Below, one piece after another: positions 1-45,778 of a stretch of 45,778 nucleotides of DNA. The DNA lies in assembly GCF_012940005.1 (NCBI RefSeq), contig NZ_SPMX01000067.1, forward strand, positions 1 through 45,778, read 5' to 3'. The DNA comes from Candidatus Accumulibacter contiguus. Lineage in GTDB: Bacteria; Pseudomonadota; Gammaproteobacteria; Burkholderiales; Rhodocyclaceae. How positions within the stretch are numbered: the stretch's first letter is position 1; every line of letters begins with the position of its first letter. The notes below the pieces were generated by a model, which did not search any database, was not told where the DNA came from, and saw only the letters and a program-made list of their open reading frames with translations. The position numbers were made by a program, and so were the translations under genes.

Positions 1-339
1 CCGTAAAGGATTCTCAGGGTCTCCCCGGGTGGTCGGTTCCACCAATCTTTCCAGCGCCGAGAGCAATGTCGGCTCGTGCTCGATCAGCTTCTTGCGTCCA
101 CCCCCTGCTTTTCGGACGTGTCTACGAGAACCCGCCGGGTCGTCCTGGGCATGACCGCATTTTTCCGAATACAGCGTCATTCGCGATAGCCCCGTGGCTT
201 TAGCGACGATGCTTTGTCCGCCGTAACCGAGCGCCTCGGCTTCCGCCAACGCCCACACACGACGCCCCCGCTCATCCAAAACCGTGGACACGCGCTCGAA
301 CTTCTTACGGATCGTTTCAACTAGCTCGTCATTACTCAT
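1..339 (-). CDS. ISAzo13-family transposase, N-terminal part (runs off the window)
   Basis: Reading the minus strand from an ATG at 339 gives an open frame to the window edge: it begins MSNDELVETIRKKFERVSTV and continues with LDERGRRVWALAEAEALGYG, an 'ATGLSR' helix-turn-helix-like stretch, and the block GGGRKKLIEHEPTLL followed by LVEPTTRGDPENPLR. This order (LDER.RR.WA.AEA.ALG.GG, ATGLSR, GGGRKK, LVEP.TRGDPE.PLR) is the recognisable start of ISAzo13-type transposases, normally about 400 residues or more. Only the first 113 codons lie in the window, so the catalytic DDE part is not visible. The family call comes from memory of the motif order; no end repeats could be assigned with certainty. 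It marks the left flank as mobile DNA. Confidence 0.8.
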   Translation of the reverse strand, partial: MSNDELVETIRKKFERVSTVLDERGRRVWALAEAEALGYGGQSIVAKATGLSRMTLYSEKCGHAQDDPAGSRRHVRKAGGGRKKLIEHEPTLLSALERLVEPTTRGDPENPLR

Positions 340-406
340 GACGAGATCGTCGCCTACTCGTATAAGTTGTACAAGTTATTTCTGGACAGATACTTAGTCC
401 AACGAG

Positions 407-466
407 GTTTATCTGCCGCGGATACGTCTGCAGTTGAACTCGACCGGCTCGGCGCGGCAGATAAAC
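407..466. repeat. 14-bp perfect inverted repeat with 32-bp spacer
   Basis: GTTTATCTGCCGCG at 407-420 is exactly complementary to CGCGGCAGATAAAC at 453-466. It lies between the start of the ISAzo13-like transposase (339, leftward) and the 3' end of vapC (511). It could be a hairpin that separates the two transcription units, or the outer end of a mobile element. No T-run follows either arm, so it is not a classical terminator. Confidence 0.5.
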
Positions 467-510
467 GCTATTCGTTGCGGCGCAATCCACGTCCGCGGCG
501 ACCCGCTGGC

Positions 511-915
511 TCAAGTCTCGAACGGGTTCAGCAGCGGCACTCCGAACGGCTTGAAGTCAGCCACGTTTCTGGTCACAACCGTGAGGCCGTGGACTTTGGC
601 CGTCGCCGCAATCATGGCGTCCTCGTACACGGTGTCCGACCGCCTGTGCATCAACTGAGCCCACGCGCGGAAGGTCGCCGCGTCCATCGAGAGAACGTTG
701 TATGAGCCGGCCACCATCTCAAGCCAAGCTTCGATCTCTGATGCCTTCGCCTCATCCTGCTCACGCGTGATCTCGATGCCAGACTGAATCTCGCCTATGG
801 TCACCGCAGAAAGATGAAGCTGCGTATCTTCGAGTCCTTCAAACCATGCCAGCACGGCTCCGTGAGGCTTCGGTTTGCGCAGTTCTGAGACAATGTTGGT
901 GTCAAGCAGGTACAT
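511..915 (-). CDS. vapC: PIN-domain ribonuclease toxin, VapC/FitB type
   Basis: A 134-residue protein with the acidic residues of a PIN-domain nuclease: Asp5 in MYLLDTNIVSEL, Glu42 in SAVTIGEIQSG, Asp99 in VYEDAMIAATA and Asp120 in TRNVADF. These coordinate the metal ions used to cut RNA in VapC toxins, whose usual targets are tRNA or rRNA. The ATG at 915 is preferred because AAGGTGA lies 5 bases upstream and the first strand of the PIN fold begins at once. It starts 4 bases after the stop of the upstream antitoxin gene (920-1177), the usual antitoxin-first arrangement for translational coupling. The 'SGIEITRE' region resembles the FitB/VapC subgroup encoded with Phd-type antitoxins. The RNA target cannot be read from sequence. 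Confidence 0.9.
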   Translation of the reverse strand: MYLLDTNIVSELRKPKPHGAVLAWFEGLEDTQLHLSAVTIGEIQSGIEITREQDEAKASEIEAWLEMVAGSYNVLSMDAATFRAWAQLMHRRSDTVYEDAMIAATAKVHGLTVVTRNVADFKPFGVPLLNPFET

Positions 916-919
916 CAGT

Positions 920-1177
920 TCACCTTGCTGCCGCCGGCGTGCGCCTGCGAGCTGCACCGCGCGCAGGAACAACAAGCTCGGTTCGTCCCTGATCAGAAAG
1001 CAGGAGTTGCTTGAGTGAAGGCCGCGCTGCAGCCTGGAGTCGCCGCCATTCGTCTATGGGCACCAGTACAGCGGCCGCTGCTCCTCGCTTCGTCACCATC
1101 TGTGGTCCTTCGGCTAGGCAAGTTTCGAGGAACTCACTGAACCGTGCCTTGGCGTCCTGGATAGGCCATATTTGCAT
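920..1177 (-). CDS. Phd/YefM-type antitoxin
   Basis: An 85-residue protein starting MQIWPIQDAKARFSEFLETC, followed by VTKRGAAAAVLVPIDEWRRL. The pattern (I.DAKA.FSE.L......VT.RG..AAVLVP..EW) is the DNA-binding half of Phd/YefM antitoxins; the C-terminal half (SLKQLLLSDQGRTELVVPARG) is the usual disordered toxin-binding tail. The ATG at 1177 is chosen because it begins the conserved fold and has GGAGCGA just upstream; longer in-frame extensions to 1417 look non-coding and run into a repeat. It precedes vapC by 4 bases and should neutralise it and repress the pair through the repeats at 1192-1211. Confidence 0.85.
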   Translation of the reverse strand: MQIWPIQDAKARFSEFLETCLAEGPQMVTKRGAAAAVLVPIDEWRRLQAAARPSLKQLLLSDQGRTELVVPARGAARRRTPAAAR

Positions 1178-1191
1178 TGCTCGCTCCACAA

Positions 1192-1211
1192 TGACTAGTA
1201 TGCTGACTAGT
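1192..1211. promoter_or_regulatory. Candidate antitoxin operator upstream of phd-vapC
   Basis: TGACTAGT occurs at 1192-1199 and again at 1204-1211, 12 bp apart centre to centre, and each contains the palindrome ACTAGT. The pair lies 15-34 bp upstream of the antitoxin start (1177, minus strand), where Phd/YefM antitoxins bind to repress their own operon. Assignment rests on position and repeat structure only. Confidence 0.45.
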
Positions 1212-1240
1212 CTAGCATCATCCGACGCACGGCGCCGCCT

Positions 1241-1312
1241 AACGGCCATGACTTTTCCAGGCCCCCCGATCATGAAAGTCACGGCCGTTTCCCTCTCCCC
1301 CGACCCCTTTCT
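1241..1312 (-). repeat. Palindromic dispersed repeat, copy B
   Basis: Bases 1241-1290 read on the minus strand match 33854-33905 with a few substitutions: a shared AAACGG, then TGACTTTCAT, ATCGGGGG, and a closing AAAGTCATG plus CCGTT. The pyrimidine-rich flank (1291-1312) matches the purine-rich flank of the other copy. Each copy is an imperfect palindrome. This copy abuts the remaining piece of the nitronate monooxygenase gene, whose N-terminal third is missing. Confidence 0.7.
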
Positions 1313-1315
1313 CCT

Positions 1316-2099
1316 TACTTCCGCGAGTTCGGAATCGACGCGAGCGCCATTCCCGCGGGGCCGGGGCGCGTGCCCTTCAGCACCCACCGCAGCCGCCGAC
1401 GTGCTGGAGGAATTCAAGCCCGCCGTCGTGAGTTTTCATTTCGGCCTGCCTGCACCCGAACTGCTGGAGCGGGTACGCAGGTGGGGTGCGAAAATTCTTT
1501 CTTCTGCAACAACTGTCGACGAAGCGCTCTGGCTGGAGGCGCGTGGAGTTGATGCCGTCATTGCGCAAGGGCTCGAAGCGGGCGGGCATCGCGGTAACTT
1601 TCTGTCGGAGGATCTCAACACGCAGGTCGGCACGTTCGCATTGGTGCCGCAGATCGTTCGGGCGGTGAAGATCCCGGTCATCGCAGCCGGCGGCATCGCG
1701 GACGCCAAGGGTGTCGCGGCAGCCATGGCGCTCGGCGCTGCCGGGGTGCAGATCGGGACAGCCTATATGTTGTGCGCCGAAGCCACCACGAGCGCGGTGC
1801 ATCGCGCGGCCCTGAAAAGCGACGCGGCTCGCGTCACGGCGCTCACCAACCTGTTCACCGGACGGCCCGCTCGCGGCATTGTGAACCGCCTGATGCGCGA
1901 AATTGGGCCCATGAGCCCCGCCGCCCCGGCTTTTCCTCTAGCGACTGCAGCCATCGCTTCCTTGCGCGTGAAGGCTGAAAGCCTGGGCAGCGGTGAGTTC
2001 TCGCCCTTGTGGGCCGGGCAAAATGCGAGCGGATGCAAAGAGGTTTCCGCAGATCTTCTTACGATAGAACTGGCGGGCGCACTCGAAGATGCACGCTAA
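1316..2099 (+). pseudogene. Nitronate monooxygenase (2-nitropropane dioxygenase) remnant
   Basis: The flavin enzyme oxidises alkyl nitronates; intact members have about 350 residues. Here only the last two thirds remain. Recognisable blocks are LEEFKPAVVSFHFGLP, GVDAVIAQGLEAGGHRG (with the catalytic His region), IPVIAAGGIADAKGVAAAMA and GAAGVQIGTAYML (phosphate/FMN binding). Codons 1316-1377 encode YFREFGIDASAIPAGPGRVP in a different frame from the rest, so a frameshift lies near 1378-1390. Upstream of 1316 the sequence is the palindromic repeat and not enzyme. The forward open frame beginning at 1011 is therefore a chance fusion with no real start. Loss of the N-terminal FMN-binding strands and the frameshift argue it is non-functional. 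Confidence 0.75.
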
Positions 2100-2292
2100 C
2101 CCGCCAATCAACACGGACCTGTGCCAGCGGCGCTGCGCACCGCAGACACAGGCTGACTAGGAACAGCGCGGCGATACGTGATTTGTCACAACTCATTCTG
2201 TTTGATGGTCGTCATTCGCCCGAGCACGGGCCGACATGCATTGGCTTCTCACCGAAGGCTTCTTGCTTGCGTTGGAACTGCGGTGGCTTGCA

Positions 2293-3753
2293 TCATGTCG
2301 TGTCTCTCGCGAGCGATTGGCGTTTTGCGAGAGCACGGCTTCCAACCCCGATGGCGAGCGCGACGACGACCAGAATGGCCGCGACGGCGAACGTGATCCT
2401 CATACCTGCGGCAACAGCCTCGGGACGCGCCGTTGTGATGTCGGTCGTCGCGGATGCGAACACAAACACTGCACCCATAACGGATGCCCCGGTGATGAGT
2501 CCAATATTGCGCGATAGGCTGAGCAAGCCAGAAATGACGCCGCGCTGGTCTTGCCGGATACCAGCCATGACGGTGGTGTTGTTAGCGGTCTGGAACAGCG
2601 CATAGCTGGCGGTGATAATGACGAGGGGGGCGATGTAGCCAGATATGCCGAGCCACGCCGGCACTATGGATAGAATGAAGGAGCCTGTCGCTACACCGAT
2701 GAGCCCGACGATGGTCATGCGATCAGAGCCAAAGCTATCCACACTGCGGCCAGAAGGAACTCCGCTCAATGCGGCGGCAAGCGGACCGACCGACATGACG
2801 AGTCCGACAAGGGTCGCATCGAGACCGAGCGCACGAGATAGATAGAACGGGCCGACCACCAGCGTCGCCATAATCACCGTCGATACGAGCGCGCTCATGG
2901 CGAGATTCGTACTCAGCATTGAATTGCCGAACATCTGCAATTGAATCAAAGGTGATGCTACTCTCGTCTCGGCACGCATGAAGAGGCCGACTCCGAATGC
3001 AGCGGCCAACAACAGAGCCAGGTTGAGAAAACCGAAACTACCGTGCCCAATTGTCATGGCGAGCGCATAAGCCAAAAGCGCCAGGGCAAGAAGCAACGTG
3101 CCCACATGATCGAAGCCGACCCGGTTGGTCTTCGGCCCTTGGCGATCAACGGGCAGGTAGCGACGCGCGAGAAGAAAAGCCAGGATACCCAGCGGTACCT
3201 TGACGAAAAAGATTGCCCGCCAACCGAATCCGGCGATCAGAACACCACCAAGCGACGGACCGAGCGCGGTACCAATCGCAGACATCGTTCCGAGCAGCCC
3301 CATGGCGCTACCGGTCTTTGCCTTTGGAACCGTCTCGCCGACAAACGCAATGGTGAGTGCCATCATGATGGCCGCGCCGAGGCCCTGCACTGCCCGGGCC
3401 GTTATCAGCAGCCAGAGCGTGGGAGCAACGCCGCACAGGACCGAGGCCACGGTGAACAGGAAGATTCCGGCGAGTAGCAGCCTCCGGCGACCGGTGATGT
3501 CACCGAGCCGTCCGACACTGACGATCAGGGTGGTGATGGCGAGAAGATAGGCGAGGACGATCCACTGGACTTCCTGGAAAGAGGCAGCGAACGCTTGTGC
3601 TAGCGTTGGCAAGGCCACATTGGCGACGCTGGTGCCAAGCGAGGACAACAACATCGATAACGAAAGGCTGGCGAGCACCCAGCGAATCGACGGTGCCTGT
3701 TCCACACTTCCAACTACTACCTCATCTTGTTCCGCAATGGTCGGATTCATCAT
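2293..3753 (-). CDS. MFS drug/metabolite efflux transporter, DHA2 (14-TM, EmrB-like) family
   Basis: A 486-residue inner-membrane protein with about 14 hydrophobic helices. The N-terminal half shows the family marks: SLGTSVANVALPTLAQAF after helix 1, GRLGDITGRRRLLLAGI between helices 2 and 3 (motif A), RAVQGLGAAIMM (motif B), and GTALGPSLGGVLI in helix 5 (antiporter motif C). These mark a proton-coupled exporter of the DHA2 group. Two adjacent ATGs (3753 and 3750) follow GGAAAAGGAG; spacing slightly favours the second. It is transcribed away from a LysR-type regulator (3897-4832) across a 143-bp gap with a perfect palindromic operator, so that regulator probably controls it. The substrate is not predictable. 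Confidence 0.9.
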   Translation of the reverse strand: MMNPTIAEQDEVVVGSVEQAPSIRWVLASLSLSMLLSSLGTSVANVALPTLAQAFAASFQEVQWIVLAYLLAITTLIVSVGRLGDITGRRRLLLAGIFLFTVASVLCGVAPTLWLLITARAVQGLGAAIMMALTIAFVGETVPKAKTGSAMGLLGTMSAIGTALGPSLGGVLIAGFGWRAIFFVKVPLGILAFLLARRYLPVDRQGPKTNRVGFDHVGTLLLALALLAYALAMTIGHGSFGFLNLALLLAAAFGVGLFMRAETRVASPLIQLQMFGNSMLSTNLAMSALVSTVIMATLVVGPFYLSRALGLDATLVGLVMSVGPLAAALSGVPSGRSVDSFGSDRMTIVGLIGVATGSFILSIVPAWLGISGYIAPLVIITASYALFQTANNTTVMAGIRQDQRGVISGLLSLSRNIGLITGASVMGAVFVFASATTDITTARPEAVAAGMRITFAVAAILVVVALAIGVGSRALAKRQSLARDTT

Positions 3754-3807
3754 GAACTCCTTTTCCCGACGACTCCAAAATGGAGCGGTCAGAAACTGAC
3801 TCTATTC

Positions 3808-3822
3808 CTATGTCGGACATAG
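3808..3822. promoter_or_regulatory. LysR-type operator (CTATGTC-G-GACATAG)
   Basis: A perfect 7-1-7 palindrome containing the T-N11-A motif typical of LysR-type regulators lies between the divergent MFS exporter (start 3753) and the LysR gene (start 3897). Its position 55 bp upstream of the exporter and 75 bp upstream of the regulator suits combined autoregulation and exporter control. Confidence 0.65.
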
Positions 3823-3896
3823 CGGAAGGCGCATTGTTTGCACTTTATTCGTGCGTTTGACGCCACATCATAACCAGGCTGTGCTATGGTCGATGC

Positions 3897-4832
3897 ATGT
3901 CGAAACCAGATTTCAACCTGCTGGTTACTCTTGATGTGTTGCTCGCGGAAGGTAGTGTTGCACGCGCCGCCCGACGGTTACGGCTTAGCCCGTCAGCTAT
4001 GAGCCGGGCGCTGGCGCGGTTGCGTGAAACGACGGGTGATCCGCTGCTGGTGAGAGCTGGACGCGGTCTCGTCTCGACGCCAAGGGCGCTCGAACTGCGC
4101 GAACGTGTCAGTCAGCTTGTGCAGGATGCTGAAGAGGTTCTACGCCCGGCAGAAAAGCTCAACCTCAAACAGCTAGTCCGAACATTTACACTGCGGACCA
4201 GCGAAGGCTTTGTGGAGAACTTCGGGCCAGTCCTTATTGCTCGCGTCGCCGAGGAAGCGCCCGGCGTGCGGCTGTGCTTCGTACAGAAGCCAAACAAAGA
4301 TAGCACGTCACTTCGCGAAGGAATTGTCGATCTGGAAACAGGAGTTGTTGAGGAAAAGACGGCCCCGGAATTGCGTGTACAAGCACTATTCATAGACCGT
4401 CTCATCGGTGTTGTGCGAATCGGCCATTCGCTGTGCCAAGGCGAAATCACGACTACCCGTTATGCGGTCGGCAGGCACATCTGCGTCTCGCGACAGGGAC
4501 CGGACAAGGACCCAATTGACGAGGCTCTCAAGCCATTCGGGTTGGAAAGAAAAATCGCCGTGGTCCTCGTCGGTGGCTTTTCGACCGCGCTCGCTCTGGC
4601 TAGGGCCTCCGATCTGGTTGCCAGCGTTCCTGAACGACATACTGGAAACCTTCGCGCCGGAATGCATAGTTTTCCGATTCCGGTCTCCACGCCGGAGTTT
4701 ACAATTTCATTGCACTGGCACCCGCGGATGGATTCAGATCAAGCGCATCGTTGGCTGCGCGGGTGCGTTCGGAATGTATGCGCGGAAAAACTCACGGATT
4801 CGTCGATATGCAGAGAATCCGCCGCCGAGTGA
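3897..4832 (+). CDS. LysR-family transcriptional regulator
   Basis: A 311-residue protein. Residues 4-62 form the winged helix-turn-helix: FNLLVTLDVLLAEGSVARAA, then SPSAMSRALARLRETTGDPL and LVRAGRGLVSTPRA, the classic LysR N-terminus. Residues from about 90 form the effector-binding domain (FTLRTSEGFVENFGPVLIAR onward), ending near residue 290. The ATG at 3897 is directly followed by the conserved DNA-binding domain. It is divergent from the MFS exporter (2293-3753) with a T-N11-A palindrome between them, the usual layout of a regulator and the pump it controls. The ligand is unknown. Confidence 0.92.
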   Translation: MSKPDFNLLVTLDVLLAEGSVARAARRLRLSPSAMSRALARLRETTGDPLLVRAGRGLVSTPRALELRERVSQLVQDAEEVLRPAEKLNLKQLVRTFTLRTSEGFVENFGPVLIARVAEEAPGVRLCFVQKPNKDSTSLREGIVDLETGVVEEKTAPELRVQALFIDRLIGVVRIGHSLCQGEITTTRYAVGRHICVSRQGPDKDPIDEALKPFGLERKIAVVLVGGFSTALALARASDLVASVPERHTGNLRAGMHSFPIPVSTPEFTISLHWHPRMDSDQAHRWLRGCVRNVCAEKLTDSSICRESAAE

Positions 4833-5495
4833 AAGGACGTTACGAGATTTAACTACCTTTCTCGGCCTCTCGTCAAAATGACCCTAGTCGCCAGTGAATG
4901 TTTGTTCCTGGCGCACATCGGTCAACAAGGCAGGAGGCAAACGACCGCTTATGGGAATTTCCGTGAAGGTCCGTTCCTGGCCGACAGCACGCACACGTAA
5001 TGGATCCCAAGAGCTGCCGTTGCTCTTCCCATCCATTGGCGAATTACCGCTGCCGCACAGCTTGCAGTTGCAAGCGGTTTGCCAGTGAAATCCTGGCTCA
5101 GGCGGTGGCTGCACATTGTGCGGCCGCTTTCCTGACAACTCCAGCCTGATGTCTGACGAGGTGCCAGCGGCGGCAACGGCCGAGAAGCCGACCGTCGCCA
5201 CGGTGGGTTGAAGGTCGCTCCTGGTCGTTGGCGTCAACGAGGCGAACTGCAAGCGCCAGAGGCGACAGCCGGCCATTCGCCAAACACGCGACGATTCGGC
5301 GATGAAGCGTTCCGTGCCAATGAAATCGCCCCGGTCGCCTCCAATCTGCCGGATCTCAACGTCGAGGGCGCAGTCGCCGTCTCGTCTCACTCGCATACCA
5401 CCGGCAAACCTGCGACACTCTGACAAGGGCCAGCCGGGTTCCAGGAAGGCCGCTCCGATGGAAAGGCAAGCATTGCGCGCCCCGCTTCACCGGGA
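4833..5495. other. 663-bp stretch without a credible gene; degenerate direct repeats
   Basis: No frame here has a start, ribosome-binding site and recognisable domain. A degenerate motif of the form TGAAGGT..G.TCCTGG recurs near 4895, 4963 and 5208, and the first and third are followed by GTCAAC-AGGC. This looks like a decayed dispersed repeat. Open frames on both strands are rich in Arg, Gly and Ser without pattern and are treated as chance. Confidence 0.4.
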
Positions 5496-7889
5496 CTACT
5501 CCACCGCCGTCGCCGCTGGTGATGGATCCGTTGGCAGCCGTTCGCCTTCGTCGCTCTCTTTCATGATCTGATCGATCTTCTCCTGCAGCGGATCGCCCGA
5601 AGGTTCAGTGGGCGATACGACCGGCGCAGGCGCTGCCGGTTCCTGGGGAGGTTCCTGTTTTCGAGCGGGCTTTACGATCCGTTGCGGCTTGGGTTCGGCG
5701 ACCGGTTCTTGCGACAGGAGGCTTCGGAACCAGCCCTTGATGCGCGCCCAGAGGCCGGTATCTTCCGGCGCCACGAAGCGCGCATGCGGATCGATGAGGC
5801 GAGCGCGCAAGGCGTTCCGGAAAAACTCACCGACCACCGGCAGGGCGCTGTGCGCCCCCTGACCCCAGTAGTCGCTGCGCAGCGTGACGCGGCCGTCGTT
5901 GAAACCGACCCACGCCCCGGCGACCAACTGCCGGTGCATCAGGATGAACCAGCCGTCCGCGTTGTCCTGCGTCGTGCCGGTCTTGCCGGCCACGTCGGCG
6001 CGGATGCCATAGCGGCTGCGGATGTCTCTGCCGGTGCCGCGGTTGATTGCGCCGCGCAGGTTGTCGAGCAGCGTGTAGGCAACGTCGCGTTCGAGCGCAA
6101 TGTCGGGATCCTGCGGGCTGAATTCTTCGATGACCCGGCCGTCGCGGTCTTCGATGCGGCTGACCAGCAGCGGCTCGAGGTAGCCGCCACCGTTCGCGAT
6201 CGTCCCGTAGGCGGCAACCATTTCCTTGAGGGTGACGGGGCTGGTGCCCAGGGCCAGCGATGGCACGGCCTCGAGCTTGCTCTGGCGCACGCCCATTTGG
6301 CGGGCGAGGCTCGCCACCTTGGCGGGGCCGACTTGCTGGATCAGTTGCGCGGTGATGGTGTTCTTCGAGTAGGCGAGCCCGTCGCCCAGGCTCATCGCCT
6401 CGCCGCTTGGTGGCGCGCCATCGGTGGGCCGCCAGACCTCGGTACCGCCGACGTCGATTTCCACCGCCTGGTCGATCAATCGGTCGTTCGGGCTGGCGCC
6501 CTGGCGGTACGCTTCGCCGTAAACAAAGGGCTTGAAGGTCGATCCGGGCTGGCGGCGCGCCTGCTGCACATGGTCGAAGGCCTCCTGCTCGAAGTCGCGG
6601 CTGCCGACCCAGGCCTTGACGTGGCCGTTGCGCGGATCGATGGCCAGGAAACCGATCTGTATCTGCGTCTTTTGCTGGCGCAGCGCGCGCATGAAGTCCT
6701 TGTCGGCCTGCAGTTCCTGCATGGCCTGGGCAGACGTCCGGCCCTTGGCGATGGCGGCGGCGTACTCCGGCGATTCGCGGATGAAGGCCTGGACCAGGCT
6801 GGAGTCGTTGCTCCACGCCGAGCGCTTTCCCCAGGCCGCGTTGGCGAGGTTCTGCAAGCTGTTGCCCTGGCGCGTCACGGCCTGGTTGGCCGCTGCCTGG
6901 AGTCGGGAATCGATGGTCGTGCGTACCACCAGCCCATCGCCGTAGATGCTGTAGTCGTTGCGGTCGGCCCAGGCAATCAGCCACTTGCGCAGTTGCCTGG
7001 CGAAATGCGGTGCCGGCCCAGGGGGCTCCGTCTGTCGCTCGAAGTCGATACGCAAGGGTTTCTTGCTGAGCGAGTCGAACTGTTTCGCGGTCAGTTTCTC
7101 GCGCTTGACCATCTGTTTCAGCACCGTGTTGCGCCGCTGCAGGGCTCTCTCGGGATTGAGCACCGGGTTGTAGTAACTGTTGCCCTTGAGCATGCCGACC
7201 AGCGTCGCGCTTTGCAGCACGTCGAGCTGGTCGGCCGAGGTATCGAAATAGGTGCGCGCCGCCATCTCGATGCCGTAGGCGTTGTAGAGGAAAGGCACGG
7301 TGTTGAGGTAGGTCTCGAGGATTTCGTCCTTGCTGTGGATGGCCTCGATCTTCAATGCCGTGATGGCTTCCTTGATCTTGCGCGTCAGCGTCGGCGCCCG
7401 GCCGATCGCCTCCGGATACAGGTTGCGGGCTAGCTGCTGCGTCAGGGTCGAACCCCCCTGGCGATCGCCCCTCAAGCTGTTGAGCGCGGCGGCGGCGGTA
7501 CGTCGCCAGTCGAGACCGAAATGCGCATAAAAGCGGTGATCCTCGGTGGCGATCAGGGCGTCGATGACCTGTGGCGAAATCTCCGGGAGTGCGACCCATT
7601 CCCGGTTGGATTGCTTGAACTCGGCGAGTTTCCTGCCATCCGCCGAGAGGATCTGCGCCGGTTGTTCCGATGACGCCTTGCGGATGCTGCTGATGCTTGG
7701 CGTGAAAGGGATCAGGATCAGCACATAGAGCAGAAACAGCGCCGGCACTGCCACGAGTGTCCGGATCACCCCGCGCCGGGTGGGGTGGCGGAGGGAGTCG
7801 AGTGTGCCGGCCAAGCGGGCGGAAGGGCACGGGGCAATCCGGATCGCCGACTGTTTCAGTTCGCCGAGCAAGGAGCGTATTGATGCCAT
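5496..7889 (-). CDS. Bifunctional class A penicillin-binding protein (PBP1 type)
   Basis: A 797-residue protein that polymerises and cross-links peptidoglycan. A single membrane anchor lies near residues 41-61. The glycosyltransferase (GT51) domain shows the catalytic Glu116 in ATEDHRFYAHFGLDW, then GGSTLTQQLARN and the EILETYLNTVPFLYNAYGIE block. The transpeptidase domain has Ser450 and its Lys in QPGSTFKPF, an SKN motif (LAYSKNTITAQLI), and the KTGTT box at about 636. The tail from about residue 725 is Pro/Glu/Lys-rich and probably disordered. The start at 7889 (MASIRSLLGEL) is preferred over an in-frame ATG at 8063, because the extra 58 residues lack conserved character; no strong ribosome-binding site supports either. 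It is transcribed away from the GNAT gene. Confidence 0.92.
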   Translation of the reverse strand: MASIRSLLGELKQSAIRIAPCPSARLAGTLDSLRHPTRRGVIRTLVAVPALFLLYVLILIPFTPSISSIRKASSEQPAQILSADGRKLAEFKQSNREWVALPEISPQVIDALIATEDHRFYAHFGLDWRRTAAAALNSLRGDRQGGSTLTQQLARNLYPEAIGRAPTLTRKIKEAITALKIEAIHSKDEILETYLNTVPFLYNAYGIEMAARTYFDTSADQLDVLQSATLVGMLKGNSYYNPVLNPERALQRRNTVLKQMVKREKLTAKQFDSLSKKPLRIDFERQTEPPGPAPHFARQLRKWLIAWADRNDYSIYGDGLVVRTTIDSRLQAAANQAVTRQGNSLQNLANAAWGKRSAWSNDSSLVQAFIRESPEYAAAIAKGRTSAQAMQELQADKDFMRALRQQKTQIQIGFLAIDPRNGHVKAWVGSRDFEQEAFDHVQQARRQPGSTFKPFVYGEAYRQGASPNDRLIDQAVEIDVGGTEVWRPTDGAPPSGEAMSLGDGLAYSKNTITAQLIQQVGPAKVASLARQMGVRQSKLEAVPSLALGTSPVTLKEMVAAYGTIANGGGYLEPLLVSRIEDRDGRVIEEFSPQDPDIALERDVAYTLLDNLRGAINRGTGRDIRSRYGIRADVAGKTGTTQDNADGWFILMHRQLVAGAWVGFNDGRVTLRSDYWGQGAHSALPVVGEFFRNALRARLIDPHARFVAPEDTGLWARIKGWFRSLLSQEPVAEPKPQRIVKPARKQEPPQEPAAPAPVVSPTEPSGDPLQEKIDQIMKESDEGERLPTDPSPAATAVE

Positions 7890-8476
7890 GAAAGGTTCAT
7901 TTCGGGCCCGAACGGGCTGGTGCGCAAGCGTTCTTGCCAAGGTTTTTCGGGTGGGAGACGCAACTTCCACAGGACAGTGTATCGGTATGTTCTCCGCTTC
8001 GGGTATTTTTTCACGACGTCGCTGGCGTTCGCCAGGCTGGCGCCGGCGCTCTGCCATGAGCACGCGGCGGGCGAGGGTCGTGAACGGCCGGTCTCCTTCG
8101 GCAGCCGGTGCGCACGGGCTAGCGACCGGCAGGCGGTCGGCGTTTGACCTTCCCCGGAAAGGCCACCTATACTCGTGCCGATGCCGCTCAACTTCCGCTC
8201 CCCGTCTTTTGCCGCCTGCTTCCGGGCACTTGCCGCGATCCTGCTGCTTGACCAGATGGCAGCGGTCCGAGCATGCGCCGGGAATTGTACGCGGGGTACG
8301 CGGGGTACGCGGGGTACCCGCCGCGCCCCTTGCAGGAGAAGGCGGTCAGGAAATCGTGCCCGCATGGTCCGCACCGGGCACGGGCAAAGCCATGGGCAAG
8401 AAGACCACAACAGTTGGCCCCTACGACATCCGGGGATCGTCGCCCGTTATCGAGACATTTTCCAGGTCCGACCCTG
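7890..8476. other. 587-bp divergent intergenic region
   Basis: This lies between the divergent penicillin-binding protein and GNAT genes and should hold both promoters. The only clear structure is a 9-bp tandem repeat at 8287-8313. An open frame beginning ATGCCGCTCAACTTC near 8181 encodes a hydrophobic start but then becomes Arg-rich repeat translation. It is not supported as a gene. Confidence 0.4.
8287..8313. repeat. Tandem repeat: GTACGCGGG x 3, plus a partial fourth
   Basis: Three perfect copies of GTACGCGGG lie head to tail (8287-8295, 8296-8304, 8305-8313), followed by GTACCCGCC. The array is a plausible slippage site upstream of the GNAT gene. No spacers are present, so it is not a CRISPR. 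Confidence 0.8.
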
Positions 8477-9004
8477 ATGGCCGACTATCCGCAGGGCCTG
8501 GTTCGCACGCGTGAACTGTCCGACGGCAGGGCGGTGACCATCCGTCCCATCCGCCCCGAGGACGCCGAGATCGAGCAGGATTTCGTGCGGCACCTTTCGG
8601 AAGAGTCGCGGTATTCCCGTTTCATGTCGCAGTTGCACGAGCTGTCGGCAAGCAAGCTGAAGTACTTCACCGACATCGACTACGACCGCCATCTGGCGCT
8701 GATTGCCGTTGCCGTCGAAGGCGACCGGGAAATCGAAATCGGCGTCGCGCGCTATGTCGGCCTGCCGAAACACGACCGCTGCGAGTTCGCGATCGCGGTC
8801 GACGATGCCTGGCAAGGTTCGGGCGTCGCGCGGATACTGATGACGGCGCTGATGGATGCCGCCCGCGAGCGCGGCTTCCGGAACATGCAAGGTACGGTGC
8901 TGGCGACCAACCATCGGATGCTGGGCTTCGTCCGGCGGCTCGGCTTCTCGGTGCACAGCGATGCGGAGGATCCGGGCACGGTCACGGCCGAGCGACAGCT
9001 CTGA
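8477..9004 (+). CDS. GNAT-family N-acetyltransferase
   Basis: A 175-residue protein with a GNAT fold: the N-terminal strand VTIRPIRPEDAEIEQDFVRH, the central EFAIAVDDAWQGSGVARILM (the acetyl-CoA pyrophosphate loop, here Q-G-S-G-V-A), and the C-terminal TVLATNHRMLGFVRRLGF. The phrase SEESRYSRFMSQLHELS is typical of GNAT domains that also occur fused to ADP-forming acyl-CoA synthetases (PatZ/Pat type), so lysine acetylation of metabolic enzymes is possible. The ATG at 8477 begins the conserved part; its ribosome-binding site is weak. It ends 150 bp before the conflict island and is probably not part of it. Confidence 0.85.
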   Translation: MADYPQGLVRTRELSDGRAVTIRPIRPEDAEIEQDFVRHLSEESRYSRFMSQLHELSASKLKYFTDIDYDRHLALIAVAVEGDREIEIGVARYVGLPKHDRCEFAIAVDDAWQGSGVARILMTALMDAARERGFRNMQGTVLATNHRMLGFVRRLGFSVHSDAEDPGTVTAERQL

Positions 9005-9154
9005 CTACGGGCGGCCTGCGCGAGCGGCATGGGCCGGTCTGGCGGGGCAGGGCATTCATTGATTTCTGATACCAGTATGTCATCATGTCGTCTCTCCTCG
9101 GAAAAAATGGGAAACCGCCGCGACGCGGCGGCCCGAGGAGGAAGGGAGATACGG

Positions 9155-10435
9155 GTGCGCAAGCTTTTTGTCAGTCACAGTTCCAAGACTCCCGATAACA
9201 TCAAGCTGCTCCATGCCCTCTGCGCCAGGTTGGGGCAGGCCGGAACTGGTTGCGAGGTCGTCTTCGATCAGGGCGGCATGATCGTCGGCGGCGCTGACTG
9301 GTACAACACGATAAGCCGCTGGATGGCCCAGTGTCACGCAGCGGTGATCCTGTTCTCCAAGGCCGCCCTGTATGACTCGGACTGGGTCAAGAAGGAAGCC
9401 AACAATCTCGCCTGGCGCAAGGAACTCCAGAGCAACTTCTTCCTCATCCCCGTGCTTCTGGATGGACTGGAGCCGAAGGATCTCGAAGCGGAACTGACCG
9501 GAATTCTCAACATCACCGTCAACCAGTGCATCCGGGAGGTAGACGATACCGAGACTCTGGCTCAGGCGATCCTCGCTGCAATCGCCTCGCAGAGTGCGCT
9601 GGTCGGGTGCGAACCGATCGACCCATCCGAGCCCACCTTCGAGCCAAACGAGGGTTCGATCGCGCACCTGCTGCATCGGGCGGCGGGCGCAGACGACCTG
9701 GCGGAGGTGGCCGGACGGATCGGGGTGAAGCTTCCCGCCTGGCCGCCAGACGCAGGCAGGCAAGCAGCACTCGGCCTCGCGCGATATCTGCTCGAAGAGC
9801 CGAATACAGGCATCGAGCGCCTGCAGGAAGTGCTGGACAAGTTCGCGGTCTACGCCGAGAAGCTCGACAAGCGATACGCCGACGAACTTCTCCAGCACCT
9901 GCAGGCGCGATGGGTGTCGACGGAGGCCGCGCGTACGCTGCCGGCAACAGCGGTCGAGCGGCGCTTCGCAGCACTCAACGGCCAGCACCTCGGCGGCTAC
10001 ACAGCGTCGCGTTATGTCGAGCGAGCCTGGCCCCTGACGCGCCGCCGGGAAGTCGTCCCGGTGGCTCCGGGCAGCCGTACCTACGAGGCCATCCGCCGTG
10101 ACATCGAGGACCATTTCGCGCGCGGCCGCGTCCTCACCCCGGAGGCCAGAACCGATCGGGTCAACAAGCCGACAACGCCGATCGTCGTCCTGTTGCCGAC
10201 GCTATGTATCGAGGGACATTCGCCTCATCGCCTGCTCGATCGGCTGCGCGACACCTTCAAGCGGGTGATCTTTCTCATCGATGCAGGTCCGGTCGTGCCG
10301 GCGTGGTTGCCCGATGATGTGAGCTTGCTGGAACCCGCCCTCGACATTGGCACCGAGCAGTCCCAATTGGACCTGTTCGACGACGCCAGGGACTTCATCG
10401 ACCATCAACTCTACGGAAGTGTCAGAAATGGGTGA
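9155..10435 (+). CDS. TIR-domain protein, first gene of the forward conflict operon
   Basis: About 426 residues. Residues 1-145 form a TIR domain: the first strand is RKLFVSHSS, and the predicted NAD+-cleaving glutamate is Glu81 in [11 protein letters not shown], so it looks catalytically competent. A helical linker follows (about 175-260). After it comes [20 protein letters not shown] with [19 protein letters not shown], and a C-terminal alpha/beta part ([20 protein letters not shown]). These resemble the inactive-STAND (iSTAND) module of MoxR-associated conflict proteins; this part is inference. The GTG at 9155 is chosen because GAAGGGAG sits just upstream and the TIR strand starts immediately; an in-frame ATG at 9107 is the alternative. 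The stop overlaps the MoxR start by 8 bases (ATGGGTGA), so the two are co-translated. Confidence 0.85.
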
Positions 10436-11411
10436 CGAGATCTATCAGCCAAAGCATTTCCGTCTTCCGGCAAGCAACGTCTGGCCGGGGGGCGCCGACT
10501 TCCCGCCTTATGTCTTCAACGAGGAGATCACGATCGCCGCCGACGTGGCGTTCGCCACGGGCCGGCCGCTGCTGGTATCGGGCCCGCCAGGCAGCGGCAA
10601 GAGCATGCTCGCGCCGGCACTGGCGTCGCTCAAGAGATGGCGTTATCTGCAATACACGTTTACCTCGCGCAGCCGGCTGGAGGATCTGACCGGCGATCTC
10701 GATCACCTGCGCCGGCTCAACGACGCGCAGGCCGCGACGCCCGGGCAGAGCCTGCCGCCCCGCTGGACCTATCTGCAGCCCGGTGTGCTCTGGTGGACCT
10801 TCGATCCGGCAGGGGCGGGCACGCTGGGCGCCAGCGAAAGCGAGCGGCGAAACCATGCACAGCACTTCGAAGCCCCGCGACATCCGGAAAGCGGGCGGAC
10901 GCAAGGCAATGTAGTGGTTTTGCTGGACGAGATCGACAAGGCCGAGCCCGATTTGCCGAACGACCTGCTGGAGCCGCTCGATCGCCGACGATTCCAGGTG
11001 CCCCAGGGGCCCGAGGTGAAGGCAGGTGGCAGACTGAAGTATCTGGTGCTCATCACCACCAACGGCGAGCGCGAGCTGCCGCCGGCCTTCCTGCGCCGCT
11101 GCGTCTGCCTGTCGATCAAGGACCCCGACAAGGACCGGCTGCTCGCCATTGCGGCCCAGCATTTCCCGAAGGGGAACGAAGACCTGCACCGGGGCGTCGC
11201 GGAGCGGCTTCTGGAGCATCGCCGTAGCGCCAAATCGATGGATCTGCGCCCGCCGAGCACCAGCGAGTTCCTCGACGCCATCCGGGCCTGTGCGCAACTC
11301 GGCATCCAGCCCGACCCGCAGGATCGGGTATGGCAGCAGATCGCCAAGGCCACGCTGGCCAAAAGGAGCTTCGAGGATGAGCGGGAACAGGATGTCGGCA
11401 CGGCGTGGTGA
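10428..11411 (+). CDS. MoxR-type AAA+ ATPase (forward arm)
   Basis: A 327-residue AAA+ ATPase. Walker A is GPPGSGKS at residues 52-59, Walker [13 protein letters not shown] around Asp167-Glu168, sensor 1 [14 protein letters not shown] near Asn212, and an arginine-finger-like LRRC at 221-225. The insert after helix 2 and the phrase [19 protein letters not shown] match the MoxR group. MoxR ATPases act as chaperone-like switches with vWA partners, and here the next gene (11377-12378) encodes such a partner. Start at the ATG overlapping the TIR stop. It overlaps the vWA gene by 35 bases. A second, diverged MoxR of nearly equal length sits in the reverse arm (22746-23741), and the phrases around Walker B are clearly related (DEIDKA..D.PNDLL.ELD). 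Confidence 0.93.
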
Positions 11412-12378
11412 AATCGGGCTGGGCGATCTCGCCACCGCCCTCGCCAGGCTGGAGATCGTCTCCGAGGCACAACTGCGCGTCGTGGGCCGTTGCCTCGGGC
11501 TCGGCGGACTGTCGTTCGGATCGGTCGGCACGCTGCAAACTGCGGCGGACGCACGCCTCAAGCACCGGCGTCCGCCGCCCAGGCCCCAGGAACCGAAACC
11601 GCAGCGGCAGCTACCGCCCTTGCCTGCAGCACCGCCCGGTCCGCCGGCGGAGCGTCTGGACACCGTCATGGAGCCATTGCCGGCGGCGGTGTCCAGCGAA
11701 ATCCTTCGCCCTGAATGGTTCGCACAGCCCGCCGCGGTTATCCCGAGAGAGCGTGGCGCGCCCCGGGCCGCGCTGTTTCCCCAACACACGGCACCCGGCC
11801 TCCTGAGTGCCGCGGTCGCCACGCTCCGCCCCGGCCGGTGGCCCGACATCGACCGGCTGGTGGAGCACATCATTGCCAACCGGCCGTTTCGCGAGGTACC
11901 CAGGCTGCCGGTTCCCAGTCAGTCGCGCGGCGTGCAGCTGCTACTCGACCGCAACGCGCCGATGACCCCGTTCTACGCCGACCAGGGCGATCTGGTACGT
12001 TCCTTCGCCGCGGTCGTCGGCCAGTCGCGCTGCGAGGTATGCGAATTCGTCGACGACCCGGCCGCCGCATGCGCGTACTCCTTGGCTGACCAGCCAACGG
12101 CCTGGCGCCCACAGCCAGGCCGGCCGGTGGTCGTCGTCAGCGATTTCGGCCTCGGCGAATCCTCGGGGTCCGCCCCTCGGCTCCCGCCACAGGCCTGGCG
12201 GCGTTTCGCCACCGCGCTCAAGCGGCGCGGCTGCCCGCTGATCGCCATCGTTCCTTTCCCGCCCGCCGCCTGGCCGGTGTGGGTCGAGCGTCACTTCATC
12301 GCCATCCATTGGGACCCGCGCACGCGCGCGGAGAACGTGCGTGCCCTGGTTGGCGCCGGACATCTGGTCGCGCCATGA
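11377..12378 (+). CDS. Divergent vWA-domain partner of MoxR
   Basis: 333 residues. The N-terminus (GLGDLATALARLEIVSEAQL, then RVVGRCLGL) is a helical unit like the start of CoxE-type MoxR partners. A Pro-rich linker spans about 65-95. The C-terminal half carries a vWA-like Rossmann core: VQLLLDRNAPMTPFYADQ takes the place of the metal-site motif, and RPVVVVSDFGLGES matches the second conserved strand (usually ..ISDG..). The MIDAS motif DxSxS is reduced to DRNAP, so Mg2+-dependent ligand binding is doubtful. The ATG at 11377 has AAGGAG 8 bases upstream; a second ATG at 11392 is possible. The stop overlaps the next start (ATGA at 12375). The vWA call rests on motif shape and context with MoxR. 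Confidence 0.75.
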   Translation: MSGNRMSARRGEIGLGDLATALARLEIVSEAQLRVVGRCLGLGGLSFGSVGTLQTAADARLKHRRPPPRPQEPKPQRQLPPLPAAPPGPPAERLDTVMEPLPAAVSSEILRPEWFAQPAAVIPRERGAPRAALFPQHTAPGLLSAAVATLRPGRWPDIDRLVEHIIANRPFREVPRLPVPSQSRGVQLLLDRNAPMTPFYADQGDLVRSFAAVVGQSRCEVCEFVDDPAAACAYSLADQPTAWRPQPGRPVVVVSDFGLGESSGSAPRLPPQAWRRFATALKRRGCPLIAIVPFPPAAWPVWVERHFIAIHWDPRTRAENVRALVGAGHLVAP

Positions 12379-14519
12379 GCTGGGTGCAGCCGCAGCCTTA
12401 TGACCACCGGCTGTTCGACCAGATCGATCTCGGATCGCCCTTCGGCCGCCTGTGCCTGATCCTGGCACCGGCGCTGCGGATCGAGCCACGCCTGCTGCGC
12501 AACGCCCGCCAGCGCTATCTGCCCCGTAGCGACGCCAGCCTGGAGAATCGGCTGTGGTTCAGTCGCGTGATCGAGACCCGTAGCACACGTTCGGTGAACC
12601 TGCGGCCCGGCCTGGCGCGACGGCTGGTCGATCAACTCGCGGTCCAGGGCGGCCCGCATGGCCGCGAACGGCTGGCGAGAATCTGTGACTTCATCGCCGA
12701 GCAGACCCGCGACTGGGACCCGCTGGACCGGATCGAGCAATCCCTGCGCTGGGCGGTCAGGGACGACGACCAGGCGCGGGTCGGCGAACTCCTGCGCGAG
12801 TTGCTCCGCCGGATCGCTACCAGCAGCGAGGAGCGCAGCCGCGCCGATCTGGCCCGCTGGATCAAGGGCGCACTGCCGCCCTTGCAGGCCGTGACCGAGG
12901 CCCATCGCGAAAGCGGCTGGCTGGCGCAGTTCGCCGGTGCCGCCCTCGGCGACACCGGCATCGTCCTGCGCGGCCACGGCACGCCGCGGGAGCCGATGCC
13001 CGGCTGGCTCGCCACGCTCCTGCCGGCGAGCGCTGGCCTGACGCTCGGCCTTCGCCTGGGTCGCAGCGACGAGCGCCTGATTCTCGAATGTCTGGAACCG
13101 GAGCCCGGCCTGCCGCGTCTGGACCTGTTCACGCCGGCACCGGCACCGGTGCATATCGAGTGCGAAAATCGCGCGCAAGGCTCGCCGGGCTGGGTGTCGC
13201 TGTTCGTCGGCTGCCGCATCCCGGTTGGTCGGTCTTGCCACGCCCTGATCCTGCAGACCCTTGACGGTCGACGCTTCCGGGTGGCGAGCCGCGAGGGCAG
13301 CGAAGCGATCCGTGCCGATCATTCACCGTCAAGGAGTGTGGTTTTCGTGTGCGCGTCGGGAGACGAGAAACACGCGTTTCGCCTCGCCGACTTGCTGAAA
13401 CGGCAGGGCGTTTCCGTTCGCGTCGAGCCACTCGCGGCGTCGATGCGGAAAATGCCTGACTCCGCTGCCGCGGCAGACCCCGACGAGCAACTGGTGGTGC
13501 TGTGGTCCCGGCATGCCGCCAGCGCAATGGAGAACGATCCCGAGCGGGTACGCAACGTCTTCTCGCCGGCAGCGTCCGGCGCGGCTTACCGTTTGCTCAT
13601 CGGACTCGACAGGACGCCGCTTCCCGAGGGCATCGGCGCCGGCGGAGCCCCGGCGGCACGACTCGATTTCTCCGAAAGGTCGGCTGATTGGGGCAGGGAC
13701 GAAGCGCAAGCCGTGCTGTCCGCCTTGTCGTCCGAACGTCCGGTGGTGCTGCAAGTCCTGCGGTCGGACCACACGCTCGAGGAATTCAGGCCGGCGCGCC
13801 TGGCCGCCGACGTTGCCGAAGTCTTGCCGGCCACCCCAGGCCGGCAGGAACGGGCGAGCGCCCTGGCACAGCAGATCGAAGCCAGCCTGCGGCGGCGCCG
13901 TCCACGTGGTGGCATCGTCGATACCGTCGAGATCGGCGGCGAAGTCGAACGGGCTCTCGTCCGCGCCGGCGAGCACGAAGCCGCCCGCGCTTACGCGGAA
14001 CGTGGGCTGCGCGGCCTGAGCAGCGACCGTGGCAGAGACCCGGCCCAAACGCCCTCCGAACCCGAGCGGGAGCCCCTGGCCGAGGCGAAGAAGACCGCCG
14101 CGACCGACATCTACCTGAGCCACGCCCGCGCCGACCAGTCGGTCGCCCGTGAGCTGGCCAAGCGGCTCACCGGAGCGGGCTTGCGCGTCTTCCTCGACGT
14201 CGCCAGTGTGCGAGCAGGGGATAACTGGCATCAGAAGGTCGAGGAGGCCCGTTGTGTCGTGGTCCTGTGGACCAGCGCGGCGCGCGAAAGCGATCATGTT
14301 AAGGCGGAGGCCGCTTGGGCCATCGAGCGGAACAAGTATTTCCCGGCCGTGCTGGACGATTTCCCGAGCCCCCCGCCTTTCGCGAGCCTCCCGCCGATGT
14401 TTACGCGGTACCAAGTCGCCGACCTACGGGGTTGGCCGCGGCAGAAGGAAGCCGAAGCTGCCTTCGAGCGGTTTCTGATGGAACTCAGGGACTCCATCGC
14501 GGTACTGACAACATACTGA
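12375..14519 (+). CDS. Double-TIR protein: degenerate TIR followed by intact TIR
   Basis: 714 residues. The N-terminal 300 residues (FDQIDLGSPFGRLCLILAPA, LENRLWFSRVIETRS, and a helical region rich in Arg and Leu) resemble the central part of MoxR/vWA-associated regulators, but I cannot name a family firmly. Residues about 321-440 read as a TIR fold (RSVVFVCASGDEKHAFRLAD, later QLVVLWSRHAASA) without the catalytic Glu. Residues about 577-714 are a good TIR domain (TDIYLSHARADQSVARELAK, VVVLWTSAARES) with Glu645 in SDHVKAEAAWA. One dead and one live TIR in the same chain suggests that the dead copy regulates or scaffolds assembly. The start overlaps the vWA stop by 4 bases. The next gene begins 93 bp downstream. 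Confidence 0.82.
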   Translation: MSWVQPQPYDHRLFDQIDLGSPFGRLCLILAPALRIEPRLLRNARQRYLPRSDASLENRLWFSRVIETRSTRSVNLRPGLARRLVDQLAVQGGPHGRERLARICDFIAEQTRDWDPLDRIEQSLRWAVRDDDQARVGELLRELLRRIATSSEERSRADLARWIKGALPPLQAVTEAHRESGWLAQFAGAALGDTGIVLRGHGTPREPMPGWLATLLPASAGLTLGLRLGRSDERLILECLEPEPGLPRLDLFTPAPAPVHIECENRAQGSPGWVSLFVGCRIPVGRSCHALILQTLDGRRFRVASREGSEAIRADHSPSRSVVFVCASGDEKHAFRLADLLKRQGVSVRVEPLAASMRKMPDSAAAADPDEQLVVLWSRHAASAMENDPERVRNVFSPAASGAAYRLLIGLDRTPLPEGIGAGGAPAARLDFSERSADWGRDEAQAVLSALSSERPVVLQVLRSDHTLEEFRPARLAADVAEVLPATPGRQERASALAQQIEASLRRRRPRGGIVDTVEIGGEVERALVRAGEHEAARAYAERGLRGLSSDRGRDPAQTPSEPEREPLAEAKKTAATDIYLSHARADQSVARELAKRLTGAGLRVFLDVASVRAGDNWHQKVEEARCVVVLWTSAARESDHVKAEAAWAIERNKYFPAVLDDFPSPPPFASLPPMFTRYQVADLRGWPRQKEAEAAFERFLMELRDSIAVLTTY

Positions 14520-14612
14520 CAAAATTATGGGAAGATTTCCCCGTGGATGGAAGCGGCTTGTCAGTCAATGCCGGACGCACTCGCAGCCGGTTTTACGCGC
14601 GGGAGATAGGCC

Positions 14613-15581
14613 ATGTTTCGAATCCTGAGTCTTGACGGCGGCGGCATCAAGGGCGCGTTCGCCGCATCGGTACTCGCCACGCTCGAAGAAGATACGGGCT
14701 GCGCGGCAGCCGATCACTTCGATCTGATCGCCGGCACGTCCACCGGCGGCATCATCGCCATCGGACTCGGACTCGGGCTGCCGGCGAGGAAGGTCTGCGA
14801 CTTCTACGCCGGGAAAGGCTCGACGATCTTTCCCGGGACCAGCCTGGTGCAGCGAACCGGGGGGCGGTTGCGACAGCTTTTCGGCCCCAAGCACTCGCAG
14901 GCAGTGCTGCGGGATGCCTTGGTGGAAGTTTTTGGCGAGCGCAAGTTTGGCGAGTCGAAATGCCGCCTGGCGATTCCCGCCTACGACGCCATCGGCGGGC
15001 GCATCTTCGTGATCAAGACGGCGCATCACGAACGCTTCCGCTACGACATCGATGCGCCGGCGGTCGATGTCGCGCTGGCGACCTCGGCAGCGCCGACCTA
15101 CTTCGCCGCGGCGCCCTTTCCCACCCATGCCGATGCCAGTTACGTGGATGGCGGCGTGTGGGCGAACAGCCCGGTCATGGTGGCGGTGACCGAGGCGGTG
15201 GCCTTCCTCGGCATTCCGCTGGACGATATCGATGTGCTCAGCGTCGGCACGACAACCACCCCCTTCAACATCGCTGCGCACGTCCAATCCGGCATCGCGC
15301 AGTGGAATGCCGGTCTGGTCGAACTGATGTTCGAAGGCCAGATGGAAGCTGATCTCGCCCAGGCGAAGCTGCTGCTCAACGGGCGCCTGCACCGCATCGA
15401 CGTCACGGCCCGGGAGGGCGAATTCTCCCTCGATGACGCGCGCCCCGAGAAGATCCAGCGCCTGATCAACCTCGGACGAGCTGAGGCCGTCAAGAAGAAG
15501 AACCTCGAGGCCGTCAAGGCACGCTTCCTGAACGGCGTGGCCGCCACACCCTTTAAACCGTTTCATCAGCCGGCCGGCTGA
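14613..15581 (+). CDS. Patatin-like phospholipase (candidate membrane-lipid effector)
   Basis: A 322-residue lipid acyl hydrolase. The oxyanion loop is GGGIKG at residues 9-14, the nucleophile elbow is GTSTGG with Ser43, and the second catalytic residue is Asp179 in VDGGVWANSP: a complete Ser-Asp dyad. The size and the compact form resemble CapV-type patatins used as cell-killing effectors in CBASS, but there is no cyclic-nucleotide synthase nearby. Its setting between two TIR genes implies the same role: degrading the cell's own phospholipids on activation. The ATG at 14613 follows GCGGGAGATAGG. It is 19 bp upstream of the TIR-SLOG gene, so these two are co-transcribed. Housekeeping roles are possible but less likely given the context. 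Confidence 0.9.
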   Translation: MFRILSLDGGGIKGAFAASVLATLEEDTGCAAADHFDLIAGTSTGGIIAIGLGLGLPARKVCDFYAGKGSTIFPGTSLVQRTGGRLRQLFGPKHSQAVLRDALVEVFGERKFGESKCRLAIPAYDAIGGRIFVIKTAHHERFRYDIDAPAVDVALATSAAPTYFAAAPFPTHADASYVDGGVWANSPVMVAVTEAVAFLGIPLDDIDVLSVGTTTTPFNIAAHVQSGIAQWNAGLVELMFEGQMEADLAQAKLLLNGRLHRIDVTAREGEFSLDDARPEKIQRLINLGRAEAVKKKNLEAVKARFLNGVAATPFKPFHQPAG

Positions 15582-15600
15582 ATACACAGGAGTCCGAAGC

Positions 15601-17709
15601 ATGGATACACGTCCCCCGCTCATTCTTCATCTATTGGCTCACCCAAAGTCGGTGGCGGCCAACGAAATGGCCACGGCACTGATGCACCGCTTCGTCGAGC
15701 CGCCGGCGAGCGGCGGTTTGCGCATTCCGGTGTTTTTCACACCCGACCGGGGCGACGATCTCCCGCCGACCTTGAGCAGCACCGGCGACATCCGGCTTGC
15801 GGCAGCCCAACATACCATCGTCGTCGTGCTGGGGGACGAGCGCATGCTACGCACGCTACCGAACGGGACGGGCGATGCCTGGATCAAGTTCGTGAAAGGC
15901 GCGATCGCACGGGCGCCGCTCGATTCGAGCCCGCACCATGTCCTGCCGGTGGCATTGGATCAGGAAGGATTCCGCCTCGGCGACGCGATCCACATTCTGC
16001 CCGCGACGCTGGCGCCTGGCGTCAGCGCGAGCGACGCCAAGGAGCGTCGCCTGGCGGAGGTGTCGTTCCACATCGCGGCGCGGTCGATTCAGTTGCTGGG
16101 GCACGGCAAGGTTCCGGCGATCGCGCCGGATCGCATGCAGGCCCCGGTGCGGATCTTTCTCAGCCACGCCAAGGCCGACCTGGACAAACAACACCACGAC
16201 GACCCGGTACGCCAGGTCCGCAACTTGTTGAACGAACTGCCGGTCGAGCAGTGGTTCGACGCGCAGCAGATCGCCACCGGCCAGGATTTCGCCGACGCCA
16301 TCTCCGCCGGCATCCGCGATAGCTCGATCATGCTCGCTTTCCAGACCGATCACTATAGCTCGCGTCCGTGGTGCCGGCGCGAGGTGCTGGAGGCCAAGCG
16401 CTTCGGGGCGCACGTGTTGATGGTCGAAGCGCTTCAGTCGGGCGAGCCGCGCAGCTTTCCCTATGCTGGCAATGTGCCGACGGTGCGCTGGCAATTCCGT
16501 AAGGATGCGCGGGTCGATGCCCAGCGGGTGATCGACCGGGCCGTGCTGGAAGCGCTGCGCTTCAAGCACAACCGGGCAGTGCTGGACAGCACCGCCGCGC
16601 CGGACGAGTGGGTGCTGCCGGCCGCGCCCGAGGCCCTGACCTTGGCGATCGCATGCGCCGACCTGGACCACGACAAAACCTTCCTCTACCCGGATCCGCC
16701 GCTGGGCCGGGAGGAGCTGCAGGTGTTGCAGCAGCTTCGCCCCAAGGCCCGCTTCCTGACGCCGCTGAGCAAGGTCGCGCGCTGGCAGCGGCCTGCGTCT
16801 ATCGACACCATTGCGGTCTCCATATCCGACAGCGATGACGCGCGCAAGTACGGCCTGTCGACCGAGCATTTCGCCACGCTGACCGACGAGATCCATCTGT
16901 ACCTGCTGCTGGCGGGGCTGAAGATCGCCTACGGCGGCGCGCTCAAGGGCAGCTTCTCCGGCGCGCCCAACTTTACGGTGCGCCTGTTCGAACTGGTGCG
17001 CGCCTATTCGAAACTTGCCCAGGGGGCCGAGGCGTCGCCCCTGGAGGGTGCCGTACTCAATGTCGCTCCGTGGCCGCTGCGCTTGGACTATGGCGACGCC
17101 GAATGGAAGTTGTTCGCCGGGAAGGTCGCAAACTACGAGGAAGGTCCACGACCCGATCTGCCTTGGGGTGACGACGAGGTGTTTCCACCGTCGGCGGGTG
17201 CTCGCGTGCTCGCTTCGGATACGCCGCAGCGCCGCTATGCATGGGCGCGTGGCCTGACCGCGATGCGATCGCGCATCATGGCGCTCTCGCAGGCACGGCT
17301 GCTGACCGGCGGCAGACTGGCGGGATTCGCCGGTCTGGTGCCCGGCGTGGTGGAAGAAGCCTGCTTGTCGCTGACGCAGCAGAAACCGTTGTACGTGGCC
17401 GGCGGCTTCGGCGGTGCAGCGCGGGCCGTGAGCGATGCGCTGCTCGGCATCGAGCGGCTTGAGTTCGCGGATATGTGGTCGCGGCAGCACATCCCTGATT
17501 TCGATGCAGCACGGGGGTTCTACGCACAGGGCGGCGGCGAATTCCGCTCCCTGGCACAGATGGGCAAGGACATCGGCGCATGTGGCACAGCCGGCCTGGC
17601 GTCTGCGCTGAACAACGGACTCGACGAGGTGGAAAACCGGGAACTGATGGCTTCCACGGATCCGCAGCGAATTGCCTGGCTAGTGCTTACGGGGCTCGCG
17701 CGACTTTGA
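15601..17709 (+). CDS. TIR-SLOG fusion protein (with N-terminal degenerate TIR-like domain)
   Basis: 702 residues in three parts. Residues 6-125 have Rossmann-like strands (LILHLLAHPKSVAANEM, HTIVVVLGDERML, HVLPVALD) and read as a decayed TIR. Residues about 183-310 form a TIR domain (VRIFLSHAKADLDK) with a candidate catalytic Glu261 in RPWCRREVLEAKR. Residues about 400-700 look like a SLOG nucleotide-binding fold: IAVSISDSDDARKYGLS, LAGLKIAYGGALKG, and near the end FAGLVPGVVEEACLSL with PLYVAGGFGGAARAV. SLOG domains bind nucleotide-derived signals, as in the Thoeris protein ThsA, where the signal comes from a TIR enzyme. Having both in one chain suggests self-contained signal production and sensing, or sensing that turns on the TIR. 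The ATG at 15601 has CAGGAG upstream. Confidence 0.82.
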   Translation: MDTRPPLILHLLAHPKSVAANEMATALMHRFVEPPASGGLRIPVFFTPDRGDDLPPTLSSTGDIRLAAAQHTIVVVLGDERMLRTLPNGTGDAWIKFVKGAIARAPLDSSPHHVLPVALDQEGFRLGDAIHILPATLAPGVSASDAKERRLAEVSFHIAARSIQLLGHGKVPAIAPDRMQAPVRIFLSHAKADLDKQHHDDPVRQVRNLLNELPVEQWFDAQQIATGQDFADAISAGIRDSSIMLAFQTDHYSSRPWCRREVLEAKRFGAHVLMVEALQSGEPRSFPYAGNVPTVRWQFRKDARVDAQRVIDRAVLEALRFKHNRAVLDSTAAPDEWVLPAAPEALTLAIACADLDHDKTFLYPDPPLGREELQVLQQLRPKARFLTPLSKVARWQRPASIDTIAVSISDSDDARKYGLSTEHFATLTDEIHLYLLLAGLKIAYGGALKGSFSGAPNFTVRLFELVRAYSKLAQGAEASPLEGAVLNVAPWPLRLDYGDAEWKLFAGKVANYEEGPRPDLPWGDDEVFPPSAGARVLASDTPQRRYAWARGLTAMRSRIMALSQARLLTGGRLAGFAGLVPGVVEEACLSLTQQKPLYVAGGFGGAARAVSDALLGIERLEFADMWSRQHIPDFDAARGFYAQGGGEFRSLAQMGKDIGACGTAGLASALNNGLDEVENRELMASTDPQRIAWLVLTGLARL

Positions 17710-17922
17710 CCTGAGGGGTTGAGCGCGCTCGGAAACCGCGCCCCGCTCCGGGTTGCTCGTGGTCGCTGTTTCCCGCTTGCCTGCCTCGAGAAGCCGTCCT
17801 ACTATTCGCCGGTCGTCGTCTCGCACGCCAGGCGACCGGCTCGCTGGTCACTCTGGGCAGCGCGGCACCGGCTACTCGCCAGACGCCCTGAAAGCACTGC
17901 CATTGACCCACCGATCCGCCTC

Positions 17923-19011
17923 GTGAACCCTGATCGACCGACATCCTTCGCCGCGAGGTCGCTCGCGCGGCTCGATCACCTGCAGTGGCCGGCCGTCGTT
18001 GCGATCGGCGTCGCGCTCGGTGGCGGCGCCGGCGGGGCAGGGTTCTTCTTCGGCGAAGCGCCCGGCTGGGTGATCTTCTGGCTGGCGCTCTTCGCCGGCA
18101 TTGGCTGGCTCGGTTACACGGCGGCTCCGGTCTTCGACGAGCGCCGGCCGGACGTTGCTCCGCCGCGCCCGCGCCGGGTGTGCGACGGAGATCTGCTGAT
18201 GGTGGACCTGCCGGGCGGCGATTTCCGGATGGGTTCGCCGGCTTCGGACGACCTGGCCCGCGACGACGAGAAGCCGCAGCACCAGGTGACGCTGGCGCCT
18301 TTCCGGATGGCAATCACGCCGGTCACCGCCGAACTCTATTGCGAGCTCATGGGGCAGCCGTCGACCGGCGATGAACCGCGTGTGGCGCGACTGCCGGCAA
18401 CCGTCGTTTCCTGGCTGGATGCCGTCGAATTCTGCAATCGGCTGTCGGTGCGCGCCGGCTATCGGCCGTGCTATTCGCGCGGACTTTTCGGCGGCTGGCG
18501 CTGCAACTGGCGCGCCGATGGCTATCGCTTGCCGACCGAAGCCGAGTGGGAATACGCCTGCCGCGCGGGCAGCACGAGCCGCTTTTGTTTCGGCGACGAT
18601 CCGGCGGAGCTTGACGCCTACGCGTGGTACGAAGGCAACGCAAAGGGCGCGGCGCAGCCCGTGGCGACCCGGCGGGCGAATGCGTGGGGCTTGTACGACA
18701 TGCACGGCAATGTCTGGGAGTGGTGCTGGGATTGGTATGGAAGCCACGCATCGAGACCCGAGAACAATCCACGGGGACCTATGAGGTCGAAGACCGGGAG
18801 GCGGGTTTTGCGCGGCGGCTCGTTCCAGAACGGCCTCTGGCGTGACGATTTCGGTTCCGCGGCCCGGGGCTACCTTCCGCCCGAGTACTATCGCTCCGCG
18901 CCGCGTTTTGGTGACGAGATCGAGGTCTGGGTTGGCCCCGGGAGCCTCGGGTTTCGGTGCGTGCGCGTCCCACACCAGCATGTCGACCGATCAACCCATA
19001 GAGCCTTTTGA
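17923..19011 (+). CDS. Membrane-anchored FGE-sulfatase-fold protein (forward arm)
   Basis: About 362 residues from a GTG at 17923; the frame stays open to a TTG at 17719, but that start has no spaced ribosome-binding site. Two hydrophobic stretches (about 22-43 and 48-69) anchor it in the membrane. From about residue 88 it is a formylglycine-generating-enzyme/sulfatase-modifying-factor fold: GGDFRMGSP, YRLPTEAEWEYACRAG, ANAWGLYDMHGNVWEWCWDW, RVLRGGSF, RSAPRF and GFRCVRVP. The catalytic Cys pair of true FGEs is not at the C-terminal position, so the fold more likely serves as a binding (C-type-lectin-like) module. In MoxR-vWA conflict systems such FGE domains are recurrent partners. It ends tail to tail with the FGE domain of the reverse arm. 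Confidence 0.82.
   Translation: MNPDRPTSFAARSLARLDHLQWPAVVAIGVALGGGAGGAGFFFGEAPGWVIFWLALFAGIGWLGYTAAPVFDERRPDVAPPRPRRVCDGDLLMVDLPGGDFRMGSPASDDLARDDEKPQHQVTLAPFRMAITPVTAELYCELMGQPSTGDEPRVARLPATVVSWLDAVEFCNRLSVRAGYRPCYSRGLFGGWRCNWRADGYRLPTEAEWEYACRAGSTSRFCFGDDPAELDAYAWYEGNAKGAAQPVATRRANAWGLYDMHGNVWEWCWDWYGSHASRPENNPRGPMRSKTGRRVLRGGSFQNGLWRDDFGSAARGYLPPEYYRSAPRFGDEIEVWVGPGSLGFRCVRVPHQHVDRSTHRAF
18947..18971 (+). repeat. 25-bp perfect inverted repeat, left arm (end of forward FGE gene)
   Basis: Bases 18947-18971 are the exact reverse complement of 19342-19366. Each arm encodes the C-terminal GFRCVRVP of its own FGE domain, in the two converging genes. Such nucleotide identity between otherwise diverged paralogues suggests shared ancestry kept by gene conversion, or recombination at this point. 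Confidence 0.85.
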
Positions 19012-19328
19012 ACCCGTTCGCCTCAGCATTCGGGCTGCGCCGCTTGCCTCGCCGGCAGTCGAGCCAGGCCCACCACAACCGACTCCGATTGGCGATGCGC
19101 TGGAAGCTGCCGGCCATCAGCCTGCGCATCGAGCGATGTTGTGGGGAGTGATCGCATCGAGCAAGCGGATCGCGCGGTTGCCCATTGAGCGAGCCAGCGG
19201 ATCTTCGGGCGCGGCGCGAGCTTTCCTGACCAACCGGACGCTGAAATCCCACGTGGCGGCGAAGATCGGTGCGCGTGCGTGTCCCGTTCGCATGCGCCAT
19301 TGGCCGCCACTGACTCGCGAAAGATGAC
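19012..19328. other. 317-bp convergent intergenic spacer of the conflict island
   Basis: This lies between the stops of the two converging FGE genes. Open frames exist on both strands but have no ribosome-binding site or domain pattern. I see no T-tailed hairpin. The flanking 25-bp arms (18947-18971 and 19342-19366) could fold across it as a long stem and limit read-through. Confidence 0.4.
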
Positions 19329-22300
19329 TCAAGGCTGGGGCGGGACGCGCACGCACCGAAACCCGACGCCCCTGACCCAGTCCCCGGGGTCGACGTCGAA
19401 CCGGGGCGCGGAGCGCAGGAACGCGGGCGGGTCGTAGAACGAGCCGCCGCGCAAAACCCGCCCCCGGCCTGCTCCTTCTGGATCAACAAAGCTTCCCGAC
19501 TGGTATTCGCCATACCTGTCCCGGGTCCACTCCCAGACATTGCCATGCATGTCGTACAGTCCCAGCGGGTTCGGCAGTTTCTGCTTGACTGGCTTCATTT
19601 GGCCATTGGAGTTCCCGTCAAACCAGGCACGGCGGCCAAGCTGGCTCTCATCGTCGCCGAACGACCAGGCGCCGCGGCTGCCGCCACGCGCGGCGTACTC
19701 CCACTGCGCTTCACTCGGCAGATCTCCGCCGACGCTCCGGCAAGAAGAGCGCGCCTGCTCCCAGGTCACGGTTGCGACCGGTCGCTCGTCGCGCTGCGGG
19801 TGTTCGGCGAACGATTGCGCATACTGCCAGTTGGTCGTTTCGCTGGCGGCGATCTCGAACCGCGACAAGGTGACGACGCGCGCCGGTTCGACGATCTCGT
19901 CCTGGGCGGTCATCGCATCGCCTTTACGCGAACCCATCGTGAAGCTGCCGGGACAGATCGAGACCCACTCGATGCCGTTCTCCGTCGTGGTTTCCGGCCC
20001 GCCGTAAACTCGCGCTTCACCGCGCGTCGCGAGAACGCGCCACGGCAACGGAGCCTGCGCGACCGGCTTCGCACCGGGAAAATCGACGGCACGGGCGAGG
20101 GCAGCCAGATCGCCGGCGCTGACGATTCCCCATGGGCCGGGATGATCGGCCAGCCGGCGCCCGGCGGCGGCGTGCTCGCGTCCGGGCGGCAGGATCAGCA
20201 GCACCTGCGTATTGCGGTTCAGCTCGGGACTGGGTTCCCGCCACTCGTCGAGGAGTTCTTCCCAGTCGGTGGCGACGAGCACCTGATCGGCGCTGCCTTT
20301 GTCGAGCAAGCGGATCGCCAGTTGCCGCGCGGACGGGTCGGTGTACGGCGTTGCGATGACGGCCAGCGAGCGCAGCGGCCATCCGTTGGCGCAGGCGCGG
20401 ATCGGCTGCGCCAGCGAACCGGCGCGCAACAGAACGCCGCCGCCGGCCACAAGTACCGCGTTTTCGCTTTCCGCCCAGCGCCAGTCAAGCGCCACTTCCG
20501 CGCCGGCCGGGATCTGCGGCAGCGTGACGCTGGCGCGCGCGCTGCCGAGCGTGAGCTGGTAGGCGTTCGTGCCGCTGGCTTCGGCGATGCGCAGCGTCTG
20601 CGCCGCGAGCGTCGGGTGATCGTGGATCGGGTCGCTGACCAGCAGGCACGGCGGATGCTCGGCGAGCAGGCGATGCGTGGCGACCGCGCAGGCGGCCAGC
20701 GCCAGGCTGCCGAGCAGCGCCTTCGCCAGCACCAGCCGCGGCGCTTCTGGCAGCGGCTGCGGTGTGCTCAGGTAGAGATCCGCGGCAAACCCGAGTTGGC
20801 GCAGGCGATGGCGTTTCGTCACCTTCAGATCGGCGAAGGACCAGGTCAGATAGATGTGCGCGCCGTCGTCGTCGCGATCGGCCGGGCGGTGATCGGCGGC
20901 CGCGAACTCGCGCAGACGGTGCTCGATTTCCGGCCGTAATGCTTCGTCGGCGAGTTCGGTCAGCCGGTCGGCGGCGGCGTCGGGGTCGGTGTACAACTGC
21001 AGCAGCGCGTGCTCGACCTGCCAGCGCCGGCTGGCGAGCGAGTCGCGCCAGGGTAGCAGGGGGTTCTCCTGCGTCCGCTTTTCGTCGTCGGCCGCGAGGT
21101 AGCGCGCCTGCCACCAGGTCAGTGCCTGCCGCGCCAGACTGTGTACGCGCAGCGTTTCCCCGTCGCACGGCTCGCTGCGCAACAGCCAGTTGATCCGCCG
21201 GCGGCGGTCTTCGGGCTGGGCCGCCGCGGCGAGGACCGCGTCGACTCCCCAGGCGCTGGCCGGCAGAGCGAGCGCGGCGCGCAAGGTCTGCGCCGTCGCC
21301 GCGTCGGCCTCGCCGCCGCCGAGCGCGACGACCGCCGCCCACTGACGAAGCGCTGCCGGCGGACCATCTTCGGCCGTCGCGGCGGGGACTGCGGGCTTGT
21401 CGACGGCGCCGAGCCAGTCCGGCAGTTGCGGCAAGGCGACGACTTCGAGCCGCAAGTCATTCGCGGCGAACAGCGCCGCGAGTTGATCGCCGCCCGGCGA
21501 GCAGTCGACGAATGCCAGTCGCGGCCAGTGCTGCAAGGCGCCGAGCAGCCGCCGGGTCTCTTCGCGATGCAGTGGATGTTCGAGCCGGCGGCGCAAGCTC
21601 GCACCGTCCGGGAAGATCGCCACCAGCGCCTGGCGGCCCGGCCCTTCCTCGGCGAGCGGCCGATAGTCGGGCTGCTCGGGCCAGTCGATACGCTGCGGCG
21701 CGTCAGTAAAGAAACCCAGCCGGGATTCGAGGCCGGCGGCGCGCAGCGTGGCGCCCAGTTGCGCGGCGATTTCCTTGGCCGTCGGCGACGCGAGATGGCG
21801 GTCGATCCAGAACCAGATGGCGCGCTCGTAGACCGCGGGCTGGAAGCAGAAACGCATGAAGCCGCCGGCGCGGGCGCTCTGCTCGACGGTCCTCGGCAGA
21901 TCGAGGCGGCGCGTCGGATCGTCGGCGACGAAGCGTTCGATGTTCCAGACGAGCTGGCGGCGGGCGCGCGCGTCGATCAGCGCGCCGTCGTCGCGCGGCG
22001 GTGGCGGCAGCGGTTGCCAGCCGAAGCCGCGGTATGCCTGAGGCGTGGCGGTGATGAGCGGAAATTCCCGGCGGTAGCGCCAGCGCAAAGCCAGCGCCAG
22101 GGCGAGCGCGAGTACGCCGAGCAGCGCCAGCGGTAGCGGGCCGAGCCGGTTCGGTACGCGGATCGCCGCTGGCGGCAAGTCGTCGATGCGCCAGGTCCAG
22201 AATCGTTCGACCGGTTGATCGGGCAGTTCCGGGTCCAGGTTTGGCTGGCCCGCTGGCGGTTCCGGTCGTACAGACAGCTCCCTGATTCTTACATCCGCCG

Positions 22301-22742
22301 GTGGGTCTGGCGGCCACAGCGACCAGGCCAAGGCGACGAGCAGCAGCAACGCGGCGCCGATGGCCAGCAAACGCTTCCACAAGTCCGGCGGCGGCGGGGA
22401 ACGAGGCGGCGCGAAGGGTGATCGGTCGCGCTCGCGCTGGCGCGCGTCCGGCGCGGTCGCTGCCGGCGATCGCGCGTTCGCGGGTTCATCGGTCGGCCAG
22501 TCGGCGTCGTGGTCGGGGCACCAGGCGGCGAACAGGCCGTCGAAAGTCTGGCGCTGCGCTGGGGTCTTGACCAGCAGCGCGGCGAGCAGCGACCGGAGTC
22601 CGGCACGGTCGAGGCAGGGCGAACAAGCGAAGAGGTGGCGAAGGCGCTCGATCTCGCACGGACCCACCGGCACGCCGTTCAGGCGCAAGGCCGCCAGGAA
22701 GTCGCCGAGTCCGGCGAGGCGGTCGCTCGCGTCGGGCGGCAT
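19329..22742 (-). CDS. CoxE-like N-terminus, dead vWA, membrane segments and C-terminal FGE fold (reverse arm)
   Basis: 1137 residues. Residues 1-75 (DRLAGLGDFLAALRLNGVPV, and LRSLLAALLVKTPAQRQTFD) match the helical start of CoxE-type MoxR partners. Hydrophobic helices lie at about 122-143, 201-222 and 669-692. Residues about 290-440 have a vWA-like core (RAIWFWIDRHLASP, LVAIFPDGASL), but the metal-site DxSxS is DRHLA, so it is probably inactive. A long central Ala/Leu-rich region follows. From about 922 it is an FGE-sulfatase fold (ICPGSFTMGSRKGD, DLPSEAQWEYAARGG, GLYDMHGNVWEWTRDR, RVLRGGSF, GFRCVRVP) without the catalytic Cys pair. It thus fuses in one chain the vWA and FGE roles that are separate genes in the forward arm. 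The ATG at 22742 lies 3 bp after the MoxR stop. Confidence 0.82.
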   Translation of the reverse strand: MPPDASDRLAGLGDFLAALRLNGVPVGPCEIERLRHLFACSPCLDRAGLRSLLAALLVKTPAQRQTFDGLFAAWCPDHDADWPTDEPANARSPAATAPDARQRERDRSPFAPPRSPPPPDLWKRLLAIGAALLLLVALAWSLWPPDPPADVRIRELSVRPEPPAGQPNLDPELPDQPVERFWTWRIDDLPPAAIRVPNRLGPLPLALLGVLALALALALRWRYRREFPLITATPQAYRGFGWQPLPPPPRDDGALIDARARRQLVWNIERFVADDPTRRLDLPRTVEQSARAGGFMRFCFQPAVYERAIWFWIDRHLASPTAKEIAAQLGATLRAAGLESRLGFFTDAPQRIDWPEQPDYRPLAEEGPGRQALVAIFPDGASLRRRLEHPLHREETRRLLGALQHWPRLAFVDCSPGGDQLAALFAANDLRLEVVALPQLPDWLGAVDKPAVPAATAEDGPPAALRQWAAVVALGGGEADAATAQTLRAALALPASAWGVDAVLAAAAQPEDRRRRINWLLRSEPCDGETLRVHSLARQALTWWQARYLAADDEKRTQENPLLPWRDSLASRRWQVEHALLQLYTDPDAAADRLTELADEALRPEIEHRLREFAAADHRPADRDDDGAHIYLTWSFADLKVTKRHRLRQLGFAADLYLSTPQPLPEAPRLVLAKALLGSLALAACAVATHRLLAEHPPCLLVSDPIHDHPTLAAQTLRIAEASGTNAYQLTLGSARASVTLPQIPAGAEVALDWRWAESENAVLVAGGGVLLRAGSLAQPIRACANGWPLRSLAVIATPYTDPSARQLAIRLLDKGSADQVLVATDWEELLDEWREPSPELNRNTQVLLILPPGREHAAAGRRLADHPGPWGIVSAGDLAALARAVDFPGAKPVAQAPLPWRVLATRGEARVYGGPETTTENGIEWVSICPGSFTMGSRKGDAMTAQDEIVEPARVVTLSRFEIAASETTNWQYAQSFAEHPQRDERPVATVTWEQARSSCRSVGGDLPSEAQWEYAARGGSRGAWSFGDDESQLGRRAWFDGNSNGQMKPVKQKLPNPLGLYDMHGNVWEWTRDRYGEYQSGSFVDPEGAGRGRVLRGGSFYDPPAFLRSAPRFDVDPGDWVRGVGFRCVRVPPQP
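19342..19366 (-). repeat. 25-bp perfect inverted repeat, right arm (end of reverse FGE gene)
   Basis: Partner of 18947-18971; the centres of the arms are about 395 bp apart. It lies inside the last codons of the 1137-residue reverse-arm gene and encodes GFRCVRVP. Confidence 0.85.
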
Positions 22743-22745
22743 CGT

Positions 22746-23741
22746 TCAACGCAGCCGGGCGAGGTCGCCAGCGTCCTTGATCAGCGCGCCGAGGGCGGGC
22801 AAACTGGCGAGCGGGCAGCCATCCAGGGTCTGCGCATCGATCCGCTGCGCGCTGAGGATGCAGAGCCAGGTCAGCAGTTCGGCGGTCGACGGTTTCTTGT
22901 CCAGCCCCTGCACTTCGCGCAGTTGCCAGAAACGCCGGCGGGCGGCGGCGCGGGTGTCGGCGTCGAGATTCGGGAAACCGCTGCTGTCGATGCCGGCCAT
23001 GCTCTCGACAGCGGCTTCGACGAGCTTTTCGTTCAGTTCGATGCGGTGGAAGATGCAGCGCCGCAGAAAGGCATCGGGCAGGCGGCGTTCGTCGTTGCTG
23101 GTGACGATCACGATGGGCCGCCGCCCGCTTTTCGGCTTGATCCATTGCTCGGGGTCGAAGGGGTGCGGGAAGCTGTGCTGGTCGAGTTCGTGCAAGAGAT
23201 CGTTCGGGAAGTCGCGCGCGGCCTTGTCGATTTCGTCGATCAGGACGACCGCGTCGCCGTCCGTCTCGTACGCCTGCCAGAGTGCCCGTTTGTGCAGGAA
23301 ACCCTGCCGTACGCCGGCGGCTTCTTCGCCGATTCCCGGTTCTTTATGGGCTTCGCGGCGAGCCGACTGGGCCCAGTGCAGATAGCCGACGGCATCGAAT
23401 TCGTACATCAGGTCTTGCGCGGTCGAGGTCGATTTGACCAGGAACTTGAAGATCGGGATGCCGAAATAGGCACTCACGAAATCCGCTGCCTGCGTCTTGC
23501 CGGTGCCGGGTTCGCCGGTCAATAGCAGCGGGCTGCCGGTATGCAGCGCCATGTTCAGCGCCAGCAGCAATTCGTCGGAGGGCCGGTAACGCAAGGCTGC
23601 CGTCGGGTGGCTGCCGAGGAAGCGCGGCGCTTGCCTGCGTGCCAGCAGTTTCTTCCTGCCCGCGGGGTCGTGTGCCGCCGGGGTCGCCGGCGGCTGGGCA
23701 ATCAGTTCGAACGGCGGGAACGGCAAATCGTCAGCGGGCAT
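22746..23741 (-). CDS. MoxR-type AAA+ ATPase (reverse arm)
   Basis: 331 residues. Walker A is GEPGTGKT (residues 76-83), Walker B VVLIDEIDKAARDF with Asp169-Glu170, sensor 1 VIVTSNDERRLPDAF near Asn216, and LRRC as a likely arginine finger at 226-229. The region between Walker A and B (DLMYEFDAVGYLHWAQ) is typical of MoxR proteins in conflict operons. It overlaps the upstream TIR gene by 11 bases and is followed after 3 bp by the vWA-FGE gene, so the three form a tight translationally coupled set. It should use ATP to remodel or gate the TIR and vWA-FGE proteins. It is clearly a paralogue of 10428-11411 but diverged, so the two arms probably do not cross-operate freely. Confidence 0.93.
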   Translation of the reverse strand: MPADDLPFPPFELIAQPPATPAAHDPAGRKKLLARRQAPRFLGSHPTAALRYRPSDELLLALNMALHTGSPLLLTGEPGTGKTQAADFVSAYFGIPIFKFLVKSTSTAQDLMYEFDAVGYLHWAQSARREAHKEPGIGEEAAGVRQGFLHKRALWQAYETDGDAVVLIDEIDKAARDFPNDLLHELDQHSFPHPFDPEQWIKPKSGRRPIVIVTSNDERRLPDAFLRRCIFHRIELNEKLVEAAVESMAGIDSSGFPNLDADTRAAARRRFWQLREVQGLDKKPSTAELLTWLCILSAQRIDAQTLDGCPLASLPALGALIKDAGDLARLR

Positions 23742-26100
23742 CGCGCAGTCTCCAGAAACTCGGGTCGTAATGCGGCGGTGGCCAGGCGCCGCTGCGGGTG
23801 AGTTCGCGCAGTTCCTCGAACAGGGTACCCCAATTGTCGGGTTCTCCGCGGCGGATGGTGCTGACCGCTTCGTCGAAAGGCATCTCCTTGCGGCTGCCGA
23901 GCAGGAGATCGGGAAAGGTCTCCCGGTAGCGGTCGTCGCAGCCGCAGATCGTCTCGTTGCGGAAGTAAGCGCGCAGGTCCTGGCGGCGAACGGCGGCCAG
24001 GGCTTCGAGTTCGGCGAAGTGAAAGCCCACGTCGGAGTCGCATTCTTCGATCAGCCGTTCGACCGTGCCGGCCAGTTCGTCGGTGTGTTCGCTTTCCAGC
24101 GCGACGATCGAGACGACGCGGACCTTGGCCTGCCATCCGTCGGCGCCGAGTTCCGCTGCCAGGCGCGTGCGGCACCAGTCGGCCACGGCATTCAGAACGT
24201 CGGCCGCGTCGCCTTGTGCTGCGCTGGCCTGCCAGCCAAGGATCAGGAAGCAGAACGTCATCCCGGCGAGCGCGGCCGGGTCGAGCAGTGCGTCGAGCAG
24301 CGGCTGGTGCGGCGTGCGGCGGTAACGACGGCGCGCGAGTTCGTCGACGTCCTGCGCGTGCCGGGTGCCTGGGGGCAGTTCGAGCGGCTGGTAGTAATAG
24401 ACTTCGCGCTCGCGCGCATTGCCGACCAGGTGCTGGCGGATCATTGCCGGGAACTCGCTGGTGCGGCAGCCAGGTTTGCCGAGCGCGACGACGTGATGGA
24501 TCCTGCGCCGGGGATACGAGTAAAACTCGTCGCGCGCGCCCGACAAGGCGTGGCGCTGATGGGTACGATCGAGCAGCAGGTTGACCAGGTCGGGGTTCTG
24601 CAGCCGCTTCGGCGCGTCGATCTGCCAGGTCGAGTAGCGCGTCCAGGCGCTGATCTGTCCGCTGGCGTGCTGGTGCAAGGCGACCACCGGGTCGATCTTG
24701 CGCACGAAGACCGCTTCGAGCCAGGCGAGGCCGGCCCTGGCGGCGGCGTGCGCGGTACTGCGCGGGTTGCACTGAAAGAGCACCGCTCCCTTGACGCTTT
24801 CGACCAGGAGCGATCCCTGCGGCAACACTTCTTCGCCCCCGTCACCCACCAGGTTGAGAAACAGCAGCGAGACCGAGCGCGACTGCCGCAGGCTGCTGGC
24901 CAGGTCCGGCCACGGCAGGATTTCGCCGTCGGCGCGATCCTGCAGCAGCAAGCCGTCGCGCGAGGCCGGCCCGTAGTAATACAGCAGGCGCGTCGAACCG
25001 GCTTGCAGCTCGTGGCGCAACGAATCCGCGGCGGGCGCTGCCCGTGCGGGCCCGGGGTTGTCCGGCCAGTAGCGCTGAAAGAAGCGCCGCAAGTCGTCGA
25101 AATGCGCCGCCTGGCCGCTCTGCGCCGAAGCGGCGAGCAGCACCCGGCCGGGAAAGTAGCAGAGATGGCGGGGATACTCGGGGAAACCCGGTTCGCCGCT
25201 GTTCTGGAATTCAACCGTCCAGCCGGCCTGGCTGAGCCGACGGCCCTGGTAAGCGATCGTGCTCCAGGGCAGCCGCTGCAGTTGCCCGGCGCGGGTGAGC
25301 AGCCGGACGCGCAGCGGCGCGTAGGTCGGATCGACCGGCCGGTCGCTGCCGAAGGCCAGCGCGAACAGGTTGGTGAAGGTCGCCGGCTCGCTGCCGAAGA
25401 GCAACTGGAAGAGCATCTCGCCGTCGAGACCGTAGCCGACGGTCAGCGCGGGGGCAGGGCAGTCGATGCGGGGTTTGATCGCGCCGGCTTGCGGACCCGG
25501 GAAAAACTGGTGTTGCCAGTGGTCCCGCCGGTCTTCGATGAAAATCGCCAGGTCGTGGCGCGCGGCGCTTGGCTGACGAGCCGGCGGCGACAGCGGGGTC
25601 ATGTGGCGGGCGGCCCAGTCGGCGACGCGGGCATACAGCAGGTTGCGCTTACCCCGCTCGCTGATCAGGTCCAGCGGCGGCTGCGGGCCGCTGATCAGGT
25701 CCAGCGGCTGCTGCGGGCTGTTGAAGTTGTGTATTGCGGTCAGATCGACCGGGTGCATGCTGCCGTCGACCGCGACCGACAAAGCGGCCTTGGCGACGGA
25801 GCTGACGTAAATGATTCCCAGCTTCAGGGCCCCGCCTTCGTACTGGCGCAGCAGGAACGGCAGCTCGTGGCGAATGACGTAATCGGAGGTCAGGACATTT
25901 GCGCTGACGAGCAGGATCGCCAGTCGTGAATCCGCCAGCGCCTGCTGTATCGTCGGATGGAACGGGTCGCCAATGTCGATTTCTTCGCGGTCGCGCCAGA
26001 CTCGCTCGCGGATGCCGGCGACCGCTTTCAGCGCTGGCAGCAGCTCGTCGCAGTACGGCTTGTCCTGGCTGCTGTAACTGATGAATATCTTGCTGTCCAT
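23731..26100 (-). CDS. TIR protein with CHAT-like (inactive) and iSTAND-like regions
   Basis: 789 residues from the ATG at 26100; a GTG at 26115 is also possible, but GGAGA sits at a good distance from the ATG. Residues 3-135 are a TIR domain (SKIFISYSSQDKPYCDEL) with Glu79 in TSDYVIRHELPF. Residues about 250-480 follow a CHAT-protease layout: LQRLPWSTIAYQG, GRVLLAASAQSG, LLYYYGPASRDGLLL where the catalytic His is expected, and VSLLFLNLVGDGG where the catalytic Cys is expected. Both catalytic residues are absent. From about 530, HHVVALGKPGCRTSEFPAMI resembles the eroded P-loop of inactive-STAND domains, followed by YYYQPLELPPG and MTFCFLILGW. The CHAT and iSTAND calls are inference from motif spacing. 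It heads the reverse operon, mirroring the TIR gene at 9155. Confidence 0.82.
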   Translation of the reverse strand: MDSKIFISYSSQDKPYCDELLPALKAVAGIRERVWRDREEIDIGDPFHPTIQQALADSRLAILLVSANVLTSDYVIRHELPFLLRQYEGGALKLGIIYVSSVAKAALSVAVDGSMHPVDLTAIHNFNSPQQPLDLISGPQPPLDLISERGKRNLLYARVADWAARHMTPLSPPARQPSAARHDLAIFIEDRRDHWQHQFFPGPQAGAIKPRIDCPAPALTVGYGLDGEMLFQLLFGSEPATFTNLFALAFGSDRPVDPTYAPLRVRLLTRAGQLQRLPWSTIAYQGRRLSQAGWTVEFQNSGEPGFPEYPRHLCYFPGRVLLAASAQSGQAAHFDDLRRFFQRYWPDNPGPARAAPAADSLRHELQAGSTRLLYYYGPASRDGLLLQDRADGEILPWPDLASSLRQSRSVSLLFLNLVGDGGEEVLPQGSLLVESVKGAVLFQCNPRSTAHAAARAGLAWLEAVFVRKIDPVVALHQHASGQISAWTRYSTWQIDAPKRLQNPDLVNLLLDRTHQRHALSGARDEFYSYPRRRIHHVVALGKPGCRTSEFPAMIRQHLVGNAREREVYYYQPLELPPGTRHAQDVDELARRRYRRTPHQPLLDALLDPAALAGMTFCFLILGWQASAAQGDAADVLNAVADWCRTRLAAELGADGWQAKVRVVSIVALESEHTDELAGTVERLIEECDSDVGFHFAELEALAAVRRQDLRAYFRNETICGCDDRYRETFPDLLLGSRKEMPFDEAVSTIRRGEPDNWGTLFEELRELTRSGAWPPPHYDPSFWRLRDAR

Positions 26101-26187
26101 CGACGGATTCTCCACGAACGACCGCTGGTATGCCTTTTCGGCGTGAGCATAGCAGGGAATCGCCGCACTTCGGACAGAGCAGCGGGG

Positions 26188-27357
26188 TCAGGCTGGGGCG
26201 CGATCCGCCGCTTGGAGCGGCGCACCTGATTTGAGCGCCTGCTCTGCCAGAACCCAATCGTCGGCAGGGGTGCCGTCCTTGAATTGACGCTTCTCGGCAA
26301 AATAATAGGCCGCCTCACGAATGGCTTGCTCAGGCGGGGTCTGCGGCCTGGGCTGATCCACCGTGGCTGCGATCTCAGCCATCTTGACGTCTGCCAAGCC
26401 TTCGACCTCTTGGGCCGGACCTGCTGGCTCTACGGGGTGAGCCCTGGCCTGCCGGTCTGGTGGCTCGGATTCGCTCGTCTGCGCCGGCGACTGAACCACG
26501 CCAGCAGCCTGGAGTGCACCACTGTCCTCGCGGGCTTCCGCACGGGGTATCGGCTCGCTGACGGCGTCTGCCCAGGCAGTGGACGGAGCCGCTGGCAATG
26601 CCTCGACACCCTTATCCACGCTTTCCTGGCGCCGTACCTTCTCGGAGGGTGGCGTCGCCGGCGACGACGCACGCAGCGATTGCAGATGCACTCCCCAGAG
26701 GAAATTGCCGGCAATGAGAAGCGCGATCGCGAGCGGGTCAAACACGAAGATGATGGTCAGGATCACGTACTTGACGGCCTGCTCCATGGAAACATGGAAC
26801 GCCTGCGAAACGAATACGATGGGCCCGGCGTGCGTGTTGATCGTGATCTGCTCCACCTGCATTTTCGGCAACTGCGCGTTGAGTTGCTCCAGGCGCCTGT
26901 TGACCCGGTCGGATTCTGCCCGGAATGCGCTGATCAGCTTCTGACGCCCGCGGACGTTGTTCGCCGGAAGATTGCCGATCTGGGCATCGATCTCCTTCTT
27001 GCGCGCTTCCAGATTTGCCTTCTCCTCCTTGGCTGCGGCCACCAGGATCTGTTGTTGCTTCGTATCCTTGATGGCCCCCTGAAACGCCGCAGAGAGGTAC
27101 CCAAACGCGCCAGCCGAGGTGATCAGCATCAATACCGCGGTCGCCAGGATCATGTAGATCCGGAGCATCACGGGTGCCGTGGTCCACTGCTTGTACAGGA
27201 AGGAAACGGTGACCACCTTGCCGACGTCGAGAGCTGCGGCCAGGGCAATGATCACCGGATTGGAACTGAAGAGGCTGGAGAGGCCAATGATCGAAATCCA
27301 GGTTCCGAGTCCCTCGATCAAGAAAGCCGAGGCAAAGGTCAGGAGTGAGAAGAACAT
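26188..27357 (-). CDS. Coiled-coil membrane protein with C-terminal DUF2934 motif
   Basis: 389 residues. Hydrophobic helices lie at about 5-25, 33-53 and 66-88, then a charged coiled coil (about 95-165, QQQILVAAAKEEKANLEARK onward), a further helix at about 187-213 (YVILTIIFVFDPLAIALLIA), and a Pro/Ala/Glu-rich tail. The last 40 residues (AIREAAYYFAEKRQFKDGTP, then ADDWVLAEQALKS) match the short DUF2934 motif. I do not recognise a function for the whole. It lies upstream of the reverse conflict operon on the same strand with an 87-bp gap, and it is divergent from the caspase gene. It may be a membrane component of the island or an unrelated neighbour. The ATG at 27357 has no strong ribosome-binding site. 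Confidence 0.75.
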   Translation of the reverse strand: MFFSLLTFASAFLIEGLGTWISIIGLSSLFSSNPVIIALAAALDVGKVVTVSFLYKQWTTAPVMLRIYMILATAVLMLITSAGAFGYLSAAFQGAIKDTKQQQILVAAAKEEKANLEARKKEIDAQIGNLPANNVRGRQKLISAFRAESDRVNRRLEQLNAQLPKMQVEQITINTHAGPIVFVSQAFHVSMEQAVKYVILTIIFVFDPLAIALLIAGNFLWGVHLQSLRASSPATPPSEKVRRQESVDKGVEALPAAPSTAWADAVSEPIPRAEAREDSGALQAAGVVQSPAQTSESEPPDRQARAHPVEPAGPAQEVEGLADVKMAEIAATVDQPRPQTPPEQAIREAAYYFAEKRQFKDGTPADDWVLAEQALKSGAPLQAADRAPA

Positions 27358-27497
27358 GTGAAGATCAGGAAATCAGGTACTGCGAAAGGAGTCCGCAACG
27401 AAGCAAAGCGATGCTGTGAACAGGAGAGTTTAATCGTGGAAGACGCTGCTGCAGCACTGGTCTCCCAATTCGGATTGGGCTGAGGTTCCGCCTGTAG

Positions 27498-27527
27498 CCC
27501 GGATCTTACGATGTCCATCAATCCGGG
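27498..27527. repeat. Intergenic stem-loop (CCCGGAT / ATCCGGG)
   Basis: CCCGGAT at 27498-27504 pairs with ATCCGGG at 27521-27527. The context 'GTAGCCCGGAT...ATCCGGG' is a common short palindromic element of betaproteobacterial intergenic regions. It lies in the divergent gap between the DUF2934 membrane gene and the caspase gene. Confidence 0.5.
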
Positions 27528-27624
27528 TGTGGATCTTTCTGGCGGTGAAGAATCGAGACCGTCCTGCGTATCCAGCCCTGCGCGGTGTATGATTTTGCTC
27601 CTGATTGCTGCCGGGGAGTCCGTC

Positions 27625-29037
27625 ATGCCTGCCGTCCTGCCATTTCTGCGTCTGCTGACGGCCGTGCTGGGTCTGCTCGTCTGTAGTCTTGCGGCCGCAG
27701 CGCCGAGCAAGGCGCAGGTCGCTCTGGTGGTCGGCATCGGCGCGTATCAGAATGCGCCACCATTACCGAATCCGCCCAACGACGCCCGCGCGGTGGCTGA
27801 TTCACTGAAAAAGCTCGGTTTCCAGGTCGAACTCGCCGTCGATCCCGACAAGACGCGTCTCGAACAGGCGATCAAGCGCTTCGGCGATCAATTGCAGGGC
27901 GCCAGGGCCGGTCTGTTCTTCTACGCCGGGCATGGCCTGCAGGTCAGCGGCCGCAACTACCTGGTGCCGGCGGATGCCAAGATCGACAATGAACGTTCCT
28001 TGCCTTTTGCTGCCGTCGACGCTGATCTGGTGCTGACGCAGATGGAGACCTCGACTCCGGTCAGTCTGATCTTTCTTGACGCTTGCCGTGACAACCCTTT
28101 TTCACGTTCGCTGGCGCGCAGCATGGGTACCCGTTCGGCCGCGGTCGGACGTGGCCTGGCGCAAATCGCCGCTGGCGAGGGCTCGCTGATCGTTTTTGCC
28201 ACACAGCCGGGCAATGTCGCCGAAGACGGACAGACCGGCCATAGTCCCTTCACCGAAGCGCTGCTCAAGAACCTCGAAGCGCCTGGACTCGAAGTGCGGC
28301 AGATGCTGACCCGCGTGCGCCTGCAGGTGAAGGAAAAGACCAATGGCAAGCAGATTCCCTGGGACCATTCCTCGCTGACACAGGACTACTTTTTCATGGG
28401 GCCGACGACGGTGATCGTGCAGCCGCAGGCGGCGCCGGCGACCGAACCGAAAGCGGCCGCTGTCGACCCGATGGCGGTGCAGCTTTCTCTCTGGGAATCG
28501 GTGCGCACCAGCCAGGACCCGGCAGATTTCGAGGACTACCTCAAACAGTACCCCGACGGTAAATTCGCCGCCATCGCCCGGCGTCGTCTGGCAGCGCTGA
28601 AAACAGCATCACTCAAGGAACGCGAGCCGGTCGCCACGCCGGCGCCGGAGAGTGAGCGGCCGCCGGGCAAGGCGGCGCCGCTGACCGCACCGCCGGCAAT
28701 CACGAGGCCGCCCCCCGAGCAACTCGCGGCGTTCGAGGTGATGATGCAGGGCACCGCCACCAACCTCACCGTCGGCACCAGCGCGCAGGCGCAATTCCAG
28801 TTGCGGCGTAACGGCGAAGGCCTGACTGCAGCGATCCGCGTCTTTCCGCCCTTGTTCGCCACCGGTGTCCTGCAGGGCCAATATCGGGGCGGACAATGCC
28901 TGCTGCAGGGGCGGATGAACGAAGGTTTCATCCTGAAAATGGCCGGAGCCTGTTCGCCCACTGGTTTCTCAGGCCAGTATCAGGCTGAAGCAACGGGTCA
29001 GATCCAGCAAGGCATCTTCCGCTTTCAGTCGAACTGA
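27625..29037 (+). CDS. Exported caspase-like (peptidase C14 p20) protein
   Basis: 470 residues. A signal peptide (MPAVLPFLRLLTAVLGLLVC, ending near Ala-Ala-Ala-Pro) implies action outside the cytoplasm. The p20 domain spans about 30-245 with His103 in FFYAGHGLQ and Cys154 in IFLDACRDNPF, the full caspase-type dyad. Residues around 290-330 hold the unit SQDPADFEDYLKQYPDGKF that often follows such domains; the C-terminal 100 residues form a small beta-rich region of unknown role. The ATG at 27625 is chosen over an upstream frame opening at 27511 because GGGGAG precedes it and the signal peptide begins there. Next to the conflict island it could be a related executioner, but export makes a cytoplasmic partner less likely. 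Confidence 0.88.
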   Translation: MPAVLPFLRLLTAVLGLLVCSLAAAAPSKAQVALVVGIGAYQNAPPLPNPPNDARAVADSLKKLGFQVELAVDPDKTRLEQAIKRFGDQLQGARAGLFFYAGHGLQVSGRNYLVPADAKIDNERSLPFAAVDADLVLTQMETSTPVSLIFLDACRDNPFSRSLARSMGTRSAAVGRGLAQIAAGEGSLIVFATQPGNVAEDGQTGHSPFTEALLKNLEAPGLEVRQMLTRVRLQVKEKTNGKQIPWDHSSLTQDYFFMGPTTVIVQPQAAPATEPKAAAVDPMAVQLSLWESVRTSQDPADFEDYLKQYPDGKFAAIARRRLAALKTASLKEREPVATPAPESERPPGKAAPLTAPPAITRPPPEQLAAFEVMMQGTATNLTVGTSAQAQFQLRRNGEGLTAAIRVFPPLFATGVLQGQYRGGQCLLQGRMNEGFILKMAGACSPTGFSGQYQAEATGQIQQGIFRFQSN

Positions 29038-29087
29038 CCGCGCAGGGAAGTGGCGAGCAGAAGACGGGGGCGCGCATGCGGACAGGG

Positions 29088-29447
29088 CTACGCACTGACC
29101 TGACGGGCAGCCACGGACAAGGGGAGCGGCGACCGCCGGGCAGGCAGCGGCCAGACCGGAACGCGCCCTAGCAGCCGCTGCACCTGAGCGCGCAGGAAGG
29201 CCGGCAAGGGCTGGGCGGCTTTCTCGAAGCGGACCTGACCACTGCCGATGGCTTCCAGCAAGGCCAGGCCGTGGCCGCTAACGAGGTGACTTTCCCCTGG
29301 CCGCAGCAGAATGTCGCCGGCTTCGCCAGCGACCGTCAGCCAGACCACGCCAGCCGTGCAGTGGATGCGCACACCCCGGGCAGACAGCAACCGGATCGGT
29401 GCGTTGTGGGTAAGGCAAAGCTCGCTGTTGTAGAGGTCGATGTCCAT
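29088..29447 (-). CDS. DUF2917-family protein
   Basis: 119 residues starting MDIDLYNSELCLTHNAPIRL and continuing with a small beta-barrel-like pattern (GVRIHCTAGVVWLTVAGEAG, DILLRPGESHLVSGHGLAL), which is the DUF2917 signature (W.T..G...D..L..G...). The C-terminus is a basic, Pro-rich tail. The ATG at 29447 is preferred because AAGGAGA lies 7 bases upstream; the 16-residue longer version looks unconserved. It is divergent from a MocR-type regulator (29590-31014), with a strong inverted repeat between them, so it is probably a target of that regulator. Biochemical function is unknown. Confidence 0.8.
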   Translation of the reverse strand: MDIDLYNSELCLTHNAPIRLLSARGVRIHCTAGVVWLTVAGEAGDILLRPGESHLVSGHGLALLEAIGSGQVRFEKAAQPLPAFLRAQVQRLLGRVPVWPLPARRSPLPLSVAARQVSA

Positions 29448-29505
29448 GGCAGTCTCTCCTTGTGTTGACGAAGAGCAGTGTAGAACGTTCGGCATTCATG
29501 ATACA

Positions 29506-29563
29506 GTTACAAGGAAGCAAAATTGTAACCAGCACAATTGGCAACTTGTCGAATTGTGCTGGT
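29506..29563. promoter_or_regulatory. Nested inverted-repeat operator between DUF2917 and MocR genes
   Basis: ACCAGCACAATT (29528-29539) and AATTGTGCTGGT (29552-29563) form a perfect 12-bp inverted repeat with a 12-bp spacer. GTTACAA (29506-29512) and TTGTAAC (29523-29529) form a second one beside it, and a related AACTGTACTGG follows at about 29577-29587. This cluster fills the space between two divergent starts and is the likely binding region for the MocR protein, covering both promoters. Confidence 0.7.
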
Positions 29564-29589
29564 CATTGTGTGGGACAACTGTACTGGTA

Positions 29590-31014
29590 ATGCCAATGGA
29601 AAACGAGCTTTTGCGTTACGAACGGCTGGCGGAGGATCTGGGGGGAATCATCGTCGCTGGCAACTTGCGGCCGGGCGAACGCCTGCCATCGGTGCGGCGC
29701 CTGTCGCGCGAGCGGCGGCTTTCGGTTTCAACGGTACTGCAGGCGCTGCACCAGCTGGAGGACCGTGGGCTCGTCGAAGCCAGGCCGCAGTCCGGGTACT
29801 TCGTGCGCCATGCGGCAGCGCCGCGCGCCCAACCAAACGCCCGCTCGACCCCTGAGGCGCCGGTGCCGGTCGATGTCAGTCAGCGTCTGATGCGCGTGCT
29901 GCAAACCGGCATGCAGCCAGGCGTCGTGCCGCTCGGGGCCGCACTGCCGGCGTGCACGCTGCTGCCACTGGCAGCGCTGCAGCGACTCTACGGCGGCGTC
30001 TTGCGGCGCCATCCGCGGCTGCTCGAGGGCGGCAGCCACATCAATATGGACGAACCGGCGCTGGTTCGCCAACTGGTACTGTGTTCGGTGGGCTGGGCCG
30101 GACCACTGGCAGCCAGCGAATTCGTGATCACCAATTCCTGCACCGAGGCCCTGGGACTCTGCCTGCGCGCGGTGACCCGGCCCGGCGACACGGTGGCGGT
30201 CGAATCACCGGCTTATCACCTGATGTTGCAACTACTCGAAATTCTGGGACTCAAGGCGCTGGAAATTCCCACCGATCCGCGCACCGGCCTGTCGATCGAA
30301 GCGCTTGATCTGGCCACCCGCGAAAGCCGGGTGGCAGCCTGCCTGCTGGTGCCCAATGCCAGCAACCCGCTCGGCAGCATCATGCCCGACGAGCACAAGC
30401 GCCGGCTGGCCAAGCTGACGGCCGAACGCGGCGTGGCGGTGATTGAAGACGACATCTACGGCGATCTGCATTTCAGCAGCGAGCGCCCGTGGCCGCTCAA
30501 GGCTTTCGACAAGGCCGGCAATGTGATGCTCTGTTCGTCTTTTTCCAAGTGCCTGTCGCCCGCCTTGCGGATCGGTTTCGTGGCCGCCGGCCGCTACCGG
30601 GCGCAAGTCGCCCTGCACAAGACGATCACCAGCGGCGGCACCAATCCGGTCACCCAGCAGGTCCTCGCGGAGTACCTCGAATCGGGTGCCTACGCGCGCC
30701 ACATGCGCGGGCTGCGGCGCACCTACGAGCGCCAGGTCGACGCCATGCGCGCGTCGGTGGCCCGGCACTTCCCCGCCGCCACGCGCATCACCGAACCACA
30801 GGGCGGCTTCGTATTATGGGTCGAACTGCCCGAAGGGGTGGACACCACAGCGCTCTACGACCGCGCCATCGCAGCCGGCGTTGCTTATGTCCCGGGCGAA
30901 CTCTTTTCGGCCAGCGGCATGTACCGAAACTGTCTGCGGCTCAACTGCGGCAACCCGCACACGCCCGAGGTCGAGGACGCCGTGCGGCGACTCGGCGGCT
31001 TGATGGCGGGCTGA
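29590..31014 (+). CDS. MocR-type (GntR-aminotransferase) transcriptional regulator
   Basis: 474 residues. Residues 1-75 form a GntR winged helix (YERLAEDLGGIIVAGNLRPG, then RLPSVRRLSRERRLSVST). From about 100 it is a class I aminotransferase fold: VITNSCTEALGLCLRAVTRP, VAACLLVPNASNPLGSIMP, VAVIEDDIYGDLHF (Asp-Tyr region), and SSFSKCLSPALRIGF with the PLP-binding Lys. MocR proteins use PLP or its adducts as a signal instead of catalysing. Starts at 29590 and 29596 (MPMENE or MENE) are both possible; both follow a weak ribosome-binding site. It is divergent from the DUF2917 gene and probably autoregulated at 29506-29563. The metabolite sensed is not evident. Confidence 0.92.
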   Translation: MPMENELLRYERLAEDLGGIIVAGNLRPGERLPSVRRLSRERRLSVSTVLQALHQLEDRGLVEARPQSGYFVRHAAAPRAQPNARSTPEAPVPVDVSQRLMRVLQTGMQPGVVPLGAALPACTLLPLAALQRLYGGVLRRHPRLLEGGSHINMDEPALVRQLVLCSVGWAGPLAASEFVITNSCTEALGLCLRAVTRPGDTVAVESPAYHLMLQLLEILGLKALEIPTDPRTGLSIEALDLATRESRVAACLLVPNASNPLGSIMPDEHKRRLAKLTAERGVAVIEDDIYGDLHFSSERPWPLKAFDKAGNVMLCSSFSKCLSPALRIGFVAAGRYRAQVALHKTITSGGTNPVTQQVLAEYLESGAYARHMRGLRRTYERQVDAMRASVARHFPAATRITEPQGGFVLWVELPEGVDTTALYDRAIAAGVAYVPGELFSASGMYRNCLRLNCGNPHTPEVEDAVRRLGGLMAG

Positions 31015-31119
31015 CTTTCGGCAGCGACACACGGCTATTCAAGCCCTGCGGCGTTTCCTGTGTTCCTGCCTCCACTCGGCGGGATGCTCTCCAGGAGCTG
31101 GCAGATCGATCCGGACCAG

Positions 31120-32391
31120 CTATTCCCCGGTACGGATGTCGATGACGCTCAAATCCTCGTCGGCAGGCTGGACCCTGGGAATCGGCAGGCCTTCGAAGTA
31201 CAACTGAATCTCGCGTTCGCGGCGCGTCTTCAGACCAGCATGCTCCATGCCGTTGGCTTTGATCCAGCGCCGCAACTGGAACGGCACACGCTCATGCTCG
31301 CCAGCATTGACCGCTTTCAGCAAGGTCGATTTCTGCAACTTGCTCGCGCCGACGTTGTAGGTGAAATCACAAAGCGCTGCGTACTGCCCGTCGCTGAGCG
31401 CCGTCGTAACCATGCCCATCACCGCCAGTTGTGCCCGCCGCAGATCCTGGACCAGCAGCGATTCACCTCGCGGCTCGCCGAGGCCACGCCGGAACTCGGG
31501 AGGTTCTTTGCCATCGCAGGGGGCCTTCTTGACCAGGTGGCCGTAAGCGATGCTGCAGTAGCGTGCGGCATCGTTATACAGGCGCGGCACGAAGCCCTCC
31601 GACACCTTGGTCAGGCGGATGCCCTTGTCGTAAACCGCGCGCGGCCGAATGCCCTTGGGCAGGCTCACTTCGTCTTCCAGCAGGATCCCCGGCGTGAGCT
31701 TGTCTTCGAACTCAGTGGGCGCGCCAGGTGTGCTCGCCGCGTCGCAGGGACCACTGCTCGCGCACACCATTCCGTACGCCATGCCGCCGAGCAGCGGCGC
31801 GGCACGCGGTAGCGCTGCGAAACTCTTCGCCGCCAGTTGCCTGAGCTGGCTGCGGCTGGCAGCGGAAAGGCGCGCGAACGGTTCCTGCATCGCGCCCTGC
31901 TCGTCACGTTCGCCGGTCCCGTTCTGGTAGAAGTCCAGTGGCTCCTTGCTGAGGAAAGCCGTCACCAGCGTTACGCCGTAAGGCGGGGTGGCCTTCAGAT
32001 CGAACTTCATCTGCGCGGTCGGAATCGTGAATGGCCCGGCGGCAACGCGGTTGTCGGGGTGATGCTGGTTGGGAAAGAGCACGGTCGGCAGGTCATCGGG
32101 GCCGACGCTGAGCACATTGAGGTAACCCTCGCGCGGAATATCGACGGTAAACACCAGCGGTTCGCCCTCGCGATGAAAGGTCTTGTTCAGTTGCACCGAC
32201 AGGCCGCCGGCAAGTGTGGCGGCATCCTCGGTGACTCTCCGGAAAGACTGGCGGCTGGCTGCAGGCGCCAGCGCAGCGGCGGCGGTGCTCTGTGGCGGCG
32301 GAACGTTCTGCCCGAACGCCGCCCCGATGCCCAGAGTCAGTGACCCGAGGATCGACCAGACCATCGCCCGGTCAGTGACACTGCTTCTCAT
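31120..32391 (-). CDS. Exported DUF4384-lysozyme (GH24) fusion
   Basis: 423 residues. A signal peptide starts at MRSSVTDRAMVWSILGSLTL and ends near AAFGQ. Residues about 65-150 match DUF4384 (VQLNKTFHREGEPLVFTVDI, GYLNVLSVGPDDLPTVLFPN), a beta-sandwich domain often attached to or encoded near caspase-like proteins. Residues about 255-415 match T4-type lysozyme (GH24): the catalytic Glu265 in KVSEGFVPRLYND, YCSIAYGHL, CDFTYNVGASKLQKSTLLKA and LKTRREREIQLY. It should cleave peptidoglycan in the periplasm. The ATG at 32391 has GGGGAGAG upstream and begins the signal peptide. The combination of DUF4384 and lysozyme is unusual, and an exported caspase lies 2 kb away (27625-29037). Confidence 0.85.
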   Translation of the reverse strand: MRSSVTDRAMVWSILGSLTLGIGAAFGQNVPPPQSTAAAALAPAASRQSFRRVTEDAATLAGGLSVQLNKTFHREGEPLVFTVDIPREGYLNVLSVGPDDLPTVLFPNQHHPDNRVAAGPFTIPTAQMKFDLKATPPYGVTLVTAFLSKEPLDFYQNGTGERDEQGAMQEPFARLSAASRSQLRQLAAKSFAALPRAAPLLGGMAYGMVCASSGPCDAASTPGAPTEFEDKLTPGILLEDEVSLPKGIRPRAVYDKGIRLTKVSEGFVPRLYNDAARYCSIAYGHLVKKAPCDGKEPPEFRRGLGEPRGESLLVQDLRRAQLAVMGMVTTALSDGQYAALCDFTYNVGASKLQKSTLLKAVNAGEHERVPFQLRRWIKANGMEHAGLKTRREREIQLYFEGLPIPRVQPADEDLSVIDIRTGE

Positions 32392-32576
32392 GATGCTCTC
32401 CCCTTCCAAGCCGCAAGCCGTTCGGACACTCCGGCGCAAATGGCTATGGTATCAGTGTGCAACGCATCCGGCGCGATTTCAGCCTGTACCACCTCGTTCC
32501 GGGCGGCGTGGAGGCGGGCGGCGCACACGGGCGGGCGAGCGCAATCCCAGCCAATGGCCAGTGATTGTTGCCTATT

Positions 32577-32595
32577 ATCGACAACGATTCGCATT
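32577..32595. promoter_or_regulatory. Fur-like box upstream of the iron-binding protein gene
   Basis: Read on the minus strand, the 19 bp are AATGCGAATCGTTGTCGAT, close to the Fur consensus form AATGAnAATnATTnTCATT. It lies about 75 bp before the start of a predicted iron-binding protein, where a Fur repressor would act. The match is imperfect. Confidence 0.45.
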
Positions 32596-32668
32596 TACAA
32601 ACAGCAAGACAGCGGCTATCATGCGGCCGACGAAACCAAACCGCATTGATCTGCCTGGAGCCATAGCC

Positions 32669-33694
32669 ATGAACTTTTCCCTTTCCCGTACGCTGATCAG
32701 CCTGCTGCTCGCCGCTGCACCCCTTGTGAGTGCGCAGGCTCAGGAGAAGGTGCTGAACCTGTACTCGGCCCGCCATTACCAGACCGATGAAGCCCTGTAC
32801 AACGGCTTCACACAGCAGACCGGAATCACCATCAAGCGTATCGAGGGCAAGGAAGACGAGTTGCTCGAACGGATCCGCAACGAGGGCGCCAACAGTCCAG
32901 CGGATGTCCTGTTGACGGTCGATGCCGCGCGTCTGGCGGCAGCACACGAGATGGGATTGTTTGCACCGTTGCGGTCGCCGCTGCTGGAGGCCCGCATTCC
33001 CGCGCATTTGCGCACGGGTGACTGGTTCTCGTTTTCCATCCGCGCGCGCGTCATCATCTACGCCAAAGGTGCCGTGAAGCCCGAGGAGTTGCAGACTTAC
33101 AGCGATCTTGCCAATCCTCGACTGAAGGGCAAGGTCTGCTCCCGCTCGGGTTCCCACCCCTACAACCTGTCGCTGATGGCCTCGATCATTGCCCATCAGG
33201 GGGAGGCGAAAGCCGAGGAGTGGGCAAGAGGGGTGGTTGCCAACTTCGCCCGCCCGCCCAAAGGTGGCGATACCGATCAAATCCGGGCGGTGGCTGCCGG
33301 CGAGTGCGCTGTAGCCCTCTCCAACACCTACTATCTGGCGCGCCTGATGCGTTCGGACAAGCCCGAGGATCGCCAGACGATGGAGAGGATCGTTATCGTC
33401 TGGCCTGACCAGAAGGACAGCGGTGCCCATATCAATGTTTCCGGTGGTGGCGTCCTGAAAAACGCCCCACACCGGGAGGCAGCGGTCAAGTTCCTGGAGT
33501 ACCTGGCCAGTGACGGAGCACAACGCTATTTTGCCGACGGCAACAATGAATGGCCGGTGGTAGCAGGCGTCAAGGTGAGCAACCCGGCACTGGAAGCCCT
33601 CGGAAAGTTCAAGGCCGATACCTTGCCGGTCGGATCGCTGGCGATGTATCGCGCCAAGGCACAAATGATTTTCGACCGCGCCGGCTACCGCTGA
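32669..33694 (+). CDS. Periplasmic Fe3+ ABC transporter substrate-binding protein (FbpA/FutA type)
   Basis: 341 residues. A signal peptide (MNFSLSRTLISLLLAAAPLV, cleaved near AQA) precedes a type II periplasmic binding fold: VLNLYSARHYQTDEALYNGF, PADVLLTVDAARLAAAHEMG, SIRARVIIYAKG, GKVCSRSGSHPYNLSLMASI, and CAVALSNTYYLARL with the paired Tyr residues used for ferric iron. The ATG at 32669 has GGAG 8 bases upstream. No permease or ATPase genes are adjacent, so the transporter partners must be elsewhere. A Fur-like box sits in its promoter region, which fits iron regulation. Confidence 0.92.
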   Translation: MNFSLSRTLISLLLAAAPLVSAQAQEKVLNLYSARHYQTDEALYNGFTQQTGITIKRIEGKEDELLERIRNEGANSPADVLLTVDAARLAAAHEMGLFAPLRSPLLEARIPAHLRTGDWFSFSIRARVIIYAKGAVKPEELQTYSDLANPRLKGKVCSRSGSHPYNLSLMASIIAHQGEAKAEEWARGVVANFARPPKGGDTDQIRAVAAGECAVALSNTYYLARLMRSDKPEDRQTMERIVIVWPDQKDSGAHINVSGGGVLKNAPHREAAVKFLEYLASDGAQRYFADGNNEWPVVAGVKVSNPALEALGKFKADTLPVGSLAMYRAKAQMIFDRAGYR

Positions 33695-33809
33695 CCGATC
33701 CGGTCAGCGGATCCTGCGAACCTCCTGGCCGCTGGCCATGTTCAGCGCGCGTGCGGAATCGGCCCGCTCCGCACCGTGCGTTACTATGAAAGTCGCGAGC
33801 GACTCTCGA

Positions 33810-33905
33810 ATCTCCCCTCCCCCCTCGCGGGGGAGGGGTTGGGGGGAGAGGGGAAACGGTCATGACTTTCATCATCGGGGGTGTCTTGCAAAGTCATGAC
33901 CGTTT
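33810..33905 (+). repeat. Palindromic dispersed repeat, copy A
   Basis: Two linked parts lie between convergent genes. A GC-rich hairpin (CCCCTCCCCC at 33814-33823 against GGGGGAGGGG at 33829-33838) is followed by a perfect 16-bp inverted repeat, AAACGGTCATGACTTT at 33854-33869 against AAAGTCATGACCGTTT at 33890-33905. The second part recurs in inverse orientation at 1241-1290, and the first part recurs at 45430-45454. It may also work as a transcription barrier. Confidence 0.8.
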
Positions 33906-33907
33906 GG

Positions 33908-35350
33908 TCAGCGCAAGGAATCCTGCACTGACTGGAACTGGCGCACCCAGGGTCCGTTGGCACGCAATTCAGGCGGCAGAGCTGCGATGGCGGCGCGCGC
34001 CTGCGTGACTGTTCTGAATACACCGAAGAACAGGTTGTAGTTCGTGCGCTGGTCGCGCTCGGTAATGGAAAAGGCCAGTGAATCCAGGGCAAGCTGCTTC
34101 ACGTTGCGGTCGATGAAGCGCGCCATGTCGGCCTGGCTGGGAGATGTCACCAACTGCACGGTGTAGGCCTTGGGGTATTGCTGGAGTATCCACTGACTGT
34201 CATGCACCACCCCGGCGCCCGCACTTTGCACTTGTAGATTCCGCACCACGGCACGGAGATCGCTGAGGCTTTTCTCGAGACCCGAAACCTGTCCCGAGAC
34301 CTGGTCAATGCTCGCCTGCTGGCGCGCATCGGTCTCCTGGCGGGCCGTTTCTCGCGCGGAGAGGATAGCCACCTGGCCGCTGACTTCGCTGATCTGGGCC
34401 CGGTTTTGCGCCATCGCCAACTCGGAGCTTGCGGGGGCGAAGGCTGGCACCCACTTGACCAGGGCGAAGCCCGCTACGGTCAGCAACAGCAGGCCGGCGA
34501 TCGCCAGATGGGTCCACTTGAACTGGTCGCGAGTGTCACCCTGATGGTCTGCCAGTACGGTAGCGACCTTGCCGATTTCCTCGTCCAGGCGCCGAGTCTC
34601 CGACTGCAGGACGCCGACCAGCCCCTGCAAGGTCTGAAACTCGGCATGGTGCTCGCGCTGCAAGGCGCTCAAACCCTCGATCCGCGCTTCGACGATCGCG
34701 TGCTGCTTTTCGGCTTGTTCCCGCACCGCTTCGATGCGACTCTTGTTGCCGCGCGTCGCGGTATCCAGCAATTGATAGGTGAGATCAAACTGATCCAGGC
34801 GCACGCGTTGCTCGGCGATGATTTGCTCCTGCGCCGTGAACAGCGCTTGCAGCGAACCCAGCCCGGCATCGAGTTGCGCCAGATCCGAACTGATGCGCGC
34901 GTTGTTACCCGCAAGCCGGGTGTCCCAGCGCTGCTCCGAGTCGGCCAGCCAGGCGCGAGCTTCTTCGCGTACCGTATCGATGCGTTGTCCCGTGGCTGCG
35001 GCATGTCCGGCCAAGGACCGGCTCTGTTGCTGCAAATCGGCGCCGAGCTGATGCACCAGGCTTGATACTGCACCGCCGGACTGGCGGATTTCGGCCAACT
35101 CGCTGTCGATACGGCGATTGTTTTCGGCGTAGAGCGCGGTCAGTTCGTCGTAGTCGCGCAGCAGACGGTCAAGTTGCGCATTGATTTCCTTCGGCATCAG
35201 GCTGGAACCGCTGGCCTGCGTAAGTTCCAGCAACTGGGCCATCCTGGGTTCAATGCCAGGAATCTCGGTCGTCGACGCGTCCAGTGGCTCGGTGGGTACG
35301 GTCTCAGGCTGCACATCGTTTGGAAGCGCCAGTTCTGCGGTTTGGGTCAT
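33908..35350 (-). CDS. Coiled-coil membrane protein with C-terminal SPOR domain
   Basis: 480 residues. A long predicted coiled coil (about 55-275, many Gln/Glu/Arg heptads) precedes one membrane helix at about 280-303 (LAIAGLLLLTVAGFALVKWV), a second short coiled coil (330-375), and a SPOR domain at about 400-480: AYTVQLVTSPSQADMARFID, YNLFFGVFRTVTQARAAIAA, and LPPELRANGPWVRQF. SPOR domains bind denuded septal peptidoglycan, so a role at the division site is likely, with the coiled coil in the cytoplasm (DamX-like arrangement). The ATG at 35350 has AAAGAGG 8 bases upstream. It converges on the iron-binding protein gene. Confidence 0.85.
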   Translation of the reverse strand: MTQTAELALPNDVQPETVPTEPLDASTTEIPGIEPRMAQLLELTQASGSSLMPKEINAQLDRLLRDYDELTALYAENNRRIDSELAEIRQSGGAVSSLVHQLGADLQQQSRSLAGHAAATGQRIDTVREEARAWLADSEQRWDTRLAGNNARISSDLAQLDAGLGSLQALFTAQEQIIAEQRVRLDQFDLTYQLLDTATRGNKSRIEAVREQAEKQHAIVEARIEGLSALQREHHAEFQTLQGLVGVLQSETRRLDEEIGKVATVLADHQGDTRDQFKWTHLAIAGLLLLTVAGFALVKWVPAFAPASSELAMAQNRAQISEVSGQVAILSARETARQETDARQQASIDQVSGQVSGLEKSLSDLRAVVRNLQVQSAGAGVVHDSQWILQQYPKAYTVQLVTSPSQADMARFIDRNVKQLALDSLAFSITERDQRTNYNLFFGVFRTVTQARAAIAALPPELRANGPWVRQFQSVQDSLR

Positions 35351-35850
35351 GGTCGGGCCTCTTTAATGGATTTACAGGTTTGCGTCTGCGTATGTAAGCC
35401 ATACTCGCGCGCATCGTATCGGCAGTTGACCGATTCTCGTCCTTTCCTGAATGCCTGGAAGGATACAAAATCCGACACCACAGGGCAGTATATGTTCCTC
35501 CATCAACCGTGGTCAATCGTGGACAGCGTACGCGTGGTGCAGGGCAGTGGGCGGCAAGAAGCACGGATGCCTTTAGGGATGCGGCAGCCGAACAGTTCGA
35601 ATCCTATTTGACCTGTAGCGAAGGAATCATGCAAGATGACCGGAAAATGCGAGCAAGAGCGTTTGTGTGCCGTACGAGACGTCGTCGTGACCTGCGAGCA
35701 TGCTGGCAACCGGTCCCATCGGAATGCGCCGACCTCTTGACTTCCGTCCAGGATCTTCCTGAGGAGACGTGGCTGTTCCTGCTCGACAGCCGTTATTGCC
35801 AAACCGATCAACTGTCCGCCAAGGCCTGGCAGGAATGGAGGAGGACAAGT
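35351..35850. other. 500-bp region between the SPOR gene and the hydrolase gene
   Basis: This should contain the promoter of the SPOR gene and that of the hydrolase. The hydrolase frame is open upstream to 35509, but codons there are Arg-rich and have no counterpart in the hydrolase fold, and the strong ribosome-binding site lies at 35837-35844. No other gene or clear repeat seen. Confidence 0.4.
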
Positions 35851-36642
35851 ATGTACGAACCCCACCAGTGGTATGACCTCGGCCTCCTGCGCTCGCCCGG
35901 CTGGGTGCGGCTGGCGCTGGAGATGCGCGTTGGCTGGGAATATGGTGCAAGCATCGCAGCGACGCCGTTGCTGAGCCTGGCGCCGCGCGGCGACGGGCAT
36001 CCGGTACTGGTTTTTCCCGGTCTGATCACCGGCGACCTGTCGACACTGCCGCTGCGCAATTACCTGGAGAGTCGCGGCTACGCAGTCTACCCCTGGGGGC
36101 AGGGAATCAATCGCGGGCCACGCGAGGGCGTCATCAATGCATGCCTCGATCTCCTTGACCGGCTCTCCCGCGAGCACGGCCGCTCGCTCAGTCTGATCGG
36201 CTGGAGTTTGGGCGGCATCTATGCGCGCGAACTGGCCAAGATGCGGCCCGATGTCGTTCGCCAGGTGATCACCATGGGAACTCCGTTTACCGGTCATCCG
36301 AAAGCGACCAACGCCTGGCGCATCTACGAGTGGGCAACCGGCCACAAGATCGGCGCTCCCGACCTCCACGAACCGCTGCGCACGCCGCCACCGGTGCCGA
36401 CGACCTCGATCTTCAGCCGCAGTGACGGCGTCGTCGCCTGGCAGTGCAGCCTCGAACGCGAGAGTCCGCATACCGACAACATCGAGGTGCAGGCCAGTCA
36501 CCTCGGCATGGGCCTCAATCCGACCACACTGTATGCAATTGCCGATCGCCTCGCGCAGGCTGAAGGCGAGTGGCGCCCATTCGATCGATCGGGGTTTCGA
36601 AGCTATCTCTATCCCGACCCGCGCCGTCGCGCCAGCTATTGA
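35851..36642 (+). CDS. Alpha/beta hydrolase
   Basis: 263 residues with a complete alpha/beta-hydrolase triad: Ser119 in the elbow LIGWSLGGIYAREL, Asp192 in IFSRSDGVVAW, and His217 in VQASHLGMGLNP. The N-terminal strand is HPVLVFPGLITGD (oxyanion loop). The layout fits esterase/lipase-type family members with a single compact domain. The ATG at 35851 follows GGAGGAGG by 7 bases, a strong signal, which argues against longer versions from 35509 or 35629. It is followed after about 100 bp by an FkbM methyltransferase; no functional link is evident. Substrate unknown. Confidence 0.8.
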   Translation: MYEPHQWYDLGLLRSPGWVRLALEMRVGWEYGASIAATPLLSLAPRGDGHPVLVFPGLITGDLSTLPLRNYLESRGYAVYPWGQGINRGPREGVINACLDLLDRLSREHGRSLSLIGWSLGGIYARELAKMRPDVVRQVITMGTPFTGHPKATNAWRIYEWATGHKIGAPDLHEPLRTPPPVPTTSIFSRSDGVVAWQCSLERESPHTDNIEVQASHLGMGLNPTTLYAIADRLAQAEGEWRPFDRSGFRSYLYPDPRRRASY

Positions 36643-36746
36643 TCCGTGTGACGCTGCGCGCACAGGGCGCATGACTGATTCGCCACTTCGCTTCTGTCGG
36701 TGCGAAGCGGTATGGTTATTAACTTTTCTTGAATGGTCCAATATCG

Positions 36747-38165
36747 ATGACTTACACCACTACGCTCACTTTGTTTGACGGGGTCAGGATCGTCACGCCT
36801 GACTCGTTGGAACTGATTACCCCGTATGTCTTGCGCGAGCAGCAGGACTGGTTCGAGGACGAAATCAAGTTTCTTCGCCGTTTGCTGCAAGCGGGCCAGC
36901 AGGTCATCGACATCGGCGCCAACTACGGTGTTTACGCCCTGTGCATGGCAAACACGGTGGGGCCGACAGGGCACGTCTGGGCCTTCGAGCCAGCATCCGA
37001 CACGGCACATCTTCTTGCGGAAGGGATTGCCGCCAACGGTTTCGCGCAGATCACCCTTGCACAATGCGCGCTTTCGTCCGCAAGTGGCACTGCCCAACTA
37101 TCGCTGAGCGAACACTCGGAGTTGAACGCACTGGTGCATGGCCCCGCCGCTGCAACGAGCGCGACCGAGACAGTCTCTCTGGTGACGCTTGACGAATGCC
37201 TGGAGACCTATGGCTGGCAGGATATCGAGTTTGTCAAGATCGACGCCGAGGGTGAAGAGGCCAATATCCTGAAGGGCGGCGAACACTTTTTCTCGCGGCT
37301 GTCACCGCTGGTCCAGTACGAAATCAAGGCGGGCGCCGAGCTGCACATGCACCTGGTAGAAGCCTTCGCAGCACTTGGCTACGCATCCTATCGGCTGGTT
37401 CCCGGACTCGACCTGCTGGTACCCTTCAACCCTGAGGCACAGGTGGATGGGTTCCTGCTCAATTTGTTCTGCTGCAAGCCTGATCGCGCCGCACGACTTG
37501 CTGCACGCGGTGTTCTGCTGGATTCAGCCGAACTGGGAAGCGCGGAGGAGGAGATCAGACGTCTTCTCGATACGGATGACGGTCGACATGTCCATGGCTG
37601 GCAGCAAGCCATTGTCGGATTACCTTATGGCGCACAACTCGCGGATGAATGGGAAGTGACGATGAATTCCGGGGGCAGTGCAGAGGTGGCGCATGCCTTG
37701 TCCCTCCATGCCCTCAGCCGGGATCCGTCCTTGTCGGCGACGACGCGTTTCCTTGCGCTCGAAGCCTGTTTTCGCTGCTTCGAGAAGCTCTGCGAGCATC
37801 AGTCTTCGCACTTGCGACTGGCCAGCCTGGCGCGAGCAGCCAGGGAGTACGGCGCCAGATCCATTGCCGTAAACGCACTGACACAACTGTGCACGACGAT
37901 CCTTCAGCAGCAGCAGGTGGACACCAGCGAACCATTTCTCGCACCGGGCGAACACTTCGATTCCGTCGTCCCTGGTGAGGCCATCGGCAACTGGGTACTG
38001 GCAGCCGCTCTGGAAGAACTGGAGCGGATCGGCTCTTTTTCTTCTTTCTACACTGGCGCCTCAGCGCTGCAGCGCCTGCAAATCATCCGAGAGCTGGGGT
38101 TTGGCAGCAGCGAGATGGAGCGCCGTTTGCGCTTGTTACAGGAGCGACTGGGGCTGCCTGCGTAG
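36747..38165 (+). CDS. FkbM-family methyltransferase with extra C-terminal domain
   Basis: 472 residues. Residues about 40-240 form an FkbM methyltransferase: QQVIDIGANYGVYALCMANT (SAM-binding motif I), GHVWAFEPASDTAHLLAEGI (motif II), SLVTLDECLETY, and DIEFVKIDAEGEEANILKGG, the family hallmark. The remaining 230 residues are helical (SLSATTRFLALEACFRCFEK and LQRLQIIRELGFGSSEMERR), similar to extensions seen in proteins that modify surface polysaccharides. It probably O-methylates a sugar or cell-surface glycan. The ATG at 36747 (MTYTTTLTLFDG) is preferred over the upstream TTG at 36729. No glycosyltransferase genes are nearby. Confidence 0.88.
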   Translation: MTYTTTLTLFDGVRIVTPDSLELITPYVLREQQDWFEDEIKFLRRLLQAGQQVIDIGANYGVYALCMANTVGPTGHVWAFEPASDTAHLLAEGIAANGFAQITLAQCALSSASGTAQLSLSEHSELNALVHGPAAATSATETVSLVTLDECLETYGWQDIEFVKIDAEGEEANILKGGEHFFSRLSPLVQYEIKAGAELHMHLVEAFAALGYASYRLVPGLDLLVPFNPEAQVDGFLLNLFCCKPDRAARLAARGVLLDSAELGSAEEEIRRLLDTDDGRHVHGWQQAIVGLPYGAQLADEWEVTMNSGGSAEVAHALSLHALSRDPSLSATTRFLALEACFRCFEKLCEHQSSHLRLASLARAAREYGARSIAVNALTQLCTTILQQQQVDTSEPFLAPGEHFDSVVPGEAIGNWVLAAALEELERIGSFSSFYTGASALQRLQIIRELGFGSSEMERRLRLLQERLGLPA

Positions 38166-38267
38166 TATCGCAGCGCACTTTTGCTGTATCGGGACATGCA
38201 GGACACGGTGATTCTGGTGCACGACTAAGCAACGCGTCGTTTCCTGGGCCAACGAAAGAGGTTCTTC

Positions 38268-38747
38268 TTAACGCGTCAGCAGGCGACGCGCCCCGTTATA
38301 ACGCTGGATCCAGTAGCTCTGACGCATGTCTTCGACGCGAACTTCAGCGCCCGTGCGCGGCGCATGCATGAAGCGGTTATCGCCAAGATAGATACCGACA
38401 TGCGAGAATGCATGTCGCATGGTGTTGAAGAAGACGAGGTCGCCGGGCTTCAGCTCATGCGGAGCGATGACCGCACCCACCTCGCTTTGCTCGCGAGCGC
38501 TGCGCGGCAGCAGAATGCCGATTGCCTCCTTGAAAACGAGCTGCACGAAACCGCTGCAGTCGAGACCGGTATCCGGATTGGTGCCGCCGAAGCGATAGTT
38601 GATCCCGATCAGTTCGAAGCCCTTGAGGATCAGATCCTGCGCGCTGCTGGTATAACGTTCAAGCAGCGAAGGCTCTTCTACAGACTGTTGCTGTTCGCTT
38701 GCTTGGGCCAGGCCAACCCCTGAAAGAGCAATCAGGGCGGCGCTCAA
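38268..38747 (-). CDS. NlpC/P60 peptidoglycan endopeptidase; probable frameshift at the 5' end
   Basis: 159 residues from a TTG at 38747. The NlpC/P60 domain has GIPYRFGG-like GINYRFGGTNPDTG, the catalytic Cys in GLDCSGFVQLVF, and the His in FSHVGIYLGDNRFMHAP, so it should hydrolyse D-glutamyl-diaminopimelate bonds outside the cytoplasm. Read as given, the export signal begins inside its hydrophobic core, without the positive N-terminus. If one base is removed from the run of seven A on the coding strand (38764-38770), an ATG at 38778 gives MPRKNTLTSLLSAALIALSG, a perfect signal peptide. The start is therefore probably at 38778, with a homopolymer error, or is genuinely slipped. Confidence 0.85.
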   Translation of the reverse strand: MSAALIALSGVGLAQASEQQQSVEEPSLLERYTSSAQDLILKGFELIGINYRFGGTNPDTGLDCSGFVQLVFKEAIGILLPRSAREQSEVGAVIAPHELKPGDLVFFNTMRHAFSHVGIYLGDNRFMHAPRTGAEVRVEDMRQSYWIQRYNGARRLLTR

Positions 38748-39129
38748 AAGCGAGGTAAGAGTGTTTTTTTCTAGGCATGGGAACGAAATTTATGTGAAAA
38801 ATGTCACAATGTAAACCCTCAGTTGAACTGCTGTTGCAGCAGAAAACAGTTGAAGCAATCCATGTAACACGTTAATTTAAATTTAAAAAACTGCAAAAAA
38901 TTGCGCATCAACCCGATGCTGCACTGCACATGGGATTGCCTGACGGAACACGGTATAGTCTGCGGGCGCGGCGTTTTTTCCCTTCAGCAACCCGCTTCGG
39001 CAGGGTGGGGGAGGACCGTTCTGATACTCAAAAGTACCGGGGTTTGTGTTTATAATCGGCGGCCGTTGCTGACACGGGAGCTTGTCCGCCGCTGTCGTTG
39101 TGCCATACGATCCACCACATGGAGTGTGC
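38748..39129. other. 382-bp divergent intergenic region (NlpC gene and acuI)
   Basis: An AT-rich core (about 38780-38900, including TTTAAATTTAAA) is unusual in this GC-rich window and suits the promoter of the leftward NlpC gene. It also holds the candidate acuI promoter at 39028-39056. The 5' end of the NlpC gene itself (38748-38778) is described under that gene. Confidence 0.45.
39028..39056 (+). promoter_or_regulatory. Candidate sigma70 promoter of acuI
   Basis: A perfect -10 hexamer TATAAT lies at 39051-39056, about 74 bp before the acuI start, with TGTGTT just upstream (near an extended -10). The -35 region at 17 bp spacing (TCAAAA) is poor. Confidence 0.4.
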
Positions 39130-40125
39130 ATGAGTCCTTTCAAGGCTTATCTGATCGAGGAACAGGAAGGTCTGACGCGAGCAGGCTTTGTCGCCATGGA
39201 CGAGTCGCAACTGGACCCGGGCGAGGTCACCATCAAGGTTGCCTACTCCAGCGTGAATTACAAGGATGCGCTGGCGGCCACCGGTGCCGGCCGAATCATC
39301 CGCCGTTACCCCTGCGTCGGCGGCATCGACCTCTCGGGTACCGTCACAAACAGCAGCGACCTTCGCTTCCGGACGGGTGATGCCGTGATTGCGACGAGCT
39401 TCGATATTGGCGTCGCCCACCATGGTGGCTATGCCGAGTACGCCAGGGTGCCCGCAGACTGGGTGGTCCCGCTCCCTTCCGGACTGTCGCTGCATGCGGC
39501 CATGGCCCTGGGAACGGCCGGGTTTACCGCCGCTCTGGGGGTCGTGCGCATGGAAGAAAATGGCCTCAACCCGAGCAAGGGCCCGCTTATCGTCACCGGT
39601 GCGACCGGTGGCGTCGGTAGCCTGGCAGTGGACATGCTGGCCACGCGGGGCTATCAGGTCACCGCCCTGACCGGCAAGGAAAATGAAGCCGATTATCTGA
39701 AGGGCCTCGGCGCGAAGGCGGTGATGTTCCGCTCGGCACTCGATCTGACGCGCATTCGGCCACTCGACAAGGCACTCTGGGCAGGAGCCGTTGACAACCT
39801 CGGTGGAGAGGTCCTGGCGTGGATCGTCAGCACCATGAAACAGGGAGGAACGATCGCCAGCATCGGTCTTGCTGCCAGTCACACACTCAACACCACGGTC
39901 ATGCCCTTCATCCTGCGCGGCGCCTGCCTGCTCGGGATTGACTCGGGCTACATCGGCGAGCCGTATCGCAACGGCGTCTGGCAACGCCTGGCCGGCGATC
40001 TGCGGCCACAACATCTACAGGATATGGCGCGTACCATCCCTTTCGATGATTTACCAGGAGTCTTCGACGATTACCTCAAGGGTCGTGTTCGCGGTCGTGT
40101 TGTGGTCGAAATTGCCGGCGCCTGA
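39130..40125 (+). CDS. acuI: Acrylyl-CoA reductase (NADPH), YhdH/AcuI family
   Basis: 331 residues of the zinc-free medium-chain reductase type. Landmarks are KVAYSSVNYKDALAATG and CVGGIDLSGTV near the N-terminus, GTAGFTAALGVVRMEENGLN, and the NADPH-binding VTGATGGVGSLAVDMLATRG, then GAVDNLGGEVLAW and LLGIDSGYIGEPYRNGVWQR. AcuI reduces acryloyl-CoA to propionyl-CoA, and prpE (41346-43244) lies two genes downstream, which fits a C3-acid route. The ATG at 39130 has GGAG just upstream. The next gene (REC-GGDEF) begins 41 bp after its stop, so they may be co-transcribed. Confidence 0.9.
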   Translation: MSPFKAYLIEEQEGLTRAGFVAMDESQLDPGEVTIKVAYSSVNYKDALAATGAGRIIRRYPCVGGIDLSGTVTNSSDLRFRTGDAVIATSFDIGVAHHGGYAEYARVPADWVVPLPSGLSLHAAMALGTAGFTAALGVVRMEENGLNPSKGPLIVTGATGGVGSLAVDMLATRGYQVTALTGKENEADYLKGLGAKAVMFRSALDLTRIRPLDKALWAGAVDNLGGEVLAWIVSTMKQGGTIASIGLAASHTLNTTVMPFILRGACLLGIDSGYIGEPYRNGVWQRLAGDLRPQHLQDMARTIPFDDLPGVFDDYLKGRVRGRVVVEIAGA

Positions 40126-40166
40126 ATGGCGCCGAGCACGAAGCCTGAAACGAATCCCGAGAATCG

Positions 40167-41264
40167 ATGGACAACCCGAAGCAGCGGCCTCGCATCCTGA
40201 TTGTCGATGAATCGCGGATGGCGCGTGCGACCCTCATCAAGCAGGTCCGCGAGTGCTACGATTTCCGCGAGGAAGTCAACGGCGAAGCTGGTTGGCAGGC
40301 GCTGGTTCTCGACCATTCCATCCAGTTGGTGATCTGCGCCTTGTCGATGCCGATGCTCGATGGCGACGGTCTGCTGGCGAGAATTCGCGCATCCCGGCTT
40401 GCCCGCCTGCGTCAGATGCCGGTGTTGATGATCGCTGGCGACAATGAAGAGGTACATCAGCGTGCCAGGGAACTGGGGGCCTCCGACTTCATCCGCAGGG
40501 AAATTGGCGCCACCGAACTACTCGCTCGTATCGCTTCGCTACTGCAGTTGGTACATGCGCAGAACAACCTCCGGGATAGCCCCGGACTCCATCCGGATAC
40601 CGGACTGCCGACTCGCCAGCACGTCGACATGCAGGCGATGCATGCCCTGTCATATACGCAGCGGCACGGAGTACCGGCAAGCCTGCTGGTGATGGCCTTC
40701 GATCGCTTCGACGTGCTGCGCGAGGCACATGGTGACGAACTGGTCAAAGAACTGCAGAAACGTTTCGTGAGCATGCTGGCGCAAAAGGTGCGGACGGAAG
40801 ACTGCCTGGGCCACTATTCCGATAGCGAGCTGGCGGTAGTCTCGCTGGGTACACCCTATCCTGCCTGCAAGGCCTTCGCCAATCGCCTGCGCGAAGCCTT
40901 TGCGGTCGCCAAGATTGCCGTGCACGGGCATCGCCTCGAGCTATCGATCAGCATTGGCGTCGCCAATACTCCGGTCGATCGGGTAGCCTCCGCAGCGTCG
41001 CTGCTCAGCCTCGCAGGTGAGCGCCTCAAGATTGCACAACAGGCCGGCGGCAACCGCGTCGTCGCCTGTGTCGAGAAACCATTGACCGAGATCCCGGTAC
41101 CCAGGCTTGGCCATGCCATCGACCTGATCAGGACGGGCCGTGCGAGGGCGGTGATCCCGCATCTCGTCCATCTCGGCAAAGAGGTACTACCCTTTCTGGA
41201 ACTGCTGGAAGGGGAGTTGAAGTTGGGCCTGCCTATGGCAGATATTCGAAAAAAAGATCCTTGA
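40167..41264 (+). CDS. REC-GGDEF protein with both active sites degenerate
   Basis: 365 residues. Residues 8-125 form a receiver domain (RILIVDESRMARATLIKQV), but the phospho-acceptor position is Ala58 (ICALSMPMLDG in place of ..DLxMPxMDG) and the later conserved Lys is Arg (SDFIRREIG). Residues about 150-305 form a GGDEF fold (DTGLPTRQHVD, LELSISIGVANTP), but the GG(D/E)EF loop is SDSEL at 218-222 (GHYSDSELAVVS). It should neither be phosphorylated normally nor make c-di-GMP, and may act as a binding or scaffold protein. A 60-residue C-terminal helix region follows. It sits between acuI and prpE, and the HDOD-REC-GGDEF gene follows prpE, so the setting is regulatory. Confidence 0.85.
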   Translation: MDNPKQRPRILIVDESRMARATLIKQVRECYDFREEVNGEAGWQALVLDHSIQLVICALSMPMLDGDGLLARIRASRLARLRQMPVLMIAGDNEEVHQRARELGASDFIRREIGATELLARIASLLQLVHAQNNLRDSPGLHPDTGLPTRQHVDMQAMHALSYTQRHGVPASLLVMAFDRFDVLREAHGDELVKELQKRFVSMLAQKVRTEDCLGHYSDSELAVVSLGTPYPACKAFANRLREAFAVAKIAVHGHRLELSISIGVANTPVDRVASAASLLSLAGERLKIAQQAGGNRVVACVEKPLTEIPVPRLGHAIDLIRTGRARAVIPHLVHLGKEVLPFLELLEGELKLGLPMADIRKKDP

Positions 41265-41345
41265 CCGGGAGCACGAGGTCCAAGACACTCGGCAAGCGTA
41301 GTTTCCACCAGTGCAGGTGGATCACATTTTTGAAGAGGGAGTCTC

Positions 41346-43244
41346 ATGACGACAATCCAAGAGTTTCACAAAAAATCAATCGAACAACCGGACGCCTTCT
41401 GGGGTGAAGAGGCCAAAAGCATCGACTGGCACAAGCCGTTTACTCAGGTTCTCGACTTTTCCCGCCCGCCGTTCGCCAAGTGGTTTGTGGGCGGCGAGAC
41501 CAATCTTTGCTACAACGCGGTCGATCGTCACGCCGCCAAGCGCCCGAATGACCGCGCGCTGGTCTTCATCTCGACTGAAACCGACCAGGAAGTCGTTTAT
41601 TCCTTTATCGAACTCAAGCAGGAAGTCATGCGCATGGCGGCGGTCATGCAGAGCCTCGGTGTCGGCAAGGGCGACCGCGTCCTGGTCTACATGCCGATGA
41701 TCGCCGAAGCGATGTTCGCCATGCTTGCCTGCGCACGCATCGGCGCCATCCACTCGGTGGTCTTCGGCGGTTTCGCTTCCGGATCGCTGGCCACGCGTAT
41801 CGACGATGCAACACCGAAACTGGTGGTCTCGTCGGACGCCGGCATGCGCGGTGGCAGGGCCGTACCCTACAAGGACCTGCTCGACGAAGCGATCTCCCTG
41901 GCGGAACACAAGCCAGGCAAAGTGCTGATGGTCGACCGGGGTCTGGATAAGGGTTTCAACAAGGTCGAAGGCCGCGACGTCGACTACGCAACGCTGCGTG
42001 CCCAGTTCATGGACGCCGAAGTACCGGTTACCTGGCTGGAGTCCTCGGAACCGTCGTACATCCTCTATACCTCCGGCACCACAGGCAAACCCAAGGGGGT
42101 GCAGCGGGACACCGGTGGCTACGCAGTGGCGCTGGCCTCGACACTGAAGTACATCTTTTGCGGCAACGAGGGCGAGACCTATTTCGCCACCTCCGACATC
42201 GGCTGGGTCGTCGGCCACTCGTACATCATTTATGGCCCGCTGATCGGCGGCATGTGCACGATCATGTACGAAGGCACGCCGCTGCGCCCCGATCCGGGCA
42301 TCTGGTGGCAGATCGTCGAGAAGTACAAAGTCAACGTCATGTTCTCGGCCCCGACCGCGGCGCGCGTCCTCAAGAAACACGACAACTCGTACATGCACAA
42401 GTATGATCTGTCGAGTCTCAAGCACCTGTTCCTCGCCGGTGAACCACTCGACCAGCCGACGCACGAGTGGATCATGGGCGAACTCGGCCTGCCGGTGATC
42501 GACAACTATTGGCAGACCGAAACCGGCTGGCCGATCCTGTCGGCAATGCCGGGGGTCGAAAAGACCGAGATCCGCTTCGGCACGCCGAGCTTCCCGGTCT
42601 ATGGTTACAACCTCAAGATCTTCCGCGAGGACGGCACGATCTGTGACCCGGACGAAAAAGGGATCGTCGGCATCCTGCCGCCGCTGCCACCGGGTTGCCT
42701 GTCCACCGTCTGGGGCGACGATGCGCGCTTTGTCTCGACCTACTTCACGCTGTTCCGCGAACCGCAGGTCTACTCCTCGTTCGACTGGGGTATCAAGGAC
42801 AAGGACGGCTATCACTACATCCTCGGCCGCACCGACGACGTGATCAACGTTGCCGGCCACCGTCTCGGGACTCGTGAAATCGAGGAGGCCATCCAGGGAC
42901 ATTCGGCGATTGCCGAAGTGGCCGTGGTCGGCGTTGCCGACCAGCTCAAGGGTCAAATGCCAATGGCTTTTGCGGTGGTGAAGAACGCCGACAGCATCGC
43001 CACACCGGAACTGGCGGCAGCGCTCGAAAAGGCGGTCATGAAGCAGGTGGACGAGAGCCTCGGCGCAATCGCTCGCCCGAGCCGCGTACACTTCGTGACG
43101 GTACTGCCCAAAACCCGTTCCGGCAAGCTGCTGCGCCGCTCGATCCAGGCGCTCGCCGAAGGCCGCGATCCGGGTGATCTGACGACCATCGAGGATCCCA
43201 AGGCCCTCGAGCAGTTGCAGCTTGCGCTGGGCAGCAAGACCTGA
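41346..43244 (+). CDS. prpE: Propionyl-CoA synthetase
   Basis: 632 residues, the usual length. It activates propionate with ATP and CoA. Visible signatures: ILYTSGTTGKPKGVQRDTGG (AMP-binding P-loop), ATSDIGWVVGHSYIIYGPL, IDNYWQTETGWPIL, IKDKDGYHYILGRTDDVINV, and PKTRSGKLLRRSI with the catalytic Lys used in adenylation (and regulated by acetylation in this family). QRDTGGYAVAL favours propionyl-CoA over acetyl-CoA synthetase. It starts at the ATG at 41346 after GAGGGAGTCTC. A strong hairpin terminator at 43285-43320 ends the unit. In Accumulibacter-like bacteria propionate uptake is central, which fits. Confidence 0.93.
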   Translation: MTTIQEFHKKSIEQPDAFWGEEAKSIDWHKPFTQVLDFSRPPFAKWFVGGETNLCYNAVDRHAAKRPNDRALVFISTETDQEVVYSFIELKQEVMRMAAVMQSLGVGKGDRVLVYMPMIAEAMFAMLACARIGAIHSVVFGGFASGSLATRIDDATPKLVVSSDAGMRGGRAVPYKDLLDEAISLAEHKPGKVLMVDRGLDKGFNKVEGRDVDYATLRAQFMDAEVPVTWLESSEPSYILYTSGTTGKPKGVQRDTGGYAVALASTLKYIFCGNEGETYFATSDIGWVVGHSYIIYGPLIGGMCTIMYEGTPLRPDPGIWWQIVEKYKVNVMFSAPTAARVLKKHDNSYMHKYDLSSLKHLFLAGEPLDQPTHEWIMGELGLPVIDNYWQTETGWPILSAMPGVEKTEIRFGTPSFPVYGYNLKIFREDGTICDPDEKGIVGILPPLPPGCLSTVWGDDARFVSTYFTLFREPQVYSSFDWGIKDKDGYHYILGRTDDVINVAGHRLGTREIEEAIQGHSAIAEVAVVGVADQLKGQMPMAFAVVKNADSIATPELAAALEKAVMKQVDESLGAIARPSRVHFVTVLPKTRSGKLLRRSIQALAEGRDPGDLTTIEDPKALEQLQLALGSKT

Positions 43245-43284
43245 TCGAAACCCTGTAAGAACTGGCGACCAGTTGCCAGGATTT

Positions 43285-43320
43285 GCCTGCCGCCTGCACG
43301 GGCGGCAGGCTTTTTTTTTT
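43285..43320 (+). terminator. Rho-independent terminator after prpE
   Basis: A perfect 10-bp stem, GCCTGCCGCC (43285-43294) against GGCGGCAGGC (43301-43310), with a 6-base loop (TGCACG) is followed by ten T. It lies 41 bp after the prpE stop and insulates the downstream HDOD gene. Confidence 0.95.
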
Positions 43321-43439
43321 GTGCAGATGCTGTGCAACGGCAGTCGGTACGGGAACTCGGGCAAGAGGCAAAACCCGCTCCGCCAATGGCCGGGCTTTTT
43401 GTAGCATAATCGCCTGGAAACTTTGAACCTGAGGCCTTC

Positions 43440-45360
43440 TTGATCAAATTTGTCGACCCCGACCGCTATCGCTCGATGAAGGCAACGGGCAAGTTGCCAT
43501 CACCGAAAGGTGTTGCCTTTTCGATCATCAAGCTCTTGCAGCGGGATGATTTCCGGGTCTCCGACCTGGTGCGACTGGTTCAGTCCGACCCCGCCATCGC
43601 CGGGCGTCTGCTCAAGTTTGCCAATGCCGCCGCATTCGGCCGTACGCGACCGATTGTCTCGCTGCAGCGCGCCATCGTCGCCCTCGGCGCTTTCCGGGTG
43701 CGTGACCTGGTGATCGGCCTGTCGGTGATGCATAGCCATACCAGCGGTCAATGCGCTGAGTTTGATTACGCGGGTTTCTGGGGACGTTCCCTGGCCACCG
43801 CCATTGCCTGCCAGGAACTCGCGCATTATGCACAGATTTCGAGCGAGGAGCTGTTCACCATCGGACTCCTGGCGCGGGTCGGCGAGCTCGCCATGGCTTC
43901 GCTGTACCCCGGCGAGTACGCCATCGTGCTGCTCAAGGCCAGGGAAAGGAATGGCCAGCTAGCGGACCTTGAGCGCGAATCTTTCAACATGGACTATCAT
44001 CAGCTAGGCGCCACGATGCTCGCCGAGTGGGGCCTGCCCGACATGCTGATTCAGGCCGCCTACCATCATGAGCAACCGGATCTCGCCGGCTTTCGCGATG
44101 GCTCACGGGTGCTGACGCTCACCCACTCGCTGAACTTTGCGCGTTCGCTCTCGGAAGTCTGCATGGCCAACGAAGAGGCGCGCTGGAGTCTCCTGCCCGG
44201 CCTGCTGACGCGCGCCGCACGCCTGGGTATCAGCGGTGATGCACTCAACGATGTGGTCGATCGGATGGTCCGCCGCTGGCGTGAGTGGGGTGCGATGCTG
44301 CAGGTTCGCACCCAGGAGATCCCGCCTTTCGCCGAGATTCTTGCTGCCAGTCCGCCAAGCCTGCGTGTCAGCTCCTCCAGCCCCGAACAGAACGGCAAGC
44401 TCGCTTCGCCGCGCCTGCAGGTGCAGCTAGTCGGCATTCCGCAGACGGAACTGCCTAATCTGACCGAACAGATCGAAAGTCTGGGTCATCAGCCAACGCC
44501 GGTCGACCATAGCCCTGAAGGACTGAAGCAAGCCCTGCGCCAGCCGGCCCAGATCGTGATTGCCGACATGGCCATGCCCGGTCTGAAACCGGCAGCTTTC
44601 TGCCGCCTGCTGCGTCAGACCTCGGCTGGCAAGGAGAGCTATGCGCTGCTGCTGGCGTCGCCGGGAAGTGAGAGGCTGATTCTCGAAGCCATCGATGCTG
44701 GTGCCGACGACGTGCTCGTCAAACCACTGAGTATCCAGACCCTGCGCGTCCGCCTCAATACCGCAACGCGGATGCTGCTGCTGCGCGAAGAAATCCAGCG
44801 CGAACGCCGCGGCATCATGCGCTCGACCGACGAGTTTGCAGTCACCCACAAGCGCCTGCTGCAGGAAGCCCTCACCGACCCCCTGACGCAGCTTCCCAAC
44901 CGCCGCCACGGCCTTGATTTTCTCGCCTCGGAGTGGGCTTTTGCCCAATCCAACAGCCTGCCGATGGCCTGCCTGCTGCTCGACATCGACCACTTCAAAC
45001 GCATCAACGACACGCACGGTCATGCCGCGGGCGATGCCGTCCTGCGCCAGCTCGCCGACCTGCTCAAACGCACCTCACGCGTCGAGGATCTGGTCTTTCG
45101 TTATGGCGGCGAGGAATTTGCCGCCGTTCTCCCCAATGCCAGTATCCGCGCAGCGGTCCAGATCGCCGAACGGATCCGCAGCGTCGTCGAAAAGTACAGC
45201 TTTCTCTGGGAGAATCAAACGATTCCGGTCACCCTGAGCATCGGCGTCGCCCACCTCAATGGCGGGGAAAAAAGACAGTCAGGCGTTGATCGAGACCGCC
45301 GACGCCGCGCTCTACCAGGCCAAGAAGAGCGGTCGCAACCGCGTCGTCGCAGCTAGTTGA
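43440..45360 (+). CDS. HDOD-REC-GGDEF signalling protein; frameshift near the 3' end
   Basis: About 640 residues. An HDOD domain (about 15-210) starts SPKGVAFSIIKLLQ and continues LVQSDPAIAGRLLKFANAAA. A receiver domain (about 325-440) has Asp376 in VIADMAMPGLK and Lys in DVLVKPLS. A GGDEF domain (from about 475) has DPLTQLPNRRHGLDF, LLDIDHFKRINDTHGHAAGD and an intact GGEEF in FRYGGEEFAAVL, so c-di-GMP synthesis is likely. After GGEK (about 45264) the frame runs into an Arg-rich tail ending at 45356. Dropping one A from the six at 45268-45273 restores the canonical ending ALIETADAALYQAKKSGRNR, with a stop at 45358-45360. The TTG at 43440 follows GAGG, an uncommon but plausible start. Confidence 0.85.
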
Positions 45361-45429
45361 CGAATGGTCGATCAGCACAGCAGCAAACGGCTACCCACTT
45401 AATGTGAAATTCGCGTATGCGACTCACAA

Positions 45430-45455
45430 ATCTCCCCTCCCCCTCGCGGGGGAGC
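45430..45455 (+). repeat. Palindromic dispersed repeat, copy C (truncated)
   Basis: This matches the GC-rich hairpin of copy A (33810-33838): a shared AATCTCCCCTCCCCC, then TCGCGGGGGAG, preceded by CGACTC in both. The similarity stops abruptly after GGGGGAG at about 45455, 26 bp before the IS110 stop codon, which suggests the IS110 element inserted within the repeat. Confidence 0.7.
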
Positions 45456-45480
45456 AACTGTGTTCCCAGTCAAGCTTTTT

Positions 45481-45778
45481 TTAGGCGCATTTTGCATGCT
45501 CTGGATTCCACGGAATACCCGATTTGACTATGGCGTTCATGATCGTCAGCATCTTGTGCATGCAAGCGACCAGCGCGACTTTTTTTGAGTTTTCCGTTAG
45601 CAAGCAAACGTTCATAAAAGGTCTTGATGACGGGGTTGTAACGTATGGCACTTAAGGCCGCCATGTATAAAGCGGTACGGACCGTCGCTCGACCACCCCA
45701 GGTGATGCGCTTACCCTTGTGGCGACCACTGTCCCGCGTTTAATGGAGCGACTCCGACCAACTTGCCAATCTGCGCAT
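45481..45778 (-). pseudogene. IS110-family transposase, C-terminal part, frameshifted (runs off the window)
   Basis: On the minus strand from the window edge, AQIGKLVGVAPLN is followed, after a shift, by DSGRHKGKRITWGGRATVRT, then ALYMAALSAIRYNPVIKTFY and ERLLANGK, and after another shift by VALVACMHKMLTIMNAIV ending at TAA 45481-45483. This is the Ser-containing C-terminal Tnp domain order of IS110 transposases (LVG.AP...DSG...G.R...GGR..VR..LYM.A). Two extra bases break it: one in a GGG near 45740 and one in the T7 at 45580-45586. It is either decayed or mis-sequenced. IS110 elements are known to target palindromic repeats, and a truncated repeat copy abuts it. Confidence 0.85.

Follow-up and report, generated by a model that had tools for sequence, protein, structure and literature searches.

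The locus examined here, in a window of 45,778 nt (the whole stretch of DNA analyzed, contig NZ_SPMX01000067.1 of Candidatus Accumulibacter contiguus), raises the question of whether two MoxR-type conflict operons that face each other tail to tail constitute one mirrored system, as an earlier sequence-only reading proposed, or two systems of separate ancestry. The convergent arrangement of seven forward and three reverse ORFs is borne out by the window ORF list, and Pfam domains were sought in 27 window ORFs picked from the 112 of at least 120 aa. The tail-to-tail genes are genuine, but the mirror symmetry is largely an illusion, because the two operons differ and the seam between them holds a broken machine for mutating the sensors on both of its sides.

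Composition of the two operons

The forward operon begins with F1 (9155..10435, + strand), a TIR protein (TIR_2 2.7e-11) whose C-terminal half has no assigned domain and whose relatives (C130, G015, G024, G026 and G010) share 27-35% identity with it; the longest ORF for this gene starts at 9029. It is followed by F2 (10428..11411, +), a MoxR-type AAA+ ATPase (AAA_5 1.1e-12), F3 (11377..12378, +), which is vWA-like by motif only, and F4 (12375..14519, +), which comprises an N-module, a weak TIR-like region, an ATP-cone (residues 492-572, E 6.9e-10) and a TIR domain (TIR_2 1.3e-20). Further downstream lie F5 (14613..15581, +), a patatin-like phospholipase of the CapV type (Patatin 1.8e-26; 280.7 bits against a cut-off of 200 for the NCBIfam model CBASS_lipase, NF041079; 7.8e-37 against a CBASS phospholipase in the PDB), and F6 (15601..17709, +), a TIR-SLOG protein of SLOG cluster2 (LD_cluster2 2.4e-59, TIR_2 1.2e-11). 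The reverse operon consists of R1 (23731..26115, - strand), a third component in which a TIR domain (TIR_2 1.7e-13) is joined to about 670 residues with no assigned domain, R2 (22746..23741, -), a second MoxR-type AAA+ ATPase (AAA 2.7e-11, AAA_5 3.5e-9), and R3 (19329..22742, -), with a helical N-terminus, a putative vWA-like region and a C-terminal FGE/C-type-lectin domain (FGE-sulfatase 5.1e-40). The tight packing noted previously holds for the chosen starts: F1/F2, F2/F3, F3/F4 and R1/R2 overlap by 8, 35, 4 and 11 nt, respectively, and R2/R3 are separated by 3 nt.

Profile searches uphold the MoxR, TIR, patatin, SLOG and FGE assignments of the sequence-only reading, including TIR_2 in F1, F4 and F6 and the TIR, MoxR and FGE of R1, R2 and R3. 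The vWA calls in F3 and R3 fared otherwise, as no window protein has a Pfam vWA match. In the alignments, VWA_2 matches one of six F3 rows (E 0.016) and none of five R3 rows. For the putative CoxE-like four-helix N-terminus of R3, the MadC VWA protein model gives a match over residues 14-103 with E 0.0022 and 16.9 bits, its cut-off being 600. The first MIDAS motif of F3 is lost, the window copy reading DRNAP where its five genus relatives carry a MIDAS-like motif (DFSDS in three, DYSES and NFSDS). Profile comparisons of F3 and R3 with E. coli ViaA, and of one arm with the other, detected no relation, PDB profile searches with both proteins returned no credible relatives, and the fold models were too poor for a fold search (pLDDT 40.6 for F3, 45.8 for a second model). 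An iSTAND assignment is likewise putative: beyond TIR-type models, iSTAND/VMAP searches with R1 (4 rows) and F1 (6 rows), run with models other than the own profiles of Kaur et al., gave only stray matches of E 0.04 or weaker.

F4 had been described as a double-TIR protein. Its second TIR domain is solid, whereas the first is weak (PADLOC ThsB model, residues 346-400, E 8.4e-6), and the ATP-cone had escaped notice. When F4 is aligned with five FGE-ended relatives, the ATP-cone and TIR occupy the position of their FGE end; the N-module is common to the sensor proteins and, outside the genus, single proteins unite an F3-like region, the N-module and FGE. This fits a reading of the forward operon F1-F6 as another system of ternary type, in which ATP-cone + TIR would have taken the place of the sensor end. 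Plasmid searches yielded no relatives of F4 and, for R1, TIR matches only, in two records.

Retroelement remnants in the seam and the affiliation of F7

The seam between R3 and the last forward gene, F7 (17719..19011, +; start position uncertain), spans 317 bp (19012-19328). It contains two gene starts which the sequence-only reading had missed. One, at 19019..19129 (-), is what is left of the reverse transcriptase (RT) of a diversity-generating retroelement (DGR): of some 330 residues, only the initial 37-38 are present (an RT profile matches over positions 1-38 of 349 at E 5.6e-6, with tblastn in agreement). The other, at 19147..19293 (-), is a remnant of the Avd accessory gene, comprising the first 49 of 114 residues (80% identity, E 2e-22; Avd profile E 2e-10). 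An initial RT match of 96 residues was rejected as a longer remnant because only its first 37-38 residues align well, the rest running antisense through F7. Hence the seam has 38 of 349 RT profile positions rather than a complete RT, and no template repeat (TR) was found in it or elsewhere in the assembly.

The order and strand of Avd 1-49 and RT 1-38 are those of the element in a genome of the same genus, G025, where R1 (partial), R2, R3, an HTH gene, Avd, TR and RT share a single contig with an orthologue of F7 that runs towards them. Compared with their own TR, the two G025 variable regions are changed at 14/25 and 13/25 A-sites and at 1/109 other sites each; the element is a DGR with two targets, both FGE ends, whose departures from the TR are almost confined to adenines. 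In another genome, G026, what appear to be the two extremities of this cassette lie at the ends of two contigs (C106 and C7), and its R3 region differs from the G025 TR at 18/25 A-sites and 14/109 others. The variable region of the window R3, the first DGR target (19336..19468, -), differs from this orthologous TR at adenines (17/24 A-sites, 11/109 others, p 3e-9). That of F7 (18794..18975, approximate limits, +) has a core of 123 nt as against 72 nt in its relatives, being 51 nt longer, and fits the G025 TR poorly (8/16 A-sites, 17/73 others, p 0.036).

F7 is itself an FGE/C-type-lectin protein (FGE-sulfatase 4.8e-48) that shares 65.5% identity with the FGE lying convergent to the DGR in G025 and 66.6% with that on G026:C7, and the FGE tree groups it with the G025 orthologue (99/98). 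Its reading as the FGE gene of the forward operon is ruled out by the G025 arrangement and this tree, which place it, by homology, with the reverse operon as the second DGR target; with it falls the shared TIR-MoxR-vWA-FGE mirror. The R3-seam-F7 junction is supported by G025. No support from relatives was found for the F6-F7 junction.

By eye, R3 and F7 each have N-terminal hydrophobic segments. We infer that R1-R2-R3 and the convergent F7 form a ternary-type immune system, with R3 and F7 as apparently membrane-linked C-type-lectin sensors that would have been targets of the DGR between them. When their lectin ends bind a ligand, the MoxR ATPase might pass the signal on to the TIR domain of R1, which could cleave NAD+ or produce a nucleotide signal and thereby arrest the cell. 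In the forward operon, the TIR domains might generate a nucleotide signal sensed by the SLOG domain of F6 and the CapV-like patatin F5.

Separate ancestry and the fate of the retroelement

In the MoxR tree, F2 and R2 fall in two clades, forward-type (98/97) and reverse-type (98/98), each common to other genomes. Since the MoxR genes belong to separate lineages, there was no local duplication; the FGE tree also excludes duplication of one arm as a candidate origin. Across the 28 genus genomes, the own one among them, most of the reverse third component is present in five, in one of them split over two contigs, and a forward-type F4 in five; the pair adjoins in the own genome only, G026 having both on different contigs. 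Such a pairing confined to one assembly is among the outcomes that the sequence-only reading itself had named as refuting it, although G025 backs the R3-seam-F7 junction. No relative has both island flanks adjoining: on contig C87 of G006, a genome with 7% contamination, the genes of the left and right flanks keep their order and orientation, are separated by about 37 kb and are accompanied by no island gene, and in the closed genome G010 the flank genes are far apart. A single layered or part-exchanging system of two diverged paralogous arms is accordingly highly improbable. The TIR-MoxR-(vWA-like)-FGE order does look alike by eye and the arms have domain classes in common; however, their MoxR genes lie in separate clades, their vWA-like regions are not detectably related, either arm is present without the other in the genus, and F7 groups with R3 (the fork uniting their domains has 93/94, below the 95/80 mark).

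We therefore consider it probable that two independent MoxR operons lie tail to tail and that the DGR of the reverse sensors was deleted, leaving these frozen. The deletions would have taken the TR, the HTH gene, the greater part of Avd and the RT apart from its start, so that the sensors could no longer be rewritten and would be inherited as fixed alleles. R3 and F7 look frozen yet still open and constrained: in the window, internal stops are absent from R1, R2, R3 and F7, these genes are at least as long as their orthologues (65-68% identity for complete R1 orthologues, 70-72% for R3), and their pairwise dN/dS values of 0.18-0.42, against 0.19-0.40 among relatives, are averages across long times that cannot date the DGR loss. 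These observations also make a decaying, non-functional island decidedly unlikely, in spite of the lost MIDAS motif of F3 and the genome G005, which has a broken R3 and only an 18-residue RT tail.

That the variable regions are still being rewritten in trans, the RT being encoded at another site and the TR missing from the assembly, is unlikely. The own genome has four other DGRs with DGR-type RTs, and its C132 TR differs from a variable region on C47 at 12/28 A-sites and 0/106 others; PMC10907252 proposes that diversification can act in trans, and a contig with TR and RT may be missing from an assembly that is 98.7% complete in 167 contigs. Nevertheless, the own TRs fit neither window region, scoring at most 19 for R3 and 18 for F7 as against 73 and 30 for the G025 TR, and in a search across the genus the matches in G000 were limited to the two regions of the window and a weak one on C132. 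A short-read assembly artefact, in which collapsed repeats cost the seam its TR and RT, is very unlikely. Contigs of relatives do break here, in G026 (C106, C7) and inside R3 in G002 and G020, where the seam could not be judged for that reason; but the seam preserves unique, separately truncated Avd and RT starts, of a kind that a repeat collapse would not leave, and a similarly gutted RT occurs at another locus of the closed G010. A scan of genome contigs with R3 found that the best 80 of 569 loci all match its FGE part (residues 875-1137). A truncated RT is present in 4/10 examined intervals between paired FGE genes in this genus. DGR loss might even be more than decay, a recurrent, selected step in which RT/TR deletion locks a working hypermutated sensor allele and an adaptive-like receptor would become a fixed innate one, with the rest of the operon under constraint; we regard this as unlikely. 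Under the preferred account of a deleted DGR, frozen sensors beside live-DGR relatives would allow fixed alleles to be compared with alleles that still diversify, and would let one trace across the genus what becomes of diversified alleles once the machinery is gone.

Comparison with known systems

Paper searches turned up no experiment on this locus. The window shares with the MoxR-vWA ternary systems a MoxR-type AAA+ ATPase, in F2 and R2, whose AAA_5/AAA matches exceed the cut-off, and FGE, in R3. As far as the relevant parts of Kaur et al. 2020 (PMC7159879) describe them, about 22% of iSTAND systems have an FGS/FGE C-terminal domain and DGRs are tied to VMAP systems; the likeness lies in MoxR, a third component starting with TIR and a partner protein that has apparent membrane segments and ends in FGS (FGE), while the forward operon of the window adds ATP-cone-TIR, patatin and TIR-SLOG proteins, and iSTAND and vWA are putative here. 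F5 scores above the NCBIfam CBASS lipase cut-off, as in CBASS with a CapV phospholipase; no CD-NTase was found in the 27 Pfam-scanned window ORFs. Thoeris (ThsA SIR2-SLOG and ThsB TIR), in outline, resembles the forward operon in having TIR and SLOG in one operon, but the latter has a TIR-SLOG protein of SLOG cluster2 and a MoxR gene, and the window matched only ThsB-type TIR models and none for ThsA.

A further parallel is with the DGR-diversified ternary systems of multicellular bacteria, degraded loci included, treated in the pertinent sections of Dore et al. 2024 (PMC10907252). There, DGR-diversified lectins are proposed as bacterial immune sensors, a role with no experimental test by 2024, and Accumulibacter is cited for multiple DGRs. 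Like the relatives of the window, those systems, as outlined there, place a lectin-ended sensor beside MoxR, TR and RT and have trans targets; in the window, by comparison, the retroelement is reduced to the Avd and RT starts and both targets are open. DGR-armed MoxR-vWA systems are thus known, and what is newer is the presence of truncated RTs between retained FGE pairs.

Domain composition and distribution of the two operons

The window is all of contig C104, from a source genome of 5.02 Mb in 167 contigs (98.7% complete). Searches with Pfam and NCBIfam bear out most domain calls of the sequence-only reading, namely TIR in F1, F4, F6 and R1, MoxR-type AAA+ in F2 and R2, patatin in F5, SLOG (SLOG cluster2) in F6, and FGE-sulfatase in F7 and R3. 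For F4, read as a double TIR, the TIR itself stands, the first supposed TIR is weakly supported, and an overlooked ATP-cone is also present. The vWA call, by contrast, is not recovered by Pfam in the window proteins. A MIDAS-like motif is seen in five genus relatives of the vWA-like F3, one of them from the same genome (DFSDS in three, DYSES and NFSDS), where the window's F3 shows DRNAP; VWA_2 matches one of six F3 rows (E 0.016), and comparisons with E. coli ViaA and of one arm with the other gave no vWA match. Two structure models were made, their quality too low for use.

A forward-type F4 occurs in 5/28 genus genomes, with two copies in this genome (G000), the remaining F4 matches in the genus being to TIR alone. 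R1 is matched at 1e-10 in six of the 28; most of it is present in G000, G002, G020, G026 and G025 (in the last on two contigs), and the G005 match covers 70 residues of TIR only. In a class sample of 369 evenly drawn genomes, G000 included, F3 and F6 have matches in eight and three genomes, and a profile of R3 residues 1-581 in G000 only, other R3-bearing genus members evidently lying outside the sample. A survey for the tail-to-tail pair, which had been read as one mirrored island, found the two operons adjoining in G000 only, the contigs of G002 and G020 stopping inside R3, with the R3-F7 interval (the seam) beyond reach.

The island is flanked by a caspase-fold gene (27511-29037, plus strand; Peptidase_C14, 6e-43) and a gene whose product combines hydrophobic segments with DUF2934 (26188-27357, minus strand), relatives of both of which sit elsewhere in other genus genomes. 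On G006 contig C87 (L162-L164) the order of the window's left- and right-flank genes is kept; some 37 kb separate the two flanks there, a stretch in which the island genes are absent and which is possibly a variable site.

Ancestry of the MoxR and FGE genes

In the MoxR tree, F2 groups with seven other forward-type genes (from C130 of the same genome, G015, G024, G026, G010, G256 and G239) in a clade of eight rows (98/97). R2 belongs to a clade of six rows (98/98) made up of reverse-type genes, including that of contig C8. RavA joins the R2 group on a very long branch, which leaves the root unsure. The C8 operon (L182 6583-11358) is a third reverse-type operon in this genome, and its R3-like protein has 444 residues and no FGE. 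F7 had been counted in the forward arm, from which the FGE tree removes it: F7 is separated from the FGE domains that terminate the forward-type relatives of F4, pairs with its G025 counterpart (99/98), and belongs to a group adjoining the R3 domains at 93/94, below the program's mark. Since F4 aligns with five relatives ending in FGE, and single proteins outside the genus join an F3-like region, an N-module and FGE, F3 and F4 resemble a sensor that was split and had its end swapped for ATP-cone and TIR.

Retroelement remnants between R3 and F7

R3 and F7 are separated by 317 bp in the window versus 2,514 bp in G025. In the latter (L075), the strand carrying orthologues of R1 (partial), R2 and R3 continues with an HTH gene, then an Avd-type accessory gene, a template repeat (TR) and a reverse transcriptase (RT) bearing a YMDD motif. 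Next comes an FGE gene in convergent orientation that shares 65.5% identity with F7, the whole forming a diversity-generating retroelement (DGR) cassette. The Avd-type gene matches bAvd at 5.7e-9 (36.9 bits, below the cut-off of 40) and the PHROG "Avd protein of DGR" at 1.1e-8. The TR repeats the FGE end in adenine-rich form; relative to this TR, adenine positions are changed at 14/25 in the R3 orthologue and 13/25 in the F7 orthologue, and other positions at 1/109 in each. In G026, the R3 end and HTH start at one contig end and the RT end and F7 orthologue (66.6%) at another are apparently one cassette; its R1 orthologue ORF (L073 4721-9175) has 1484 residues, with about 690 additional at the N-terminus.

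The window seam carries two remnants on the minus strand. One is Avd residues 1-49 (80% identity, E 2e-22); the other, 17 bp beyond, comprises RT residues 1-38 (profile E 5.6e-6) and ends beside the F7 stop. The HTH gene, Avd 50-114, the TR and RT from residue 39 onward are absent. The R3 variable region differs from the G025 TR at 17/24 adenine versus 11/109 other positions (p 3e-9). That of F7 fits poorly (8/16 versus 17/73, over 89 aligned sites), and its variable core (18826-18948) is 123 nt long versus 72 in relatives, 51 nt longer and in frame; this core may not derive from the G025 TR, a point against F7 as a target. When the genus was searched with that TR, matches in G000 were limited to the two regions of the window and a weak one on C132, and none of the genome's own four TRs fits, with scores of at most 19 against 73 (R3) and 30 (F7) for the G025 TR.

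True FGE enzymes have catalytic cysteines; R3 and F7 lack these after RGGS, and both FGE domains are therefore taken as binding folds. R1, R2, R3 and F7 are open in the window, with zero internal stops. Pairwise dN/dS between window and relatives is 0.18-0.42 (R1, R2, R3 residues 1-860 and F7 residues 82-365, the F7 variable region excluded), similar to the 0.19-0.40 among relatives, values which cannot date the retroelement loss.

Four loci of this genome (C132, C57, C68, C78) have TR, RT and variable regions, giving eight TR/variable-region pairs with 11/25 to 21/28 adenine and 0/106 to 9/97 other positions changed. The C132 TR (L043 8309-8443) differs from a C47 region (L048 7914-8047) at 12/28 adenine and 0/106 other positions, a pattern that makes the latter a likely trans target. 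Fourteen intervals were scanned with RT and Avd profiles, ten of them flanked by FGE genes on both sides; the other four, single-target or contig-end stretches, gave no match with these profiles. A near-full RT is present in six of the ten (C132, C57, C68, C78, G025 and G026 C106) and a partial one in four: the window (RT profile positions 1-38), C130 (L050 8421-9328; 212-346), G010 (L080 12458-13746; 206-346 plus 7-53, E 0.0008) and, the weakest, G015 (L077 7653-7916; 316-343, E 0.00096). Targets are convergent in seven of the ten, including all four with a truncated RT. In C130 the second FGE of the pair is also partial. The G010 genome is closed, so its truncation is not a contig-end effect, and its TR is kept, with 14/27 adenine and 2/105 other positions changed. 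Additionally, R3 is broken in G005, where the RT is represented by a tail of 18 residues. In G346 (L209 8340-11964) an FGE gene adjoins a SLOG gene, and a short piece of Avd lies downstream; an RT match there was discounted, being on the opposite strand and stemming from an over-long RT query.

Proposed working and known systems

In the DGR literature searched, mostly outside subscription journals and available in part, neither this locus nor recurrent truncation of the RT between target pairs that are themselves retained was found reported; the portions consulted of PMC10907252 already cover DGR loci that are degraded or act in trans. In the reverse system, R3 and F7 would bind a ligand through their lectin ends and signal by way of a MoxR relay to the R1 TIR. 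The same relay order is proposed for DGR-armed ternary systems in those portions of PMC10907252, which also mention that PMC7159879 proposed another order. For the forward operon, the proposal, made by analogy with Thoeris and CBASS, is that the SLOG domain of F6 would read the TIR products, with the CapV-like patatin F5 perhaps a second reader.
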